From contig NZ_AUJI01000029.1 in NCBI RefSeq assembly GCF_000424145.1, forward strand, positions 22,606-86,605: a stretch of DNA of 64,000 bases, read 5' to 3'. Position numbers and translations under genes: made by a program. The DNA is from Butyrivibrio sp. AC2005 (GTDB lineage Bacteria; Bacillota; Clostridia; Lachnospirales; Lachnospiraceae). The notes beneath the pieces were generated by a model that ran no database searches, had not been told where the DNA came from, and saw only the letters and a program-made list of their open reading frames with translations. Shown here one piece after another: positions 1 to 64,000 of this stretch. Position 1 is the stretch's first letter. Every line of letters starts with the position of its first letter.

Positions 1-1
1 T

Positions 2-238
2 GAATTATCGGAAAACCTTGTAGCGGAGGAGAAAGATGACTTGGCTTTCGTGTGGGAAGCAGTTAAACAGTTATCAGAGACATTTAGAGAGGTCGTCCAT
101 CTTTTCTATCATGAGGGATATTCAACAAGGGATATAGCTGGGATTCTTAATAGGAATGAGTCTACTGTACGTTCGGACTTAAAACGAGCAAGAGAACAGT
201 TGAAAAAAATTCTTAAGGAGGCGTATGACTTTGATTAA
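2..238 (+). CDS. Sigma-70 family (ECF-type) RNA polymerase sigma factor, C-terminal part
   Basis: The window opens inside this gene; frame 2 is open from the first codon, so the 5' end is missing. About 78 residues remain. They carry a region-4 helix-turn-helix: the stretch with HEGYSTRDIAGILNRNEST followed by VRSDLKRAREQLKK is typical of ECF sigma factors binding the -35 element. The ATG of the next gene overlaps the end of this one by 14 bases, which implies translational coupling to a membrane protein, the usual sigma/anti-sigma arrangement. The family call is firm; the regulon and the missing region 2 cannot be seen. Confidence 0.85.
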   Translation, partial: ELSENLVAEEKDDLAFVWEAVKQLSETFREVVHLFYHEGYSTRDIAGILNRNESTVRSDLKRAREQLKKILKEAYDFD

Positions 239-1055
239 ATATAATGAAGTTATGGAAAATATCAAAGTTACAGATGAAATGCGCCGAAGAATTCTGACAA
301 ATATAGAAAAAGAGATAGGCGCTGAGCTTGAAAAACAAGGTGTTCATAATACTTCTGAAGTAATTGATAAGAGTAATAATAGTTATACCAGAAAAAATAC
401 ATCTGGAAATAAGATTATTCAAATTATCTCAAGATATGGTTCAATGGTAGCTATATTTGTGCTTGTAATAGCAGGTACATATGCTTTTGTTAAGAACATT
501 GGCTTGAACGAAACTGCTCCGGGAATGGATAATACATCGTCATATGAGCAATCAACATCAGAAATGCCGATTGAAATAAATCCTATAGATAAGACTATTA
601 TGAACAGTGATAATACTGGTGATATTTCAAATGATATAAAAGAAAACGATGCCCTGACCGACGCTCAGATATTTGATTCTGTTTCTGAGCTTTCGGGAGA
701 ACTGGGATTTGAAATTACAGATATTGACATATTGGCTAAAGATGCAGAGTCCATTGACTATTATAAAAGTAATGATGCAGGGATTATTAAATATACAACG
801 GCTAATGATGTAATTACTTATAGCATTTCTCCAACTAATGATTATGCAAAAGGAAGAGAAGAAATAGTAGCTGAAGAATCTTTTGAAACGGAAAAAGTGA
901 TTAATACAGATGTAAAGCTATATGGAAAAGAGAATGTGTATAAACTTGTCAGCTGGCAAAATGATGGGTTGTGGTATGTGCTGGAATCCCAAAATGGCAT
1001 TAGAAAAGAAGAGATTATTCATTTGGTAGAAGTACAACTAAACGAAAAAGAGTAA
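225..1055 (+). CDS. Membrane-anchored protein coupled to sigma factor, putative anti-sigma factor
   Basis: The 276-residue product has a charged cytoplasmic N-terminus (about 1-65), one hydrophobic segment (about 66-88, around MVAIFVLVIAGTYAFV) and an extracytoplasmic domain of about 185 residues with a Ser/Thr-rich linker. This topology, and the 14-base overlap with the upstream ECF sigma gene, fit an anti-sigma factor holding the sigma factor at the membrane. No zinc-binding HxxxCxxC anti-sigma motif is visible, so the role rests on position and topology. A terminator follows 19 bases after the stop codon, so the pair ends its operon here. Confidence 0.6.
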   Translation: MTLIKYNEVMENIKVTDEMRRRILTNIEKEIGAELEKQGVHNTSEVIDKSNNSYTRKNTSGNKIIQIISRYGSMVAIFVLVIAGTYAFVKNIGLNETAPGMDNTSSYEQSTSEMPIEINPIDKTIMNSDNTGDISNDIKENDALTDAQIFDSVSELSGELGFEITDIDILAKDAESIDYYKSNDAGIIKYTTANDVITYSISPTNDYAKGREEIVAEESFETEKVINTDVKLYGKENVYKLVSWQNDGLWYVLESQNGIRKEEIIHLVEVQLNEKE

Positions 1056-1073
1056 ATAAACAAGCGTTTTATT

Positions 1074-1105
1074 TAGGAGCATTCATAGTCGAGTGCTCCT
1101 TTTTT
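1074..1105 (+). terminator. Intrinsic terminator after the sigma/anti-sigma pair
   Basis: Stem AGGAGCA / TGCTCCT with a short loop, followed directly by a run of T. It closes the sigma/anti-sigma operon. Confidence 0.85.
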
Positions 1106-1230
1106 AGTGGATTTTTTGGAACTCAAAAATATTAAAAGAATTTTTTTAAAATAGAGCAACATATTTTATTTCCTGTTTGTAGTAAGAATAGAACACAAAA
1201 AATCTTTCTATGAGAACAGGAGGTAGAATA

Positions 1231-3300
1231 ATGAAACGTATATTGAGATTACTAATTTATTGCCTATGTACCGTGCTTATGGCAATTCTGCTATTGCCGT
1301 TAAAAGGATCCGCAGCAAGTATAGTCTCAGGATTTCCATTGCCAGTTACTGGAAATCCGTACTATGTCACAGTTCTTAATCAGTATAGCGATGGAGGTGA
1401 ACATAGTTCTTACATCAACAAATATGTTTTGGGAAAATCAACTGCTCCCAATGACATAGTTGCAGATATAGCAGCATCATCAGGAACTAGCGTGTATGCT
1501 GTTACTGGAGGAACAGTAATAACATCCACCTTTTCTAACGGAGGTGGGAACTATGTAGTAATAAAACACAATGATGGAACATATTCTTATTATGGACACT
1601 TAAGCTCAAGATCAGTAGCCAAGGGAAATACAGTTTCGCAGGGTCAGACTATCGGTTACGTAGGAATGACCGGATCAGCAACAGGGTATCATCTTCATTT
1701 TGAATGGTCTGGACATGATCCATATTGTGAGTTTGCAGCTAAAGGATATGTACAAATAAGCTCCAATTCAGGAGCAAGTATTCATCCGCACAATCATGGT
1801 ACGGTAACTCCTGTAGGAGGTGAAATAACATTTTCAAACATGCGAGCAGAAAATGTTACCACTGATGATGCGAAAATAATTGGTACTATAAATAACCCAA
1901 GTGGTTCAATGGTTACAAGAGTCTGGGTGATTGTGGAAGAGGAGGGAACCGGTGATCAGTGGAGTTTTTCTGAAAACTGTGGATTAACAAAAACATCATT
2001 TAATATGTGGTATACGCTGAAATCAGAATGGAAAGAGCTAAAGGATGGAACAAAGTACTATTACATATTTCAGGCTGAAGTAAATGGTAAATGGTACAGC
2101 TCAGGATATTACACTTTTTATACTACTGATACTATATCTCCACAAATAAGTGATGTCAGGGTGGAAAACATAACATCTTCAGGGTATGACGTATCATGTG
2201 TTGCAAGTGATAACAAAATGGTAAGCAAAGTTCAATTTCCTACATGGACATCCAACAATGGACAGGATGATCTCATATGGCATGATGCTATCAATCAGGG
2301 TGGAAGATATGTATTTCATGTTAATACAGCGGATCATAAGAATGAATCCGGAAGATATATAACGCATATCTATGCATGGGATTCAGATGGTAATAGTTCA
2401 AATTCGGAAGTTGAGGTAGACGTACCAACTCCTACAATAAGAGCTGAAAAAGTGAACTTAATTTCCACTCCTGAAAGCCAGGCAACAGCAATCATTTCAG
2501 CAACAGTATCTCCGGCAAATGCTACAATCAGTTCGATTTTGTGGAGCAGTTCAAACACAAATGTCGCTGTAGTGCAAAAAGATCCTAACAATCCATTACA
2601 AGCAAGGATGATCGGACTATCTACAGGAAACTGCACAATAACAGTAAAAATAAATAATGGTGAGTGCAGTGAGAGCATCGATGTTAAGGTAAATATTGAA
2701 GATAGCGACGTTGAAAGTGACGAATTATCTACACTTCAAGAAAACAGTGAGAATAAGGAAGTGATAAAAGAAGATGAAGATTATAAAGAAGATAAACCAT
2801 CACTCACTATAGGAGATACGACGGAAGTTGAAGGATTAATATATTTAATAAAGGAGAATGATGAGGTGGAAGTTATTTCGGATGAAGGTCTTACTACAAA
2901 TAACTTGGTTATTCCGGATACAATTGAAGTTGAAAAGAAAACATATATCGTAACTTCTATAGGCAAAGCTGCATTTAGAGATAACAGTTATATTGTATCA
3001 GCAAAAATTGGAAATAACATTACGGAAATTAATGACGAAGCTTTTAAAAATTGCAAGTGTCTGAAAAAAGTAATAATTGGGGATGGTGTTACACAGATAG
3101 GAAGGAAAACCTTTAATAAATGCAAGAAACTAAAGACGATAGAGATAAAATCCACTTATATTTCAAAGATTGGCAAAAGAGCTTTTTCAGGAGTTGCCAA
3201 AAAAGCAAAATTCAGAATCCCTTCATGGAAAATGAAAAAGTATAAGAAACTAATTAAGAAGGCTGGAGCACCAAAAAATGCGAAATATTTATCTGTTTGA
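1231..3300 (+). CDS. Secreted M23 (LytM) peptidase with Ig-like and BspA-type LRR domains
   Basis: The start is set at 1231, where AGGAGGT lies 7 bases upstream; an ATG at 1210 lacks a site. The 689-residue product begins with a signal peptide (LLIYCLCTVLMAILLL, ending near GSAAS). The M23 fold follows (about residues 40-165) with the HLH zinc motif in GYHLHFEWSG and the YYGHL motif. Next come a fibronectin/Ig-like region, a Big2-like domain (about 400-490) with VSPANATISSILWSSSNTNV, an acidic linker, and C-terminal LRR_5 repeats (EAFKNCKCLKKV, KTFNKCKKLKTI). M23 peptidases cleave peptidoglycan cross-links. The Lys-rich C-terminal tail resembles that of the transglutaminase/LRR protein at 47792-49297, suggesting a shared surface-attachment module. 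Confidence 0.85.
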   Translation: MKRILRLLIYCLCTVLMAILLLPLKGSAASIVSGFPLPVTGNPYYVTVLNQYSDGGEHSSYINKYVLGKSTAPNDIVADIAASSGTSVYAVTGGTVITSTFSNGGGNYVVIKHNDGTYSYYGHLSSRSVAKGNTVSQGQTIGYVGMTGSATGYHLHFEWSGHDPYCEFAAKGYVQISSNSGASIHPHNHGTVTPVGGEITFSNMRAENVTTDDAKIIGTINNPSGSMVTRVWVIVEEEGTGDQWSFSENCGLTKTSFNMWYTLKSEWKELKDGTKYYYIFQAEVNGKWYSSGYYTFYTTDTISPQISDVRVENITSSGYDVSCVASDNKMVSKVQFPTWTSNNGQDDLIWHDAINQGGRYVFHVNTADHKNESGRYITHIYAWDSDGNSSNSEVEVDVPTPTIRAEKVNLISTPESQATAIISATVSPANATISSILWSSSNTNVAVVQKDPNNPLQARMIGLSTGNCTITVKINNGECSESIDVKVNIEDSDVESDELSTLQENSENKEVIKEDEDYKEDKPSLTIGDTTEVEGLIYLIKENDEVEVISDEGLTTNNLVIPDTIEVEKKTYIVTSIGKAAFRDNSYIVSAKIGNNITEINDEAFKNCKCLKKVIIGDGVTQIGRKTFNKCKKLKTIEIKSTYISKIGKRAFSGVAKKAKFRIPSWKMKKYKKLIKKAGAPKNAKYLSV

Positions 3301-3623
3301 AATATTGAGTTTTAGATAATAGCGGAGTTTAATTTCGTAATGTATGGCGAAGATTTGATGCCTATTATGACACTGATGAAGCAGAGAAAAAGACTCAAGA
3401 AGTTACTGCAGAAAAGCAGGATTAAAATCCAATTATAGTTTCTTATTGAGACTGCTAGTAATTTATTAGTATATAGATGGAATCATATTGAAGAGTTAAA
3501 TGCTTTAATTCATAAAGACCAGGCTGTGTAGAGAGAATTCTCTGCCGATTGTTAATAAAAAGTTGGCAGAGGATTCGCTTCACATAACAAATATGATTTG
3601 TCATAAATAAGGAGGCTGCATAT
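3301..3623 (+). other. Intergenic stretch with coding remnant and long inverted repeat
   Basis: No intact gene is seen. A short open stretch ending in TAA at 3425 (charged, with DEAEKKTQEVTAEKQD) may be the tail of a lost gene. A 12-bp inverted repeat (arms 3535-3546 and 3565-3576, core CTCTGCC/GGCAGAG, 18-nt loop) lies about 50 bases before the next start. It lacks a T-run, so it may be an mRNA leader structure or operator rather than a terminator. Confidence 0.4.
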
Positions 3624-4220
3624 ATGAGATTAATGCGTGTATTGGGCAAAAAACTATTTATGAAATCAGGTTATAAAGGACCAGAATCTGATTCAATTAT
3701 TTCTAATCCACCATATTATACTTCTGAATCAGCGAGAGTCAGATATTTATTTGAACATCAAGTATTGAGAGATCAGTTCTTCAACTTACCCGATAAAACT
3801 GTAGAAACAATATTAAAAAAAGATGGATTACTTACTATATTTCGCATAGCAACTAAATTTAATGGATGTGACAATTCTTATAGTCCAGAAGATTATCATA
3901 TTGTTTTTATGAGAAAAGATTTAGATATCAATACAATATGCATAGAGTGTCCAAACCCGAAATATACGCCATTATGCTATAGGATTTATATCATATTTTC
4001 AGACGACTACACTAATCTCGGGTACTATACGATTGAATGTGGGGTGAATAATAATGCTTTTTTATGTGGGTGGGACGGAGCCAAACATTTGCTGTTTAAT
4101 GAGATAAAGACACCACCTATGTGGGAAGGCAAAGAAAAGAGTGTGTTTATATCAATCGAAACGTTGATTGTTATTGATCTTCATGCAAAACGATTTAATT
4201 TATGTTACGAGGGTAAATAG
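3624..4220 (+). CDS. Hypothetical protein, 198 aa
   Basis: AAGGAGG lies 8 bases before this ATG, so start and expression are credible. The product has no signal peptide or membrane segment. It is a mixed alpha/beta protein with many aromatic residues (SNPPYYTSESARVRYLFEHQ near the N-terminus; GYYTIECGVNNNAFLCGWDG near residue 145). The SNPPYY string resembles the NPPY motif of adenine methylases, but no AdoMet-binding motif accompanies it, so that reading is not supported. It sits between the M23 peptidase and the zinc-ribbon genes. I do not recognise the family. Confidence 0.6.
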   Translation: MRLMRVLGKKLFMKSGYKGPESDSIISNPPYYTSESARVRYLFEHQVLRDQFFNLPDKTVETILKKDGLLTIFRIATKFNGCDNSYSPEDYHIVFMRKDLDINTICIECPNPKYTPLCYRIYIIFSDDYTNLGYYTIECGVNNNAFLCGWDGAKHLLFNEIKTPPMWEGKEKSVFISIETLIVIDLHAKRFNLCYEGK

Positions 4221-4278
4221 AAATCATTATTGAAAAAAAATTATGAACTTATCATTGTATGTAGGATGGAGGAAAACT

Positions 4279-4593
4279 ATGTTTTGCAGAAAATGTGGCG
4301 CAAAAATACCTGATAATGCAGATTTTTGTTCGAAATGTGGCGAGAAAGTACCGGATTATTGGAAAAATAGCAACAACCACAAAGATAGTAATAATAATAG
4401 AACTGAAAAAGAGGGGAAAAGTGAAAGTATAGGAATAATAATAATAATGGCACTTGTTATAATAGCGGCAATGCTTTTGCTGAAACACATGGGAATTGAA
4501 AAGGTAAATAACGACCTAGGTAAGCTATATGATAATTCAGTGTGCACAATAGATATAGATGGTTTTTTATCATCAAGTGAAATTGAGATTTAA
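4279..4593 (+). CDS. Small membrane protein with N-terminal zinc ribbon
   Basis: The start at 4279 is preferred over 4243 because GGATGGAGG lies just upstream and because the zinc ribbon then begins at residue 3. The 104-residue product starts with a double CxxC motif (FCRKCGAKIPDNADFCSKCG), followed by an Asn/Lys linker and one hydrophobic helix (about 55-75, IIIIMALVIIAAMLLL). Zinc-ribbon plus membrane-helix proteins are common in Firmicutes and mostly of unknown role. It stands 21 bases before a second zinc-ribbon membrane protein and probably shares its transcript. Confidence 0.7.
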   Translation: MFCRKCGAKIPDNADFCSKCGEKVPDYWKNSNNHKDSNNNRTEKEGKSESIGIIIIMALVIIAAMLLLKHMGIEKVNNDLGKLYDNSVCTIDIDGFLSSSEIEI

Positions 4594-4614
4594 AATATAA
4601 AGGAGATAATAAAT

Positions 4615-5460
4615 ATGCAGGAAAATTCAAACAGCTCATTAGTTACTGTGAATAATATAGTCAGATTATTGGCGACAGTTTGTATTGTATTAGTCTTTTG
4701 TCCAACTTGTATGGTATCTTGTGCAGGTAAAGAAACAGGTGTTTCTTTGATGACTTTAGTAGAAGGAATCACAACTGATTTTGGTGGTAATGTTTTGGAT
4801 CCGCACCCTATAGCACTTGTGTGTCTTCTTCTTCCAATTGCTATTTTAGCTTGTTCCATGTCTAAAACCATGACAGAAGATAATATTGCTACCGTCTTTT
4901 TGCTTTGTTCCTCTGTCGATTTGATAGGATGGATAGCTTTTAAGTACATTATAGAAAATGCTGCTAAAAAGTATTATTTCGACTTCAAAATGACGGAATG
5001 GTATGTAATAAATATTATATCGATTTCAGTAATTATACTGTTTTCAATTTTGGTTTTGGTTAAAAAGGTGCATTTGGATGAAAATCCAACGAGCATAAAG
5101 GGTATAGGAACCGGATCAGGCAAGGGTGATCCCAAAATTCCCAAGGATAAAATAATGGGAAAATGTCCGACATGCCATAAGTATCTCGTTGAAGGAGATC
5201 AATTCTGTACGTCCTGTGGGACATTAATTCCAAAGGAAATCATTACTAATTATATAAACAGACCAAAGGGCAACCCAAAACCAACAGAAAAGTCAAATAA
5301 TGACGAGTTCTATTGCAATAAATGTGGCACGCTTTTACACAACACGGAAAATTTGAGATTTTGCATACGTTGTGGGACTAAGATAATCCACTGTTCTAGA
5401 TGTGGGGCGGTTAATTTCTATGGGGATGAGTACTGCGTAAATTGCGGTGATAAGCTTTAA
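4615..5460 (+). CDS. Polytopic membrane protein with C-terminal zinc ribbons
   Basis: The 281-residue product has about four hydrophobic segments in residues 12-160, then a cytoplasmic-looking tail. The tail carries CxxC pairs: CPTCHKYLVEGDQFCTSCG near residue 183, then CNKCG...CIRCG and CSRCG...CVNCG near the C-terminus. That makes three double-Cys ribbons. The arrangement is the reverse of the preceding gene, where the ribbon comes first. A possible ribosome binding site (AAAGGAG) lies 8 bases upstream. The two genes probably make partner membrane proteins, but no function can be assigned. Confidence 0.7.
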   Translation: MQENSNSSLVTVNNIVRLLATVCIVLVFCPTCMVSCAGKETGVSLMTLVEGITTDFGGNVLDPHPIALVCLLLPIAILACSMSKTMTEDNIATVFLLCSSVDLIGWIAFKYIIENAAKKYYFDFKMTEWYVINIISISVIILFSILVLVKKVHLDENPTSIKGIGTGSGKGDPKIPKDKIMGKCPTCHKYLVEGDQFCTSCGTLIPKEIITNYINRPKGNPKPTEKSNNDEFYCNKCGTLLHNTENLRFCIRCGTKIIHCSRCGAVNFYGDEYCVNCGDKL

Positions 5461-5493
5461 TGATTTGAAAATGTTAAAAAAATGAGGGGAAAG

Positions 5494-7089
5494 ATGAAAA
5501 GAAAAACTAAGCTCATAGTAGCAACTTTTGCGATAGCATTAATAGGTATAATTGGTGCAGAAGTATATGTTCAGACAAAAAGAGATATTAAACCTAAAAA
5601 AGCAGATATTTCTCAGGCGAAATCAGTTGAAGAATCAGCACAAGAACAGGAAAAAAATCCGGAATATGCAGAAATGAATGCTCAGGATACCGATACGGCT
5701 GTCGAGAAAAGTGTCCATGAAGGAGCTTCTAAAATACCAGAAGAAAAGATCAGTGAAAAAGATCAGTTACTGTCCTATTATGAAGAATTTATTGTCCCCA
5801 ATTATGGTGAGATAGAAGATGCCACCATGTATGCCAAATATGTCTATAGACAGAACCTCTTTGGAGGTGGGGGTGATACATGGAATTACGATATCGATAA
5901 ATTTGAAGGACAAGAGGGCATCCTTGGATATACTTTTGCTGATTTAGATGGAGATGGAGATGATAATGAGTTTATTGTAGTAATACGAAAATGCGATATA
6001 TCGACTGAAAAAAAAGGATGGGAAGATGCTATCTGGACAGTATTCTTTGAAGCTTATAAATGCAAAAATAATTCTATTGAACAGATAGGTTCAGATATTT
6101 TGGATCAAATTAACGGAGAAAAATTAGATTGTAATTATCACTCGTCTAGCATTGAGTCACGAGTCTTTATAAAGCATTGTCCAAGTGGGGATGAATTGTG
6201 TACTTCAGCATATTATGGAAGTTCTATGGAAGCAGATGGATGGGATGTCCATTTTAAGTCTTATATTTATAATGGCAATACCATGGTCGATAACGCATAT
6301 TATAGTTTTTCAGGTTCGGATGGATTTAATGAGGATGATGCTGCTTCAGATCAAGCTGCTAAGGCCGATTTAGAAACAACTGCCACCTTTTGGGAAGATT
6401 ACAATAGAAGTAACGGTGAGTCTAGTATTTTTTTGGTTCCATGGAATGAGCCAAATTGTGTAGATTTGCTATATATTAGTACAGAGACTGATCTAAATTA
6501 TGAGGAGCTATGGGCGCTCTATGATGGAACAGCTAGTAAGACACTTGATGAATATTTAATGGTTTTACATGTAACAAATTGTATGAAGGGGGAAGCTTTA
6601 TTAATAGGACAGGCACCACCTTCAGAAAAAGCAGATAACGGTAATGTATTAAGTGGGACTTCTTTTACCACAGTTCATGGAAGTAAATTTTATATTCCGG
6701 AAGGTTTTGTTCAAATTGCAACAAATACCGGAGAGTATGAAAGAAATGCAGCAGGTGGCTACACTTATTCTTTTTCAAACAAAGATTTGAATATGAGTAT
6801 TCAAGTAGATGAGATGGTTTGGTTCTATCTTCATGGAAAAGATGAAACAAAAGAAGAGTTTATTAAAACCGATTATGATTATTATTTACAGTATCCGCAT
6901 ATTGATATTGGCACATCTGATAATGGCTTCTATCTAGTCAGAGAAGATGGTTATGGTAACTATTCTTATGAATTGGAACTGGTAAATGATAGCTATTGTT
7001 CAAATATTTTCATTAATTATCCAATGAATTCTCCATCATGTGAGGAGATTAGAGATCAGTTTATAAATTCTTTTAAAATGAATTATTAA
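5494..7089 (+). CDS. Exported protein with N-terminal membrane anchor, unknown function
   Basis: The start is probably 5494; an in-frame ATG at 5482 lies inside the presumed GAGGGGA binding site. The ~531-residue product has an N-terminal hydrophobic helix (LIVATFAIALIGIIGAEVYV) with no lipobox, so it is likely a signal anchor. An acidic linker and a large extracytoplasmic region follow. Around residues 145-160 the motif ADLDGDGDDNEF resembles a calcium-binding DxDxDG loop. The C-terminal third (from about 390) looks like a separate beta-rich domain. It is the last intact gene before a degraded lipoprotein gene. Confidence 0.65.
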   Translation: MKRKTKLIVATFAIALIGIIGAEVYVQTKRDIKPKKADISQAKSVEESAQEQEKNPEYAEMNAQDTDTAVEKSVHEGASKIPEEKISEKDQLLSYYEEFIVPNYGEIEDATMYAKYVYRQNLFGGGGDTWNYDIDKFEGQEGILGYTFADLDGDGDDNEFIVVIRKCDISTEKKGWEDAIWTVFFEAYKCKNNSIEQIGSDILDQINGEKLDCNYHSSSIESRVFIKHCPSGDELCTSAYYGSSMEADGWDVHFKSYIYNGNTMVDNAYYSFSGSDGFNEDDAASDQAAKADLETTATFWEDYNRSNGESSIFLVPWNEPNCVDLLYISTETDLNYEELWALYDGTASKTLDEYLMVLHVTNCMKGEALLIGQAPPSEKADNGNVLSGTSFTTVHGSKFYIPEGFVQIATNTGEYERNAAGGYTYSFSNKDLNMSIQVDEMVWFYLHGKDETKEEFIKTDYDYYLQYPHIDIGTSDNGFYLVREDGYGNYSYELELVNDSYCSNIFINYPMNSPSCEEIRDQFINSFKMNY

Positions 7090-7108
7090 TTTGATCATGG
7101 GAACATAA

Positions 7109-8298
7109 ATGAAAAATATGTTAAACAGCTTGAAGGTAGTACTAGCGTTTTGTTAGTTTTTGTACTGAGTGGGTGTGGCATTAGCAGTAACGTATAGGGT
7201 TCTTGGGAAACAAGTAAACCGGTTGAAGAGCAGGATATATCACATGATTCTGTGCGCGAGTCTGGTTCAGAAGAAATAGCACAAGAAAATGATACGGATG
7301 TTACTGCTACTTCTCAAGAGACTCATGTAGATGAAAAATATTTCGCTGATATTATAATATATCAAATTGCGACTAAGTCATTTCGTAAGGAGTGTGACGG
7401 AAGTAAGAAATATGCTGATTCAGACATGGATTTCTCTAATAGGGTGTTGTTTGAAGGAAAATTTGTGACCGTTATGATGCCGGAGGAATATGCGCAAACT
7501 TATCCGGCTATGTATGAGGCGTTGAACAGCATAGCTAAGACGGAAATGGAAGAAGCCCTTTCTCATTATAAGTTTGAATCTAAAGCGGACTCATATGAGG
7601 ATGATTATGAAAATGCTGAATTTCCATATATCTGGTACCTCTCTGGGGATGGTTTACATATAGTATTTAATGCTTATGATAATACTACCTAAGCTTATGG
7701 ATCGTCCGATATACTTATCGCTTACAAGGAATATGCAGGTCTGATAAAAGAAAAATATCATTATGACTCTAATCAGGGCCATATCAGCTTTTATCGTACA
7801 TTTTTGTGTGGAGAAGATGAGGAGGAAAGTGAAGAGATAAAAATGAGTTGCACTTATAATAGTGAGGAAGGATTGTCAAAAGAGCCTTACGCTTACATTA
7901 AATGGAAAATCAGCAACACTTGAGCATTCTTTTCCGCTTGATGGTGATTATGTTGAATATTATAAAGTGCACAGCTTCGTTGGCACGGATTTTATAGATA
8001 CAATCGTTGATGAAACAGACGACATGAATGATTTATTTCATATGAAATAACAGATGGCATTCCAAAGGCAATAGATGTTGAAGAGTATAATAAGAACGTT
8101 GAAAAAATTGATAACGGATTTATCTTGCATACCGCTTATGCTGATCCCAATGTATTATATTCGGATCAGGCAGGGGATACAATTATTGAATAGGTTGATG
8201 AATTGTTTAAAGAGCAAAGCATTAGCTCAGCAGCGGAGGGAGCTTATTTAAGCCTTCATAATGAATATTTTAGAAGATTGTTTCTGGTGAAATTATGA
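7109..8298 (+). pseudogene. Broken lipoprotein gene
   Basis: Reading across frames gives a continuous lipoprotein-like product that no single frame can make. The first ATG (7109) runs into TAG and TGA within 20 codons. The lipobox LSGC appears one frame over. That frame is interrupted by TAG near 7196 and by TAA at 7690, then continues to near 7920. Similar sequence then moves to a frame ending at 8048, and to a third frame (GIPKAIDVEEYNKNVEKIDN) with another internal TAG near 8191, ending at 8298. At least three stops and two frameshifts mark it as a pseudogene. The intact parts are acidic and Tyr-rich, like the preceding exported protein. Confidence 0.8.
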
Positions 8299-8344
8299 TG
8301 TATGGGAATTTTACATTAAATTATTGCTGAGGTTTTTAAGTCAA

Positions 8345-8552
8345 TTTACATCATCTATAAATCATGCTATATTATTACTGTTATTTGTAGTCATTTTTAA
8401 ATAATTATTGTTTGTAGAGCCTTGGTTTTTACCAGGGCTTTTGTTTTTGCAAAGAGTCAGCGCTCTTAAAAATCAGAGCCCTGGCTCTTTTTATATACAT
8501 TTATTTATGTAACAGGCATGGCCTGATCACATACAGCACTTAACTTAAATCA
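8345..8552 (+). promoter_or_regulatory. Leader copy 1: promoter, TGTAG elements, tandem terminators, CTTAAATCA box
   Basis: Promoter TTTACA (8345-8350), 17-bp spacer, TATATT (8368-8373). TGTAG occurs at 8386-8390 and 8413-8417. Hairpin 1 is AGCCTTGG (8418-8425) with CCAGGGCT (8432-8439) and a T-rich tail. Hairpin 2 is AGAGTCAGCGCTCT (8453-8466) with AGAGCCCTGGCTCT (8475-8488), 13 pairs with one mismatch, then TTTTT. The CCAGGGCT arm of hairpin 1 is also fully complementary to AGCCCTGG (8477-8484) in hairpin 2. CTTAAATCA (8544-8552) precedes the ribosome binding site of the AAA ATPase gene. Readthrough of both hairpins is needed for expression from this promoter. Confidence 0.8.
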
Positions 8553-8580
8553 AAAGTATAAGAAAAAAGGAGAAAAACAA

Positions 8581-10422
8581 ATGGCAAAAAAACTTATTTC
8601 TTTTAATTTCAATGGAGAGTTTGTACCGGAGCTTGAAGCTCTTACAAAGAGGTATCCGATATCAGAAGTAAGCACCACATACTGCACAACAGCAGCTTCA
8701 AGAATGAAGGAATATAATACTGATACCTATCTGGCAGAGGCTATCGCAAACTATATTGGCAGCATAGATACAATGCATTTGTTCGTTGGAAAAACATCAA
8801 AGAACGAATATGTTGCAGAGTACAAAAAGCCTGATAAAGACGAGATCCAGATCTGCATCGGACAGATCAAAGATGGCAAATTTCAGTTTAAGGCAGGAAT
8901 CATATCTGAAACAGGACTCCTTGGCCAGTATGCGGAGGGTCATAAAGGAACCATGTTTGCGATGGCGATGTTTCCTGAGATTGCAAAGGACTCGGAAGCC
9001 ATGAGCTTTATAGACATTCTGAAGAACTATGATGTCTCTGATGAGAATTATTCGAAGAGCATGTGTGGTCTTTCCAACAATATGTACTACAGGCTCAAGG
9101 ACGAAAAGTCGACTTCTCCTGTAAGATATGAGCAGGAGCCAAAAAAGCTGTCGCAGGCTGATATTGATGCAGTTAAGGTCGGCAGGATCTTCTGCGGAGA
9201 ACCCAAGGTGTTTAACAGAACAGCACCGCTTCCTTCTGAGGATTACGATGAGGAGGAGATTTCCGGTATCCCGGCAGCTTCATTAAGGGATATGTATCCT
9301 CTTGATGAGGGGCGCGTTCTTTCGGCAGAGGAAGAAGCAAGAGTCCCACAGATGGGAGACTGGTATGTTGTACCTGAATGGAGCATGAAGACTGCCAAAA
9401 GGATTGCTGCATCAAACCGTTTCAGAAAGTCCATCAGAAACATACTTTTATATGGCCCGTCAGGAACCGGAAAGACAGAAGGCTCACAGGCTATAGCTGA
9501 GATGCTGGGGCTCCCTTACTATACCCAGACATGCAGCCCTGATGATGATAAGTTTGATATTTTAGGGCAGCTGATTCCGAATACAGGAAAGGGAAAGACA
9601 GGAGATACAGACGAAGCCTGCAAGCAGCTTGATATTCCTACATTTAGTGATGTAGAAAATGATTTTAAGACATCATTTATGAAGCTTTTTGGTAAGGAAC
9701 CGGGGAAACTTGATTCCGAGGCTGACTGCTATCAGGAGATCACGAAGAGGCTTCTTGAAAAGAATGCAGGTGATGAGAATGACTTCGTGTATGTGAAGTC
9801 AGAACTTATCCAGGCGATCAAGCACGGAGGCTTCTGCGAGATACAGGAGGCAAACATCATAAAGAGAGCATCTGTCCTGGAAGCGTTAAACCCGCTTCTT
9901 GCTGGTGGCGGAAAGGACAACTTTATAAAACTTCCGACCGGGGAAGTGATCACAAGACATCCGGACTGCGTGATTGCATTCACTGTAAACAGGGAGTATG
10001 AGGGCTGTAACGACCTTCAGGAAGCTGTTTATTCCAGGATCAATCTTATCAAGCAGATACCGGAGCCTTCAGAGGATGAACTTTTTTCGCGCACAAAGGC
10101 ACAGACCGGGTTTGACAACGCAGCTCTTCTCAAAAAAATGGCAAAATGTGTCGTCGAGATCCATCAGTACTGTCGTGAAAAGGACATCACCGGAGGCGTA
10201 TGTGGTCCGAGAGAACTCATCGACTGGGCGCAGGATGCTATCCTGGAATCAGAAGACAGGGGCGAAGATAAGATATCTGAAAAAGCAGTAATAGCTGCAG
10301 CCCTTGAAACAGTTCTCGAAAAGGTTGCACAGAACGAGGACGATATTGAGGATGTTATTACAGGCGTCTTCAACAAGCACTTCAACCTTTCAACGGTTAA
10401 CGGTATGAGGCGGAAGAAATAG
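8581..10422 (+). CDS. MoxR-type AAA ATPase
   Basis: AAAAAAGGAG precedes the ATG. The 613-residue product carries a Walker A motif GPSGTGKT at about 292-299, a Walker-B-like segment GGFCEIQEANII near 415 and a sensor-1-like stretch IAFTVNRE near 465. The N-terminal 270 residues are not recognisable. This is the AAA_5/MoxR style of ATPase, which usually acts as a chaperone on a VWA-domain partner. Such a partner is encoded at 11492, one gene downstream and behind a near-identical leader. The two are probably co-regulated and work together, remodelling an unknown target. Confidence 0.85.
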   Translation: MAKKLISFNFNGEFVPELEALTKRYPISEVSTTYCTTAASRMKEYNTDTYLAEAIANYIGSIDTMHLFVGKTSKNEYVAEYKKPDKDEIQICIGQIKDGKFQFKAGIISETGLLGQYAEGHKGTMFAMAMFPEIAKDSEAMSFIDILKNYDVSDENYSKSMCGLSNNMYYRLKDEKSTSPVRYEQEPKKLSQADIDAVKVGRIFCGEPKVFNRTAPLPSEDYDEEEISGIPAASLRDMYPLDEGRVLSAEEEARVPQMGDWYVVPEWSMKTAKRIAASNRFRKSIRNILLYGPSGTGKTEGSQAIAEMLGLPYYTQTCSPDDDKFDILGQLIPNTGKGKTGDTDEACKQLDIPTFSDVENDFKTSFMKLFGKEPGKLDSEADCYQEITKRLLEKNAGDENDFVYVKSELIQAIKHGGFCEIQEANIIKRASVLEALNPLLAGGGKDNFIKLPTGEVITRHPDCVIAFTVNREYEGCNDLQEAVYSRINLIKQIPEPSEDELFSRTKAQTGFDNAALLKKMAKCVVEIHQYCREKDITGGVCGPRELIDWAQDAILESEDRGEDKISEKAVIAAALETVLEKVAQNEDDIEDVITGVFNKHFNLSTVNGMRRKK

Positions 10423-10425
10423 GAT

Positions 10426-10461
10426 TATAGGGGAAGGCTTAAGGCTTTCTCCTATTTTTTT
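10426..10461 (+). terminator. Intrinsic terminator after the AAA ATPase gene
   Basis: Stem ATAGGGGAAGGC / GCTTTCTCCTAT with a short loop, then seven T. It separates the ATPase from the hydrolase gene, whose own TATAAT box is at 10499-10504. Confidence 0.85.
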
Positions 10462-10539
10462 ATGTTTTTTTCATGGGCGTTCTTCGCTCATCCGGGTTTA
10501 TAATATCAAGTATAGTTATTAAGAAAGGCGAGTGAATTC

Positions 10540-11295
10540 ATGAGTTTACCGGCTGACTGGGATAAACCATCTCCTGAAAACAGCATATTATGTGAAAGGT
10601 TCCAGTATGGTGTGTTTGACTATTCTGGCACACTGCCATACCGATTCTTTGTGCCTGAATCCATGGAAAAAGTGCCGCTTGTAGTATTCCTTCATGGGGC
10701 TGATGCTTATGGAGATGACAATGAGCTTCAGCTTTCCATGCATGATATAGGGACGGTATTTGCCACAGAATCCTGGCAGAAAGAGCATCCCTGTTATCTA
10801 CTGGCTCCCCAGTGCAAAAAGGGCAGGCACTGGTCAGGACTTCTTGATGGAAATCGTGTATGCGTCCTGGTGAAGAGATTCATGGATCAGTATGCCAACA
10901 TAGACCCTGAAAGGATCTACATTTATGGCTACAGCGCAGGAGGCGTTGGATGTCTCGAAATATTAAAATACCATTCTGAAATGTTTGCCGGTGCTGTTTC
11001 CATATGCGGGGCTACGGGATTTAGAGACTTAAACAATCTTCTGAAAACACCCATATGGCTTATCCATGCAGCGGATGACAATATTGTAAAAACTTCATAC
11101 AGAGAAAATAGCGTAGTAAGTACTCATCTTGGCTCACGGGACATTTACGCAGAGCTTAAAGACAAACACCCGGATCTCCATTATACAGAATATGAAGCAG
11201 GTGAGCATAAAGAAAAGTATGGAATAAATCCTCACTGTAGCTGGGTATTGGCAGGAAGAGATGACCAGGTGAAAGAGTGGCTGTTTTCAAGGTAA
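10540..11295 (+). CDS. Alpha/beta-hydrolase, putative esterase
   Basis: The 251-residue product has the features of a feruloyl-esterase/PHB-depolymerase-like hydrolase. The oxyanion segment is VVFLHGADAYG. The nucleophile elbow GYSAGG (about 130-135) supplies the Ser. WLIHAADDNIV gives the likely Asp, and a His in the C-terminal EAGEHKEKYGINPHCSW completes the triad. No signal peptide is seen, so it acts in the cytoplasm. It has its own promoter (TATAAT at 10499) between two strong terminators. It therefore looks inserted between the AAA ATPase and VWA genes and need not share their function. Confidence 0.8.
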   Translation: MSLPADWDKPSPENSILCERFQYGVFDYSGTLPYRFFVPESMEKVPLVVFLHGADAYGDDNELQLSMHDIGTVFATESWQKEHPCYLLAPQCKKGRHWSGLLDGNRVCVLVKRFMDQYANIDPERIYIYGYSAGGVGCLEILKYHSEMFAGAVSICGATGFRDLNNLLKTPIWLIHAADDNIVKTSYRENSVVSTHLGSRDIYAELKDKHPDLHYTEYEAGEHKEKYGINPHCSWVLAGRDDQVKEWLFSR

Positions 11296-11299
11296 TCAT

Positions 11300-11467
11300 T
11301 TTACAATCCCTTGGAATAATGCTATATTATTACTGTTATTGTAGTTTTTAAAATTTAATTATTGTTTGTAGAGCCTTGGATTATTTCCAGGGCTTTTTTA
11401 TTTTCTTAGCAGAGTCACGGTTCATTTAAAAGCCCTGGCTCTTTTTATATACAGCAACCCTAAATCA
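11300..11467 (+). promoter_or_regulatory. Leader copy 2: promoter, TGTAG elements, tandem terminators, CCTAAATCA box
   Basis: Promoter TTTACA (11300-11305), 17-bp spacer, TATATT (11323-11328). TGTAG occurs at 11340-11344 and 11367-11371, the same 27-base spacing as in copy 1. Hairpin 1 is AGCCTTGG (11372-11379) with CCAGGGCT (11387-11394), then six T. Hairpin 2 is AGAGTCACGG (11411-11420) with CCCTGGCTCT (11433-11442), then TTTTT. AGCCCTGG (11431-11438) can pair instead with the 3' arm of hairpin 1. CCTAAATCA (11459-11467) precedes AAGGAGG. The loops and linkers differ from copy 1 while the stems are kept. Confidence 0.82.
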
Positions 11468-11491
11468 AAGGTAAAAAGGAGGAAAAACAAA

Positions 11492-13693
11492 ATGGCAAAA
11501 GTTTTAAGAAGGCTTCTTAACGAAGTAAAAGACAAGATGACGGATGAGGAATTCTTTACATCAAAGGTGATGAAACAGCACTTTGAAAGCATTATCGAGG
11601 GTGTCTGTAAGACTTTTCATCGTCGCATAGCAATCAAGATCATTAACGAAGGCAGTTCTGTTGCCTATACCAATGGCGACACAATAACCATAAACCTTAA
11701 TAATGGCTGGATAAAGAAACAGGCTTCAAGGCTTGATAAGTATTACATCATTGTGGGGATCATCCTGCATGAATGCGGTCATATCCTCTATACAGACTTT
11801 AAGCTTATGGAGAAATGCTTTGATGCACTTACAAACAACAGGCTTTTTCCAATCATCGACTACTCTGAGACACTGTCAGAGTGCTTTGATGACAACATGG
11901 GAAATCGCTTCCTTGGTATTTACCAGGCACTCGATAACTGTGTTGAAGATGGCCATATAGAGAAACGTGTCATTCGCTATGTCCCGGGCTACGGTGAGTG
12001 CCTTATGAAAGTAAGAAAGCTCCATCTTGCCCAGGAAGGGATAAAGACATATGAAGAGCAGCTTAAGGAGGCTGAAGAAGCAGGTAAGGACATTGACAGG
12101 ATTGGAACCATTATGAGCCTGGTCCTTATATATGCAAAGTTCGGAGTTGATAATGCCGGAGATATGTCTGATGACCTTACGGAGCTCTTTTATGGGATGA
12201 CACCTCATGTAGATGCGGCAGTTAATACAAACAATGCCACATTAAGGAAGAGAGAAGTAAATATCATTTTTGATATGCTAATTGACTTCATCTCAGATGA
12301 GATAAAAAAGGAAAAAGAGAAAGAACAGCCTGAACCTGAAGAAGAAACCTCAGATCCATCAGAAGAAGATGAGAAGGATACATCTGAGGAAGACACAGAA
12401 CCTGACTCTGATGAAGAAGATGCAGAATCAGACACTGATGAAGAGGAAAGAGATGAGCCTTCAAGTCCTTCGGTCTCTGAAGATGATGGTGACTCAGAAG
12501 AGGAAGGCAGCTCTGAAGAAGCAGAAGAATCAGAAAGAACAATGTCCAAAGAAGAGATGGAAAAAGCGCTTGAAGAAACACTTGCAGGTCTAGGTGATCT
12601 ATGCGATGAGATGTCAGATAAGACAGAGCATTCGGATACACCTGAAAACCCCGTTTCAGATGAGGACGAAATCACAGAGGCTGAAGGCAATGCTCCAGAT
12701 GAAGGGATGGATTTTGATCCTTCTAATGAAGATGGTCCTGAAGAATGGGATCTGTCTTACTTAGAGGATCTTGCCGCAGAAGAAGAGCTCGCTATAGTAA
12801 CCAAAAAACAGATAGTAAAGGCAATGACGAAAAATGCTGATGACACCAGAAAAGGAAGGACTGACAAATACCCCTCAATCCAAAAGTATGCGGAACCGGA
12901 TGATGAAGCAATTGCCATGTTCACCAGCCAGCATGAAGAACTGGACAGGATTGCAAGAAGGGTCAAGAAAAACCTTGATAAAGTCATAAAGGAGCGCCAA
13001 AAAGGTGACCGCTTAAATGGACTTTATACTGGGAAACAGCTTGACTCATCCCATGCTTACCGAAAGGATAAGAGGATATTTGCAAATAAGATACTCCCTG
13101 AGGATGTTCCTGACATGGAAGTATGTGTCCTTGTAGACTGCTCCGGCTCAATGTGCTGCAGAAGCCGCATGGATCAGAGCAGGAAATGTGCTTATATCAC
13201 ATGGAAGTTTTGTCAGTTTATGGGAATCCCGTGCTCAGTATATGGGCATACGACTGATGCATGCCCTGAAAGGCATGTTGTGATGACATGTGTTGCACAT
13301 CCCGATAACCTCGATAAGGATGATGACAAGCGGATATTCATGCTTCGTCCTGAATATGATAACAGGGACGGATGGGCAGTAAACTTCTGCGCTGAAGCAC
13401 TCAATAAGAGTAGTGCCACATCCAGGATGCTCCTTATCATCTCAGACGGACTTCCTGCTGCAGAGGGATATGGTGAAACACTTGGCAAACGCGACTGCCA
13501 GGAGGTTGTAAAGCGCTATAGGAAAAAGGGGATATCAGTTATAACTGCTGGTATTGATGACTGTGCAGGTGACATTAAAAGTCTCTATGTCGATGGGATA
13601 GCCCCCAAAGACGCTGCAAAGTTCCTTGATTACAGCGATATGACACAGCTTCCGAAAGCCTTTGCGACAATAATAAAAAAGGAGCTGCTGTAG
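11492..13693 (+). CDS. VWA-domain protein with HExxH motif and acidic linker (CobT-like)
   Basis: The 733-residue product has three parts. The N-terminal region (1-265) contains HECGH at about 93-97, matching the HExxH zinc-metallopeptidase motif. A highly acidic Glu/Asp/Ser segment follows (about 270-440). The C-terminal VWA domain has a MIDAS motif DCSGS at about 549-553 and a later IISDGLP. VWA proteins with an acidic linker, such as CobT, partner with MoxR/CobS-type AAA ATPases. The ATPase at 8581 under the matching leader is the obvious partner. The HExxH could make it a protease or only a zinc site; no third ligand is identified. Confidence 0.82.
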   Translation: MAKVLRRLLNEVKDKMTDEEFFTSKVMKQHFESIIEGVCKTFHRRIAIKIINEGSSVAYTNGDTITINLNNGWIKKQASRLDKYYIIVGIILHECGHILYTDFKLMEKCFDALTNNRLFPIIDYSETLSECFDDNMGNRFLGIYQALDNCVEDGHIEKRVIRYVPGYGECLMKVRKLHLAQEGIKTYEEQLKEAEEAGKDIDRIGTIMSLVLIYAKFGVDNAGDMSDDLTELFYGMTPHVDAAVNTNNATLRKREVNIIFDMLIDFISDEIKKEKEKEQPEPEEETSDPSEEDEKDTSEEDTEPDSDEEDAESDTDEEERDEPSSPSVSEDDGDSEEEGSSEEAEESERTMSKEEMEKALEETLAGLGDLCDEMSDKTEHSDTPENPVSDEDEITEAEGNAPDEGMDFDPSNEDGPEEWDLSYLEDLAAEEELAIVTKKQIVKAMTKNADDTRKGRTDKYPSIQKYAEPDDEAIAMFTSQHEELDRIARRVKKNLDKVIKERQKGDRLNGLYTGKQLDSSHAYRKDKRIFANKILPEDVPDMEVCVLVDCSGSMCCRSRMDQSRKCAYITWKFCQFMGIPCSVYGHTTDACPERHVVMTCVAHPDNLDKDDDKRIFMLRPEYDNRDGWAVNFCAEALNKSSATSRMLLIISDGLPAAEGYGETLGKRDCQEVVKRYRKKGISVITAGIDDCAGDIKSLYVDGIAPKDAAKFLDYSDMTQLPKAFATIIKKELL

Positions 13694-13710
13694 TAGCCCA
13701 GGAGGTAAAA

Positions 13711-14196
13711 ATGTTTGATGCGATACTTGCTTTAACAGCAATTGCCCGCTCGGCAATAGAATGTAGCGGAATAGCCTTTGCAAATAAGCAGATGGATAAA
13801 CGTGTACCTGATAATGCCTATGACGCTTCCGGATTATATTATGATTCGCTGGAAGAAAAGAACAGAGTAATGGTGCTTGATGATCTTTCTACAGTAAAGA
13901 GTGAGACTCCATCACAGAGGATGAACAGGGAGCATATCGAAAGGGAAGCTGCAAAGAGAGTAGCTGCCCGTCATGCCAATGACAGCAATAAACCCAGGGA
14001 AAATCCTATGGCTGACTGGGTCATGAACAATGACAGGATGCTCCTCGAAGTATTAAAACCCGGTGTTCATCTTATCCCGAACAACGTTATGGAGGGAATG
14101 GATGCTGACGAGATCGCAAAGTGGCTGTTTGCAAAGATTGAAGCAGTTGAGTCCGTGGAACATGTAACGGACGGACTGGAAGTAACAGTACGATGA
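13711..14196 (+). CDS. Hypothetical protein, 161 aa
   Basis: AGGAGG lies 7 bases before the ATG and the gene begins 17 bases after the VWA gene, so it is probably in the same operon. The product starts with a short apolar stretch (FDAILALTAIARSAI) that is too weak to call a membrane anchor. A charged, helix-prone middle follows (SQRMNREHIEREAAKRVAAR), then a C-terminal part with DADEIAKWLFAKIEAVESVE. No known domain is recognised. Confidence 0.7.
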   Translation: MFDAILALTAIARSAIECSGIAFANKQMDKRVPDNAYDASGLYYDSLEEKNRVMVLDDLSTVKSETPSQRMNREHIEREAAKRVAARHANDSNKPRENPMADWVMNNDRMLLEVLKPGVHLIPNNVMEGMDADEIAKWLFAKIEAVESVEHVTDGLEVTVR

Positions 14197-14221
14197 AAGA
14201 TACTGTAAAAAGGAGAAGATA

Positions 14222-14683
14222 ATGAAAATCAAATATGTTGACTATGAACTCCCATCTGGCAGTAAGGAGTTCGAGCTCTGGAATACCATGACTTTCTACG
14301 GATGCAAGGTACTCAATATCAACACTGTTGAATACAAAGCCGGGAGAAGGATGACCATAGAGATAGAAGCTCCAAAGCTCAGAAAAAAATATTATCTCTA
14401 TGCCTGGTCTGATGCCGGTGCCTGCGAAGCCATAGAAAAGTCAGGGCTTAAAGTGGGAGATTACATCTCCTGCCACACAGAGCTTTCCTATTATCAGAAT
14501 AAGGACGGAAGACACTGCGAAGCTTATAAGATAATATCAAACGCAGCGTATGACAGTAAGATCCCTGAAAATGAACGTTACTTTAAATTCATGGTGATAA
14601 AAAGGGAAGTAAAAACAAATACCAAGACTCAGAAGAATTCATATATAAGTAAAAATGACATCTTAAAGAAAATGCTTGGTTAA
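14222..14683 (+). CDS. Hypothetical protein, possible OB-fold nucleic-acid-binding protein
   Basis: AAAGGAG precedes the ATG and the gene follows the previous one after 25 bases. The 153-residue product is rich in predicted beta strands with aromatic and basic residues (FYGCKVLNINTVEYKAGRRM; KVGDYISCHTELSYYQNKDG). This pattern resembles small OB-fold or single-strand-binding-like proteins of mobile elements. It lies just upstream of the RecG-like and RecD2-like helicase pair. The OB-fold idea is inference from pattern and context only. A weak GC-rich hairpin (14693-14711) follows the stop. Confidence 0.6.
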   Translation: MKIKYVDYELPSGSKEFELWNTMTFYGCKVLNINTVEYKAGRRMTIEIEAPKLRKKYYLYAWSDAGACEAIEKSGLKVGDYISCHTELSYYQNKDGRHCEAYKIISNAAYDSKIPENERYFKFMVIKREVKTNTKTQKNSYISKNDILKKMLG

Positions 14684-14762
14684 AAGCAATCATGCCCCTG
14701 GGAAACCGGGGGTATTATATTGCTCAAAATGGCGGTTTTATCGGATTTTCGAGCGTTTTAAA

Positions 14763-14816
14763 TTGACAATAAACACATGTTTGTGATATTATTATATTGA
14801 CAGCAAACACATGTTT
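14763..14816 (+). promoter_or_regulatory. Promoter with tandem palindromic operator, upstream of helicase pair
   Basis: The unit TTGACA plus AAACACATGTTT occurs twice: TTGACA at 14763-14768 with AAACACATGTTT at 14771-14782, and TTGACA at 14797-14802 with AAACACATGTTT at 14805-14816. The copies are 34 bases apart. A -10-like TATTAT lies at 14787-14792. The AAC-N4-GTT core with palindromic ACATGT resembles Firmicutes LexA (SOS) boxes, which would suit a promoter for recombination helicases. LexA binding is inference. An ATG inside the second copy (14811) is not a credible start. Confidence 0.65.
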
Positions 14817-14840
14817 TTATCATTTTATAGAGGAATCTTT

Positions 14841-16874
14841 ATGGAACTAAAGGATCTTGGTTATAAAGGAAAGAAACTTGAAAAACTAGCAGGCGACGGC
14901 ATTACAACCGTGCCGGAGCTTTTATATAAAGAACCCAGGAAATATCTGTATTTTAACAGGGATCACGATATCGAGCTTAATAACTTTGTAAAGCAGGCGG
15001 CAGCACTTAAACAGCCGATCTGCTTTAATGGAAAAGTCATAAGCGCCGTCCTTGATAAGGTAAAGGGAAAGAACATATCTGTAATAAAGATAAAGATGGA
15101 AAACCCAGAAACACACTTCAAGCTCTATGTGAACATATTTGGCTCATATTACGACTTTGACATGTATGAGCGGACAATAGGCCATACAGTATATGTGGGC
15201 GGTGTCGTTCAGTACACGAATCTTAACGGTTTTGAGCTGTTATCCATATCAAATCCGCAGCTATTTTCAACAAGTGATGAAGACCTGATGATATACCCAA
15301 TCTACAGGAAGTATAAGGGGATATCTGAAAGCTTTTATAAGGATGCCATAAAGACTGCATATGAAAAGATAGATCATGATTATCTTCCTGAAGGGCTCGC
15401 TAAAAAATACAAACTCCTTGATTATGAGGACACTGTAAGGGGTCTTCATTTCCCCGCATGGGAAGATGATGTTATCCTGGCCCAGAGGCGGATCGTATTC
15501 GACCAGCTCCTTTATTTTGCATCAAAGGTTGAGATGAATAATGTAAGAAACACCACGTCCGACATAATCCCCGCAAAAGAAGATGTGCTAAGTAGCTTTA
15601 TAAAATCGCTTCCCTATGACCTTACAGATGATCAGAAGAATGTCATAGAAAGCATCAAAAACAGCATGAGAAAGGGACAGACATCAGCCCTTGTACAGGG
15701 TGATGTGTCCTGCGGTAAAACAATCGTTGCCATGTGCCTGATGCTACTTATGGCAGAAAACGGATATCAGAGCGTACTTGTTGTTCCCACAGTCATACTT
15801 GCAAGACAGCACTATGAGGAACTGTCAGGTTATTCAGAAAAGCTTGGATTTAGCGTGGCATTTCTAAGCTCGGATATAACAACCTCAGAGAAGAAAAAGC
15901 TTGTAAAGGAAATAAAAGAGAACAAACACCTTCTCATAGTCGGGACACACAGCTGCTTTGGAAAAGATGTTGAATATCCTTCCCTTGGCCTTGTCATAAC
16001 AGATGAAGAGCACAAGTTTGGAGTTGTACAGAGGGAATCAGTAAGGGAAAAATCGGATGCCGGTGTACACACGATAACGATGTCCGCAACACCCATTCCA
16101 AGGACAATAGCGTGTTCCCTTTATGGAGACAACATAGAAGTCTTTACAATAAAGCAGATGCCAAACGGCAGAAAGCCTGTGCAGACAGCTATCTGCGTAT
16201 CAGATAAGCCGGTATTTACCTTCATGGAAAAAGAACTTAAAAAAGGTCACCAGGCATATGTCGTATGTCCTCTCATTGATGAGGCAGAAGATGAATCTAG
16301 GATGGCAGGCATATCATCGGTAGAAGAGATATCCGCTAAATATCAGAGATATTTTGAACCCCTTGGATACAAGGTAGGAGTCATAACCGGAAAGACAGAA
16401 AAAGAAGAACAGGGACAGATAAAAAAGGCTTTTTCAGAAAATCAGATACAGATACTTATAGCAACGACCGTTATAGAGGTAGGAATAAACGTACCGAATG
16501 CCACAGTGATAGTCATTTCATCAGCTGAAAGATTCGGACTTGCAACACTCCATCAGCTAAGGGGCCGTGTAGGAAGAGGCGACAAGCAGAGTTACTGCGT
16601 TTTGCAGAAATCATCAGCTGACATATCATCCGAAAACCTTCATATCCTTGAAGGCGAGACAGATGGTTTTGAGATTGCAAAGGCTGACCTTAAGAACCGC
16701 GGAAGCGGTAATGTTCTTGGACTTGAACAGTCCGGAAAGAACAAATTCATAGACCTTATCATCCAGTATCCGAACCTTTATGAAAAAGTAAAAGAAATAG
16801 CCAAGTCACTAAAGAAAACTGAGAGAAGTGCATATATACGAACATTTGAGGAGTACTATCCATCATGCATGTAA
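14841..16874 (+). CDS. RecG-like superfamily 2 DNA helicase
   Basis: The start is set at 14841, where AGAGGAA lies just upstream; the in-frame ATG at 14811 falls inside the operator. The 677-residue product matches RecG in length and order. It has an N-terminal wedge-like region, Walker A GDVSCGKT near 288 (GDVGSGKT in RecG), DEEHKFGV near 388 (DEQHRFGV in RecG), SATPIPRT, and a C-terminal helicase domain with LHQLRGRVGRG. RecG remodels stalled forks and branched DNA. The stop overlaps the start of the RecD2-like gene by 10 bases, so they are translated together. The divergence from canonical motifs suggests an accessory, element-borne copy. Confidence 0.88.
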   Translation: MELKDLGYKGKKLEKLAGDGITTVPELLYKEPRKYLYFNRDHDIELNNFVKQAAALKQPICFNGKVISAVLDKVKGKNISVIKIKMENPETHFKLYVNIFGSYYDFDMYERTIGHTVYVGGVVQYTNLNGFELLSISNPQLFSTSDEDLMIYPIYRKYKGISESFYKDAIKTAYEKIDHDYLPEGLAKKYKLLDYEDTVRGLHFPAWEDDVILAQRRIVFDQLLYFASKVEMNNVRNTTSDIIPAKEDVLSSFIKSLPYDLTDDQKNVIESIKNSMRKGQTSALVQGDVSCGKTIVAMCLMLLMAENGYQSVLVVPTVILARQHYEELSGYSEKLGFSVAFLSSDITTSEKKKLVKEIKENKHLLIVGTHSCFGKDVEYPSLGLVITDEEHKFGVVQRESVREKSDAGVHTITMSATPIPRTIACSLYGDNIEVFTIKQMPNGRKPVQTAICVSDKPVFTFMEKELKKGHQAYVVCPLIDEAEDESRMAGISSVEEISAKYQRYFEPLGYKVGVITGKTEKEEQGQIKKAFSENQIQILIATTVIEVGINVPNATVIVISSAERFGLATLHQLRGRVGRGDKQSYCVLQKSSADISSENLHILEGETDGFEIAKADLKNRGSGNVLGLEQSGKNKFIDLIIQYPNLYEKVKEIAKSLKKTERSAYIRTFEEYYPSCM

Positions 16875-19102
16875 AGTTCAAGTACAGAGTCTATTTTGAT
16901 GAAGCAAGCGGCTACAGTGTATGCCAGTACCGCGACATAGATACCGGCAAGAAAGTAACCTGCGTAGGGAACAATCTCCCTATAATCAAGAACATTTCAT
17001 ATGAATTTGTCACAGAAGAGTTCTCAACTGCAAAGTATGGCAAAAGCTACCGTGTAATTTCATGGGAAGAGTTTGTGAACAGGACAGAAGAAGATATCGT
17101 AGCCTATCTTTCATGCGGCATGTTCAGGGGCATTTCAAAAAAAATAGCGCAGAGTATATATGATGCATTCGGAGAGAACACCATTTCCGTTCTCGATAGC
17201 GACATAGACAGGCTCATAACAATCCCCGGCATTGGAAAGAAGACCCTGGAAAAGATAAAGAAGTCCTACATCGAGAAGAGGGCAAGCAGGGAGATAGCTG
17301 CAAAACTCATAAAATACGGTATCAGCATAAATGCCATCAACAGGATATATGAAGCCTACAAAGCAGATGCACTTAAGATAATTGAAGAAGATCCTTATGA
17401 GTTATGCAATATAAGAGGAATTACATTTCTCATGGCAGACATGATAGCAAAGGATAATAACTTTGCGGATGATTCCTATGAGAGAGTAAAGGCTGCATCC
17501 AACTATGTCCTTACTGAGGACATGATGTATGGCAATGTATGTATGCCTAAAAAGGATTATGCGATAAAGCTCCTCAGAGTCCTCAATACATCAAAGATCA
17601 CAAGAAAAAACATCCTGGACTATGTCCTTAAGATGATAAAGGACGGCACTGTCAGATATAACAAAAGAGTTACTCCTTCGGGAAAAAGAGAGTATTTTTA
17701 CTATCCCCTCACATACAAGACAGAGCGTGACATTGCATCAAGGATCAAAGCTTTGCTGTCACATGAAAAAAGACATGTTCCAAATATCGATGCACTAATA
17801 GATAAATATGCAGGGGATATAAAACTTGATGAAACGCAGAGAGAAGCTGTAAGAGTAGGCGTTACTGAGCCTGTATTCGTAATCACCGGAGGCCCCGGCA
17901 CGGGAAAGACCACAATTCTTAAGATTATCGCACAGATAAACGAGGAACTCAACGGAGGAAATGACAATAATGTATTTCTTTCCCCGACAGGAAGAGCTGC
18001 AAGAAGAATAACAGAAAGCACAGGATTTCCTGCAAAGACCATTCATTCTGCACTTGGACTCGGTATCGTTGATGATGAGAGATTTGCAGACGAAAAGAGA
18101 TTCCATGAAGAATGCCTCAAGGATGTTAATGTGATCGTGGATGAGGCTTCCATGATAGACCTCTGGACAATGAACGGACTCCTTAGGAACATCAAGGATT
18201 CCACTCTGGGGCTCGTAGGAGATACCGACCAGCTTCCTTCAGTAAGATGCGGTTCAATACTCCGTGACCTTATCCAGTGCGGGGCTATCCCATGTGTCCA
18301 GCTAGATACCATTCACAGGCAGTCAGCAGACGCGCTAAATATCTGCGAAAATGCTCAGAATATAAAGAATGGTATTCATATGCTAAGTACAGGTGATGAT
18401 TTCCATATCATTGAAACAGAAACCCTGGAAAATGCGGAGGAAAACCTAATAGAGTCAGCACTCAAGCAGATATATCTCTACGGAAATGAAAACGTAAAGG
18501 TTCTCTGTCCTTTCAAGAAAGGTGCCTGCGGGGTATACAGGGTAAATACCATCCTGCAGAATGAGCTGAATCCTTCAAAAGGTGACACAGAGCTTAAGAT
18601 TCCAAACGACATGGTACTTAGAGCCGGAGATCCCGTCATGCAGCTTAAGAATATAGAAGATGTTGCAAATGGTGATGTGGGATATGTCCTTGAGATAACA
18701 CATGAAGAAGTAAAGGTACTCTTTTCCGGTGAAAATCCTGTAAGCGTGGAATATTCCTACACTGATGCAAAAGAGCAACTAACGCTTGCCTATGCAACAA
18801 CCGTCCATAAGAGCCAGGGTTCCGAATTTGATTCCGTTATCCTGTGTCTTACACCAAAGCACGGTCTTATGAAAAAGAGAAACATCCTCTACACAGGCAT
18901 CACAAGGGGAAAACATCAGGTAACTCTTATCGGAACCTACGAGGCTTTTTATGAGTCCATCGACAACAACATGATAGAAGACCGACACTCTATGCTTGCT
19001 GAACTGATCGGGGTATCAGAGTCCTCTTCAAAGCCGGAAACAAAGGTTGTTCCGATACCTCAAAAGCAGCAATATGAGCAGATGGCTCTTCCATTTGTCT
19101 GA
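16865..19102 (+). CDS. RecD2-like ATP-dependent DNA helicase
   Basis: The 745-residue product has N-terminal helix-hairpin-helix repeats (SCGMFRGISKKIAQSIYDAF; LITIPGIGKKTLEKI). A superfamily 1B helicase core follows: Walker A GGPGTGKTT near 342, DEASMID near 425, GDTDQLPSV, and the C-terminal TTVHKSQGSEFDSVIL and YTGITRGKHQV motifs. This is the RecD2/TraA-helicase arrangement, a 5'-3' helicase that works without RecBC. The 10-base overlap with the RecG-like gene and the shared upstream operator mark the pair as one functional unit for DNA repair or replication restart. Confidence 0.9.
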   Translation: MHVKFKYRVYFDEASGYSVCQYRDIDTGKKVTCVGNNLPIIKNISYEFVTEEFSTAKYGKSYRVISWEEFVNRTEEDIVAYLSCGMFRGISKKIAQSIYDAFGENTISVLDSDIDRLITIPGIGKKTLEKIKKSYIEKRASREIAAKLIKYGISINAINRIYEAYKADALKIIEEDPYELCNIRGITFLMADMIAKDNNFADDSYERVKAASNYVLTEDMMYGNVCMPKKDYAIKLLRVLNTSKITRKNILDYVLKMIKDGTVRYNKRVTPSGKREYFYYPLTYKTERDIASRIKALLSHEKRHVPNIDALIDKYAGDIKLDETQREAVRVGVTEPVFVITGGPGTGKTTILKIIAQINEELNGGNDNNVFLSPTGRAARRITESTGFPAKTIHSALGLGIVDDERFADEKRFHEECLKDVNVIVDEASMIDLWTMNGLLRNIKDSTLGLVGDTDQLPSVRCGSILRDLIQCGAIPCVQLDTIHRQSADALNICENAQNIKNGIHMLSTGDDFHIIETETLENAEENLIESALKQIYLYGNENVKVLCPFKKGACGVYRVNTILQNELNPSKGDTELKIPNDMVLRAGDPVMQLKNIEDVANGDVGYVLEITHEEVKVLFSGENPVSVEYSYTDAKEQLTLAYATTVHKSQGSEFDSVILCLTPKHGLMKKRNILYTGITRGKHQVTLIGTYEAFYESIDNNMIEDRHSMLAELIGVSESSSKPETKVVPIPQKQQYEQMALPFV

Positions 19103-19110
19103 GATTTATC

Positions 19111-19140
19111 ATGACAAAAACGACATAAAAATGATATAAT
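19111..19140 (+). promoter_or_regulatory. Promoter for the triple-HTH gene
   Basis: ATGACA (19111-19116), 18-bp spacer, TATAAT (19135-19140). It lies about 45 bases before the next start codon. Confidence 0.5.
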
Positions 19141-19183
19141 TTCTTTTAAGGTAAAAAGCGATATTTTAAGGGAAAATCTCTGA

Positions 19184-19597
19184 ATGAAAACAAAGAGTGA
19201 AGATCATAAGGGCATCATTTATGCTTCCGTAAAGGACATGTGTGATGCTTATGATGTATCTCCAACTTTATATCTGAAGCGAATTGAAAGAGGCTGGTCT
19301 GTTCAGGAAGCACTAGAGGGACGGCAGCCTTATTTTTCGCGGGATGGAGTAGATTACTACTCACAGAAGGAAGTCTGCAAGGCGTTTGGCATTCACCCGA
19401 ACTCATTCCGCCTGAAACAGAAAAACGGCTATTCCATTGATGAAATCGTGGACCGTGTATCATACCGGGCAGAGGATCACCTTGGGAACAGATACAGGAA
19501 CGAAGAGGTGATGTGCGCTGAGTATGGCGTTAAAGTATCCACGTATAGAGCGAGGATTCGTAAAGGAATGAGCAAGGAAGAGGCTTTGACAAGTTAA
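19184..19597 (+). CDS. Small protein of three helix-turn-helix-like repeats
   Basis: The 137-residue product consists of three repeats of about 40 residues. They have the pattern [S/N]xKE[V/M]CxAYGVxxxxYxxRxxxGxSxxEAL: VKDMCDAYDVSPTLYLKRIE, QKEVCKAFGIHPNSFRLKQK and NEEVMCAEYGVKVSTYRARI. Each looks like a helix-turn-helix unit, so the whole is probably a small DNA-binding protein reading an extended site. It has its own promoter and stands immediately before the type I restriction-modification operon, of which it may be a regulator. Context alone supports that link. Confidence 0.65.
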   Translation: MKTKSEDHKGIIYASVKDMCDAYDVSPTLYLKRIERGWSVQEALEGRQPYFSRDGVDYYSQKEVCKAFGIHPNSFRLKQKNGYSIDEIVDRVSYRAEDHLGNRYRNEEVMCAEYGVKVSTYRARIRKGMSKEEALTS

Positions 19598-19713
19598 GGG
19601 AATCTCCTTAAATATTATTTAATGTCACACATAAATACATAATTACATCTGAATAAAAAGTGCATATCTCTATAGCACATAAAGAAAACAAACAGAAGAG
19701 GAAGGTAACTATC

Positions 19714-21309
19714 ATGGCAGAAAGCAAAGATTTGTTAGCAGTATTATGGAGCGGAGCAGACGTCCTTCGCGGAAAAATGGATGCGAACGAGTATAAGACA
19801 TATCTCTTAGGACTTGTATTCTACAAGTATCTATCAGATTCATATCTTGTTAAAGTCTATGACCTTCTTAATGATGAAGAGCCCAGTGATCTATTTGAAG
19901 CTCAGGCCGCTTATGAAGAAGCTATGAAGAGCTCTGACAGGGACGACCTTCTTAGCGAGCTTAAGGATTCTCTTCATTATACACTTGAGCCTGAGATGAC
20001 ATATGTAAGCATTTTGAAAGAGGCAAAGGAAAACAGATTTAACAGAGAAAAACTCCAGGCTGCTTTTAACAGAATCCAGGAATCAGATGAGCTCTTTAAC
20101 TCTTTGTTTGCAGATGTTGACCTTTATTCCAACAGATTAGGAGCTGGCGACCAGAAGCAGAGCTCAACTATATCGGATCTTATAAAAGTTCTTGAAGATG
20201 CAGATTTTATTAACGCCAAAGGTGACGTTCTTGGAAATGCTTATGAGTATCTGATCGGACAGTTTGCTTCTGAGACAGGAAAGAAGGCAGGAGAATTCTA
20301 TACTCCCCATGGCCCTGCTCAGATTTTGTGCCGTATTGCTATGACTGGACAGGAAGAGAAAAAAGGATTACAGGTTTATGACCCTTGTATGGGCTCCGGT
20401 TCACTTATGCTCAGCTGCAGAAATTATTCCAAAGAGCCTGAATATATCAAGTATTATGGGCAGGAGCTCATGCCTTCAACATATAACCTGGCAAGAATGA
20501 ATATGTTCCTTCATGGCGTTATGCCTGAAAACCAGCACCTAAGAAATGCAGATACTCTTGATGCTGACTGGCCTACAGATGAAGAAACAGAATTTGATGT
20601 AGTTACCATGAATCCACCTTATTCAGCAAACTGGTCTGCAGCAGAAGGATTTAAGCAGGATGAGAGATTTATGGATTATGGTGGAGCACTTGCGCCTAAA
20701 TCAAAGGCTGATTATGCATTCCTATTACATGGCTTTTATCATTTAAAGCCTAATGGAACCATGGCTATCGTGTTGCCTCATGGTGTCCTTTTCAGAGGAG
20801 CTTCAGAGGGAAAAATCAGGCAGATATTGCTTGAAAATGGTTCGATTTATGCTGTAATTGGACTTCCTGCAAATATGTTTTACAACACATCCATTCCTAC
20901 ATGCATCATAGTTCTCAAAAAACACAGAGAAGGCAGGGATGTACTGTTTATCGATGCATCTAACCTGTTTGAAAAGGATAAAAAACAGAATGTGATGAAT
21001 AACGAACATATAGATCATGTTCTTGAGTTATATAGAAATAGGCAATCCGTAGAAAAAGAAGCATATCTGGCATCTTATAAGGATATTAAGGACAATGATT
21101 TTAACCTTAATATTCCTAGATATGTTGATACAAGCGAAGAAGAAGACGAAATTGATTTAAAGAATCTAACTACAGATATCAAGAATACAAATGAAGCTAT
21201 CAAGGAAGGTAATTCTCAGTTAAAGCAAATGCTCTCAGATCTGACCTTCAATAACACAGAAACAGCGGAAGCGGTTCGCGAATTCATGAGTATTTTTGAG
21301 GAGGTGTAA
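19714..21309 (+). CDS. hsdM: Type I restriction-modification system, DNA methyltransferase subunit
   Basis: The start is set at 19714, after AGAGGAAGG; earlier in-frame ATGs lack a site. The 531-residue product has the HsdM layout. An N-terminal helical domain begins LLAVLWSGADVLRGKMDANE. The catalytic domain contains GEFYTPH, the AdoMet motif DPCMGSGSL near 223 and the N6-adenine motif NPPY near 300. A C-terminal coiled segment (NLTTDIKNTNEAIKEGNSQL) probably contacts HsdS. hsdS starts two bases after the stop and hsdR follows hsdS by two bases, so this is a compact M-S-R operon with all subunits intact. Confidence 0.95.
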   Translation: MAESKDLLAVLWSGADVLRGKMDANEYKTYLLGLVFYKYLSDSYLVKVYDLLNDEEPSDLFEAQAAYEEAMKSSDRDDLLSELKDSLHYTLEPEMTYVSILKEAKENRFNREKLQAAFNRIQESDELFNSLFADVDLYSNRLGAGDQKQSSTISDLIKVLEDADFINAKGDVLGNAYEYLIGQFASETGKKAGEFYTPHGPAQILCRIAMTGQEEKKGLQVYDPCMGSGSLMLSCRNYSKEPEYIKYYGQELMPSTYNLARMNMFLHGVMPENQHLRNADTLDADWPTDEETEFDVVTMNPPYSANWSAAEGFKQDERFMDYGGALAPKSKADYAFLLHGFYHLKPNGTMAIVLPHGVLFRGASEGKIRQILLENGSIYAVIGLPANMFYNTSIPTCIIVLKKHREGRDVLFIDASNLFEKDKKQNVMNNEHIDHVLELYRNRQSVEKEAYLASYKDIKDNDFNLNIPRYVDTSEEEDEIDLKNLTTDIKNTNEAIKEGNSQLKQMLSDLTFNNTETAEAVREFMSIFEEV

Positions 21310-21311
21310 TA

Positions 21312-22535
21312 ATGGCAAATACACCTAATATCAGATTCAAAGGATTTACTGACGCTTGGGAACAGCGTAAGGTTACGGAACTGGGTGAAATATATATAGG
21401 ATTGGTCACAACAATGACATCTCACTACACTGACCATGGAGCGTTACTTATCCGAAATTCAGATATTAAAGATGGACGATTTGAGTTTGGTGACAATCCC
21501 ATTTATCTTGATGATGAATTTGCAAAACAAAATGCTTCGAGGAAACACAAAGTAGGGGATGTGATTACAGTACATACTGGTGATATAGGAACATCAGCTG
21601 TAATTACCGAAAAAGAGGCAGGTTCAATAGGTTTTGCTACTATTGTTACAAGACCAGATAAGGAAAAAATAGCATCGGAATACTTGTGCGCTTATCTAAA
21701 TACAGATACGCATAAAAACTTTGCTATGAACATTTCGACTGGTGACGGAAGAAATAATTACAATCTTAAAGATTACTATGAGTGTGTTGTTCCTGTTCCA
21801 AGTATAGCTGAACAGAGAAAAATAAGTAGTTTCATTGATGAACTTAACAACCTTATCGCTCTTCATCAGCGTAAGTGTGACGAAACAAAAGAGCTAAAAA
21901 AATATATGCTTCAAAAAATGCTCCCGAAAAAGGGTGAGAAAAAACCAGAGATCAGATTCTCTGGATTTACTGACGATTGGGAACAGCGTAAGTTGTCAGA
22001 CCTAATAATAGAATACAAAGAAACAGTAGATTCTGATTGTACTCTTCCTATATTGACATCATCAAAGACCGAAGGCGTTGTATTGCAGGAAGAACACTTT
22101 GGAAGAGTGCAAAATCATGACATTACTGGTTACAATATTCTTCCTAGAAATTATTGTACTTACAGGAATCGTAGTGATGGAGTAGACTTTACATTTAACA
22201 TCAATAGATGCTGTGATAAGGGCATTATCAGCAAGTTCTACCCTGTTTTCTACGGTAATAATAGCGATATATTTTTTATTTCAATGGTTCTGAATTATTG
22301 TGATGAGGTAGTGCATGAAATTGCTTATACCTGCACGGGAACTGGACAAAAAGTATTGTCATTTCTTGACTTACAAAAGATGAATATTAGAGTTCCAAGC
22401 TACGATGAGCAGAAGAAGATAAGCCAGTTTTTTGAACAACTTGATAACCTTATCACTCTTCATCAGCGTAAGTGTGATGAGCTCAAAGAAGTAAAAAAAT
22501 ATATGTTACAAAACATGTTCCCTAAGAAAGGATAA
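21312..22535 (+). CDS. hsdS: Type I restriction-modification system, specificity subunit
   Basis: The 407-residue product has two target-recognition domains, each opening with IRFxGFTDxWEQRK. Each is followed by a conserved helical segment with NLIxLHQRKCDExKExKKYMLQ. The first recognition domain spans about residues 1-165 and the second about 215-365. The HsdS repeats hold the two recognition domains apart and bind the two HsdM subunits. At the DNA level the two repeat pairs remain very similar, so internal recombination could swap or delete recognition domains. Confidence 0.93.
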   Translation: MANTPNIRFKGFTDAWEQRKVTELGEIYIGLVTTMTSHYTDHGALLIRNSDIKDGRFEFGDNPIYLDDEFAKQNASRKHKVGDVITVHTGDIGTSAVITEKEAGSIGFATIVTRPDKEKIASEYLCAYLNTDTHKNFAMNISTGDGRNNYNLKDYYECVVPVPSIAEQRKISSFIDELNNLIALHQRKCDETKELKKYMLQKMLPKKGEKKPEIRFSGFTDDWEQRKLSDLIIEYKETVDSDCTLPILTSSKTEGVVLQEEHFGRVQNHDITGYNILPRNYCTYRNRSDGVDFTFNINRCCDKGIISKFYPVFYGNNSDIFFISMVLNYCDEVVHEIAYTCTGTGQKVLSFLDLQKMNIRVPSYDEQKKISQFFEQLDNLITLHQRKCDELKEVKKYMLQNMFPKKG

Positions 22536-22537
22536 TT

Positions 22538-25501
22538 ATGGCTGAATTAGAATCAGTTATTGAAAAAAGACTTATAGATCAGCTTTGCTGCGACGAATCA
22601 CAGTGGACTTACAGACCGGATCTTAATACAGAAGAAAAGCTGTGGGCTAACTTCAAAAAGATTCTTGAACAGAATAATAAGGCAAAACTAAACGATACAC
22701 CTCTTTCAGAATCTGAATTTGCCAAAGTAAAGAATGACTTATCACACGCATCATTCTATGAAGCTGGCAAATGGCTTATAGGTGAGAACGGCAAAGTATA
22801 TGTTCATGTGCAGAGAGGAAATGAAACACTACACCTTGTTGTATTGAATAATGAGCATATTGCGGGTGGAACCAGTGTATATGAAGTAATCAATCAGTAT
22901 AATTCTTTCAAATTGGAAGAAGGAGATAGGGATAGAAGATTTGATGTTACACTTCTTATCAATGGTATCCCTATGATTCATATAGAGTTAAAGAATAAGG
23001 AACACTCATACAAAGAAGGATTCCGTCAGATAAAGAAATATATCCAGGAAGGTAAATTCCATGGATTATTTTCTAATATTCAGATGTTTGTGGTAAGCAA
23101 TGCTGTAGATACTAAGTATTTTGCAGCAGCAAGGGATACAGAGCTAAATGATAAATTCCTTTCCGGATGGCTCGATCATGAAAATCAGCCTGTGTGTGAT
23201 TATATAGAGTTTGCCAAAAATGTACTTCGCATCCCGGAAGCCCATGAAATGGTCTCAAAATATGTTGTTCTTGATAATGATAAGAGAAAACTTCTCATTT
23301 TAAGACCTTATCAGATCCATGCTATTGAATCCATGCGTTCTGCTTCAAAGCATAGTGAATCGGGGTTTATTTGGCATACGACTGGTTCCGGAAAAACCAT
23401 GACATCGTATAAAGCCACAAGAAATCTTCTGATGGATATACCATCCATTGAAAAAACCATATTCCTGATTGATAGAAAAGACCTGGATATGCAAACAAAA
23501 ATGGCATTCCAGTCTTATGCCGAGAACGACACCATCGATGTAGATGACACTGAAAACGTAAATATGCTCATCAAGAGGCTTACTGACGGTCAGAGACAGA
23601 TGATCGTCACGACCAGACAGAAGCTTCAGATAGTTATCAGCAAAAAATTGCAGGAAGGCACTCCGCAATACAATAAAATTAAAGCACTACGAGTAGCATT
23701 TGTTGTAGACGAATGCCACAGAGCAGTAACACCTTCTACTAAGAGAGAAATAGAGAAGTTTTTCAGTAATTCATTATGGTACGGATTTACCGGTACTCCT
23801 ATTTTTGAAGATAACAAATATGAACTTAAAGGGGATCTTCCGCAGACTACAGAACAGCTCTATGGAAGATGCCTTCACAGCTATACCATAAAAGAAGCAA
23901 TCCATGACGAAGCCGTTCTTGGATTTATGACAGAGCTCTTTGGTGCAAAGGGATTATCAGAAGACGATGCCGCTAAATACAATGTATCTGAAGGACATAT
24001 GCGAAAGGTCCTTGATATTATTCTCAACCAATCATATTCGAAACTTGGTATGGAAAAAGGAAGAGGTCAGTCATATGAGGCTATGCTTACAGTAAGTTCG
24101 ATTGCCATAGCACAAAACTATTACGATTTCCTTACTAAAATAAAAAACGGAGAAGATGAGCTTAAAATCAGCGAGAAAGTAAAGCAAGCCCTTCCTGATT
24201 TTCCGAAATTTGCCATAACTTATTCTGTTACAGAGAACGATGAAAGCTCTCATGTTAATCAGGATAAGATGAAGAAGTCTCTTAAAGACTACAACGAAAT
24301 GTTTGGAACAAAATATGAGATTGAGAATATTAATGCATATAATAGTAACCTTAATGATCGCCTGGCCCGCAAAGAGAACAAATACCTTAACAGAAGCCAG
24401 CAGCTTGATCTGGTTATCGTTGTAGACAGGCTCCTTACTGGCTTTGATGCACCATGTCTTTCAACACTTTTCATGGACAGACCACCCATGAGTCCGCAGG
24501 GACTTATCCAGGCATTCTCAAGAACAAACCGACTGTTTGATAAAACCAAGAAATTTGGTCAAATAGTGACATTCCAGAGCCCTGATGAATACAAGAAAGC
24601 AATAGACAATGCACTTGTTTTATATTCGCGTGGTGGCGAAGGAACACCTATATCTGAAGATTATGAGACGATAAAAAACCTCTTTATCCTTTCCGTTAAA
24701 GCATTACGCGCTTTAGCACCACTTCCCAGCGATGTTCCGGGCTTATCAAAGAAAGAAAAAAAGAGATTCATCTATTCCTTTAGAGACGTGGATCGTAGCT
24801 TATCACATCTGAAAGCCTTTTCTACATATGATCCTGCAATTCTTAATGAAGTCGGTTTTACTGAAAAAGATTATGAGGATTATTATGGACAGTACAAGAA
24901 TGTTCTTGATGAATTTAGGGACAACCCACCGGGGGGTGATGCCGGAGATGACGGAGATGATACTACAGTAAACGATGATTATGATTTTGTTGCTTTCTCC
25001 AGACTTCGCATAGACTTTGAATATATAGTCGAATTATTGCAGGGATTTGTCGATTCCCTCGATCAGGATAGTGATGACTTTAATGAAGTTGATTTTGACA
25101 GAAAGCTTGCGTTTATCCGTGAAATGGCAAAGGATTTTGCTCAGACCAATCCTCGTCTTGGAGAAATGTTTATACAGATCCTCAATGATATAGAAAATGA
25201 TAAATCCAAATATATCGGAAAAGACGTATCAGTCATTCTTAATGAGATGCGCTATTCTGCAATAGACAAAGAGGTAAAAGCATTTTCGGACAAATGGTTT
25301 ATTCCCTTTGAAGATGTAAAGTATGAAGCATACAACTATAAGCATGGCGAACTGTCTAATGAAAATAATTTTAAAGACAAGGCTGATTATGCTGCATACA
25401 AGGAAGCTACTGAGAATGCACTGCCCAAATTCAAATTCAGGTCAGTTATGATAGATGATTTTAAGAATAATCTCATGCCTGAGATTGAACCACTGTTATA
25501 A
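22538..25501 (+). CDS. hsdR: Type I restriction-modification system, restriction/translocase subunit
   Basis: The 987-residue product has an N-terminal nuclease region with IxxELKNK (IHIELKNKEHSYKEGFRQIK), matching the D/E-x-K nuclease motif. The SF2 motor follows: Walker A TTGSGKT near 283, DECHRAV near 391, FTGTPIF near 418 and a later QAFSRTNR. A C-terminal helical domain contains an acidic Gly/Asp-rich insert (PPGGDAGDDGDDTT). It cleaves DNA lacking the methylation set by HsdM and HsdS after ATP-driven translocation. Length and motifs are complete, so the system is probably active. Confidence 0.95.
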   Translation: MAELESVIEKRLIDQLCCDESQWTYRPDLNTEEKLWANFKKILEQNNKAKLNDTPLSESEFAKVKNDLSHASFYEAGKWLIGENGKVYVHVQRGNETLHLVVLNNEHIAGGTSVYEVINQYNSFKLEEGDRDRRFDVTLLINGIPMIHIELKNKEHSYKEGFRQIKKYIQEGKFHGLFSNIQMFVVSNAVDTKYFAAARDTELNDKFLSGWLDHENQPVCDYIEFAKNVLRIPEAHEMVSKYVVLDNDKRKLLILRPYQIHAIESMRSASKHSESGFIWHTTGSGKTMTSYKATRNLLMDIPSIEKTIFLIDRKDLDMQTKMAFQSYAENDTIDVDDTENVNMLIKRLTDGQRQMIVTTRQKLQIVISKKLQEGTPQYNKIKALRVAFVVDECHRAVTPSTKREIEKFFSNSLWYGFTGTPIFEDNKYELKGDLPQTTEQLYGRCLHSYTIKEAIHDEAVLGFMTELFGAKGLSEDDAAKYNVSEGHMRKVLDIILNQSYSKLGMEKGRGQSYEAMLTVSSIAIAQNYYDFLTKIKNGEDELKISEKVKQALPDFPKFAITYSVTENDESSHVNQDKMKKSLKDYNEMFGTKYEIENINAYNSNLNDRLARKENKYLNRSQQLDLVIVVDRLLTGFDAPCLSTLFMDRPPMSPQGLIQAFSRTNRLFDKTKKFGQIVTFQSPDEYKKAIDNALVLYSRGGEGTPISEDYETIKNLFILSVKALRALAPLPSDVPGLSKKEKKRFIYSFRDVDRSLSHLKAFSTYDPAILNEVGFTEKDYEDYYGQYKNVLDEFRDNPPGGDAGDDGDDTTVNDDYDFVAFSRLRIDFEYIVELLQGFVDSLDQDSDDFNEVDFDRKLAFIREMAKDFAQTNPRLGEMFIQILNDIENDKSKYIGKDVSVILNEMRYSAIDKEVKAFSDKWFIPFEDVKYEAYNYKHGELSNENNFKDKADYAAYKEATENALPKFKFRSVMIDDFKNNLMPEIEPLL

Positions 25502-25528
25502 AGATTGAATAATGATAGGAAAATTAAA

Positions 25529-25723
25529 ATGATAACTCAAGACGAAGCAAGGGCTGCGCTTAAAGAAAAACTCGCCAAAAACCTGGTTATACTAAGCGAA
25601 TTCGAAAATACCTATCAATGGTGCTTCGGGCTTGGATTTGTAAATGATAACGATGAGATTGTACCGCTAATAGGCGATAGCATCATCAGGATCGATAAGG
25701 AAACCGGCGAAATGGATCAATAG
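25529..25723 (+). CDS. Hypothetical protein, 64 aa
   Basis: The ATG at 25529 follows an AGGAAA-like site; a TTG at 25505 in the same frame is less likely. The small product contains FENTYQWCFGLGFVNDNDEI and ends acidic. It resembles small immunity- or SMI1-like proteins only in overall look, and no family is recognised. It lies 27 bases after hsdR and 18 bases before the acetyltransferase gene, so probably in the same transcript. Confidence 0.55.
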   Translation: MITQDEARAALKEKLAKNLVILSEFENTYQWCFGLGFVNDNDEIVPLIGDSIIRIDKETGEMDQ

Positions 25724-25741
25724 AATAATATTGGAGGCAGC

Positions 25742-26500
25742 ATGAACGACATACTATGTGAACAACTATCCAGGGACTATTGCTGTTCCAAGGCAGATGT
25801 CCTTGATGATAAAAATCATTTTACAGAACACAGCTTTATAGATGGAAGGCGAAGATACCACGAGAAAGAGGAGTGTTACCTTAAACTTATTGTCATAAAT
25901 GGCAAAATCCTGTTCACTGGGCAAAAAGACATAATAAACTGGTGCCAGGAAACATATGCAGAAGAAGGCTCTGAATGGTTTCTGGAGGCAAAGAATCTAC
26001 ACAGACTTAATGACAGACTTGGCAAGGATGGGTATCAGATTGGAATGGTACATCCATTCTATATCACAGAAAAGACCTCTGAGGTTGATACGTCTGACTA
26101 TGAGATTAAGTGGTACCGCGGCAAGGAAATAGAGCAGTTCAGAGGAGATTCAAGATTCTGCGAAGCATATACATTCTGCAAAACCGCACCTGACATGGTT
26201 GGAGTTGCAGCCATCAGGGACGGAAATATTCTCGGGATGGCAGGGGCAAGCATGGACAGTCCTCTTATGTGGCAGATAGGTATAAACGTTGAGCCTGCAG
26301 GAAGAAAAAAGGGTATTGGAAAAAAGCTCGTAACTCTTCTGAAAAATGAGATACTCACAAAAGGAAGGCTGCCATACTATGGAACATCAATGGGACATAT
26401 AGCCTCACAAAAGGTCGCTCTCGGTGCGGGCTTTATACCTGCATGGGCAGAGCTTGTTACTGACAGGATCGAATTATCACCTACAGGAAAAAAGTTTTAG
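25742..26500 (+). CDS. GNAT-family N-acetyltransferase
   Basis: TTGGAGG precedes the ATG. The 252-residue product has an unassigned N-terminal half. Its C-terminal GNAT fold shows the acetyl-CoA-binding signature GINVEPAGRKKGIGKKLVTL (the R/Q-x-x-G-x-G/A loop) followed by SQKVALGAGFIPAWAEL. GNAT enzymes transfer an acetyl group to amines on small molecules or proteins; the substrate cannot be told. It lies 13 bases before a flavodoxin gene in what looks like a cargo operon downstream of the restriction system. Confidence 0.8.
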   Translation: MNDILCEQLSRDYCCSKADVLDDKNHFTEHSFIDGRRRYHEKEECYLKLIVINGKILFTGQKDIINWCQETYAEEGSEWFLEAKNLHRLNDRLGKDGYQIGMVHPFYITEKTSEVDTSDYEIKWYRGKEIEQFRGDSRFCEAYTFCKTAPDMVGVAAIRDGNILGMAGASMDSPLMWQIGINVEPAGRKKGIGKKLVTLLKNEILTKGRLPYYGTSMGHIASQKVALGAGFIPAWAELVTDRIELSPTGKKF

Positions 26501-26512
26501 GGAGTTTTGTTA

Positions 26513-26956
26513 ATGGGGAAAACAGCAATAGCATATTACAGCAAACATCAGGGAAACACTAAGAAAGTGCTGGATGCCATAAAAGAATATGATCCTGAAG
26601 TAGAGCTTATCGATGTGACGGAAAAGCATGAAGCTGACCTCACAAAATATGACAGGATCGGACTTGCTAGCGGAATCTACTATACCAAATTTGCAGAGCA
26701 GCTCCTAAATTTTGCAAAGGTGAATCTCCCCACAGGAAAGGATGTATTTTTCATCGCAACTGCCGGGAATCCAATAAGCATGAATTTCAACTCGGTTGCG
26801 TCAATTGCAACCAGCAAACACTGTAACGAGATTGGCAGATTCCAGTGTCCTGGGCTGGACAAATTCGGACCTTTCAAGATGTTTGGTGGTATACAGAAAG
26901 GTCACCCAACTGAGGATGATCTTAAGAATGCTGTTGAGTTTTACAGGAATCTATGA
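26513..26956 (+). CDS. Flavodoxin-domain protein
   Basis: The ATG at 26513 is preferred to the TTG at 26507, with GGGAG upstream. The 147-residue product starts with the FMN-phosphate loop AIAYYSKHQGNTKKV and continues with YDRIGLASGIYYTKFA and VFFIATAGN. This is a flavodoxin fold with an intact T/S-x-x-G-N-T-like loop. It is likely a cytoplasmic electron carrier or a flavodoxin-like oxidoreductase. Its stop overlaps an ATG of the next gene by four bases. Confidence 0.8.
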   Translation: MGKTAIAYYSKHQGNTKKVLDAIKEYDPEVELIDVTEKHEADLTKYDRIGLASGIYYTKFAEQLLNFAKVNLPTGKDVFFIATAGNPISMNFNSVASIATSKHCNEIGRFQCPGLDKFGPFKMFGGIQKGHPTEDDLKNAVEFYRNL

Positions 26957-26967
26957 GGACAGTCATT

Positions 26968-27750
26968 ATGGCAAAAGAACCCAAATGTATATATTACTAT
27001 GTACTTGATGAAGAAAGTGGCAGCATATCACAAACTAAGATCATCAATTTTGAAATTAGTGAATATGGAAGCGGCAGAGGGCGTTCCATCCGCTATAGAA
27101 GAGATGACTATGATAAACCATCAGAGTATCATCTGCTTTACGAAAATGATATGGAACGTGTTTTACGCAATAGGATCTATTCCTTCAGCCTGGATTATTC
27201 CAATGCTTGTGAAATGTTCATTGCTGACACAAAAAAAAGAGTCGAGAGTGCAAAATTATCGGTGGACAGGTATACAAATCTCCTTGACAAAATACAAACT
27301 TTTAAAGAAAGTAATCCTGACAATTTCAAAGAAATAGACCGTGATATCCTGACAATCCATGTTAATATCACAGCCATAAACGAAGTTAAAGGTCATGGCA
27401 GAACAGCAAGAATGATTCTCTTCGACGGTGATTGTAATAATAACTTATTCTCGGGGTATGTTCTCCCCGGTGGTGTCGATACCCAGACAGATGCTTCCAG
27501 TTCTGAAACCCTTCTCTCAGCAAGATACATCCTTGAAGGACATGACAAAAGCGGGGAAGAATGCCGCATATTTGTTGAGAATAATGGCAAGGTTCAGAAA
27601 GGCGGAAAGATATTTGCAACTCCGCAGATTGTCACAGACAGCAAGCTCCTTTCATATCTTGAGAAAGCAAAGTTATCATCTGAGGTAGAAGGAGTTGAAG
27701 GTGGCGTTATAGTTCACATATTTAAAGCTGAAGACGATTCTGAATCCTGA
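26968..27750 (+). CDS. Hypothetical protein, 260 aa
   Basis: Two starts are possible. The ATG at 26953 forms an ATGA overlap with the flavodoxin stop; the ATG at 26968 has GAGGA 8 bases upstream, and I prefer it. The product opens with CIYYYVLDEESGSISQTKI. It has a helical middle (about residues 80-115) and a beta-rich C-terminal half, with no membrane segment. No domain is recognised. It is the last gene before the structured element at 27765-28092. Confidence 0.6.
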   Translation: MAKEPKCIYYYVLDEESGSISQTKIINFEISEYGSGRGRSIRYRRDDYDKPSEYHLLYENDMERVLRNRIYSFSLDYSNACEMFIADTKKRVESAKLSVDRYTNLLDKIQTFKESNPDNFKEIDRDILTIHVNITAINEVKGHGRTARMILFDGDCNNNLFSGYVLPGGVDTQTDASSSETLLSARYILEGHDKSGEECRIFVENNGKVQKGGKIFATPQIVTDSKLLSYLEKAKLSSEVEGVEGGVIVHIFKAEDDSES

Positions 27751-27764
27751 AACAAAAAGGCACA

Positions 27765-28092
27765 TAGTATCTATGAACTACCACCACCTAACGGAAGTGG
27801 TTTCTAGGATACCTTAGTGGTATCGTAAGGCACGTTCACAGTGCCACTACTCCATCGAGCAAGCTCTTTGGCATACTTTGAAAATTGATATTAGTGCGCT
27901 TGTGGCGCTTGGGAACTACATACCTTGCATATTTTACGTGCCGAAGGTCTTGGTTTCTAGTTCGCGGCACAACCCCATATATACAGTTTTCAATGTTCCG
28001 GTCAGCAGTTATTATAGCACAAACTACTGTTCGGAACAAGTGTGCGATTCATCCTGCAACCTATTAGGATGAGGTTTTCTCGCTAGGTATCT
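27765..28092 (+). ncRNA. Structured non-coding element, possibly IS200/IS605-derived
   Basis: No credible gene is present, but many helices are: ACCAC/GTGGT near 27783-27801; GATACC (27808-27813) with GGTATC (27819-27824); GGCAC (27829-27833) with GTGCC (27841-27845); GTGCCG (27938-27943) with CGGCAC (27965-27970); TTGAAAATTG (27878-27887) with CAGTTTTCAA (27984-27993); TGTTCCG (27994-28000) with CGGAACA (28032-28038); and GCGA-CATCCT (28044-28055) with AGGATG and TCGC (28066-28083). GTATCTAT occurs near both edges (27768 and 28087). The terminal hairpins resemble ends of IS200/IS605-type elements, so a deletion derivative or an omega-RNA relative is possible. The class is not established. 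Confidence 0.5.
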
Positions 28093-28102
28093 ATAATTGG
28101 AT

Positions 28103-28126
28103 CATGCGTTTTACACGCATGGTCTT
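28103..28126 (+). terminator. Intrinsic terminator after the structured element
   Basis: Stem CATGCG (28103-28108) with CGCATG (28115-28120), then a T-run. It closes either the upstream operon or the structured RNA. An AT-rich promoter region for the next gene follows directly. Confidence 0.8.
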
Positions 28127-28193
28127 TTTTATTGACCTTTATATATATTTAGATATATTATACATATAAATATATTATATATGGAGGCAGATA

Positions 28194-28427
28194 ATGAACT
28201 ATTCAAATATGCTGGTAATTCCAAATGGCCTTTCAGACACTCTCTTTGGTGTATTGGCAATTATTACATTGGCAGTACTCATCTATACATTCGGTTTCTC
28301 AGAACTTATGAAAAAAAAGATCTCAAAACTGAAGGAAGCAAAAAGAACTGCTGTTGACGGGCTTATGCTTCAGAAGATAAGAGCAGAAGCTGCGCAGGAA
28401 GAGGATGATTATGAAGAAGCACAGTAG
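28194..28427 (+). CDS. Small single-span membrane protein
   Basis: ATGGAGG lies 9 bases upstream. The 77-residue product has one hydrophobic helix (about 18-38, LFGVLAIITLAVLIYTFGF), then a basic and finally acidic cytoplasmic-type tail (KKKISKLKEAKRTA; EEDDYEEA). It overlaps the start of the lipoprotein gene by 17 bases, which points to coupled translation and joint function at the membrane. Confidence 0.7.
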   Translation: MNYSNMLVIPNGLSDTLFGVLAIITLAVLIYTFGFSELMKKKISKLKEAKRTAVDGLMLQKIRAEAAQEEDDYEEAQ

Positions 28428-29892
28428 AATCCTAACTATTATACCCACATGCCTTCTTACACTTGGATTTCTAACAGGATGCGGGGATGTCCAGATATTC
28501 CAGACAAATACAGATCCGTATGCGCTTGTGGCTTTAAAAGATTCAGAACTTACTAATGACAATTACTATGTAAAAAATAATACCAGGTTCTATCAGACCT
28601 ATCTTCCTGCCCGTGGGAATGCCTCATCCCAGGTGTCAGCGCTTAACGAAAGCCGAGTCCTTGTGACCATGGAGGATGATGCGCTTATACCCACATACTA
28701 TTCAGATGAGCTGATAGCGGTTCCATCAGACAGCCCCGACCTTGGCGAGATCAGTCTTGAGAGATTCAGTATCCAGGGTTACACAATAGGTGGTATCTCA
28801 GGTTATATTACAGAAGATGGATATCTGCGTTTTACAAGACAAGGCCTCGTTTCTGATTCTTCATTCCTTGCTGCTATTGGCGATACCACATCAGATGCTA
28901 TAAGGATAGCTTCTATTGACGGGAAGGAGATTTCTCCTGAGCAGATAAATAAAAAAGCCGGGATTATCATGGGGCTGGAACAGGGAAAATCATACAAGAT
29001 TGGCTACTACGTTGGCACTAAATACTATGAGAAGAACATAACAGCTGACTGCAAAGTATACGAGGCATACGAGATGTTTTCCTTCAGCAGCGACTATATC
29101 GATGACACGCCAAACGGATATATGGCTTTTTCAATGCCTCAGGATCTAAAACCTGGCTTTTATAACATAAACGGAAGAGGTCTTTTTAGATACTTCAATT
29201 TTACCCGTGGTTCACAGGACGAAGAGACCATAGCGCTAAACGACAGCTATTACGAGGATGAAAAGAGTAAGATAGAGGCATATTCAAGGCAATACAATCT
29301 GTCTGTTCCAAAGCGGGTAAAAGACTTAAAGGTAACTGTTAAACTTGAATCCATAGAAACAGATTTTGCTGAAGATACCATTCAGGGAATCGTATTTGCC
29401 CCTGACGGAACGACCATGAACATGGATTACGATTCCAACGATAAAGAACTGACAATTGCAATGGCAGAGGGAATGGCAGGTGACTGGACATTTAACATCA
29501 TTCCCAAGACGCTTGAGATATCTGATATCGTTGTAGATAATGACAAGCTCGCAGAGGAAGCAACCTGTGAGGAGACCATATTCAATCTTCCGGAAGACCG
29601 GGAAAATCAGGAGTTCTATGCTGAATACACCTCATTAAAAGCTAATCCCTCAGAATGTACGGTATTCGGAACCGTGCTGGCTGAAGATGGCAAAACCTAC
29701 GAAATGAAACTCGGTATGGACCAGTCTGATCCTGATAATAAAAAGTATTACATAAGCTATGAGGTTCCATTCGCACAGGCAGGACAGTATATCATAAGGA
29801 TCTATCACTACCCGGAAGAGACCACCATTGCAACTCCCGTTGTCAGGGATAAGACAGAAAAAGATACAGAGATCATCATCGTAGATGGCTGA
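28411..29892 (+). CDS. Lipoprotein of unknown function
   Basis: The start at 28411 has AGGAAGAGG 6 bases upstream. The ~493-residue product begins with a lipoprotein signal (KHSRILTIIPTCLLTLGFLT then GC), so it is lipid-anchored outside the cell. The mature part is acidic and beta-rich, with no domain I recognise. A strong terminator follows. It forms a two-gene unit with the small membrane protein at 28194. Confidence 0.75.
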   Translation: MKKHSRILTIIPTCLLTLGFLTGCGDVQIFQTNTDPYALVALKDSELTNDNYYVKNNTRFYQTYLPARGNASSQVSALNESRVLVTMEDDALIPTYYSDELIAVPSDSPDLGEISLERFSIQGYTIGGISGYITEDGYLRFTRQGLVSDSSFLAAIGDTTSDAIRIASIDGKEISPEQINKKAGIIMGLEQGKSYKIGYYVGTKYYEKNITADCKVYEAYEMFSFSSDYIDDTPNGYMAFSMPQDLKPGFYNINGRGLFRYFNFTRGSQDEETIALNDSYYEDEKSKIEAYSRQYNLSVPKRVKDLKVTVKLESIETDFAEDTIQGIVFAPDGTTMNMDYDSNDKELTIAMAEGMAGDWTFNIIPKTLEISDIVVDNDKLAEEATCEETIFNLPEDRENQEFYAEYTSLKANPSECTVFGTVLAEDGKTYEMKLGMDQSDPDNKKYYISYEVPFAQAGQYIIRIYHYPEETTIATPVVRDKTEKDTEIIIVDG

Positions 29893-29899
29893 TTTTTAA

Positions 29900-29933
29900 A
29901 GGAAGCTCCTTGTATTTTAAGAGCTTCCTTTTT
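29900..29933 (+). terminator. Intrinsic terminator after the lipoprotein gene
   Basis: Stem AGGAAGCTC / GAGCTTCCT followed by a T-run. Confidence 0.85.
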
Positions 29934-30021
29934 CGTTCTGTATGATATAAGCTATGATGGTATATGCAAACATTTACTGATGAAAATCAGTCATAATTTG
30001 ATGTTCAGGGAGAAAAGAACT

Positions 30022-30420
30022 ATGGCAAGTACTGACGAATTTGTAATAAGCAGGATGAAAAATCCTTTCATGGAGCATAACGGAATCGAGATAGTTTCCA
30101 TTTCTTTGGAGCACAGTGTCCTTAAGGCAACTATTACTGATAAATCCAGGAATCCATATGGAATGATCCATGGAGGTCTTATCTATACCATGATGGACTG
30201 CAGTGCTGGAATCACAGCAAGGGCGGATAATAACAACTATGTTACCCAGAATGTTAATGTTACTTATCTGGGCAATGTAAAGGATAGGGATGTTATCTAT
30301 GCAGAAGGTACAGTGATAAAAAGAGGGAAATCAGTAACCGTAGTCCACTCCATAGTCAGGACGGAAGAAGGGAAACTTCTTGCTGATGGTACTATATCCA
30401 TGTTCAAGCTGGCTGAATGA
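30022..30420 (+). CDS. PaaI-type hotdog-fold thioesterase
   Basis: The start is placed at 30022 behind CAGGGAGAA; an in-frame start at 29980 has no site. The 132-residue product shows the hotdog signature NPYGMIHGGLIYTMMDCSAG, where HGG and the following acidic residue are the family hallmark, then NVNVTYLGNVKDRDVIYAEG. PaaI-like enzymes hydrolyse acyl-CoA thioesters; the substrate is not predictable. It stands alone between a terminator and the DUF6465 gene. Confidence 0.85.
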   Translation: MASTDEFVISRMKNPFMEHNGIEIVSISLEHSVLKATITDKSRNPYGMIHGGLIYTMMDCSAGITARADNNNYVTQNVNVTYLGNVKDRDVIYAEGTVIKRGKSVTVVHSIVRTEEGKLLADGTISMFKLAE

Positions 30421-30542
30421 TTAGTTATTTCTATGCCCCAAATGCAGCCTTTCGTATTCTGATACTTGCAATATCGTAAACAGAGGAATATTATCTAAAT
30501 TAATATTTTTTTACAAAATGAGGAGTAAAGGAGATAGGAATA

Positions 30543-30884
30543 ATGGCCAGAGCAAAAAAGACACCTAAAGAAGCTACAAAGACAAAAGTTACCGCAGCTG
30601 CTGCAAAGCTTGCTGAAGCTGTTGTAACAAAAAAAGCAGTAACACCCAAGAAAACAGCAACACCTAAGAAAGCAGCCGCTTCTGAAACAAAAACAAATCT
30701 TGTTCTTCAGTTTGCAGGAAAAGACCTTTCATATGATGAACTTGTCCAGAATGCAAAGAACGTATTCCAGTATGACATGGCAGGTGACCCTGCTTCAATA
30801 AAGGAGATCAGCCTCTTCATAAAGCCTGAAGAAAACAAAGTCTACTTTGTAATAGATGGTGCTGAGGGTAGTTACGACCTTTAA
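30543..30884 (+). CDS. DUF6465-like protein with Lys/Ala-rich N-terminus
   Basis: AAAGGAG precedes the ATG. The 113-residue product begins with about 55 residues of Lys/Ala/Thr/Pro-rich sequence with repeated KKAVTPKK-type motifs, like the tails of histone-H1-like bacterial proteins. A compact domain follows (FAGKDLSYDELVQNAKNVFQ ... IKEISLFIKPEENKVYFVID) that I recognise as DUF6465-like. The basic tail suggests nucleic-acid binding. It precedes the HU gene, so the two may form a nucleoid-associated pair. Confidence 0.65.
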   Translation: MARAKKTPKEATKTKVTAAAAKLAEAVVTKKAVTPKKTATPKKAAASETKTNLVLQFAGKDLSYDELVQNAKNVFQYDMAGDPASIKEISLFIKPEENKVYFVIDGAEGSYDL

Positions 30885-30985
30885 TATGACACCAACCATC
30901 ACTTGTAATACGCTTATTTAGTAAGTTTTCTGCCAATCCATGGCAGAATGCTATTATAAATCATTCTTACGGAGGAGGAAAACAA

Positions 30986-31264
30986 ATGAATAAGACAGAA
31001 CTCATTGAAGCTATGGCAAAAGAGACAGGCCTTAGCAAGAAGGACACAGAGAAGGCTCTCAACGCTTTCACAGCTACTGTTTCTAAGGCACTTAAGAAAA
31101 AGGACAAGGTACAGCTTGTTGGTTTTGGTACATTTGAGACCGCAAAGAGAGCAGCAAGAACAGGTAAGAACCCTCAGACTGGCGAGAGCATCAAGATTCC
31201 CGCTTCTATAGCACCTAAGTTCAAGGCTGGTAAAGCTCTCAAGGATCTTGTAAACAAAAAGTAA
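30986..31264 (+). CDS. hup: HU-family DNA-binding protein
   Basis: The 92-residue product is full length for HU: MNKTELIEAMAKETGLSKKD, the DNA-wrapping arm with GFGTFE and RTGKNPQTGESIKIPA, and a C-terminal FKAGKALKDLV. HU bends and compacts DNA and is a common cargo of large plasmids and phages. CGGAGGAGG precedes the ATG. A terminator follows at 31278, then leader copy 3. Confidence 0.95.
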   Translation: MNKTELIEAMAKETGLSKKDTEKALNAFTATVSKALKKKDKVQLVGFGTFETAKRAARTGKNPQTGESIKIPASIAPKFKAGKALKDLVNKK

Positions 31265-31277
31265 TTCCACTTCATCT

Positions 31278-31303
31278 AGGCCGTCCTAAAAGTGGGGCGG
31301 CCT
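31278..31303 (+). terminator. Intrinsic terminator after HU
   Basis: Stem AGGCCG / CGGCCT with additional CC/GG pairs inside, followed by a short T-rich run. Confidence 0.6.
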
Positions 31304-31355
31304 TCTTGGTTCAATTCATATTTTGCCTTTTATCAGACTGGCGATCAAACCTGCC

Positions 31356-31476
31356 TTTACGATATACATAAGCAATGCTATACTTATTTTGTTATTTGTA
31401 GTATTTTCGTATTGGGGCTCTGATTATCCACGGATTTTTTCCGTGGCTTTTTTTATCCCTAAGGCAACCTAAATCT
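31356..31476 (+). promoter_or_regulatory. Leader copy 3: promoter, TGTAG element, terminator, CCTAAATCT box
   Basis: Promoter TTTACG (31356-31361), 17-bp spacer, TATACT (31379-31384). GTTATTTGTAG follows, as in copy 1. Only one hairpin is present: CCACGG with CCGTGG (31428-31446), then seven T. CCTAAATCT (31468-31476) precedes AAAAAGGAG of the 79-residue gene. This is the shortest member of the family. Confidence 0.72.
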
Positions 31477-31502
31477 AAATCTGGCAAAAAGGAGAAACTG
31501 GT

Positions 31503-31742
31503 ATGGAAAGGAAAAAACTGGTATACAACGCGATCCAGGACATCTGGAAGATAGCATCATCGGATTTTGCAAACAAGACCGGCGCGGATATGACAGACGA
31601 CGACTGGACAAAGCTGGTAACTGCAATTGATTCATCCCGAAAGAAATATCACGATGTCGGACCGGTAGAAGATGCTTTTTATGGCAAAATGAGCATGGCT
31701 CTACTTGATCTCATCGAGCAGGAGTGCAAAGAAACACAATAA
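31503..31742 (+). CDS. Hypothetical protein, 79 aa
   Basis: AAAAAGGAG stands 9 bases before the ATG. The small soluble product is helical and acidic, with a Trp-rich centre (IQDIWKIASSDFANKTGADM, then DDDWTKLVTAI). I recognise no family. It is transcribed from leader copy 3 and ends in a terminator at 31760, so it is a single-gene unit. Confidence 0.65.
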   Translation: MERKKLVYNAIQDIWKIASSDFANKTGADMTDDDWTKLVTAIDSSRKKYHDVGPVEDAFYGKMSMALLDLIEQECKETQ

Positions 31743-31759
31743 CAGATACAGCAATTAAA

Positions 31760-31781
31760 GGCCCTTTGCAGGGTCTTTTTT
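31760..31781 (+). terminator. Intrinsic terminator after the 79-aa gene
   Basis: Stem GGCCCT / AGGGTC with a TTGC loop, then a T-run. Confidence 0.85.
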
Positions 31782-31786
31782 GTTTG

Positions 31787-31816
31787 TTGACTATTATATA
31801 TTTACCGATATATTAT
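31787..31816 (+). promoter_or_regulatory. Promoter of the secreted-protein/topB operon
   Basis: TTGACT (31787-31792), 18-bp spacer, TATTAT (31811-31816). ATCGGAGGA precedes the start codon at 31845. Confidence 0.65.
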
Positions 31817-31844
31817 ATTTATATCTATATCGGAGGAATAAAAT

Positions 31845-33323
31845 ATGAAATCAAGAATTTTGATCTTAATAGTCATAATCGCTGCAGTAGTAATGGTCAT
31901 AGGCTCTGTCTTCGTAAATGCAAACCAGGAGACATCAGAAGAAGCCCTGACTATAAAAGAGCACCCGGGATTTTCAGAAATAACCAGTGTCCCCGGCGTC
32001 TCTTTCTATATCAACTCACCATTCGTTGAAAAAGCCACAGCCATCACTCAGATTTCAGATAACATCAGCTTTCAGAAGAACCAGTATTATTCCTACAAGA
32101 ACGGCACTGACAAATATCTTCTATTCAACATGGAAAGCCTTATCGTGGCAGTCCAGAAAGGCACGGACTTCTGGATAGAAGAATCAAGCGACAAGGAATA
32201 TTCCCTTCTTAACACAAGCCTTATGAATATCTGGTTTACCCAGGGAACAAAAAAGTTCTCTTCTGAGACAGAAAACGGGATGACAATCACAAAAGCATGT
32301 GCAGGTGTTTCCATAAATTCAACCACATATGGCGATTTTGCGGGAGAACTTGCCAATATAAATAAGGACGGGGAGGAATGGTCTATATTTGTCGGTGTTC
32401 CCGGAGAACGATATGACAAGATCTCTTCCAGCGCACAGGACGGCATACGGAACATCATAAATTCCTTTACTTTTTCAGATTCAGAAGGCGACACTGCCCA
32501 GGACATCTATGCGGTATCCCTTTCAGGCGACAACTCAAGAGAGGCAGTTGATACCACAGAGGAAGTATTTGAATATGACGAGAACTCGCTAAACCTTTCA
32601 AATCAGAGCAATATCGTTGATAAGGATGAGGAAAAAGCCTACACCTCAACTCCCTATAACATGCTGCAGCTCGGTGATAATGGCCTCTTAAGCGCATTTA
32701 ACGATTATAAGATATCCTACGAGGAACCTATCATCTGTCCCAAGAAAGTATACAGGGGGGAAGATGCAGAAAACCTTATCAAGGACTACTGCACAGCTTC
32801 AGGAGCATACGACTACTTCAAGGCTCCCGACGGGCAGTCATGGGAGGTGCTTGAGTATGACCTTAACTATAAGAACTGTGAAAACGAAGACTATGTGAAT
32901 ATCAAACTCAAAGGTCTTGACGGTGACGCCTTAAGATACAGAGGCATCCGGTATGAAGGCAGAACTTATGAGATGGAGCACAAGAAAGCTGAAGACGGCG
33001 ACTGGATAAGAACCCTCTATGTTTACTATCCCGTACCAAATGGCTGCTATGAATACTGTATCGAATGCGGAGAAAGTAAGTCACTCACAAGCGAAGAAGT
33101 AAGTGCAGCATATTATTACGTAGTAAACGAAGACGAGGTCCACAGTGAACCTTCCACCGCTGAATCATCAGAAAGTAAAGAAACTCCCTCTGTAGATGAA
33201 AGCACGGATGAAGCAGAAGAAGCTCCGGCTTCTACAGAAGGGGCAGAAGAGCCTGGCATCACTGAAACAGAAGAGGTTTTGGATGAAAATGCCAAAGCCT
33301 CCACAGAGGAATCCAAGGAGTGA
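31845..33323 (+). CDS. Exported protein with acidic C-terminus, unknown function
   Basis: The 492-residue product starts with an uncleaved or signal-type hydrophobic helix (ILILIVIIAAVVMVIGSVFV). A large extracytoplasmic part follows, ending in a Glu/Ser/Thr-rich tail of about 70 residues (ESKETPSVDESTDEAEEAPA). No domain is recognised. It is followed after three bases by the topoisomerase gene, an unusual operon partner, which suggests the whole block belongs to one element's maintenance functions. Confidence 0.65.
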   Translation: MKSRILILIVIIAAVVMVIGSVFVNANQETSEEALTIKEHPGFSEITSVPGVSFYINSPFVEKATAITQISDNISFQKNQYYSYKNGTDKYLLFNMESLIVAVQKGTDFWIEESSDKEYSLLNTSLMNIWFTQGTKKFSSETENGMTITKACAGVSINSTTYGDFAGELANINKDGEEWSIFVGVPGERYDKISSSAQDGIRNIINSFTFSDSEGDTAQDIYAVSLSGDNSREAVDTTEEVFEYDENSLNLSNQSNIVDKDEEKAYTSTPYNMLQLGDNGLLSAFNDYKISYEEPIICPKKVYRGEDAENLIKDYCTASGAYDYFKAPDGQSWEVLEYDLNYKNCENEDYVNIKLKGLDGDALRYRGIRYEGRTYEMEHKKAEDGDWIRTLYVYYPVPNGCYEYCIECGESKSLTSEEVSAAYYYVVNEDEVHSEPSTAESSESKETPSVDESTDEAEEAPASTEGAEEPGITETEEVLDENAKASTEESKE

Positions 33324-33326
33324 ATT

Positions 33327-35573
33327 ATGAATATCGTAATGATCGCAGAAAAAGCTTCAGTAGCACGTACCTATGCTGATGCACTGGATCTTGAAAATCC
33401 AAAGAAAAGAGAAGGGTATATTGAAGGAAAATCAGGGTGGGACGGAAACTACTACTATGTTACATGGTCTGTCGGGCACCTGGTAACTCTTTCCTATCCC
33501 GATAAATATGATCCCAAATATAAGAAATGGAATTTTGCTGACCTTCCTTTCCTTCCTGAAAAGTATAAGTATGAAGTCATAAAGGAGAGTGCAAAGCAGT
33601 ACAAGATAGTAAAAGAGCTGTATCACCGCCCCGAAGTCGATCAGATAATATATGCAGGTGACTCCGGAAGAGAAGGAATCCTCATACAGACCTATATCAA
33701 GATGCTCGCAGGAAACAACGGACATGTTACAGAAAAAGTACTATGGATAGACTCCCAGACAAAGGAAGAGGTCAGAAACGGTCTTCTAAGGATGAAGCCC
33801 TTTTGTGCATACAAGAGCCTCATAGATGCAGGGTTTATGAGGGCGATCGAGGACTACGCTTTCGGGCTCAATTATTCAAGAATGCTCTCCTGCAAATTCG
33901 GAAAAAGCTTCAATGACAAGATACGTTCACAGAAGTGGAAACCTATATCAGTAGGACGTGTCATGACCTGCGTTCTTGGCATGGTCGTCAGCAGGGAGCG
34001 CGAGATACGTAATTTCAAGCCCACATCCTATTCAAAGGTATTTGCAAACTGTTCAAACGGAAAGTATGAATTCTCCGCAGACTGGCTCATAGATAAAGAC
34101 TCCAGATACTACGATTCACCCCTCCTTTACGAGAACAAGGGCTTTTTAAATAAGGCTGAAGCAGATATATTCCTGGACGAGCTAAGCAAGGTCCCAAAAC
34201 TTGTAGTGACATGCATAGAAGACAAGATAGAGAAAAAGAGTGCACCACTCTTATTCAACCTTGCAGAGCTCCAGAACAGCTGCACAAAGAAATTCAAGAT
34301 ATCTCCAAACCAGACCTTAGAAATTGCACAGTCCCTCTATGAAAAGCAGCTCACGACATATCCTAGAACTGATGCAAGATACCTTTCAACTGCCATCTGC
34401 AAGGAAATAGATAATAATCTTAATGGCCTTAAAGCAATCGGCTACAATAAGAAGTTTATCGAGCAGATCCTTAACTTTGGGATGTACTCAGGAATAGAAA
34501 GCACAAAATACTGTAACGACAGTAAGATTACGGACCACTACGCGATAATTCCTACCGGTCAGGGAGATATATCCGGGCTTTCCGAACTTGAACTTGCTGT
34601 TTATAAGATGATCGTTGACAGGTTCATATGTATCTTCCTGCCACAGGCAGAGTTTATCACTTCCACTACAATCCTTAGGGCACACAACAATGAGCGGTTC
34701 AGGATCTCAGAAAAATCCATGACGAAAATCGGCTTTCTTGAGGTCTTAAAAGGAAAAACAGATGAAGCGACAGACTGTGATGGAGCGCGGCTTGGACAGT
34801 TCCTTATGCAAGGCGATGAGTACGAAGCCGAATTTTTCACTGAAGACGGAACCACGACTCCTCCAAAGAGATATACATCCGGTTCCATGATCCTTGCAAT
34901 GGAAAATGCAGGAAACCTTATAGAAGACGAAGACCTTAGGGCACAGATAAAAGGTTCCGGCATAGGAACATCTGCAACAAGGGCAGGTATCCTTGAAAAG
35001 CTCATAAAGATCGGATACCTTTGCATAAATAAAAAGACTCAGGTCATCACTCCACACACAGATGGCGAAGCTGTTTATGACATTGTAAATAAGACAATTC
35101 CTAATTTCCTCTCACCCAAGATGACAGCCAGCTGGGAGAAAGGTCTTTCGGAAATCGAGCAGAATACTGTTACCAAAGCCCAGTATGAGAAAATCCTTAA
35201 TGAAGAGATCCAGAAAACATATGAAAAATTAAAGGCGATCCCCTCTAAGGAATCTGAACAAAGACCTAAATTCACTTCTGAGAAAACAGACCTTAAATGT
35301 CCTATCTGCGGAAAACCTGTAGTGACCACAAGGCTTGGCTATAAATGCCAGGATAACAGCAAAGGAAGTGGCTGTTCCTTCTTTGTATCAGAGATCGGAG
35401 GCGTTAAGATAACTCCAGCCATGATAGATCTTCTTTCAAAAGAGGGCAGGACAGGAATGTACACTTTCACAAAGAAATCGGGAAAAGGAAGCTACCAGGC
35501 TGCTCTTAGCGTTGACAAGGATGAAAAGAAGATTGTTCTCGAATTCGAGGATGAATATTCAAAGACATCTTAG
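33327..35573 (+). CDS. topB: DNA topoisomerase III (type IA)
   Basis: The 748-residue product has the TOPRIM domain (MIAEKASVARTYADAL; YAGDSGREGILIQTYI, with DSGREG near 112). The catalytic Tyr lies in TTYPRTDARYLS (Tyr345). The C-terminal region has a Cys4 zinc element (LKCPICGKPVVTTRLGYKCQ). Type IA topoisomerase III relaxes or decatenates DNA and is frequently carried by conjugative elements and megaplasmids. No ribosome binding site is visible in the three-base gap, so it probably relies on coupling to the upstream gene. Confidence 0.93.
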   Translation: MNIVMIAEKASVARTYADALDLENPKKREGYIEGKSGWDGNYYYVTWSVGHLVTLSYPDKYDPKYKKWNFADLPFLPEKYKYEVIKESAKQYKIVKELYHRPEVDQIIYAGDSGREGILIQTYIKMLAGNNGHVTEKVLWIDSQTKEEVRNGLLRMKPFCAYKSLIDAGFMRAIEDYAFGLNYSRMLSCKFGKSFNDKIRSQKWKPISVGRVMTCVLGMVVSREREIRNFKPTSYSKVFANCSNGKYEFSADWLIDKDSRYYDSPLLYENKGFLNKAEADIFLDELSKVPKLVVTCIEDKIEKKSAPLLFNLAELQNSCTKKFKISPNQTLEIAQSLYEKQLTTYPRTDARYLSTAICKEIDNNLNGLKAIGYNKKFIEQILNFGMYSGIESTKYCNDSKITDHYAIIPTGQGDISGLSELELAVYKMIVDRFICIFLPQAEFITSTTILRAHNNERFRISEKSMTKIGFLEVLKGKTDEATDCDGARLGQFLMQGDEYEAEFFTEDGTTTPPKRYTSGSMILAMENAGNLIEDEDLRAQIKGSGIGTSATRAGILEKLIKIGYLCINKKTQVITPHTDGEAVYDIVNKTIPNFLSPKMTASWEKGLSEIEQNTVTKAQYEKILNEEIQKTYEKLKAIPSKESEQRPKFTSEKTDLKCPICGKPVVTTRLGYKCQDNSKGSGCSFFVSEIGGVKITPAMIDLLSKEGRTGMYTFTKKSGKGSYQAALSVDKDEKKIVLEFEDEYSKTS

Positions 35574-35592
35574 AAATTTCATGCATGCTGCA

Positions 35593-35618
35593 GAGGGCAG
35601 GCTTAAGGCCTGCCCTTT
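35593..35618 (+). terminator. Hairpin after topB, overlapping the next promoter
   Basis: Perfect stem AGGGCAGG (35593-35600) with CCTGCCCT (35609-35616). Only three T follow, and these are part of the TTTACA -35 box of leader copy 4. It may act as a weak terminator or insulator. Confidence 0.55.
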
Positions 35619-35841
35619 ACATTGTCTATTATATTAGTTATAATATACTTGTTTTTGTAGTAAAGTTTTTATTATTGTTTGTAGTGGTCTGAACGTATTT
35701 TGCGTTTGGGCTTATTTTTTACCTGGAAAAGGTATAGCGCAACTACACGCAATAGTTGTAGGAAAGAGAGCAGCTTAGAGATATAAGTCTGTTCTTTTTT
35801 TATTACAAAAACGGAACCCCGTAAGGCAACCACTTAAATCA
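35616..35841 (+). promoter_or_regulatory. Leader copy 4: promoter, TGTAG elements, hairpins, CTTAAATCA box
   Basis: Promoter TTTACA (35616-35621), 17-bp spacer, TATAAT (35639-35644). TGTAG occurs at 35656-35660 and 35680-35684. Hairpin 1 is GTCTGAACG (35687-35695) with CGTTTGGGC (35703-35711) using G-T pairs, then a T-rich run. A middle hairpin is CAACTA/TAGTTG (35740-35757). Hairpin 2 is AGAGCAGCTTA (35767-35777) with TAAGTCTGTTCT (35784-35795), then seven T. CTTAAATCA (35833-35841) precedes AAAAGGAGG. Hairpin 2 is nearly identical to that of copy 5. Confidence 0.8.
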
Positions 35842-35857
35842 AAAGGAGGAAAAAACA

Positions 35858-36106
35858 ATGTCACTATTAGAAACAAACGGAGACTACCAGTTTGCAGAGA
35901 ATGTGGCGGAAATCAACAGAAGTCTTTTAAAGCTTAATAAAGCTTTAGAAGAACAGATGGATTTTAGCCGCTCGCTTACCGCAGCTGTAAAACAGCTTAC
36001 GGAAGTCATCGACCAACAGAATGAACAGATAAGAAAGTTCATCAAGGATAAAACAGATGATCTATACGCAACTGAAAATCTTCGCACTGATGTAGTCCTT
36101 AAGTAA
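35858..36106 (+). CDS. Small coiled-coil protein
   Basis: The 82-residue product is almost wholly helical, with heptad-like Leu/Ile spacing (NRSLLKLNKALEEQMDFSRS; LTEVIDQQNEQIRKFIKDKT). It probably forms a coiled-coil oligomer. No membrane segment or known domain is seen. AAAGGAGG precedes the ATG, and it is driven by leader copy 4. The next gene (36145) shares the CCTAAATCA box, so both may be in one transcript. Confidence 0.65.
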   Translation: MSLLETNGDYQFAENVAEINRSLLKLNKALEEQMDFSRSLTAAVKQLTEVIDQQNEQIRKFIKDKTDDLYATENLRTDVVLK

Positions 36107-36122
36107 TACATCAGAGAGCAAC

Positions 36123-36131
36123 CCTAAATCA
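36123..36131 (+). promoter_or_regulatory. CCTAAATCA box before the small membrane gene
   Basis: GCAACCCTAAATCAAGAGG precedes the ATG at 36145 and matches the ribosome-binding-site-proximal box of the five leaders. Here it stands without its own promoter or hairpins, which suggests it acts on translation or mRNA stability. Confidence 0.55.
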
Positions 36132-36144
36132 AGAGGTAACAATC

Positions 36145-36408
36145 ATGGAAACAAAAATGGCAAAAGAACAGATAATCGTAAAAGTAGCAAGAAAACTTCT
36201 CTGGATGAAAAAGAACCAGCCGGCAAAGTACCTTATATTATCGACCATAACAGATGGAATGGTCCTTGGTACTTGGATCTTTTTATCAACTGGATTTGCA
36301 TTATGGATGGTAAATAACGGGTACTGCGCCTTTGATTCAGCAATGATGGCTCTTGTACTGGTTGACCTGAACATATTGTTTTTCGACCTGACTATGAATA
36401 ACGATTAA
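36145..36408 (+). CDS. Small two-span membrane protein
   Basis: The 87-residue product has a basic N-terminus (KVARKLLWMKKNQPAKYL) and two hydrophobic segments (about 34-55 and 62-82, including MVLGTWIFLSTGFALWMV). Its size and topology would also fit a holin-like or phage-type small membrane protein. No family is recognised. A terminator follows. Confidence 0.6.
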   Translation: METKMAKEQIIVKVARKLLWMKKNQPAKYLILSTITDGMVLGTWIFLSTGFALWMVNNGYCAFDSAMMALVLVDLNILFFDLTMNND

Positions 36409-36426
36409 AACCATGTAGCAAAAATT

Positions 36427-36455
36427 AGCGATTATCTTCGGATAGTCGCTTTTTT
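36427..36455 (+). terminator. Intrinsic terminator after the small membrane gene
   Basis: Stem AGCGATTATC / GATAGTCGCT with a TTCG tetraloop, then a T-run. Confidence 0.9.
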
Positions 36456-36527
36456 ATGCCCGTATGCTTATATATTTTAAGATATATTATATTGAAATAT
36501 ATATTTTCATATATTATAATTATTTCC

Positions 36528-36854
36528 ATGAGAAGAGCAATATATAAGAAAAACCCGTCAAAAGCAATAGGAATCATGGTAGCAGCTGTCCTTGTGGCAG
36601 GAGCTCTTTTTTGTACTGGATTTTTCGGTACCCCCTTTGGCAAGGATCCTGTATCTGAGCCAAAGGCAAAGGAAAACACCGAGAACTACTCTGCACCGGA
36701 AAAGAAAGAGCAGTCTGTAAATCTTGAGATCGTTGCGCCTAAAGATCCAGCCTTAAATCAGGAAAAGAAGAGTTCAAACATCAGCGCTTCGAAGCAGTCA
36801 AACCTTGAAAAAGCCGTTGATGATTTGATAAAGCTAACAGAAAGCGATGGGTAA
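36528..36854 (+). CDS. Exported or membrane-anchored small protein
   Basis: The start is placed at 36528, which gives a basic N-terminus and a hydrophobic helix (AIGIMVAAVLVAGALFCTGF). No clear ribosome binding site precedes it; an AT-rich TATATTATA promoter region lies immediately upstream, so the message may be nearly leaderless. The 108-residue product ends in a charged, low-complexity extracytoplasmic tail. It lies two bases before the HTH gene. Confidence 0.55.
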   Translation: MRRAIYKKNPSKAIGIMVAAVLVAGALFCTGFFGTPFGKDPVSEPKAKENTENYSAPEKKEQSVNLEIVAPKDPALNQEKKSSNISASKQSNLEKAVDDLIKLTESDG

Positions 36855-36856
36855 AA

Positions 36857-37378
36857 ATGGAAATTGCATTAAAAGCAGTTAGGGCAAAATACGGCCTTAC
36901 TAAAGCCGCTTTTGCCAAAATCATAGGAATCACAGAACTATTTTATTCACAATATGATGACAAGAACGAATTACCAAGTAAATATGTCTACAAGCTCTGG
37001 CAGAACCTTAAAGACTTCCCAGTCCCGGATGATTTTTTCTTCTACACATCTTTCACAATGGAAATCAACATGAAGTACCATCACATGACCCAAAAGCAGG
37101 TTGCAGATCATTTTGACATTGCCAATCAGTCAACCATCAGCGGATATCTAAAAGAAAATATCCCCATGTATGAAAAGAAAGAGTACTTCTTAAAGTTTGA
37201 ACCTTTTATACTTCCTTCGATTCTAGTAGAGGGTAAGGACGGATATGTGAAAAAAGAGATCACTGACCTTCAGCCAAAAGGAAATTTTATCCTGGTGGAG
37301 AAGAGAAGGCTCCAGAAGATAAGCCGTTTAGACAGAGAAAAAGAAGAGAATCATGTTGAGACAAAAGAAGCTATGTAA
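36857..37378 (+). CDS. Putative HTH DNA-binding protein
   Basis: The 173-residue product has two helix-turn-helix-like segments: residues about 10-45 (YGLTKAAFAKIIGITELFYS) and about 75-100 (MTQKQVADHFDIANQSTISG). The second is a good Xre/phage-repressor-type match. A C-terminal basic part follows (VEKRRLQKISRLDREKEE). It may regulate its own operon, which continues into a membrane protein (26-base overlap) and an AAA ATPase. Confidence 0.6.
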   Translation: MEIALKAVRAKYGLTKAAFAKIIGITELFYSQYDDKNELPSKYVYKLWQNLKDFPVPDDFFFYTSFTMEINMKYHHMTQKQVADHFDIANQSTISGYLKENIPMYEKKEYFLKFEPFILPSILVEGKDGYVKKEITDLQPKGNFILVEKRRLQKISRLDREKEENHVETKEAM

Positions 37379-38138
37379 ATTTAATACCAATAAAGCTGCC
37401 ACGATTATCCCGATAGGTGCATTATTAGTGGCAGCCACAGCTGTTGCAGGGACGGTGCTTTATCTTTCCGTACCAGAAAAAACCATGTCCTCTGCAATCG
37501 ATGTTCCAGATGTACAGGTAAAGACATCCGGCAAGGAAGATACACCGGATTACACGCTTGAAACAAATTACAAAGGGCACCTTTCACAGTTCCCCGAATT
37601 GTATGAGATTCCTTTTAAAAAATCAGACAGTTATGTCTGCAACAAGGAATTCTCCAGGGCTCATTACAATGTCCTTAATGAGTATGAAAATGATGCTACA
37701 GCCTTCATTGAGACTCTGTTTAATGTTGACTACAGGACTGTTGCCGCCAATCAAACAGGCTTTGTTTCAGATGTAATGCAGAACGGGGATTATGAAACGC
37801 TTATAACCAGGAATTTTGGCACAGAAGATGAGAAGACCATGTATCTCTATGACTACATAGAAGACATCTCATCTTATTTCATAGAGAATCAGGTAGAGAT
37901 GGAATCCAAATTCTATACGGACGATTCCCTTGTTTACAGCGATTTTTATACATTTGTCCGCGGAGAACTTGTATTTACCATATATAGCTCAGAAGATCCT
38001 TCATCAGAATACAAGGTAGGAGAGGAGTATCAGGTCCCTATCGAGGTTGCAATGCAGCGTTCTCCCTCAAATTCATTTAACAGAACCGTCTGCTCTTTTG
38101 GCAAAGCAGGGGACAACACATTTTTTCTTACACCATGA
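37353..38138 (+). CDS. Membrane-anchored extracytoplasmic protein
   Basis: It overlaps the HTH gene by 26 bases. The 261-residue product has a basic N-terminus and one hydrophobic segment (about 15-37, ATIIPIGALLVAATAVAGTVLY), followed by a ~220-residue outside domain of unknown fold. No lipobox is present. Position between a DNA-binding protein and an AAA ATPase is intriguing but gives no clear function. Confidence 0.6.
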   Translation: MLRQKKLCKFNTNKAATIIPIGALLVAATAVAGTVLYLSVPEKTMSSAIDVPDVQVKTSGKEDTPDYTLETNYKGHLSQFPELYEIPFKKSDSYVCNKEFSRAHYNVLNEYENDATAFIETLFNVDYRTVAANQTGFVSDVMQNGDYETLITRNFGTEDEKTMYLYDYIEDISSYFIENQVEMESKFYTDDSLVYSDFYTFVRGELVFTIYSSEDPSSEYKVGEEYQVPIEVAMQRSPSNSFNRTVCSFGKAGDNTFFLTP

Positions 38139-38160
38139 TTTTGTATAAGAGGTTATTACA

Positions 38161-38943
38161 ATGGGAAAAGCAAGATTAAAACTTCCTGAAGACATCGCCA
38201 AGTTTGTAGAAATAGAGAACTGCGATGATTTTGACTTGGACAAATACTTTAAAACTCAGACACAGATTGATATCATAAACGACATTCAGAAGAACGGAGA
38301 ACGCTGTAAGGAACTAGCAGAGTTTGGGGTACAGTACGTTAACACGACACTCCTTTACGGACCAACCGGAACAGGTAAGACCACATTTGTCCGCTTTGTG
38401 GCACATACACTGGAAAAAGACTTTGCATATGTCAACTTTTCAAGTCTTATGGAAGATGGCTTTGGAAATACAGAAAGGAACTTAAAGAAAGTGTTCCGGT
38501 ATATGACTGCTCTGGACTGCGTGTTCATGATCGACGAGATAGACTGTATCGCAACCAGCAGAACAGCATCCACCAATGACACTTTAAAGAGCATAACGAT
38601 AACTCTGATGCAGGAACTTGATTACTGTAAGACACATGCCCCGAAAGCGATAATCCTTGCTGCCACCAACGTAGTAGATAACCTTGATCCTGCGCTCCTT
38701 TCCAGATTCTCGATCAAAAAGGAAATACCTCTTCTGAATAATGAAGAGAAGCTGGGATTTGTATGTAAATATATGAACAGCATGGATGTTCCATACGACG
38801 TTGACCAGGTAAGAGAGTACATAGCAAGAAATTCCAGGGTAACGCAAAGGATCATGGAGCAGGACATAATAAGAGCTCTTATATCCTGGCTTGACAATTC
38901 AAAAGAGGGATTTGTTACTCTTTCAGCCTATCAGAATTATTAG
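38161..38943 (+). CDS. AAA ATPase, FtsH/SpoVK-like core
   Basis: The 260-residue product is essentially one AAA module: Walker A GPTGTGKTT (about 67-75), Walker B VFMIDEIDC (about 121-129), a sensor-1-like AATNV and the arginine-finger region LDPALLSRFS. It lacks a protease domain or a membrane helix. It is likely a hexameric remodelling ATPase acting on a partner encoded nearby. The start follows AAGAGGTTATTACA, a weak site, 22 bases after the upstream gene. Confidence 0.85.
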   Translation: MGKARLKLPEDIAKFVEIENCDDFDLDKYFKTQTQIDIINDIQKNGERCKELAEFGVQYVNTTLLYGPTGTGKTTFVRFVAHTLEKDFAYVNFSSLMEDGFGNTERNLKKVFRYMTALDCVFMIDEIDCIATSRTASTNDTLKSITITLMQELDYCKTHAPKAIILAATNVVDNLDPALLSRFSIKKEIPLLNNEEKLGFVCKYMNSMDVPYDVDQVREYIARNSRVTQRIMEQDIIRALISWLDNSKEGFVTLSAYQNY

Positions 38944-38993
38944 AAATTCCAAATACTCGTAAAACTTCCCTACAAATTTGTATAAATTGTAAA

Positions 38994-39021
38994 TTGACTT
39001 CCAAAATATGTGTCCTATAAT
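38994..39021 (+). promoter_or_regulatory. Promoter of the LrgA/LrgB-like operon
   Basis: TTGACT (38994-38999), 16-bp spacer, TATAAT (39016-39021), 45 bases before the start codon. Confidence 0.7.
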
Positions 39022-39066
39022 AAGCGATGTTTATTTTTGTTATAGATGTTTTGAAAGGCTCTTTAC

Positions 39067-39426
39067 ATGAAATATATTAAGCAATTTCTGATCATTCTCG
39101 GATTTTCATTTTTAGGTGAATTATTAAAGACCATACTGCCATTGCCTATTCCTGCAAGCATTTACGGAATGGCTTTGTTATTTATAGCTTTAGTTACCGG
39201 GATCGTAAAATATGAGAAAGTCAAGGATACCGGTTTATTTTTAATTGAAATAATGCCTGTCATGTTCATCCCGGCAGGAGTTGGACTCATGTCAAGCTGG
39301 ATAACCCTGAAACCGATCCTGTTACCGGTAAGCCTTATCACAGTTGTTACCATAATTACGGTTATGATGGCTACTGGATGGGTATCACAGATTATCATAA
39401 GAAAGTCAAGAAAAAAAGATGAATGA
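39067..39426 (+). CDS. LrgA/CidA family holin-like membrane protein
   Basis: The 119-residue product has four hydrophobic segments and the family signature LGELLKTILPLPIPASIYGM near the N-terminus. LrgA/CidA proteins are holin-like; with LrgB/CidB they have been linked to murein hydrolase control and to pyruvate or metabolite transport. It overlaps the LrgB-like gene by eight bases, the standard arrangement. Whether it is the Lrg or Cid type cannot be told. Confidence 0.9.
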   Translation: MKYIKQFLIILGFSFLGELLKTILPLPIPASIYGMALLFIALVTGIVKYEKVKDTGLFLIEIMPVMFIPAGVGLMSSWITLKPILLPVSLITVVTIITVMMATGWVSQIIIRKSRKKDE

Positions 39427-40111
39427 GTTCTTTCAAAATTCTATGTTTGCAGGAGTTACATTAAGCCTTTTATCATATATGGCTGGAGTGGCTTTAAAAA
39501 AGAAGTTTAAGCTGGGGATTTTTAATCCTTTACTGATTTCAATCGTTATATCATGTATGGTTCTTATTGCCGGAAAAGTTGATTATGAAACATACAATGA
39601 AGGTGCAAAATACTTAAGTTATTTATTGACACCTGCCACTGTTTGTCTTGCCATTCCGCTATATGAGCAGCTTGAGCTGCTAAAAAAGAACTACAAAGCG
39701 GTTCTGCTGGGATTACTGGCAGGAACGATAACAAGCATGACAACCGTGTTTATCTTAGCCAAGCTATGCGGTCTTACCCATGCAGAGTATGTAACACTTT
39801 TACCCAAATCGATTACAACTGCAATTGGAATGGGGGTATCTGAAGAATTAGGCGGATACGTGACCATAACAGTAGCCGTGATCATAATAACAGGCGTGCT
39901 TGGAAACATGTTTGGTGAATTCATATGCAAGATAGCGCATATAGAAGAGCCTATTGCCAAGGGTTTAGCATTTGGTGCCAGTTCCCATGCAATCGGAACT
40001 GCAAAAGCAATTGAGATAGGTGATGTAGAAGGTGCCATGAGCGGTCTTGCAATAGCCGTTTCAGGTATTTTCACCGTGCTTTTGGCATCTGTATTTGCCA
40101 ACCTGTGCTGA
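39419..40111 (+). CDS. LrgB/CidB family membrane protein
   Basis: The 230-residue product is full length for LrgB, with several hydrophobic helices and conserved segments PATVCLAIPLYEQLELLKKN, LPKSITTAIGMGVSEELGG and the C-terminal KGLAFGASSHAIGTAKAIEI. It is translationally coupled to the LrgA-like gene. A symmetrical terminator follows. Confidence 0.92.
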   Translation: MNEFFQNSMFAGVTLSLLSYMAGVALKKKFKLGIFNPLLISIVISCMVLIAGKVDYETYNEGAKYLSYLLTPATVCLAIPLYEQLELLKKNYKAVLLGLLAGTITSMTTVFILAKLCGLTHAEYVTLLPKSITTAIGMGVSEELGGYVTITVAVIIITGVLGNMFGEFICKIAHIEEPIAKGLAFGASSHAIGTAKAIEIGDVEGAMSGLAIAVSGIFTVLLASVFANLC

Positions 40112-40125
40112 GCCGAAAAATTAAA

Positions 40126-40169
40126 AAATCTTCCTGTACACCAGAAGTTCCGGCGTATAGGAAGATTTT
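40126..40169. terminator. Bidirectional terminator between convergent operons
   Basis: Stem AAAATCTTCCT with AGGAAGATTTT has A-run and T-run on its flanks. It can therefore end both the LrgAB-like operon and the reverse-strand gene at 40193. Confidence 0.85.
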
Positions 40170-40192
40170 ATAATATATGTCAGAAAGCTATG

Positions 40193-40801
40193 TTAAAGAT
40201 AATCTACTATAGCATTCTCAGTATATTTTTTATTAGGCTCTGCCATCTCTTTCTCCGTTTTTTTACCCAGAAGCAGATATCTGTAATTCTTGCAGTAGTC
40301 AAAAATATCCAATATCTCAGAATAGTAGATCACATCATCACTGCCATCGCATGATATGCGTATATTGCCATTGTTCATCACACCCGTAATTTCCGCACCA
40401 ACAAATAATTGTCTGTCAGTCTTGATTATATAGCTCTGGCCAACCGTATACCATTTGTTCAGATCAATTGTAAACTGTTCCCTATATCTGACAGCGAGAC
40501 ACCCTCTGTGTTTACAATCTGCCGCCCTTCCAAAGGCAATGCGTCCAAACTCCATCTCTTTAGCACTGCACGAGAATATACCCTTTTTATTCTCAACAAG
40601 AATGCTTCCATCATATTCCACATTAATAACTTTTGATCTCAGCATTCCATATTTTTCAGAAACATAGTGCACATGATCCCCGGCTTTGAACCATGTTATG
40701 CCATCAAAAGAAACCTCATAAACTTTCCTGATAGCAAAGAAATTTCTCTCCCCAAATGATCTTTTCTCATAAGAAAATGAGTCATCCCCATATAAACCCA
40801 T
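40193..40801 (-). CDS. Hypothetical protein, 202 aa
   Basis: On the reverse strand AAGGAGGG precedes the ATG at 40801. The product is beta-rich with repeated SH3-like units of the form WxxGDxVxY...GxIxVENK (ITWFKAGDHVHYVSEKYG; NKWYTVGQSYIIKTDRQLF). This suggests two or three small barrels. No membrane segment is seen and the function is unknown. The upstream region holds an AT-rich palindrome that may be its operator. Confidence 0.6.
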   Translation of the reverse strand: MGLYGDDSFSYEKRSFGERNFFAIRKVYEVSFDGITWFKAGDHVHYVSEKYGMLRSKVINVEYDGSILVENKKGIFSCSAKEMEFGRIAFGRAADCKHRGCLAVRYREQFTIDLNKWYTVGQSYIIKTDRQLFVGAEITGVMNNGNIRISCDGSDDVIYYSEILDIFDYCKNYRYLLLGKKTEKEMAEPNKKYTENAIVDYL

Positions 40802-41077
40802 TTTCCGAAAGTTCCCTCCTTTTTCAATTTTTCCTTATCAATCCACGTTAATACAACCCACAGAATATATGATGTTGCGATTAACAAAGGATACTTTCAA
40901 TATATGATGAATATATCATATATTTATAAGTCATGCTTGGACTAGGGCGTGAGCACTATATGAGCCAATTATTATCGACATTTCCCTAGGATTTCTCCGC
41001 ATTTCCCCACATTCTGACTGTTTTTTCCCTAACTTTTCCCTTATCATTCTTATGACCTTTTCTTAAATTTTTGCAAC
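40802..41077. other. Intergenic region upstream of the reverse-strand gene
   Basis: Apart from the AT-rich palindromic region at 40865-40922 and C-rich runs (TTTCCC repeated near 40980-41040), no gene or RNA is visible. Confidence 0.4.
40865..40922 (-). promoter_or_regulatory. AT-rich palindrome and repeat, possible operator
   Basis: ATATATGATG occurs at 40865-40874 and 40900-40909. The second copy is part of an inverted repeat TATATGAT (40901-40908) with ATCATATA (40915-40922). It sits 60-120 bases upstream of the gene at 40801 and so could be its operator. Confidence 0.4.
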
Positions 41078-41103
41078 AAAAAAGGAGAGCACCAACACTC
41101 TCC
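41078..41103 (-). terminator. Intrinsic terminator of the reverse-strand gene at 41112
   Basis: Stem GGAGAG / CTCTCC with a run of A on the plus strand, that is T on the reverse strand. Confidence 0.85.
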
Positions 41104-41111
41104 ACATTTCA

Positions 41112-41729
41112 TTAAAGACAACTGATTTCGATAAGGTCTTCCCTGCCTTCTTTTTCCAGTATTCCCCGAAGCATATCCTGCCAGTTATCAGTCAGCATAA
41201 GGCATTTATGCCAAAAACAAATCCCGAAAAGCATTATAGCCTCTTCTTTCCTGTAAGAATACTGGTTCTGTCCGATATCAAGATCCTCAAATATATCAGT
41301 ATTAGTCGAATCCTCGTCGACAAAGTACAGATTTTTCAGAATATAATGATAGATATGTCCTACCGGCACCTTTGTTTCACCATCATTCTTCAGAACATCA
41401 CACGCCTTAAAGTCCCTTACTTCATCAAGCGTTTCATATAGAATTTCCTGCGCCTTCTGATCATTGAGAAGCTGCATGACCATACGGTTTATCACTCCAT
41501 CACTAACCAGATCGTCCCTTATGAAATTCTTGTATACATACGGAAGAAGTTTTTCTATGGAATCATTCCCGAACATTGAGAAATTGAAATACTCCTTATT
41601 AGCATTAATATCCTTGTACGCTATCAGAATTGCCTCGATATTCTTAATCGTCTTATCACTATAACGGGCTCCGCTCATACCCGCGATGCGTTCAATAAGA
41701 TTTTTGGCCTTTGTATTTTTGTTGGTCAT
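41112..41729 (-). CDS. Hypothetical protein, 205 aa
   Basis: The start is placed at 41729, where GGGGGAAAG lies upstream; the open frame extends further but its N-terminal part is hydrophobic intergenic translation. The product is soluble, helical and acidic, without a recognised domain (MTNKNTKAKNLIERIAGMSG at the start). It contains several His/Cys/Trp residues near the C-terminus (EAIMLFGICFWHKCLMLTDN). It is a single-gene unit with its own terminator. Confidence 0.6.
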   Translation of the reverse strand: MTNKNTKAKNLIERIAGMSGARYSDKTIKNIEAILIAYKDINANKEYFNFSMFGNDSIEKLLPYVYKNFIRDDLVSDGVINRMVMQLLNDQKAQEILYETLDEVRDFKACDVLKNDGETKVPVGHIYHYILKNLYFVDEDSTNTDIFEDLDIGQNQYSYRKEEAIMLFGICFWHKCLMLTDNWQDMLRGILEKEGREDLIEISCL

Positions 41730-41933
41730 ACTTTCCCCCAGTAACAAATAAAGTAATACACTTATCCCCATATTGTTAAATAAATATCCAAAGTATAACA
41801 ATTAAGATTATATCTCAAATTTGTTAATTTTTAAAGATGTATTTTATGTATTTTTTACATTTAGTTAAGAAAAATTTTATAATTACATTTTTTTAGTCCT
41901 ATAGATAATCGTAAAATATATTATGGTATAACG

Positions 41934-42162
41934 TTGACATAATCCATTTATTAATATATTATAATTATGTTTTTAGTTATTAGTTTTCATATTATTGCAT
42001 GTAGAAGTCGAATCAGATTACTGGTCCGGCTATTTTTTATGCCTTTTGGCAACGCAACATGTATCCTTTGGTACGTGAGAAGAGAGCAGCTTAGTGATAA
42101 GTCTGTTCTTTTTTTATGTAAATACAAACCATTAACCAGCTTATAGGAGCAGCCTTAAATCA
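41934..42162 (+). promoter_or_regulatory. Leader copy 5: promoter, TGTAG element, hairpins, CTTAAATCA box
   Basis: TTGACA (41934-41939) is followed by TATTAT at 41957 (17 bp) or TATAAT at 41960 (20 bp). TGTAG is at 42000-42004. Hairpin 1 is AGTCG (42006-42010) with CGGCT (42027-42031), then a T-run. A middle hairpin is CATGTA/TACGTG (42058-42076). Hairpin 2 is AGAGCAGCTTA (42083-42093) with TAAGTCTGTTCT (42098-42109), then a long T-run. CTTAAATCA (42154-42162) follows, farther from the GAAGGAGG site than in the other copies. Confidence 0.75.
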
Positions 42163-42200
42163 CTTTCTATAAGCACAGCAACCATGAAGGAGGAAAAATC

Positions 42201-43154
42201 ATGGAAATCACTAACTTTTCTACATTTAACGAGGAACTTATAAACCGCATTCAGGAATCACTCGGCTCTGAATTTACTATCCAATCCAGAGAAGCAGAGA
42301 AACTGAACGAGAAGTATAATGCACTTACAGTTAAGCCTGTAGACGACATTATCGGCGTTAACCTCAATGCAACCGCTCTTTTTGTAGAGTATGAAAACGG
42401 AAAGGCTCTTGAAAACATCGTGGATGAGTCTGTTCACTTTGCAAGAGAAGCTCTTAAGAATACCGAGGCTTATGATGTTGAATCTTACAGGGATTACAGC
42501 ATCATGAAAGAAAAACTCACAATGGAGGTTGTCTCAGCTGAAGCCAACAAGAATCTTCTCAAGACTGTACCTCATAAGAACATCGAGGACATGGCGATCG
42601 TTTACCGTTTCGATCTTAATCCCATTCCCGGTACTATTCTTGTTACCAATCAGCTCCTTGAAGGCTATGGCATTACAGCCGAGCAGCTGCATGAGGATGC
42701 ACTTGAGATAGCTCCCAAGAACAGGCCTCTTGAGATTAAAGGAATGTCTGAGATTCTTTCAATAAGCTCGGGAGCGGAAAACATTGAAGACCTCGGTCTG
42801 AACATTCCTCCGGAAGAAGAGAAGCTATTTGTAGCCTCTGTTGAAGGTAACATTCACGGAGCATGTGTCCTTGCTTACGAGGAGTTCATGGACAAGGCTG
42901 CAGAAAGACTTGGGGGAAGCTTTTATATCCTTCCAAGCAGCCTCCACGAGCTTATCCTTGTCCCGGACGATGGGAATTTCGAACTGACAGCGCTCGATCA
43001 CATGGTCAGAGAAGTAAATGCTACAACTGTTTCTTCCACAGACAAGCTCACAGATAATGTATATCACTATGACAGTGAGAATAAAATCTTCGAGACTGGC
43101 GAAAAGTACATCATTCGCCATGCCGAAGAAAAGAAAAAACAGGATATCGCATAA
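42201..43154 (+). CDS. DUF5688 family protein
   Basis: The 317-residue product begins FSTFNEELINRIQESLGSEF and contains ENIVDESVHFAREALKN and the C-terminal half with GEKYIIRHAEEKKKQ. I recognise this as DUF5688, a family of unknown role common in Lachnospiraceae. It is soluble and acidic, with no catalytic motif visible. It is driven by leader copy 5, and GAAGGAGG lies just before the ATG. A strong terminator follows. Confidence 0.75.
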   Translation: MEITNFSTFNEELINRIQESLGSEFTIQSREAEKLNEKYNALTVKPVDDIIGVNLNATALFVEYENGKALENIVDESVHFAREALKNTEAYDVESYRDYSIMKEKLTMEVVSAEANKNLLKTVPHKNIEDMAIVYRFDLNPIPGTILVTNQLLEGYGITAEQLHEDALEIAPKNRPLEIKGMSEILSISSGAENIEDLGLNIPPEEEKLFVASVEGNIHGACVLAYEEFMDKAAERLGGSFYILPSSLHELILVPDDGNFELTALDHMVREVNATTVSSTDKLTDNVYHYDSENKIFETGEKYIIRHAEEKKKQDIA

Positions 43155-43170
43155 TCTCTAAAGCAAAAAT

Positions 43171-43205
43171 GCCGGTTACTCATGATAGTGGGTAACTGGC
43201 TTTTT
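43171..43205 (+). terminator. Intrinsic terminator after the DUF5688 gene
   Basis: Stem GCCGGTTACTC / GGGTAACTGGC followed by TTTTT. Confidence 0.9.
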
Positions 43206-43360
43206 AATTTAGTGACTAATATATCAGATCAGCCCTAAAAAAATGTATGGCTACAACCAAAAAGAGATATAATGGACTTTGTGGCTTTTACTTCGGATGG
43301 ATCCTTTTATAGGGAGATATTCTTGCAGCCACAGTAATATTCAAATGGATGGTTTCTTAG

Positions 43361-44725
43361 ATGAAAAATAAAGAAGATAAACGAATATATACCTTCAGCA
43401 AGGAAAAACCTGCTAAGGCAGTATTAAAGATGAGTCTTCCTCTTGTTGCAGGAATGTTTATCATGGTTTTGTATAACCTGGTAGATACATACTTTATAGG
43501 CCTTACGGGTGATGATTATCAGCTCGCTGCCGTAAATCTTGCATATCCTGTGATGATGGTATCTGTTTCCATTTCAAACATGATAGGTTCAGGAGCTTCA
43601 TCATTTATAGCAAGAAGCCTAGGGGCAGGAGACCGGGAAACTGCCACACATACATTAACGGCAGCATTAGTCCTTACTATAGTAAACAGTGTACTGGTCA
43701 TGGTTTTTGGACTTTTATTTTTACCGGATATCATAAGACTCCTTGGTGCAAGAGACAATACAAGTCTCTACACAAAGCAGTATGTCGTTGTAATACTCCT
43801 TGGCAGTTTCTTTACCATGGGAAGCTATACAATAGGAGCTCTCCTTAGAAGTGAAGGGTCCGTCAGATATTCCATGACTGGAATGCTTGTCGGAACAATA
43901 ATAAACGTGATACTTGATCCTGTTCTTATCTTTGGTCTAAACATGCAGATACGGGGAGCAGCCATAGCAACTGTTCTTGGAAATGTCATAGGTTTTGGCG
44001 TATCAGCACTTTATTATCTTCGCGGAAAAACTCTTCTTCGCCCGTCACTAAATAAAGTGGTTCCTTCTTGGAGAATCTTAAAGGAAATATACTGGGTAGG
44101 CGTTCCTGCATCACTTGAAACACTTCTCACGTCAGCGGCATATATGGTAAACAATAACCTGGCCGTCACATATGGTGAGCTTACCGTCGCCGCCATGGGC
44201 ATAGCTCAGAAGGTTCTTTCTCTTGGAAGCTATGTATATCAGGGATTTGCATCAGGAACACAGCCGATTATGGGCTATAACTTCGGTGCCGGAAATACAA
44301 AACGTATGAAGGATGTACTGAAGGCTGGTGTGTCTACAGTTACCGTAACAGAGATCTTACTTATGGCTCTCTATGGGACACTTGCACCTTTACTGATAGG
44401 GATCTTTACAGAATCATCTGATGTTATTTCCATAGGTACAATGGTACTTAGGCATCTGATGTTCATCCTGCCTTTTGTAGGAACCGTATCAATGTGCAGA
44501 ATGTCATTCCAGGCCATGGGAAAACCTATATATGCCTTTGCTATAACACTGATAAGACAGATAGGAATGTATATTCCCCTGCTTCTTATCCTGAACAAAG
44601 TGTTCAAGTTTGAAGGAATGCTGTGTGCACAGCCTGTCACAGAAGCAGTCATGATGGCTGTATCATTAACAATTTTACTATATGTGATAAGAAAAACGGA
44701 AAAGAGTTTTCAAATAGAAGAATAA
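43361..44725 (+). CDS. MATE family efflux transporter
   Basis: The 454-residue product has about 12 hydrophobic segments and MATE signatures: LVDTYFIGLTGDDYQLAAVN near residue 40, NMIGSGASSFIARSLGAGD near 75, and the second-half equivalent ASGTQPIMGYNFGAGNTKRM near 300. MATE transporters exchange Na+ or H+ for drugs or metabolites. The start lacks a strong ribosome binding site. It stands alone and looks like an ordinary chromosomal gene. Confidence 0.93.
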   Translation: MKNKEDKRIYTFSKEKPAKAVLKMSLPLVAGMFIMVLYNLVDTYFIGLTGDDYQLAAVNLAYPVMMVSVSISNMIGSGASSFIARSLGAGDRETATHTLTAALVLTIVNSVLVMVFGLLFLPDIIRLLGARDNTSLYTKQYVVVILLGSFFTMGSYTIGALLRSEGSVRYSMTGMLVGTIINVILDPVLIFGLNMQIRGAAIATVLGNVIGFGVSALYYLRGKTLLRPSLNKVVPSWRILKEIYWVGVPASLETLLTSAAYMVNNNLAVTYGELTVAAMGIAQKVLSLGSYVYQGFASGTQPIMGYNFGAGNTKRMKDVLKAGVSTVTVTEILLMALYGTLAPLLIGIFTESSDVISIGTMVLRHLMFILPFVGTVSMCRMSFQAMGKPIYAFAITLIRQIGMYIPLLLILNKVFKFEGMLCAQPVTEAVMMAVSLTILLYVIRKTEKSFQIEE

Positions 44726-44787
44726 GAAAAATAACTATTTTGATTATGTCCACTTATTGTGATGGTATTTAATGCACCAGGTCCTGC

Positions 44788-45162
44788 TCACGTGCCCACT
44801 GGGAAATTTGCAAGACAATACTTTGCATACTCAACTATGAGTTTTGAAATTTTGTCACTTTTAATGAGTATCCCCCGCCGGTACATCTTAAACTCCTCAC
44901 GGTATTCGGAGATATTAGTAAGAAGCTTATTTCTTCTGAAAGTCATGGGGTATACTTCTATCTGCTGGTTATAACAATACTGGAGCAGCTCTTCTAAAGA
45001 GACATTCTCCTTTTTCTTATCCTGCAGAAACGGATAAAGCATAGGCATTCGCTCAGAAAAAAGCCAGTACAAAGTTTTGTCATAAAGCACGTTAAAAGTA
45101 TGCTCCTGAATATACTCTATCTGACCTTCCGAAATCTCATAGGTTATAGGTTTCTTTCTCAT
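44788..45162 (-). CDS. Cassette A protein: 124-aa hypothetical, paralogue of 52221-52592
   Basis: The start is at 45162 with GAAGG upstream. The product is strongly similar over its whole length to the reverse-strand protein at 52221. Both contain YxISExQIEYIQxHTFNxLYDK, TLYWLxSERMPxLYPFL and RRGILIKSxxIxxLIxEYAK. The protein is soluble and basic-aromatic, with no known domain. In both copies it follows a small single-span membrane protein carrying an NGRYxD motif, making a conserved two-gene cassette. Here the upstream partner has been split by an IS element. Confidence 0.75.
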   Translation of the reverse strand: MRKKPITYEISEGQIEYIQEHTFNVLYDKTLYWLFSERMPMLYPFLQDKKKENVSLEELLQYCYNQQIEVYPMTFRRNKLLTNISEYREEFKMYRRGILIKSDKISKLIVEYAKYCLANFPVGT

Positions 45163-45325
45163 TTGACGCCTTCTGTCAGATTCACACAATCTGAGCCGCC
45201 ACAAAAGCAACGGCTGCAAATAATATTGCACCTGCAGTTATCCATTTATTTCTGATAGCAGCAGCGTCAACATATCTGCCGTTATGTTCCACAGCATCTA
45301 TGACAGTTACATTTTTCTTATCAAA

Positions 45326-46884
45326 GTGAAGCCTCACACGACTAAAGTCGCGTGCTTCCATACCCATTTATCGATGGAGTATGGACTCATTGACTACAGA
45401 TACAGTCTATGCAGCGATACTATATCACATAGAATACAGTTCTCCGTATAGATTAATTAGTGTAGACAACGTGCAGGTACTTCTCCTGGCAGTCTGAGGA
45501 ACTTTTGCCTCAAGCGCCAACCTCTCCTTCACAGGCAAGGATTTTAATATTTCTCGTATGAAATATCGTGCTCCGATATTGTATGATGCACTAAGGTCAC
45601 AGTTATAGACTTTTCCATTTGCAAATCTGCATACGGAATAAGACCCAAGGTCATCTTCGCGGCCGCGAAGTACCCTTCCAGACCCGTCAAAAGCGAGCCT
45701 CGACGTGTTCCATGCATTGATGGTGCTTACATGAAGACCAAGCCTGTGTGCCTTGTCAGCTATCATTGATTGCACATAGCGGGCTTTCCATAGCTGCAGT
45801 TTCTGTTTTTTGGAACCACGTTTTTTACCGCCAATGTCAAGGTGTTCAAAAACTATGGAAGTAACCTTGTAAGCAGCTGCTATATCCATTATGAACGTGG
45901 CAGTCTTAACTGCTATATCATTATTTATACCTTTAGCCTTTGCCCATAATATTGGTGTCTTATGGCTTCCATGCTGCTGTGCTTTTTTTATACGGCCAAC
46001 AGAATGCTTCAGAGAGTCGTATTCTTTGGGCAGTTTAAAAAAGTGCCTTCCCAAGACCGTGCCATCTGCCTGCATTACTGAAACCGTAGCAGCTGAATTT
46101 ACGCCAAGGTCAACCGCAACTATACGCTGACTAAGGATATCTTTCTTATCAAGTTTTACATTTTCCTCAAAAGGAAAATCCAGAAACCATTCTTTACCAC
46201 GTTTTCTCAGCGTGGGGGATAGTTTCTTTCGATTACTACAATGATTTTCTATATAGTCAATGTCAGACTTCCGTAGATCTACAGTGATAAAATCCCAGGT
46301 GTTTCTGGTATAGACTTTAATCTTTGCCTTGTATTTGCCGGGAAGTTTATACATATCATTTTTATAAAGTGTGGGAAACGAGAAACCCGCCCTTGGATAA
46401 GCTGGCGCACTTCCTCTTTCAGAAGGAACCTCTGCTTCCCAGCCTGCAAGATTACTTTTATATGATGATACTTTTCCGATAGCATCACTTATGGCTGCAC
46501 GCCGAAGGTATGTGGGCATTTTGTAGAAATTCTTGTCAAAGTCATAGACAGGAGAAGGGTTACCTTTTGTTCTATGTATAAGCTTTTCAACATAGCTTTG
46601 ACGAGCGGTTGCAAAAGGGATTTCAATAATCTCATTCCAGTTGGCCAGACAGACCTCGATAAGGAAATCTACAGCTTTACGGTAGATGCGGATAGTAGCC
46701 TTAAAAATATGGTTATAATGTTTGATTTTCACCTTGTATGTGGTTGTAATCTTCATAATAAAATTATAGCACTGCGAACTGGTGTTTGCAAACTAATGTT
46801 CTTGCAATACAGGCTTTCGTACTGGGCGGCTAACTCACGACTGAAGTCACGAGTGTGCGCCGCTTCGGTTATCTATAGATTTGC
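45326..46884 (-). mobile_element. TnpB-only IS200/IS605-type insertion, 1559 bp, target TTGAT
   Basis: The left end lies directly 3' of TTGAT (reverse strand; plus-strand 46885-46889) and the right end finishes with CTTCAC. Subterminal hairpins typical of the family are present. The left one is CTCGTGACT/AGTCGTGAG (46834-46853); the right one is CACGCGACT/AGTCGTGTG (45335-45354). There is no target duplication, as expected for single-strand transposition. Only tnpB is carried, so movement would need a TnpA in trans. Boundaries come from restoring the split gene relative to its paralogue, so they are unusually precise. Confidence 0.85.
45425..46756 (-). CDS. tnpB: TnpB, IS200/IS605-family RNA-guided nuclease-type protein
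   Basis: The 443-residue product has the split RuvC catalytic residues: Asp216 in RIVAVDLGVNSA, Glu304 in SIVFEHLDIGG and Asp387 in VYNCDLSASYNIGARYF. The usual C-terminal CxxC...CxxC zinc ribbon between the last two motifs is not present; only single Cys at 376 and 386 remain. TnpB is an RNA-guided DNA endonuclease whose guide comes from the right end of the element, here expected between 45425 and 45326. A TATAAT box lies just upstream of the start. The inferred target-adjacent motif is TTGAT. Confidence 0.9.
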   Translation of the reverse strand: MKITTTYKVKIKHYNHIFKATIRIYRKAVDFLIEVCLANWNEIIEIPFATARQSYVEKLIHRTKGNPSPVYDFDKNFYKMPTYLRRAAISDAIGKVSSYKSNLAGWEAEVPSERGSAPAYPRAGFSFPTLYKNDMYKLPGKYKAKIKVYTRNTWDFITVDLRKSDIDYIENHCSNRKKLSPTLRKRGKEWFLDFPFEENVKLDKKDILSQRIVAVDLGVNSAATVSVMQADGTVLGRHFFKLPKEYDSLKHSVGRIKKAQQHGSHKTPILWAKAKGINNDIAVKTATFIMDIAAAYKVTSIVFEHLDIGGKKRGSKKQKLQLWKARYVQSMIADKAHRLGLHVSTINAWNTSRLAFDGSGRVLRGREDDLGSYSVCRFANGKVYNCDLSASYNIGARYFIREILKSLPVKERLALEAKVPQTARRSTCTLSTLINLYGELYSM

Positions 46885-46963
46885 ATCAATTTTCTTTTCC
46901 ATAGTAGATCCCTATATATAAATCCAATCTGAAATAAAATGCATTCTTCTTGTTCTACTGATA

Positions 46964-46993
46964 ATAGTCCCTAAATGTGTTTGAGATAGGACG
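46964..46993 (-). promoter_or_regulatory. Conserved block upstream of cassette A
   Basis: This stretch (plus strand AAATGTGTTTGAGATAGGAC and flanks) matches 52843-52872 upstream of cassette B in about three of four positions. The surrounding intergenic DNA does not match. It lies about 60-90 bases before the small membrane-protein start in both cassettes and is likely a shared promoter or operator. Confidence 0.5.
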
Positions 46994-47122
46994 ATATAAT
47001 TGACCTATTATAAAACAATCCAGAAAATTATCACTATGCATCTATGAGTTTTTATACTTTTTTTAGAAAACTGCTATAATATTTTTTGTGGTTATATTGA
47101 CCTTTGGTTGATAGGAGGACAC

Positions 47123-47410
47123 ATGAAAAGACTTATCGTTTATTACTCACTCGAAGGAAATACCGAATATATTGCAGAAAAGCTTGCAGAGAACATCGGC
47201 ACTGAGCTTTTGAAACTCATTCCGAAAAAAAGTTACCAGCAAAAAAGCACATTTGCCAAATATTTCTGGGGCGGAAAATCTGCTGTTATGGCAGAAAAGC
47301 CGGAACTTGAACCTTATAAGATTGCAGATGATTATGATGAGATCATCATCGGATTCCCCGTGTGGGCAGGAAACATCACGCCTCCTATAAGGACTTTTGT
47401 CTCTGAAAAT
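47123..47410 (+). pseudogene. Flavodoxin gene, 3'-truncated at a phage junction
   Basis: AGGAGG precedes the ATG at 47123, and a TATAAT box is at 47075-47080. The first ~96 residues are a good flavodoxin: MKRLIVYYSLEGNTEYIAEK with the FMN loop, and DEIIIGFPVWAGNITPPIRT. After RTFVSENE near 47410 the frame runs into unrelated sequence to a stop at 47527. That sequence is a phage gene read out of frame. The last third of the flavodoxin domain is therefore missing. Confidence 0.75.
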
Positions 47411-47741
47411 GAGCAACCTTCATACACTGGCTACAAAAGCCACAAGCACCTTGACAGATATGCCGGGGAGCCCCACCAGGAACACCCACAAGATGGAAGA
47501 TGTCATTGTAAAGATCATCGACCTTGAAAATGAAATCAATAGTGAGATTGATGAGCTGGTCGATTTAAAAGCAAAGATCATGACAGTAATAAAAACTATT
47601 GATAACCTGGAGTACCAGACACTTCTTGAGCTTAGATACCTGTGCTATAAGCCCTGGGAGCAGATAGCAATAGACATGGGATACAGTGTCAATAATATCT
47701 TCAAGATGCATAAGAAGGCCATTGAGATGATTAAGATATAA
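47411..47741 (+). pseudogene. Phage DUF1492-type (late regulator-like) protein, 5'-truncated
   Basis: The frame holding NLHTLATKATSTLTDMPGSP through KMEDVIVKIIDLENEINSEI to the C-terminal LRYLCYKPWEQIAIDMGYSV matches the DUF1492 phage family. Members have a sigma-region-4-like C-terminus and sit before the HNH/terminase genes. The N-terminus is lost at the junction with the flavodoxin gene. Translation could restart at ATG 47493, leaving an 82-residue product with the helix-turn-helix region. Confidence 0.65.
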
Positions 47742-47744
47742 TAA

Positions 47745-47797
47745 AAGCAGAGCAGACCTTATCAGTGGTACTGATGGATCTGCTCTTTGCTTTATTT
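47745..47797. terminator. Bidirectional terminator
   Basis: Stem AAGCAGAGCAGA / TCTGCTCTTTGCTT with T-rich flanks on both strands. It serves the phage gene and the convergent transglutaminase gene. Confidence 0.75.
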
Positions 47798-49297
47798 CTT
47801 CTTATACTTCATTCCTTTGGTGGGCTTACTCTTTTTGATGAGCTTTACATACTTGTCATAGACCTTTTTGGGGATATTTATTGTAGCTTTCTTACCTATG
47901 TTCCAGAAAGCTTTCTTTCCAATCTTTTTTACATTCTTGCCCGCAAACTTGATCTTACGAAGGTTTGTGCAGTCAGCAAAAGCTCTGCTACCGACCTTCT
48001 TCACACTCTTAGGAATGGTAATGCTCTTAATATCCTTGTTTCCGAGGTAAGCTTCAGCACCTATTTCAGTAACTTCATATGTGTGTCCCTCTACAGTTAC
48101 GTGTGAAGGAATGCTGCTTCCACTGCCTTTTACGATGCAGGCTTCACTGCCAGTTACAACTATATCCTCTCCGGAGGTAGCAGTATATACCTTACCACTT
48201 ACAATATCCTTTTCAGAGGAATCATCAGTTGTTACGTTACTATCTTGAGCTACATTATTGTTATCTGCTGATTGCTGTCCATTATCTGATATTTCCTGTG
48301 TGGCATTTTGAGTCGCATCGCTATTTTCTGCTTGCTGCACACTATCTGTAGAATTTCCTGATGTTTCCTGCGTAGAGCTTTGTGCTTGGTCCTCATTCGG
48401 GTTATAACTGGTGTCAGTTGAAGAAGGTTCCGGAACATACGCATATGTAGTACCCGTAGCTACCGGAACAGACAATCCTGTATAACGTCCTGACTGGTCG
48501 TCTGCAGTCCCGTCATAATGCACATGATACTTGGATTCCATCTCCTGATTAGTAATAAGGAAAAATTCATAAGCAGGAGGATTTCCATCACCGTCATCAT
48601 CCCATGTGCAATCAACCTCATACCACTGATTATCCTGGAGTTTAACGATATTCCATGCATGGTCAATACCCATAGCATGTCCATACTGAAGAACATTTTC
48701 AACGCCTCCCATGTGACATAATAAGGCATAAGCACGGGCATACCCTTCACATACGGCCTTTTTTTCAATAAGGGCACCATATGCAATCTGTTTATTATTA
48801 GCGGTCTCTATATATGATACATTATTGACAAGATAATCATGGAAATACTTTGCCTTCTCAGAATCGCTCATCCCACTGGCATTCGATATAATGCCTGCTG
48901 CCTGATTCAAAACATTATCAGTTGATGTTCCATCAATGATGATATCCGTATGCTCATCATTTACCCTATACACCATCGCAGGATGGTCATACATAAGAGC
49001 CCTAGTAACCGTATTGGCTTCATCCGCAGTTACTAAATCAGACTCCTCAGTAAAACCAAGTTTGGAATCAATAGTAAATCTTGAAATAACACGAGAACCT
49101 TTTTCAACCATAAGCTCACTCTGAGCTTTATAGATCTTCTTCATTCTCGGACTAAGCTGATCATAAAAATATCCTGTTTCTGTAATATACGTCTTCCATG
49201 CTCTAGCCTGTGCCATTGCATCAGCTTTAATCGGATTGCCCAGGAGAAGCATTGCAAATAAAGCGCCTGCTGCCGTAATAATACTTTTCTTCAACAT
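47792..49297 (-). CDS. Secreted transglutaminase-like protein with BspA-type LRR repeats
   Basis: The start at 49297 follows AGGAAAGGGA. The 501-residue product has a signal peptide (SIITAAGALFAMLLLGNPIKADA). A transglutaminase-like core follows, with the Cys in KKAVCEGYARAYALLCHMGG, the His in GIDHAWNIVKL and the Asp in WYEVDCTWDD. A Gln/Ser/Asn-rich linker of about 100 residues leads to LRR_5 repeats (ITIPKSVKKVGSRAFADCTN). The Lys-rich tail resembles that of the M23 protein at 1231. It is likely a surface protein. It lies in reverse orientation between two phage genes, a cargo position. Confidence 0.85.
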   Translation of the reverse strand: MLKKSIITAAGALFAMLLLGNPIKADAMAQARAWKTYITETGYFYDQLSPRMKKIYKAQSELMVEKGSRVISRFTIDSKLGFTEESDLVTADEANTVTRALMYDHPAMVYRVNDEHTDIIIDGTSTDNVLNQAAGIISNASGMSDSEKAKYFHDYLVNNVSYIETANNKQIAYGALIEKKAVCEGYARAYALLCHMGGVENVLQYGHAMGIDHAWNIVKLQDNQWYEVDCTWDDDGDGNPPAYEFFLITNQEMESKYHVHYDGTADDQSGRYTGLSVPVATGTTYAYVPEPSSTDTSYNPNEDQAQSSTQETSGNSTDSVQQAENSDATQNATQEISDNGQQSADNNNVAQDSNVTTDDSSEKDIVSGKVYTATSGEDIVVTGSEACIVKGSGSSIPSHVTVEGHTYEVTEIGAEAYLGNKDIKSITIPKSVKKVGSRAFADCTNLRKIKFAGKNVKKIGKKAFWNIGKKATINIPKKVYDKYVKLIKKSKPTKGMKYKKK

Positions 49298-49502
49298 TCC
49301 CTTTCCTTTCTCTTTTCTGTTGCTATACTGCATACCGATATTACAAAATAAGCGGTTTGCTATTACCTATATTAATAAGTTGGACTGTAATCATAATAAA
49401 AAGGCCAACAGCATAAAATATACTATATGTGATTGCTTTTGTAAAGGATTAATACAATTAATGTAGGTAAAACTTAACAAAATAAACTAAATCAAGAAAG
49501 TT

Positions 49503-49547
49503 TTACAGTAAATTACAGTGAATTACAGTTAGCAAATATGATAGTAT
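49503..49547 (+). promoter_or_regulatory. Three phased TTACAGT repeats before a -10 box
   Basis: TTACAGT occurs at 49503-49509, 49513-49519 and 49523-49529, an exact 10-base period (one helical turn). TAGTAT at 49542-49547 is a possible -10 box, with no good -35. This is the look of an activator-dependent promoter, fitting a phage late promoter read by a DUF1492/ArpU-like protein. Confidence 0.6.
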
Positions 49548-49568
49548 TAAGATGCGAAGAAAGGATAG

Positions 49569-49599
49569 AGGTCTTGCAGATTACTGCAGGGCCTTTTTT
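49569..49599 (+). terminator. Terminator within the leader of the HNH gene
   Basis: Stem AGGTCTTGCA (49569-49578) with TGCAGGGCCT (49585-49594), then six T. It lies between the presumed start of transcription and the HNH gene, so expression requires readthrough. A second hairpin (GGAGGTGCG with CGTGCCTCC, 49621-49658) follows. Confidence 0.75.
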
Positions 49600-49677
49600 C
49601 TTTGCGTTCCTATTGGTGTGTGGAGGTGCGTTGTTTTCTCCTTTCTTACGTGCCTCCGGTATAGGAGGAGGTATGTT

Positions 49678-50031
49678 ATGCCAATGAAACCTAAGAAGCC
49701 ATGTAAGCACCCAGGGTGTCCAAGGCTTACGGATGGGAAGTATTGTGAAGAACACGCAAAGCTTCATGCAGGCGACAGAAGGAGTGCAGCGGCAAGAGGG
49801 TACGACAGTGCTTGGAGAAGAGAAAGGAAGAAGTTCCTTGCTGAACATCCTTTATGTTTGAAGTGCTTTGACGAAAAGAAAATAGTAAGAGCAACGGTTG
49901 TTGATCATATAAAACCGCACCGGGGTGACATGAATTTATTTTGGGACCGCTCGAATTGGCAACCCTTATGTAAACACCATCACGATGTGAAGACTATGAC
50001 TGAAGATAGAAATATTTTGTACCCTTTTTAG
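49678..50031 (+). CDS. Phage-type HNH endonuclease
   Basis: AGGAGGAGG lies 6 bases before this ATG. The 117-residue product has CKHPGCPRLTDGKYCEEHAK, a zinc-binding Cys/His start, RGYDSAWRRERKKFLAEHP, and the HNH core VDHIKPHRGDMNLFWDRSNW ending QPLCKHHHDVKT. Such genes lie immediately upstream of terminase in Siphovirus genomes and help in DNA packaging. Here no terminase follows, though a G-rich stretch typical of that junction (50050-50058) does, so this is a prophage relic. Confidence 0.88.
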   Translation: MPMKPKKPCKHPGCPRLTDGKYCEEHAKLHAGDRRSAAARGYDSAWRRERKKFLAEHPLCLKCFDEKKIVRATVVDHIKPHRGDMNLFWDRSNWQPLCKHHHDVKTMTEDRNILYPF

Positions 50032-50219
50032 CGCACTTGGTGGGTGCACCAGGGGGAGGTCGATGTATTCATAACCACAAGCCATCCAACTCCATCATAT
50101 AAAGGAGAATACTTCATCATAGAATGCTTCCCTATAAGGGTCCGCATTCGTTCAGATAAGTACAATTTTAAAGATTAGCACTGCAGAAGGTGCGTCCTAT
50201 GTCAATTACTTGTAATATT

Positions 50220-50246
50220 AAAGACTGCCCACTATGAGCAGTCTTT
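50220..50246. terminator. Bidirectional terminator
   Basis: Stem AAAGACTGC / GCAGTCTTT. It ends the reverse-strand gene at 50280 and any readthrough from the phage fragment. Confidence 0.75.
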
Positions 50247-50279
50247 AGTCATAAGTTTTCCTGTATTTCATTTATATTT

Positions 50280-50693
50280 TCAGTCTAAAGTAAACAGAAC
50301 AACCTTATTTATTTCTTCAAGTGAAGTTTTCATCATCTCAATGATCCCCTGGACATCCTCGATATCATAATAAGACACCATAGAAATGCATCCCGGCTCC
50401 TCATATACGTTTAACTCTTTATGGAGCTTTTGGGCAATCATTGTTCCAACAATTCTTATCTGTTCCAGGGAAGATTTGTTAAGGAGCTGGATAACAAGCT
50501 CTGCCTCATCAGGAGCTTCATCATGGATATTGAAGCTAACAGTTATCTCTCTGCCAGACTTAGATCTTAGGGTAGAAGCGCAGGCGTAAAACTCCTGTGT
50601 GCCAAAGCGAAATCTCTCAAACCCATGAGATAATATAAAGTCATCCCGATACAATTCCCTGTAAAAATGTTCTATACGTTCCACCTGATTCAT
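50280..50693 (-). CDS. Hypothetical protein, 137 aa
   Basis: The product is soluble and acidic, with an alpha/beta pattern (YRELYRDDFILSHGFERFRF; IRIVGTMIAQKLHKELNVYE). No motif is recognised. The start at 50693 is divergent from the gene at 50779, with an AT-rich shared promoter region between. It has its own terminator. Confidence 0.55.
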   Translation of the reverse strand: MNQVERIEHFYRELYRDDFILSHGFERFRFGTQEFYACASTLRSKSGREITVSFNIHDEAPDEAELVIQLLNKSSLEQIRIVGTMIAQKLHKELNVYEEPGCISMVSYYDIEDVQGIIEMMKTSLEEINKVVLFTLD

Positions 50694-50778
50694 GTTTAAC
50701 CTTCGTGCAAATTCTGTTATTATATTTTTAATGATATACTAAATTATAATATAGTCCAAACGAAAGAATGAAAATAAT

Positions 50779-51048
50779 ATGGATTATACCATACTACAGC
50801 ATTTCACCATCACTGATGATACCACAGAACTCAAATTGCAGATAGAAGACAAGAAAATCCTTGTCATATATGGAAGTCATATCAACAGCTATTATATTGC
50901 GCTGCCTGACATAAACATAAGCTGTGAAGCTCTTTCGCCGGATGAGATAAAAAGAAACACCTTTTTCTTATCCCAGGCAGGGCAAAGAAGCGATTATGCA
51001 GAGGAAATCTGCACTGCAATCCATGAATTTAAAAAGGAAAGGCAATAA
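50779..51048 (+). CDS. Hypothetical protein, 89 aa
   Basis: This small acidic protein has a beta-rich N-terminal half (TTELKLQIEDKKILVIYGSH) and a helical C-terminus. No ribosome binding site is clear, and no family is recognised. The next gene starts one base after its stop codon, so the two are co-translated. Confidence 0.5.
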   Translation: MDYTILQHFTITDDTTELKLQIEDKKILVIYGSHINSYYIALPDINISCEALSPDEIKRNTFFLSQAGQRSDYAEEICTAIHEFKKERQ

Positions 51049-51049
51049 T

Positions 51050-51343
51050 ATGTCATCAAAAGACAGATACTTATCAAAAGAAGAATACAAAAGATACGAA
51101 AGGTTAAAGAGCGATATTAAAGGCGGAAGACTACTTGACTCAGAAGGTCTTTTATACCTGGCAGAATCTGTTGACAACGATCCCACAAGGCTCGGACTCA
51201 TATTATTGAAGAAGATTGAGCAGTTCAAAGAGGAAGATCCCTATCAAAAAAGCTTTTCTAATAACAAGCTCGTATTTGAACCATCTTCTGAGGAATTAGA
51301 TGATGTAAATGACTTCCTGCCATATATTGGGTGTGAGTTGTAA
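51050..51343 (+). CDS. Hypothetical protein, 97 aa
   Basis: The start at 51050 follows AAAGGAAAGG; the frame is open further upstream without a site. The product is charged and helical (KDRYLSKEEYKRYERLKSDI near the N-terminus), suggesting a nucleic-acid or protein-binding helical domain. It forms a two-gene unit with the 89-residue gene. Confidence 0.55.
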   Translation: MSSKDRYLSKEEYKRYERLKSDIKGGRLLDSEGLLYLAESVDNDPTRLGLILLKKIEQFKEEDPYQKSFSNNKLVFEPSSEELDDVNDFLPYIGCEL

Positions 51344-51874
51344 CGAAGACCTATCCCACATGGCAATACATATATGTTGTAGTTAATTAATGAAGGAAGG
51401 CTGGCACCTTGTCACGGGAGTTGCCAGCCTATGTGTTTGAAGAAAAGTTTTTATTCTTATGAGGGGGTAAGAGAAGTAACTCTCTTAATTGAGTATCATC
51501 ATAACCCCCAAATCGTAAAAGAAAGTGACAGCTTTGTGTAAAAAATGTGAATTGTCAATCTAATACATTTACCGCTGGATACCAGATTCTCCTTCCGTTC
51601 ATCTCTGCACTAATAAGTTGCTTACAAAACTTCTTCAATTTGAAACCGACTTTTGGATATATCTTTCAGTAACAGCTGTTTTTGGTACTTTTGCTGATAT
51701 GAAACAGCATATTTGAGAGACTAAAATAACCATACAGGAAGAGGAATTACGCAGACTTCAAATAATAAAGAGGCCAGGCGGTGCTATGAAAATCCATGGC
51801 ATTGTCTGGCCTCGCCTATTAAGTCATAATGTCATATAATATGAAAACACTAATACGTAGGAGATAACTATTAC
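51344..51874. other. Intergenic stretch with several hairpins
   Basis: No gene is seen. Inverted repeats include GGCTGGCA/TGCCAGCC (near 51400-51430) and GGGGGT/ACCCCC enclosing AAGAGA/TCTCTT (51463-51510). A third is AGGCCAG/CTGGCCT (51771-51811). None has a good T-run, so they may be mRNA structures or decayed terminators. Confidence 0.4.
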
Positions 51875-52030
51875 ATGACAAGAGAACTCACTATGTCAGA
51901 AAAAGCAGAATATGATGCCCTTATAAAAACAGTAAAGCAGCTGAACATATTTGGGGAAGAAGAGGAGCTTAATGAAAAAGATTTCATCATTACTCCCGAT
52001 ACCACCGAAGATAATGAAAAAATCTTCTAA
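51875..52030 (+). CDS. Small hypothetical protein, 51 aa
   Basis: TAGGAGATAA lies 7 bases before the ATG. The acidic helical product reads MTRELTMSEKAEYDALIKTV at its start and ends with a Glu/Asp-rich tail. It is convergent with the small gene at 52054. The good ribosome binding site and regular codon use support it; the function is unknown. Confidence 0.5.
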   Translation: MTRELTMSEKAEYDALIKTVKQLNIFGEEEELNEKDFIITPDTTEDNEKIF

Positions 52031-52053
52031 CTCAACCAAGCAGATCTTTTCAT

Positions 52054-52206
52054 TCAGGCATCCTTATAGTCATCTGCTGATTCTCCTGTTACTTCACAGT
52101 ACCTTTTCAAAAGTTCTCCATCTGCAAGTCCCTTCAGTTCTTCAGCATCTCCGTTTCCAAATTCTACAATTACACTTATAGCCTTTTCCCTGAATTCATC
52201 ACTCAT
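52054..52206 (-). CDS. Small hypothetical protein of cassette B, 50 aa
   Basis: On the reverse strand AAAGGAGGATG lies just before the start at 52206. The acidic product begins MSDEFREKAISVIVEFGNGD. It follows the 123-residue cassette gene by 14 bases and is probably its third member. No counterpart follows cassette A. Confidence 0.55.
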   Translation of the reverse strand: MSDEFREKAISVIVEFGNGDAEELKGLADGELLKRYCEVTGESADDYKDA

Positions 52207-52220
52207 ATAGCATCCTCCTT

Positions 52221-52592
52221 TCAGGCATCTGCAGGAAAATTAGCAATACAGTATTTCGAGTATTCTATGATAAGCCTGATTATCTGATTACTCTTTATTA
52301 GTATTCCGCGCTTTCTCATGACAAATGCTTCCCTATATTCCGCGATATTTGTCAGTACCAGACTTTTCCTTATGGTCATCGGATAGACTTCAATCCTCTG
52401 ATTTTTGCAGTATTCAAGCAAGTCTTCAAGCGATACTTTATCCTTTTTCTTCTGAAGAAGGAAAGGATAGAGTATTGGCATACGTTCAGAATATAACCAG
52501 TACAAGGTTTTATCATAAAGCATGTTGAATGTATGATCCTGAATGTATTCTATCTGTTCTTCTGATATCCTGTAGATAACACCTTTTTTCAT
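52221..52592 (-). CDS. Cassette B protein: 123-aa hypothetical, paralogue of 44788-45162
   Basis: The product matches the 44788 protein along its length: RISEEQIEYIQDHTFNMLYD, TLYWLYSERMPILYPFL and the C-terminal KRGILIKSNQIIRLIIEYSK. The middle of both ends in IEVYPMTxR. No catalytic motif is visible; the pattern suggests a small helical regulatory or binding protein. Its gene follows the intact small membrane protein at 52615 and precedes a 50-residue gene, forming a three-gene operon. Confidence 0.75.
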   Translation of the reverse strand: MKKGVIYRISEEQIEYIQDHTFNMLYDKTLYWLYSERMPILYPFLLQKKKDKVSLEDLLEYCKNQRIEVYPMTIRKSLVLTNIAEYREAFVMRKRGILIKSNQIIRLIIEYSKYCIANFPADA

Positions 52593-52614
52593 ATACCATC
52601 ACCCATACTGAAGC

Positions 52615-52782
52615 TCATAATAGAAGTAACGTCATGCATGCACAAACAGCCACAATAAGTAAGATACCCCCAGAAATAATAAGTCTGTTCCGAAACATGG
52701 CAACATCCATATATCTTCCGTTGTAATTTACCGTATCTATGAACGTTAATTTCTTTTTCTCGTAAATACTCTTTTTCTTCAT
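52615..52782 (-). CDS. Cassette B small membrane protein, 55 aa
   Basis: The product has a basic N-terminus, the motif FIDTVNYNGRYMDVAMFRNR, then one hydrophobic helix (LIISGGILLIVAVCACMTLL). It is the intact paralogue of the gene split by the IS at 45326-46884: D-x-V-x-x-N-G-R-Y-x-D-x-A-x-x-R-N is shared. The topology suggests a membrane anchor with a short cytoplasmic face that could bind the 123-residue partner encoded directly downstream. Confidence 0.65.
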   Translation of the reverse strand: MKKKSIYEKKKLTFIDTVNYNGRYMDVAMFRNRLIISGGILLIVAVCACMTLLLL

Positions 52783-52842
52783 AATCCGCTACCAACATAT
52801 GAATCAATGGTAAACTGTAGCAGTATTTGCATCTTGATAATC

Positions 52843-52872
52843 ATAGCCCACAAATGTGTTGAAAATAGGACA
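52843..52872 (-). promoter_or_regulatory. Conserved block upstream of cassette B
   Basis: Plus-strand AAATGTGTTGAAAATAGGAC and flanks match 46964-46993 upstream of cassette A. Conservation in an otherwise diverged intergenic region suggests a shared promoter or operator. Confidence 0.5.
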
Positions 52873-53048
52873 ACAGAATTAAAGCATTCTAAAAAGTCTT
52901 TAATTTTCATTACTATTCATACATGTGTTTTCATGATTTTTTCATAAAAATATCGCCAGCCTGCATGATTTGTTAGACATTTGTTGGACAGAGAGATTTA
53001 CAATGAAAGTATAGAAAGATATTTGATTCTCGAAAGCGGGGAAAATGT

Positions 53049-53261
53049 ATGGGGAACATGATTAAAGTAGTAGCAGTAGCAATGATTACAACACTTCTTG
53101 TTTCAGGCAACAGCTTCACAAGTAATGGAGAAACCGATCCCAATTATGCTCAGATGATGGAAATTTCCTGTCAGAGCTGCCACGAGAATATAAATGTAGA
53201 TATCAGCCAGTCCCATGCAGAATGTACTTACTGTGGCTGTATCAACCATTTTGATGGCTGA
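53049..53261 (+). CDS. Small exported or membrane protein with two Cys pairs
   Basis: The 70-residue product begins with a hydrophobic signal-like segment (MIKVVAVAMITTLLVSGNSF), then SCQSCHENINVDISQSHAEC and TYCGCINHFDG. The two Cys pairs with nearby His could bind zinc or form disulfides outside the cell. A GGGG-type site precedes the ATG. The function is unknown. Confidence 0.5.
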   Translation: MGNMIKVVAVAMITTLLVSGNSFTSNGETDPNYAQMMEISCQSCHENINVDISQSHAECTYCGCINHFDG

Positions 53262-53461
53262 GTTACCCAGTAAAATGCAACCCCGGCATGAAAATGCCTT
53301 TACCAATTTCCTTTTTCATTTTCTATTTCCTTCTAAAACAGCTGGAGACAAAGTTCTCTGGCTGTTTTATTGTGCTATTTTTTCCTATTTATGGTTTTGA
53401 AAAATAGCATGAAAAAAGGATCCTTTCGGACCCTTACATCAGCATACGATAAAATTTCTAT

Positions 53462-53626
53462 TTACCAAACATAAGAAACTGCATTTGCAACATCTTCAGT
53501 AATAGTATTATCCTTAACAAGCTTTTTGAGCCATTTATTCAGGTTGTCAACCTTGTGGTCAGTATTGATAAAGTGGATTTTCTTGCCGTTAACATCTGTT
53601 GAAAGAAAGAGTTCGTAAGTATACAT
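53462..53626 (-). CDS. Small hypothetical protein, 54 aa
   Basis: TTGGAGGT lies upstream of the reverse-strand ATG at 53626. The product reads MYTYELFLSTDVNGKKIHFI, then a Lys-rich helix (NLNKWLKKLVKDNTITEDVA). It is compact and soluble, possibly a small regulatory or phage-type protein. No family is recognised. Confidence 0.5.
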   Translation of the reverse strand: MYTYELFLSTDVNGKKIHFINTDHKVDNLNKWLKKLVKDNTITEDVANAVSYVW

Positions 53627-54250
53627 AAGTAAAAACCTCCAAAAAATCGTAAATTTGTTCTTTCATTCATTCTGGCCATTTGAATGTTCTTTTCGCTCAC
53701 AGAAAATATATCGATGCCAACACATAATTACTTTAGGGTAAATTTAAATGTTTTTAAATTTCTTTTTGGAGAGACTTTTTCGAATAACAATTTCACCGAC
53801 CGGCAAACTAACTTCAATAGGAAAAGGGAATCTAATTATAAGCGCACTCTAGATATTGAAGGTTGACTAAAAACAAACACAACTTAGACTATTCAATTAA
53901 CAGCGAAGTACCCCAAAGCTAATAACTTTTACATTTCAGTGTAACTTTCAAAATAGCTTTAGTTTTATTTTAAGTTCATATTTTATATTAAACACAGCAA
54001 GAGGAGCCCCAAACCTCTTGTACTCACAGAAACACATTTCTTCATTTAAACCCGCCGGATTCTTATGAGTCCGGCATCCCTCATTAATCCCCACTCACAA
54101 CTCATCTGTGATATCATCAGATATAGTTTCTAACAAGAAACATCCGAAAAATCACTATTTGTAATAAATGCATCTACATTAAGGCAGCAATCTTGATAGA
54201 GGGTGAGGTCCTCAGAGAATTCTTTACCTATGGAGTAATAGAAAGCGTAT
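53627..54250. other. Intergenic stretch without genes
   Basis: AT-rich DNA with no credible coding frame. Two terminator-like stems lie near its middle: AAGAGG/CCTCTT (53999-54021) and GCCGGATT/AGTCCGGC (54052-54073). Nothing else is recognised. Confidence 0.4.
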
Positions 54251-54772
54251 ATGGAAAATGGTAAAAAAATAGTTATAGCAGTAAATAAGAGACACCTTAT
54301 TATTTTAATAATAGCAATATTTCTGCTTCTTTTAGTCAGCTTCCTTTTTGATGATTATCCATATTGGAAATCTTCATTTGGATTTGATGAAAGCGATAAG
54401 TATACAACTAAAACCATAGAAACCTGGAATAAGTATGGCTGCTGCTATTTTTACAAAAATGACCAAAAGAAGGCATTGGATAATTATGAGGCCATTTTGG
54501 AAGATGAAAAATTGGTTGAATATGTAAAAAGCAACACAGCCATTTGGGGAATCATAAATCTTTATAGTGATAAGCAAATAAGTAATGCATTTAATGCACT
54601 CGTATATGGATGCTATAACAGCAATCATGAAACTGGGAAGTACAAATCTGTTGCAGATATACCTGAAAGATTGTTCAGAAACTGCTATATACAATTGATG
54701 ATGCCCAATAATATGAATAAAAGCATTAAAGAAGTATATGAACAATATCTGCGTGAACAAAAAGAGTTTTGA
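54251..54772 (+). CDS. Membrane-anchored hypothetical protein, 173 aa
   Basis: The product has one hydrophobic helix near the N-terminus (LIILIIAIFLLLLVSFLF). An extracytoplasmic helical domain of about 140 residues follows, with many Tyr, Asn and Lys. No domain is recognised. The gene uses more AT-rich codons than the esterase gene that follows it. Confidence 0.55.
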   Translation: MENGKKIVIAVNKRHLIILIIAIFLLLLVSFLFDDYPYWKSSFGFDESDKYTTKTIETWNKYGCCYFYKNDQKKALDNYEAILEDEKLVEYVKSNTAIWGIINLYSDKQISNAFNALVYGCYNSNHETGKYKSVADIPERLFRNCYIQLMMPNNMNKSIKEVYEQYLREQKEF

Positions 54773-54808
54773 TATTTTGCGTAGAGATATTATTTGAAAG
54801 GAATACAT

Positions 54809-55717
54809 ATGCCAAGAATAAAGCTATGGCCTGATAAGGACGTTGTTCAGGAGAAGATAACAATTAAGACTGGAAAAAGGTATATAAAGGCTCTTGTCAT
54901 CAAACCAAAAGATTATAAAGGCGGAGCTGCATGTGTACTCTGGATTCATGGCGGAGGATTCGCAACAGGAATGAAGGAAATGGCATATATGACCAGGGCA
55001 ATAGATCTTGTTAAGAAATATGGTGTCGTTGTAGTTTCTCCCGGATATCGGCTGTCCTGGCAGGCGCCTTATCCTGCAGCCCTTAAGGACTGCTATGCTG
55101 CGCTCCTTTATATAAAAAGGCATGCAAAGAAGCTTGATATCCGCGATGACCAGATCATGGTCGGAGGAGAGAGCGCTGGGGGATCCCTGTGTGCAGCACT
55201 GTGTATGCTTGCAAGGGATAAAAAGAGCGTAAATATCGCATATCAGATGCCACTTTACCCCATGCTTGATAACTTTGATACAGGATCTTCAAGGGATAAT
55301 CATAACAAAGTCTGGAATACCAGAAGAAACCACATGGCATGGAAACTTTATTTGGGGAAAAATGTAAAGGAAGCGGTTCCTGCCTACGCTGCACCTGCAA
55401 GGCAGACAGATTATTCGCATCTTCCTCCATGTTATACCTTTGTATGTACAGATGAGCCATTTTATGATGAAACTTTACTCTTTGTAAAAAAGCTTAAGGA
55501 AGCCGGAATCGTGGCAGAGGTGGACGTATATGAGGGGCTGTATCATTCTTTTGACCTTTACGAGCCTGCCAATCCTATCACCAGAAAAGCTGTAAGGAAA
55601 TTTCTCGAACACTTTGAATATGCGCTTGGGAACTATTTTGCTCCCCAGCACAATAGTAATCTGAGAGCTGCTATACATAGCACTCCCGCTACTTATCGTA
55701 ATAATGATGTTTTATAG
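54809..55717 (+). CDS. Alpha/beta-hydrolase, HSL-type carboxylesterase
   Basis: The start at 54809 has GAAAGGA upstream. The 302-residue product carries the hormone-sensitive-lipase family motif HGGGFATGM (about 47-55) and the nucleophile elbow GGESAGGSL (about 118-126). A likely Asp lies in CTDEPFYDE and a His in EGLYHSFDLYEP. No signal peptide is seen, so it is a cytoplasmic esterase acting on small acyl esters. A terminator follows. Confidence 0.88.
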   Translation: MPRIKLWPDKDVVQEKITIKTGKRYIKALVIKPKDYKGGAACVLWIHGGGFATGMKEMAYMTRAIDLVKKYGVVVVSPGYRLSWQAPYPAALKDCYAALLYIKRHAKKLDIRDDQIMVGGESAGGSLCAALCMLARDKKSVNIAYQMPLYPMLDNFDTGSSRDNHNKVWNTRRNHMAWKLYLGKNVKEAVPAYAAPARQTDYSHLPPCYTFVCTDEPFYDETLLFVKKLKEAGIVAEVDVYEGLYHSFDLYEPANPITRKAVRKFLEHFEYALGNYFAPQHNSNLRAAIHSTPATYRNNDVL

Positions 55718-55734
55718 GAGTAACCTGAATTTTG

Positions 55735-55777
55735 GCGCCATCTTTTTTATGAGTGGGAAAAATGGCGCATTTTTTTG
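55735..55777 (+). terminator. Intrinsic terminator after the esterase gene
   Basis: Stem GCGCCAT (55735-55741) with ATGGCGC (55762-55768), extended by T/A pairing, then a T-run. Confidence 0.85.
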
Positions 55778-55858
55778 TTTAAAAATAATAAAACCGAATC
55801 GAAACTGCCTGGTACTTATATATAGAACAACAAATTTGACCAATGGAGGTAATAAGAA

Positions 55859-56266
55859 ATGGCAGAAAAATATTTTGATGAAGAGACTAAGCAATGGGTT
55901 ATCAGAGACAGAGACGGAGTAAGGGCGGCTACTACTTATGAAACATCAGTCGGTGATGATATTGAAGCCGGTATAAAAAGATACGGGAAATATGTTGCAA
56001 GATTTATCACAGGAGGTCTTGTTGTAGAAAAGGGTATTGTTGATAAGCTTACGGAGAAGTACCTGACTGACGAGGAAAAGAAAGAGCTAAATGAGAAGAT
56101 AGAAAAAATAGAGTCAAAGCCAACTTATTATGAGAAAGCAGCGAACCTAATAGGATCAGAAATATTACAAAACATGGCAGTATCTACCTCAATCTCAAAG
56201 GTGGGAGATAAGCAGCTTATGGCTTTAGGAAAACATTTTATTAAGAAAATGTCTGGTAAGAATTAA
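55859..56266 (+). CDS. Hypothetical protein, 135 aa
   Basis: TGGAGGT precedes the ATG. The product starts MAEKYFDEETKQWVIRDRDG and is mostly helical, with a glycine-containing apolar patch (YVARFITGGLVVEKGIVDKL) and a Lys/Glu-rich middle. No clear membrane span or known domain is present. It stands nine bases before a lipoprotein gene and probably shares its transcript. Confidence 0.6.
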   Translation: MAEKYFDEETKQWVIRDRDGVRAATTYETSVGDDIEAGIKRYGKYVARFITGGLVVEKGIVDKLTEKYLTDEEKKELNEKIEKIESKPTYYEKAANLIGSEILQNMAVSTSISKVGDKQLMALGKHFIKKMSGKN

Positions 56267-56274
56267 GAGGGAAA

Positions 56275-56943
56275 ATGGAGGATAAAATTTTGAAAAAGAA
56301 AATAATTTATATAGTTTTGGTTTTAACAATGATGGGATCAGCACTTACAGGGTGTGGTAAAAAAAATACAGGTTCTGTTGCCGGAGTGGAAAATACTGGC
56401 TCTGTTACTGAAGAGGAAGATACAGGTTCTATTACTGAAAAAGAAACTTCAGAATCTGCTACTAATGACAAGGAAACTTCAGGTCCCGCTACTGAAAACG
56501 AAGATGCAACAGCTTCTGTAGATAATGAAGATACTTCTAAAAGCTCAGGAATAATTGATATAAGAGAAGATAAAGAACCAAAGGACAAGGGTCAATTGAT
56601 CGATTACAACAAACTTTCTGAAGTCAGTATTGCGGAATTGTCAGGAAAGCCAGCTTGTGTTTTGACTATTAAGGTACCTGACGGGGTTACATATTATTAT
56701 AACGAAGATGCTAAATCACATGGCTGGGCTCTTTGTGGATATGATTCAGAGAAAAAAATAAATGAAAAGTTTGTGCTTAACCTCACAGCAGCTAATCCGG
56801 ATGAAATGCACACTGCTACAGCGCAAGAATTGTATGATGAATTTTTGAGTAAAGCAGAGGAAGAAAGTGGAGACGAAAAAAACACTAATTTAGCAGATCA
56901 AGTACTTATCAACAACAATGTAGTTGTTATAGCTAAAGGCTAA
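56275..56943 (+). CDS. Lipoprotein with degenerate Thr/Ser/Glu repeats
   Basis: Two starts are possible. ATG 56275 has a close AGAGGG; TTG 56290 has GGAGG at ideal distance and would start directly at the signal peptide. The product has a lipobox (MGSALTG then C). A linker follows with degenerate repeats (NTGSV, DTGSI, ETSES, ETSGP), then a C-terminal domain of about 120 residues. No enzyme motif is seen. It is an extracytoplasmic lipoprotein of unknown role. Confidence 0.65.
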   Translation: MEDKILKKKIIYIVLVLTMMGSALTGCGKKNTGSVAGVENTGSVTEEEDTGSITEKETSESATNDKETSGPATENEDATASVDNEDTSKSSGIIDIREDKEPKDKGQLIDYNKLSEVSIAELSGKPACVLTIKVPDGVTYYYNEDAKSHGWALCGYDSEKKINEKFVLNLTAANPDEMHTATAQELYDEFLSKAEEESGDEKNTNLADQVLINNNVVVIAKG

Positions 56944-56951
56944 AAAACAAA

Positions 56952-57125
56952 ATGAAGCAACTATTTATGATATGTCCAATACATGAATTTCGGTTGTATA
57001 AACGAAAGAAAATGATAAATTTCCTATCACCGGACAGAGAAGTTGTTAATATTTTCTATTGTCAGTTGTGTCGTGGATACTACTTTAAGGATGGAGCAAA
57101 AAAAATTCATTATACAAAAAAATAA
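56952..57125 (+). CDS. Small basic protein with two Cys pairs, 57 aa
   Basis: The ATG lies eight bases after the lipoprotein stop and has no strong ribosome binding site. The basic product contains CPIH near the start and CQLC near residue 37. They may form a zinc site, like a short zinc ribbon. It may be translated by coupling. Confidence is limited by the short length. Confidence 0.4.
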   Translation: MKQLFMICPIHEFRLYKRKKMINFLSPDREVVNIFYCQLCRGYYFKDGAKKIHYTKK

Positions 57126-57184
57126 CTAAGGGTGGAAGAAAAATATATACAACTACGCAAGAAATATGGGAAGAATCAAACCAA

Positions 57185-57469
57185 ATGGTTTTTAAACATG
57201 ATAAAAAAAGTAGAAATAAAGAAGCAAAAAGAAGTGAACTCTCCACCACAAATCAAAAGAAACAGGAAGAGGGAGCTGAAGCCAAACTAATAATTAAGGT
57301 AATATCTGATGGTATCAAAAAAGAATATAGTATTGTCAATGACGAAAGTAAAAAAGATTTGTCGTCCAATACTTTGTTTTATGGTGATATAGAAGCTAGG
57401 GAATTACTTACAGCTGCATTTATTGAAAAAAGAATGAAGCGTGCTATTGTATTTGGGAAAGAAGCATAA
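57185..57469 (+). CDS. Hypothetical protein fragment, 94 aa
   Basis: The product is Lys-rich at the N-terminus, then beta/alpha (AKLIIKVISDGIKKEYSIVN). No ribosome binding site precedes the ATG, and the frame is open upstream without another ATG, so the true start is uncertain. The frame ends where a second open frame (57441) continues, which looks like a frameshift in a once longer gene. Confidence 0.35.
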   Translation: MVFKHDKKSRNKEAKRSELSTTNQKKQEEGAEAKLIIKVISDGIKKEYSIVNDESKKDLSSNTLFYGDIEARELLTAAFIEKRMKRAIVFGKEA

Positions 57470-57689
57470 CTGCACAGAGCACAGCGCAGTCATGGAAGAT
57501 GGAAAAAGAGTCTGGAAAGCATATGAGACACTATTTGTTGATAGCGAGGACTTTGACGATATAGGAGAAGCTTTTGAAAAAGAGCATGAAGTGAAAACTG
57601 CTTTTATTGGTGATGCAAAGCTGCGTCTGATGCAGCAAAGAGAGCTTGTTGATTTTGCTACCGAGTGGATTGAGAAAAACAGGAAGTAG
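57441..57689 (+). CDS. Hypothetical protein fragment, 82 aa
   Basis: It overlaps the previous frame by 29 bases. The product has an acidic helical body (LFVDSEDFDDIGEAFEKEHE) and no good start signal; ATG 57492 is another option. It is probably the 3' part of a frameshifted gene together with 57185-57469. The stop codon lies inside the first unit of the tandem repeat at 57686. Confidence 0.35.
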   Translation: MLLYLGKKHNCTEHSAVMEDGKRVWKAYETLFVDSEDFDDIGEAFEKEHEVKTAFIGDAKLRLMQQRELVDFATEWIEKNRK

Positions 57690-57745
57690 GATAGTAATAC
57701 TGAAAGTAGGATAGTAATACAGTAAGTAGAATAGTAATACAGTAA
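57686..57745 (+). repeat. Three tandem 20-bp repeats
   Basis: Three copies of GTAGGATAGTAATACAGTAA or one- to three-base variants in exact 20-base register. They fall in the short gap before the lectin-domain lipoprotein gene and could change in number by slippage. Confidence 0.85.
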
Positions 57746-57797
57746 GAAAGCATACTGGCTTAAATGTTATTTTTGAAGTTTTGGTTGGAGGCTTTAA

Positions 57798-59213
57798 ATG
57801 AAGAAATACAAGATTATAGCGATTGTTATGTCCGCGGCAACATTGCTTGGGGGATGTACTTATACGCCGGGTTCTTCAGGGGAGGTTATTGTGGATGAAG
57901 GAGCTGGTGAAAGTGAGGGAAGCGAAGAGAGCACTGAGGAAGCCGGGGCCGTGGCAGAGGATGGAGAAGTTGATGGTGGTAGTGAAACTGCTACCGGTCA
58001 GGAAGGCAGTTCTAAGACTATTACCGAGCAGGGAGACCGTAGTAAGACTGATTCCGGACAGGGAGACGATGCCCAAGTTACATCAGGAAAAGATTCTAAG
58101 AATTCTGGTAATGATGACGGCGCGGGTGGCTTAAAGAAAGACACTGAAAACTCGCAGAAATCCTCTGAGAATTCTGAGCAATCCGAAGAATCCACCGACT
58201 CCTACACCGGTGATATTTTCGGAACAGGTTACTCATCCTGGAATGAGGGCTATCTTGATTATCTCGATAAAAAAACGCCTGAAGGCTACAATGATATGTT
58301 CTACTCATTCATCTACGTTGATGATGACGATATTCCGGAACTTGTAGTAGACACCAGTGTTGAGGTGGGCGGCTGCCAAATTCTCGCATATCATGATGGA
58401 ACCGTAAATGTGCTCCAGACCGCCAGACTTTATTTTACGTACATTGAAAAAAGCGGGCTTTTATGCAACTCAGATGGTCATATGGGTTACTACTATGACT
58501 ATGTTTATTCTCTTGAGGACGGAATCTGGAAATGCGCTTTGTCCGCAGACTGGACGGAGTACAGTGAGCTGGAGGATCCGAAGGATGAGGAAGAATACGT
58601 AGACAGCATGATCCGCAAGTATTACATCGATGAGGAAGAGGTTGATGAGAAGACCTATGGTGAGAGGGTTGCTGCCGTTTACGACAAGAATAGTGCAAAA
58701 GAGCCTGAGAACTACCTTCAAATAGATGATGTCAGGGCATTCCTTTCAACAGGGAAGCTGGCTTCCGCAGATCATCGATATGAGCTTTTCGTTGAGGATT
58801 GCACCTGGGAAGAGGCTGCAAAGAAGTGTGAGGAGAAAGGCGGCTACCTTGTTTCCATGACAAGTGACGAGGAATTTGAAAAGGTTGATAATCTCATAAG
58901 GGCTCAGAATTTGCAGAATGTCAGCTTTTACATCGGTGCCACGAATACCGGGGCCAGCTTTTGGTGGCACTGGATAGATCCGAACCTCACAGTCAGCTAC
59001 TGCCAAAGTCACTGCTACAGGAAGCATTGGCTTAAAGGACAGCCCAGCTACCATGAAACTTTGGACAATGGAACCAAGATCGATGAGAACTACGCTGAGT
59101 ATATTTACAAAAAAGCTGATGATAAATTCTACATCAATGACATTCCGGGGGATGTGATCAGGTATTATCCGTCTTTTAAGGGGTATATTGGATATATCTG
59201 TGAGTTTGATTGA
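57798..59213 (+). CDS. Lipoprotein with C-type lectin-like domain
   Basis: TTGGAGG precedes the ATG. The 471-residue product has a lipobox (ATLLGG then C) and a ~120-residue Gly/Ser/Glu/Asp linker. A middle domain contains FIYVDDDDIPELVVDTSVEV. The C-terminal 140 residues look like a C-type lectin fold: CTWEEAAKKCEEKGGYLVSM, then FYIGATNTGASFWWHWID, a Cys-rich loop and GYICEFD. C-type lectin-like domains bind sugars or proteins. It is anchored outside the membrane and may mediate adhesion or carbohydrate sensing. Confidence 0.82.
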   Translation: MKKYKIIAIVMSAATLLGGCTYTPGSSGEVIVDEGAGESEGSEESTEEAGAVAEDGEVDGGSETATGQEGSSKTITEQGDRSKTDSGQGDDAQVTSGKDSKNSGNDDGAGGLKKDTENSQKSSENSEQSEESTDSYTGDIFGTGYSSWNEGYLDYLDKKTPEGYNDMFYSFIYVDDDDIPELVVDTSVEVGGCQILAYHDGTVNVLQTARLYFTYIEKSGLLCNSDGHMGYYYDYVYSLEDGIWKCALSADWTEYSELEDPKDEEEYVDSMIRKYYIDEEEVDEKTYGERVAAVYDKNSAKEPENYLQIDDVRAFLSTGKLASADHRYELFVEDCTWEEAAKKCEEKGGYLVSMTSDEEFEKVDNLIRAQNLQNVSFYIGATNTGASFWWHWIDPNLTVSYCQSHCYRKHWLKGQPSYHETLDNGTKIDENYAEYIYKKADDKFYINDIPGDVIRYYPSFKGYIGYICEFD

Positions 59214-59286
59214 TGGGGAATTTGGTTTGTGTGAAGGGCACAGTATTTAAATTGAAAGAGATAGTCGAGTAATTTAGGAGGAAGGT

Positions 59287-59718
59287 ATGAAAAAGTCATC
59301 AATAATTATCAAGATTATTTTGGGAATCATCGCAGCTATAGCTATTTTAGGCTGTGTGCTTTTTGCTGGCATTCTGTTCGTTGTAATTAAAGAAGATGCC
59401 ATAATATTGGACGTTTATCCTTCGCCCAAAGGCGATTGCCAGGTTGAGGCCGTGAATTACTCGATCGGCGGAGATGAGTACTGTAACTACATCTATATTG
59501 ATTATCCAAAGGGCAGGAAGGGTTTCCCCGCACCGGGACAGCACGTGAGCAAGAAAGCAATACAGATCGAAGAAACTTCTGTTGATTTTTGCATTGATTA
59601 TAATGTCATTTGGACTTCCGATGACAGCTTTGATGTAGAGGTTCTGGAACCTGATGAAACCAGAGTTATCATTGTTAAGCTGTCCGGGAATGGATACACT
59701 ATTGTTGAGGGGGGATGA
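59287..59718 (+). CDS. Single-span membrane protein, 143 aa
   Basis: AGGAGGAAGG precedes the ATG. The product has an N-terminal membrane helix (IIAAIAILGCVLFAGILFVV) and a beta-rich outside domain (CQVEAVNYSIGGDEYCNYIY). The layout resembles DUF5412-type proteins, but I am not certain. It follows the lectin lipoprotein by 73 bases and may share its promoter. Confidence 0.6.
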   Translation: MKKSSIIIKIILGIIAAIAILGCVLFAGILFVVIKEDAIILDVYPSPKGDCQVEAVNYSIGGDEYCNYIYIDYPKGRKGFPAPGQHVSKKAIQIEETSVDFCIDYNVIWTSDDSFDVEVLEPDETRVIIVKLSGNGYTIVEGG

Positions 59719-60166
59719 AAACAATATTACTTAATGAAAATCAAGGAACAATTCTCAGGAATATTCCGTAATTGTAGCATGCTTCCTATCCTTTTTGCTG
59801 CTTCCAGCTGTTCAAATTCAATTTTGATTGGTGCTGTAGGTGCTTAAAGCCAAATTTGCATTTGGCGGTTATCGCCCGATGCTAACAGTGGATATTGTAT
59901 GGGGGATACAACTATACTTTTAATCCGCCTTTATATCATTGATGATATGTTTAAAATATTATGGAAACAGTATAAGAGGTTGGCATCACGCCCACATGGA
60001 GTAAGCGTAGAAAATGGCTGGAAAGAATTAGTAATACCGGAGTATTATGCATGTACAACTAGAAATAGTGATGATATATTTGTATACTGGCGAAAATAGA
60101 AGAATAGATAAGGATTTTCGCAATTTATACTTTTCATAATGTCTATAGTGTTGTACTTAATTCATA

Positions 60167-60274
60167 GTTCGGCTTTTTACAGATTTATCTTAAAAGGTTC
60201 GGCTTTTTACAATTTCTTGCTTTAAATTTTTAAATAAAAAAGTGTAAAAAGCCGAACTTTTGACTTTTTACACT
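60167..60274. repeat. Direct and inverted repeats of GTTCGGCTTTTTAC
   Basis: GTTCGGCTTTTTAC is at 60167-60180 and 60197-60210; its exact complement GTAAAAAGCCGAAC is at 60244-60257. An overlapping perfect hairpin AGTGTAAAAAG (60242-60252) with CTTTTTACACT (60264-60274) allows alternative pairing. The set could be a small mobile or regulatory RNA structure. Confidence 0.75.
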
Positions 60275-60360
60275 GCTATCTTTAAATATTTTACAGGTTT
60301 AGCTTAAACCGACAAGCCAGTGAAATAGCAGTGAACACCAGCTTGATTGAATAACTTAAC

Positions 60361-60412
60361 GAGACCTTTTTGATGGTATATTACGAAATACCGTCTATAA
60401 GGTCTCTTTTTA
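60361..60412. terminator. Long hairpin resembling a terminator
   Basis: Stem GAGACCT / AGGTCTC enclosing GGTAT/ATACC (60375-60379 and 60388-60392), then a T-run. It starts within one of the two TTAACGAGACC repeats. Confidence 0.65.
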
Positions 60413-60648
60413 TGCACTATACAAAAATCGGATCATGCAGATATGTGCGCTTTTTCGACAATGTCACTACTAAAGATGCGCAAACTTAATAGAGGTTTCG
60501 CGACTTCGCTGAAAAAGTTAACGAGACCCTTTTGTATCACGAATGTATGTAATTACGACTATTTAGTGTTGATATTTAAAAGATGCAGATTTTTTCATGG
60601 TCTGCGACATATATTTTCCATTACGCTGTTCCTTGGCAGCCATATTAC

Positions 60649-61113
60649 TTAGATCAGACCGAAAGGATTCTCATCATCAGGATCAAAGGGAAGCCAGTCG
60701 GATGATTCTTCAGGAATTTCATCCGGTTTATCCTCATCAGTCCATCCCATGAATTCCTTTAGATAGGCTATTTTCTGGGTCTTATTCATTCCCTTCATGT
60801 CCTGTTCCAGCTCCTTGTCCATGCGGTAAACAGTAAGGAAATCATAGGGTTCCGACCCTGTCATACAGAGATATTTAGAGCCGGGATTCTCATAAGGGCT
60901 GTGACCATCCATTACCCATCTGCGGACAGCCCGCTTTTCGTAAGGAGTCATCTGAACCTCTTCTTCAAACCGTTCCAGATCCATCGCATTAGAGTAGGCG
61001 ATATCAGCTTCTGTGAACTTATATCCTTCAGGATTCTTTTCGAATGCATCCCAGTCAAAGTGATAATCTTTGGGATATAGGTCATGTATATCAAACTTTT
61101 TTCTTTTTGGCAT
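60649..61113 (-). CDS. Hypothetical protein, 154 aa
   Basis: TAGGAGGAA precedes the reverse-strand ATG at 61113. The product is very acidic at the C-terminus and begins MPKRKKFDIHDLYPKDYHFD. Its middle contains MTPYEKRAVRRWVMDGHSPY. It is soluble with no known domain. The composition, a basic start and acidic tail with many Trp/Tyr/Pro, is like small phage or plasmid proteins. Confidence 0.6.
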   Translation of the reverse strand: MPKRKKFDIHDLYPKDYHFDWDAFEKNPEGYKFTEADIAYSNAMDLERFEEEVQMTPYEKRAVRRWVMDGHSPYENPGSKYLCMTGSEPYDFLTVYRMDKELEQDMKGMNKTQKIAYLKEFMGWTDEDKPDEIPEESSDWLPFDPDDENPFGLI

Positions 61114-61307
61114 AAAACAATTCCTCCTATGTTAAGAGAAGGTGGTAATGCCAATAATTATGAAAAAAAGGAACCTAAATACGTTATAATTGTATAAGAG
61201 TGTAAAGAACGAATATTTACAGCCTGAATCTGGGTTAATCCACTTTCTTATGTTTGCAAGTATTGGCTTAAATTTATGGAAGAAAAGGGCAACGAGGAGA
61301 AACAAAA

Positions 61308-61694
61308 ATGCATTTGCTAAGTATATCAGACGCAAACGGATGGACACAGTCTAATTGGGAGCTGACATACAGGGTGACCTGGGAGCAGCTTACAAAAAGT
61401 GTAGCCTTCGCATCGGAGTTTTATGATCAATTTGAAGTACTTGTTGATGATAAACCAGTTACAGTAACAAAAAAAGAGGATATAGAAGTACTTCCCGAAG
61501 CAGGATCCATCTGCTTTAGAGGTTTGTCAAAGATATTGAATGTACCGGTAATGATCACTTTATATAATCAGACGAGTGCAGTTGTTGCTACAGTAGCACA
61601 GGCAACAGATGAATTTAAGACTGTTGCATATGTCAATTTCAATCACTCCATGTGTCAGTATATGGATAGCCTGGAGCTTGCAATGCATAGATGA
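61308..61694 (+). CDS. Hypothetical protein, 128 aa
   Basis: GAGGAGAAA precedes the ATG. The product is a soluble alpha/beta protein (LTYRVTWEQLTKSVAFASEF; EVLPEAGSICFRGLSKILNV). No family is recognised. The gene is divergent from the 154-residue gene and lies 43 bases before the CmpB-type membrane protein gene. Confidence 0.55.
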   Translation: MHLLSISDANGWTQSNWELTYRVTWEQLTKSVAFASEFYDQFEVLVDDKPVTVTKKEDIEVLPEAGSICFRGLSKILNVPVMITLYNQTSAVVATVAQATDEFKTVAYVNFNHSMCQYMDSLELAMHR

Positions 61695-61737
61695 AAAGCA
61701 AGTTTTCGGAACAATTGAGTGAGGATGGAGAGACCAT

Positions 61738-62628
61738 ATGCTAATATCCTGGTATTTTGTTGAATTCATTTTCTATAGTTTTCTTGGATGGATCTGGGAA
61801 TCCATATATTGTACTGCCAAAGAAAAGAAGTGGGCAGACAGGGGATTTCTGTTTGGCCCGGTATGCCCTATATATGGGAGCTGCGTTGTCATAGCATCTA
61901 TAGTGTTTACCCTGATACCTGGGCTGTCTGATCCTTCATTTCCCGTATGGGCAGTATTTATCGTATGCTATATTGGCAGTGCAGTCGCGGAGTTTGGAAC
62001 ATCGTGGGTGCTTGAGAAAAGATTCCACGCAAGATGGTGGGATTACAGCAAAATGCCCCTAAACATTCAGGGCAGGATATGCGTACCGGTCAGCATAGCC
62101 TTTGGGCTTGCGGGAATTCTTGTGGTAAAGTTCCTGATTCCGTCCATAAACGGGCTTCATGAGATTGTAAATCCTGTGATCTATGAAATATTTGCAATTC
62201 TGCTGGCTATGCTTTTCGGGGCAGATTTTGCCCTTACGGAGGCAAGTCTTTCCGCCCTTCTTAAAGATGTTGAATCCATGCATGAGGAGTTTAATGTACA
62301 GGCACAGCAGAATTATGAGAAGATAACTGCAGCCCAGAGTGCCGTGAGCGAGAAAATACGTGCAGAAGTGACCTCCATAGAAACAAAGATGAATTTGGAA
62401 AAAGAGACAATGGAGGCACGGATCCTTGCTACCAGGAACAGGATTTCTGAGATGCATGCCGGCGGACTTTCTTTTAATCAGAAGCGAATTCTTGCAAGTA
62501 TAGAAAAGTTTACTTCTGAGAAGAATAAGACATTAAAACAGAATGCCGACAAGCTGGCGCTAATAGCAAGCCTCAGAGAAACACTTGGAAACAGGGGACA
62601 GAAAAAGGACAATATTGAAGGTCTTTAA
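61738..62628 (+). CDS. CmpB-type membrane protein (putative ABC-transporter type IV family)
   Basis: The 296-residue product has five or so hydrophobic segments in its first 165 residues. Its signatures are typical of the PF06541-like family: SFLGWIWESIYCTAKEKKWA, GFLFGPVCPIYGSCVV and WWDYSKMPLNIQGRICVPVS. A long charged coiled-coil tail follows (about residues 185-285). The family is annotated as an ABC-type permease but its true substrate is unknown. The 3' end overlaps a possible TTG start of the HNH gene. Confidence 0.85.
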   Translation: MLISWYFVEFIFYSFLGWIWESIYCTAKEKKWADRGFLFGPVCPIYGSCVVIASIVFTLIPGLSDPSFPVWAVFIVCYIGSAVAEFGTSWVLEKRFHARWWDYSKMPLNIQGRICVPVSIAFGLAGILVVKFLIPSINGLHEIVNPVIYEIFAILLAMLFGADFALTEASLSALLKDVESMHEEFNVQAQQNYEKITAAQSAVSEKIRAEVTSIETKMNLEKETMEARILATRNRISEMHAGGLSFNQKRILASIEKFTSEKNKTLKQNADKLALIASLRETLGNRGQKKDNIEGL

Positions 62629-63460
62629 CAGATTAAAAGAAGAATGCCTTAGAGAAATATATATCAGCTTTAGAGAAAGAAATGCATATAATTTCTTATG
62701 TCTTTATATCGAAAAAGTATTACGAGATAGTGGAGTTTATCACCTGTTTGAATACTTTTTCAGACTTCAAGATAAGAATAGTTTCAAGGATTTAAAAGAC
62801 GGATATACTAAGTTTATTATTCACAATACTCCAATTAACGGGGCAACTGAGTGCGGAAGAATTTTTACAAAAGTATTAAACCCTCTTGCTTGTAAATACA
62901 AGAAATGTGGCACAGAAAGAGGGCGTATTTCTAAGGATATCATTACTCAGGATATGCTGATGTATAACCAAAGAAATTGGCGTGATATTTTGTCGGAAAA
63001 GCCAAAGGAAATGACAAGAGTTGATTATGAAATCACATCACCTAAGCCCGCAGATGATTACATGACAACATATAGAATTAATCGTGCGAAACGAAATCTG
63101 AGAAAGTTTAATGATTTATATCGTTCAGGAAAAACAGAGGTTTATGACGAAAGACATATTAATGATTTAGCAACGCAGATTCATCATATATTTCCTGCAA
63201 GTGAGTTTCCGGATATTGCAGATTTTTTGGAAAACTTAATTGCATTAACACCAACACAGCATTTTAGTTATGCACACCCTAATAACAATACCCAGTATAT
63301 TGATAAACAATATCAGTATTTATGTCTTATTGCCAAAACAGGTTCTATAAGAGAAAATATATTGGGAAGTGATGATATCCCGAGAATATACGATTTTACA
63401 CTTTACTTGATGATGCTTAGTATAGGTCTTAATACAGAGGAATTCTATGAGAGTGTGTGA
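62585..63460 (+). CDS. HNH-type restriction endonuclease-like protein, probably 5'-truncated
   Basis: The only upstream starts are TTG 62585 or TTG 62615, both inside the membrane-protein gene, so the N-terminus is probably missing or fused. The ~281-291-residue product has a C-terminal HNH-like nuclease region: ATQIHHIFPASEFPDIADFL followed by ENLIALTPTQHFSYAHP. This pattern is typical of HNH type II restriction enzymes. A CKYKKCGTERG segment could bind zinc. No methyltransferase lies alongside. It is AT-richer than the gene it overlaps, which supports transfer. Confidence 0.7.
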   Translation: METGDRKRTILKVFNRLKEECLREIYISFRERNAYNFLCLYIEKVLRDSGVYHLFEYFFRLQDKNSFKDLKDGYTKFIIHNTPINGATECGRIFTKVLNPLACKYKKCGTERGRISKDIITQDMLMYNQRNWRDILSEKPKEMTRVDYEITSPKPADDYMTTYRINRAKRNLRKFNDLYRSGKTEVYDERHINDLATQIHHIFPASEFPDIADFLENLIALTPTQHFSYAHPNNNTQYIDKQYQYLCLIAKTGSIRENILGSDDIPRIYDFTLYLMMLSIGLNTEEFYESV

Positions 63461-63495
63461 AAGTTTTTCTGTAAATGAGATATCCTAAGATAATT

Positions 63496-63537
63496 ACGAG
63501 CTGAATGGTGGTTAAATATCCATTGTTCAGCTCGTTT
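63496..63537 (+). terminator. Intrinsic terminator after the HNH gene
   Basis: Stem ACGAGCTGAA / TTCAGCTCGT with an inner TGG...CCA pair, then a T-run. Confidence 0.85.
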
Positions 63538-63643
63538 TGACTATATATAATTCCGTGAATTTCGTCAAGCGTTATGTTAGAATGAATGCATATTATATTC
63601 CAGTTTTATAGACGATGACAAATCGGGATTAGTGGAGTAGAAC

Positions 63644-64000
63644 ATGGATAAAAAAAGGGCTTTGTCTGGCGCCATAATATTTATAACCCTGATGGGAATC
63701 GTAAGTCTGTTTTCGGACATGACTCATGAAGGCGCCAGAAGCATATTGGGCGAATATCTGAACCTCGCAGGGGCATCCGCTGCAACCATCGGATTTGTGT
63801 CCGGTATAGGAGAATTGTGCGGGTATTCACTAAGGCTCATATCCGGATTTATAGCAGATAAAACGAAGAAATACTGGACATTTGTTATCACAGGCTATGT
63901 AATACAGGCTCTGGCGATTCCTGCACTGGCACTCGTACCTGAACATGGCTGGATTTGGGCCTGCGGTCTTGTGATCCTGGAGCGTATCGGAAAAGCGATA
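63644..64000 (+). CDS. MFS transporter, N-terminal part
   Basis: GTGGAG precedes the ATG at 63644, and the gene runs off the window. The visible 119 residues have MFS features: MDKKRALSGAIIFITLMGIV, SLFSDMTHEGARSILGEYLN, and the loop-2/3 motif SLRLISGFIADKTKKYWTFV, equivalent to the GxLaDrxGrk signature. It is a cytoplasmic-membrane transporter; the substrate cannot be told. Confidence 0.88.
   Translation, partial: MDKKRALSGAIIFITLMGIVSLFSDMTHEGARSILGEYLNLAGASAATIGFVSGIGELCGYSLRLISGFIADKTKKYWTFVITGYVIQALAIPALALVPEHGWIWACGLVILERIGKAI

Follow-up and report, generated by a model that had tools for sequence, protein, structure and literature searches.

What would place a predicted terminator close behind each of several promoters that serve unrelated genes? 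This question is raised by the window, a stretch of 64,000 nt of Butyrivibrio sp. AC2005 (contig NZ_AUJI01000029.1, positions 22,606 to 86,605), in which a first-pass annotation had described five such leaders. We identified -35/-10 pairs with a 17-bp spacer beginning at 8345, 11300, 31356, 35616 and 41934, at the positions and with the spacing previously given. The leaders follow one order, from a sigma-70-like promoter through motif 1 (TGTTnnTWGTAGT, approximately 5 nt 3' of the -10), motif 2 (ATTRTTGYnnGTAG, which abuts the first predicted terminator, T1), T1 and, in four of the five window copies, a second predicted terminator (T2), to the ribosome-binding site and the gene. In none of the five window copies does a promoter-like site separate the last terminator from the start codon.

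In copy 1, on the + strand like all the others, the promoter (8345..8373, TTTACA-17-TATATT with a TG before the -10) is followed by motif 1 (TGTTATTTGTAGT, 8379..8391) at the predicted transcript start, by motif 2 (ATTATTGTTTGTAG, 8404..8417), which abuts T1 (8416..8441), by T2 (8453..8488) and by a gene (8581..10422) whose earlier assignment as an AAA ATPase is borne out by an AAA_5 match. Copy 2 consists of the promoter (11300..11328, TTTACA-17-TATATT), motif 1 (11334..11345), motif 2 (11358..11371), T1 (11370..11396) and T2 (11411..11442), and precedes a VWA-like gene (11492..13693); the typical DCSGSM motif agrees with the earlier call of a VWA protein, but the product gave no Pfam and no NCBIfam match. 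In copy 3, the promoter (31356..31384, TTTACG-17-TATACT) and motif 1 (TGTTATTTGTAGT, 31390..31402) are followed by a diverged motif 2 (TATTGGGG, 31410..31417), T1 as the sole predicted terminator (31428..31446) and a gene for a 79-aa protein (31503..31742). Copy 4, in which a G+C-rich inverted repeat ends at the -35, has its promoter at 35616..35644 (TTTACA-17-TATAAT), motif 1 at 35650..35661, motif 2 at 35671..35684, T1 at 35686..35712 and T2 at 35767..35795, and stands before a gene for an 82-aa protein (35858..36106) that heads a run of genes, among them one for an HTH protein (36857) and one for an AAA protein (38161). Finally, copy 5 comprises the promoter (41934..41962, TTGACA-17-TATTAT), motif 1 (TGTTTTTAGTTAT, 41968..41980), motif 2 (ATTATTGCATGTAG, 41991..42004), T1 (42006..42031) and T2 (42083..42109) ahead of a DUF5688 gene (42201..43154), as had been annotated. 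Thus, the proposal of one or two terminators per leader was correct, that of a TTTACA or TTGACA -35 applies to copies 1, 2, 4 and 5 but not to copy 3 (TTTACG), and of the two spacers allowed for copy 5, 17 or 20 bp, the first places its -10 (TATTAT) in register with the other copies.

The five window leaders are genuine, and are related to one another beyond chance. Terminator-like sites exceeded shuffled sequences (9 against 2.8 +/- 1.9, and 17 against 8.0 +/- 2.7), whereas promoter-like sites did not (7 against 7.4, and 35 against 30.9), indicating that the signal is the shared order and not the promoters alone. A model trained on nine class-A leaders (R1) recovered copies 3, 4 and 5, all outside its training set, with E values of 1.3e-5, 0.0048 and 0.0043, respectively, although the values for copies 4 and 5 are near noise, because a minus-strand match over copy 1 scored 0.0097. 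The leaders stand before unrelated genes and yet form one family, in agreement with the first-pass annotation. Family-wide, the genes behind them include those for SSB, a YqaJ-type nuclease, a weakly primase-like protein and DUF5688, a set that recalls a plasmid establishment regulon.

We identified 12 leader copies over four contigs of the AC2005 genome and eight on plasmid pCY186 of Butyrivibrio proteoclasticus B316, and all eight pCY186 leader loci have a leader-bearing orthologous locus in the AC2005 genome. When 50 of 2577 first-look candidates in B316 (four contigs) were scored with a second sequence model (R2), all eight matches lay on pCY186 and none on the three other contigs. Across the genus, R2 matched 35 sites at E<1e-3, spread over 11 of 79 genomes; 29 of these were its training set, and the six others include four clear new leaders (three of ssb and one of the 54726 type). 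At E<=0.05 it reaches 28 of the 79 genomes, matches above 1e-3 being treated as noise. To look past the genus, R1 was applied under strict filters to 397 genomes of the bacterial family with seven candidates scored per listed genome; it found the AC2005 genome and one weak match (G476, E 0.0105). A pattern scan of genome contigs yielded 20 matches, eight of which combine a -10 with a T1 no weaker than -11.3 kcal/mol and come from records of Butyrivibrio and from RUG12896, a Lachnospiraceae MAG; 11 of the other 12 are without a T1, and the remaining one, in Staphylococcus caprae, has a weak T1 (-7.9). Phage records contained no match to the leaders, the three pattern matches in viral contigs had no terminator, and Rfam gave no match above gathering score in the window; a loose scan allowing four errors returned mostly chance matches and is excluded from these counts. 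As far as these scans reach, the leader family appears to keep to one plasmid lineage.

Across nine unlike leader types, conservation is 0.83 in motif 1, 0.79 in the -10, 0.62 in the -35, 0.60 in motif 2 and 0.48 in the T1 region, and the spacer (0.35) and linker (0.38) are both at shuffled background. Motif 1 lies directly 3' of the -10 in 30 of 30 leaders, partly by how the set was built. The conservation of the two motifs beside a background spacer and linker is unexplained by passive attenuation, in which strong promoters would be damped by fixed leaky terminators to a low constant dose with no switch, and so is the finding, in these scans, of the design in one plasmid lineage. Such damping requires no factor, and our candidate search yielded none; moreover, T1 sequences diverge freely among leader types and some are weak, as in a leaky damper. 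The T1 hairpins of the 73285 and DUF5688 types are among the weak ones (-6.3 to -10.2 kcal/mol), and of the five leaders of these types, copy 4 has a z of -4.6 and the other four lie between -1.0 and -2.2. On balance, we consider passive attenuation unlikely.

The proposal that stems are kept while their sequences vary is mostly upheld: as a raw count, pairing survives at 38 of the 52 stem cells that differ between related hairpins, of which 12 were altered on both sides. Covariation in homologues, which was also anticipated, is seen in the class A score for T1 and T2 together (0.152 against 0.120 +/- 0.008 in shuffles), but not in the class A counts of both-sides-changed pairs (3 against 2.0) or of pair types (11 against 11.1). 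T1 itself scarcely varies within class A. By eye, we noticed in class A an alternative pairing of the 3' arm of T1 with the 3' arm of T2.

A self-acting leader RNA, of the put or EAR kind, had been suggested as one means of passing the terminators. We found the pre-terminator stretch nearly unstructured, the 26-36 nt from motif 1 to the motif 2 core having a mean of -1.0 kcal/mol and a lowest value of -3.3 in 30 leaders, none with a structured RNA of this type before the terminator. An RNA could alternatively act as a switch, with an antisense or trans RNA pairing with motif 1 or 2, or motif 2 pairing beyond T1, so as to block T1. The copy-4 type motif 2 can indeed pair with the segment between T1 and T2 in the window, pCY186 and RUG12896 (shuffle p of 0.01, 0.03 and 0.18 in the three relatives), but pairing of motif 2 with downstream sequence is not family-wide, with p<=0.05 for just three leaders out of the 30 tested. 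The exact reverse complement of the class-A motif 2 is absent from the window and from positions 1-185000 of pCY186, and of the five window leaders copy 1 alone is overlapped by a promoter-like site on the minus strand, leaving such a switch highly improbable.

Antitermination by a plasmid-encoded factor is, by inference, the best reading of these sequences. RNA polymerase is predicted to halt about 65-75 nt past the start unless the factor acts, and in the resident state T1 and T2 would stop most transcripts. A trans factor would load at motif 2 and at motif 1, the latter read either in the DNA or in the 5' end of the RNA, and once loaded would let polymerase pass T1 and T2; readthrough would then jointly raise SSB, the YqaJ-type nuclease, the primase-like protein, DUF5688 and further genes that serve the maintenance or establishment of the plasmid. 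We hold with moderate confidence that this is a self-terminating promoter family of one plasmid lineage, a likely regulon, opened at the two motifs by a factor that is likely plasmid-encoded. More tentatively, and with some doubt, it may represent a new plasmid-wide antitermination class, in which one plasmid-encoded factor reads GUU-n-UUWGUAGU and simultaneously opens 8-12 dispersed self-terminating promoters for establishment or transfer; a copy-like second motif beside T1 would confirm its start-of-transcription signature. The compact signature of promoter, start-site motif, pre-terminator motif and terminator marks probably co-regulated genes of a Butyrivibrio plasmid lineage. A trans factor, if real, would be a new Bacillota antiterminator and a ready tool; without one, the leaders would show a plasmid setting uniform low expression through one portable module. 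The listed titles and abstract openings of open-licence PMC papers yielded no report of these leaders, nor of how such plasmids control these genes.

The apparent restriction to one plasmid lineage fits an element-encoded trans factor, as previously suggested, but the candidate proteins do not track the leaders. Four plasmid proteins used as one query matched 8 of 79 genomes and missed 7 of the 11 leader-bearing ones, and none of the candidate factors tried fits the leaders in co-occurrence. In several of the leader-bearing genomes so missed, the reading frames behind leaders are absent or short. The PHROGs families listed for 10 window proteins include none for antitermination, and no Q-like protein was identified. 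Long-range processivity is without support, because terminators in non-leader gaps are no commoner on the strand that bears the leaders (23 of 41, or 22 of 40 without the YqaJ leader gap that this count includes) than in the comparison (15 of 30); the limit here was -9 kcal/mol, at which the 73285 leader gap shows no terminator.

LoaP, another named candidate, does not suit the distribution of the leaders. NF033641 (LoaP) matches over cut-off were found in 11 of the 79 genomes, of which two (G007, G069) are leader-bearing, and the remaining nine leader-bearing genomes have none. B316, which has eight leaders, is one of these, its single match scoring 94.6 bits against a cut-off of 125 (contig C1); thus LoaP, or another NusG paralogue, is not needed as the factor. 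LoaP and the leaders are alike in leader terminator and Bacillota setting, but in the extracts of PMC12691694 LoaP works through a UNCG hairpin, which the leaders do not show: two of the 30 leaders contain TNCG between the two motifs, and in neither is it the loop of a stable stem.

Extracts of PMC8708921 describe EGeRS (establishment-gene regulatory sequences) in the pLS20 family, related upstream sequences (62-95% identical) that are dispersed over one conjugative plasmid, each directly 5' of an operon's ribosome-binding site, and that jointly define a regulon. The leaders are similarly dispersed, related sequences before genes on one plasmid of a Gram-positive host. In contrast, within these extracts EGeRS1 are 420-750 bp, G+C-rich and without a promoter found, and EGeRS2 have a promoter with TTATCCC dual operators, whereas the leaders are short and AT-rich and combine promoter boxes with a different pair of motifs and one or two terminators. 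We accordingly place the leaders in neither group: they have promoter boxes and a G+C of 0.19-0.31 (17 matches), and none of the 30 leaders has TTATCCCnnTTATCCC operators within its first 300 nt, counted from the -35.

A repressor site would be an equally good reading of motif 1. In the fuller version of this account, motif 1 would be the operator of a plasmid repressor, and the promoters would fire transiently in a repressor-free recipient, as in EGeRS2, with the terminators as a second lock or damper. SSB and nuclease genes suit establishment, EGeRS2 operators adjoin the -35 and, at two of four promoters, also sit just 3' of the start (extracts of PMC8708921), and on a different contig of the AC2005 genome a gene judged SRAP-like by eye carries a perfect inverted repeat of 13 bp that includes most of motif 1. 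However, the motif 1 dyad, by eye, is confined to part of class A, the TTATCCC dual operator is present in 0 of 30 leaders from the -35 on, and motif 2 and the terminators are unexplained, such that we regard repressed establishment promoters as rather improbable. The repeat of the SRAP-like gene spans the -10 and start, and a terminator is absent there. Control of the leaders by LexA was rejected, as GTTC-type boxes rather than motif 1 were seen by eye upstream of lexA.

Returning to antitermination, conAn is, like the leaders, plasmid-borne with intrinsic terminators, and is tied to conjugation; in the extracts of PMC8955417 it is a protein and an RNA heading one long operon, whereas the leaders are many short promoter and terminator units with no structured RNA before T1. 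Tn916 canT shares mobile-element antitermination with the leaders, but in the extracts of PMC11658703 it is cis-acting within a 452-bp cloned region, whereas the leader transcript, counted from motif 1, reaches the T1 stem after just about 26-40 nt. Motif 1 to the end of the T1 tail measures 65-78 nt in 29 leaders, with no large antitermination RNA of the conAn kind. We know of no counterpart in lambda-type Q to motif 2 beside T1. Lambda-type Q antitermination resembles the leaders in its promoter-proximal element with a terminator close behind.

The CYTAAATCA box, which had been included in the leader design, is present in all five window copies (as CCTAAATCT in copy 3), but not as part of the promoter-terminator unit. 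It is also found 5' of internal operon genes (36123 in the window; 73572 and 173403 in pCY186), indicating that it belongs to the translation start region. An exact-box search of pCY186 identified it at 3 of 8 leader genes and at 7 of 110 other plus-strand genes.

The first-pass annotation correctly placed all five leaders of the window (copies 1 to 5, forward strand, starting at 8345, 11300, 31356, 35616 and 41934). Each has sigma-70-like promoter boxes set 17 bp apart, a motif 1 (TGTT-n-TTWGTAGT; variant TGTTTTTAGTTAT in copy 5) lying 5 nt past the -10 at the predicted transcript start, an AT-rich linker, and a motif 2 (ATTRTTGY-nn-GTAG; copy 3 reads TATTGGGG) adjoining a terminator-like hairpin, T1. 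A second such hairpin, T2, is present in copies 1, 2, 4 and 5, with small hairpins between T1 and T2 in copies 4 and 5, and in all five copies the terminators are followed by a ribosome-binding site and a gene. Details of two copies required revision: the -35 of copy 3 reads TTTACG and this copy has one terminator, while the spacer of copy 5, previously given as 17 or 20 bp, at 17 bp yields a -10 of TATTAT in register with the other copies. We additionally noted a GCAACC-TTAAATCA box, possibly a translational element, located 5' of ribosome-binding sites, both at leader genes and at some genes inside the same operons (window positions 8544, 11459, 31468, 35833, 36123 and 42150; before 73572 and 173403 in pCY186, a plasmid of Butyrivibrio proteoclasticus B316).

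Within the window, promoter-like matches alone were not commoner than in shuffled sequence and terminator-like matches were; the main evidence that the leaders exceed chance is comparative. The copy 2 leader matched other contigs of this genome, one plasmid, pCY186, and, at E<1e-15, three further genomes of the genus; at E<=0.001 it matched 8/61 genomes, those beyond the three strong ones by short, weak matches. A model built from nine leaders of one type (R1, class A) recovered copies 3, 4 and 5, none of them in its training set, at E-values of 1.3e-5, 0.0048 and 0.0043, with a first false match at 0.0097. A plain scan of pCY186 for a -10 followed by TGTT..AG, a pattern that does not include the terminator, identified ten sites, seven followed by a terminator and gene and three not; it missed the YqaJ leader, found by R1. 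The pattern also missed window copies 1 and 3. All 30 leaders of a curated set have a terminator hairpin, which starts 61-75 nt after the -35 in 29 and at 110 nt in leader G069a, and a second terminator was detected by script in 19.

R1 matched 13/79 genus genomes at E<=0.1, and over 397 family genomes it matched this genome plus one weak hit. A second, sequence-based model (R2), trained on 29 leaders excluding G069a, returned 35 matches below E 1e-3, spread over 11 of the 79 genus genomes; 28/79 genomes have a match at E<=0.05, and everything above 1e-3 was treated as noise. The training set accounts for 29 matches, and the other six are four clear new leaders (three ssb, one of the 54726 type), G069a, and a relic-like site in G074. 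In B316 (four contigs), all eight R2 matches lie on pCY186, with 50 of 2577 first-look candidates scored. This genome has 11 leaders by R2, on contigs C11, C19, C28 and C44, and a twelfth, of the DUF3854 type, was spotted by eye beside its orthologue on C11. Most of C11, C28 and C19 is co-linear with pCY186, and C44 matches it partly; we read the four contigs as a pCY186-like plasmid, presumably a single molecule. A motif-only promoter was found on C24 (R2 E 0.0016). On C24, at about 20785-20820 (L059:1494-1533), a perfect 13-bp inverted repeat, GACTACAAATAAT / ATTATTTGTAGTC, surrounds the -10 and start of a gene that by eye appears SRAP-like (a frame with MCCRYYYADK); the right half of the repeat holds most of motif 1, and the terminator is absent.

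Leaders in pCY186 precede genes 3222, 52515 (ssb), 54726, 57337, 73285, 80100 (DUF5688), 168573 (DUF3854; in the relative, DnaG is matched at 29 bits, far under cut-off) and 170460 (annotated YqaJ recombinase), and all eight loci have an orthologous, leader-bearing locus in this genome, the 54726 pair sharing only 26% identity. At the 57337 locus the leaders precede different genes: here copy 2 is followed by a VWA-like gene and then by gene 13711, the 57337 orthologue, and in pCY186 the VWA-like frame is reduced to a short N-terminal remnant behind the leader (both by eye). The genes behind leaders encode an SSB, a YqaJ-type nuclease, a weakly primase-like protein, an AAA/VWA pair, DUF5688 and small unknowns; taken together they look like genes for establishment or maintenance.

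Among nine dissimilar leader types, pairwise identity averaged 0.83 for motif 1, 0.79 for the -10, 0.62 for the -35, 0.60 for motif 2 and 0.48 for the T1 region, in a fitted alignment that favours all blocks; spacer (0.35) and linker (0.38) equalled block-shuffled values. The first base of motif 1 falls at position 34-36, counted from the -35, in 30/30 leaders, a set chosen with its place in view; the distance from motif 1 to motif 2 varies, being 18-28 nt in 29 leaders. The folds of all five window leaders are more stable than those of dinucleotide shuffles (z -6.1, -4.0, -2.2, -5.0 and -3.1). Against single-base shuffles, z for T1 by itself averages -5.3, but four leaders of the 73285 and DUF5688 types reach only -1.0 to -2.2. 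Comparing 14 hairpin sets of related leaders with the first member of each, 304 paired stem cells, which are not independent and are counted without a null model, comprised 252 unchanged, 26 with one-side and 12 with two-side changes kept, and 14 broken or gapped. In class A, where T1 is near-invariant, T1 and T2 were paired in 96.3% of cells versus 94.5% in shuffles; the covariation score exceeded shuffles, and neither pairs changed on both sides nor pair types did.

In none of the five window copies does a promoter-like site separate the last terminator from the start codon, so these leaders can drive expression only if polymerase gets through T1 and T2. Copy 4 and its pCY186 orthologue each show, by eye, a G+C-rich inverted repeat running up to the -35; T1 is therefore not needed there against upstream transcription. 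Passive damping may operate in place of a switch, or a repressor may act at motif 1, and several results count against a trans-acting factor: internal terminators show no excess on the leader-bearing strand, several predicted terminators are weak, leaders stand before missing or short frames in some isolates (G019, G066, G069b, G099), and a joint query of candidate factors (HTH 36857, an S1-domain protein, 19184 and 14222), which we reject, matched 8/79 genomes and missed 7/11 leader-bearing ones. The sequences at the start site and beside the terminator are kept in one plasmid lineage and all else drifts; hence the leaders would be best explained by a trans factor, encoded by that lineage, controlling polymerase passage through the predicted terminators. 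In copy-4 type leaders, motif 2 could base-pair with a stretch lying between the two terminators, in competition with a local hairpin (window 35671-35760; L028:38052-38232; L127 about 5805-6000; p against shuffles of 0.01, 0.03 and 0.18 for the three relatives), and an RNA switch confined to this type is possible.

The nearest concept is that of the pLS20-family plasmids, whose establishment regulon is defined by dispersed EGeRS sequences (PMC8708921); it is alike in logic and unlike in sequence, size and parts, and in tests the leaders matched neither EGeRS type. conAn, LoaP, put/EAR RNA and Tn916 canT each differ from them. This genome has a NusG paralogue of 269 aa on another contig (C3:337551, L064), under the LoaP cut-off. 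Near the contig end, window 60145-60279 holds long, imperfect inverted repeats that include GTTCGGCTTTTTACA units. Finally, another dispersed repeat, AT-rich and reading TTATATATTTA..GATATATTATA, occurs near the starts of window genes 28405, 31845 and 36456 (28139-28176, 31794-31831 and 36468-36505), and a similar stretch lies upstream of the 66313 gene of pCY186.
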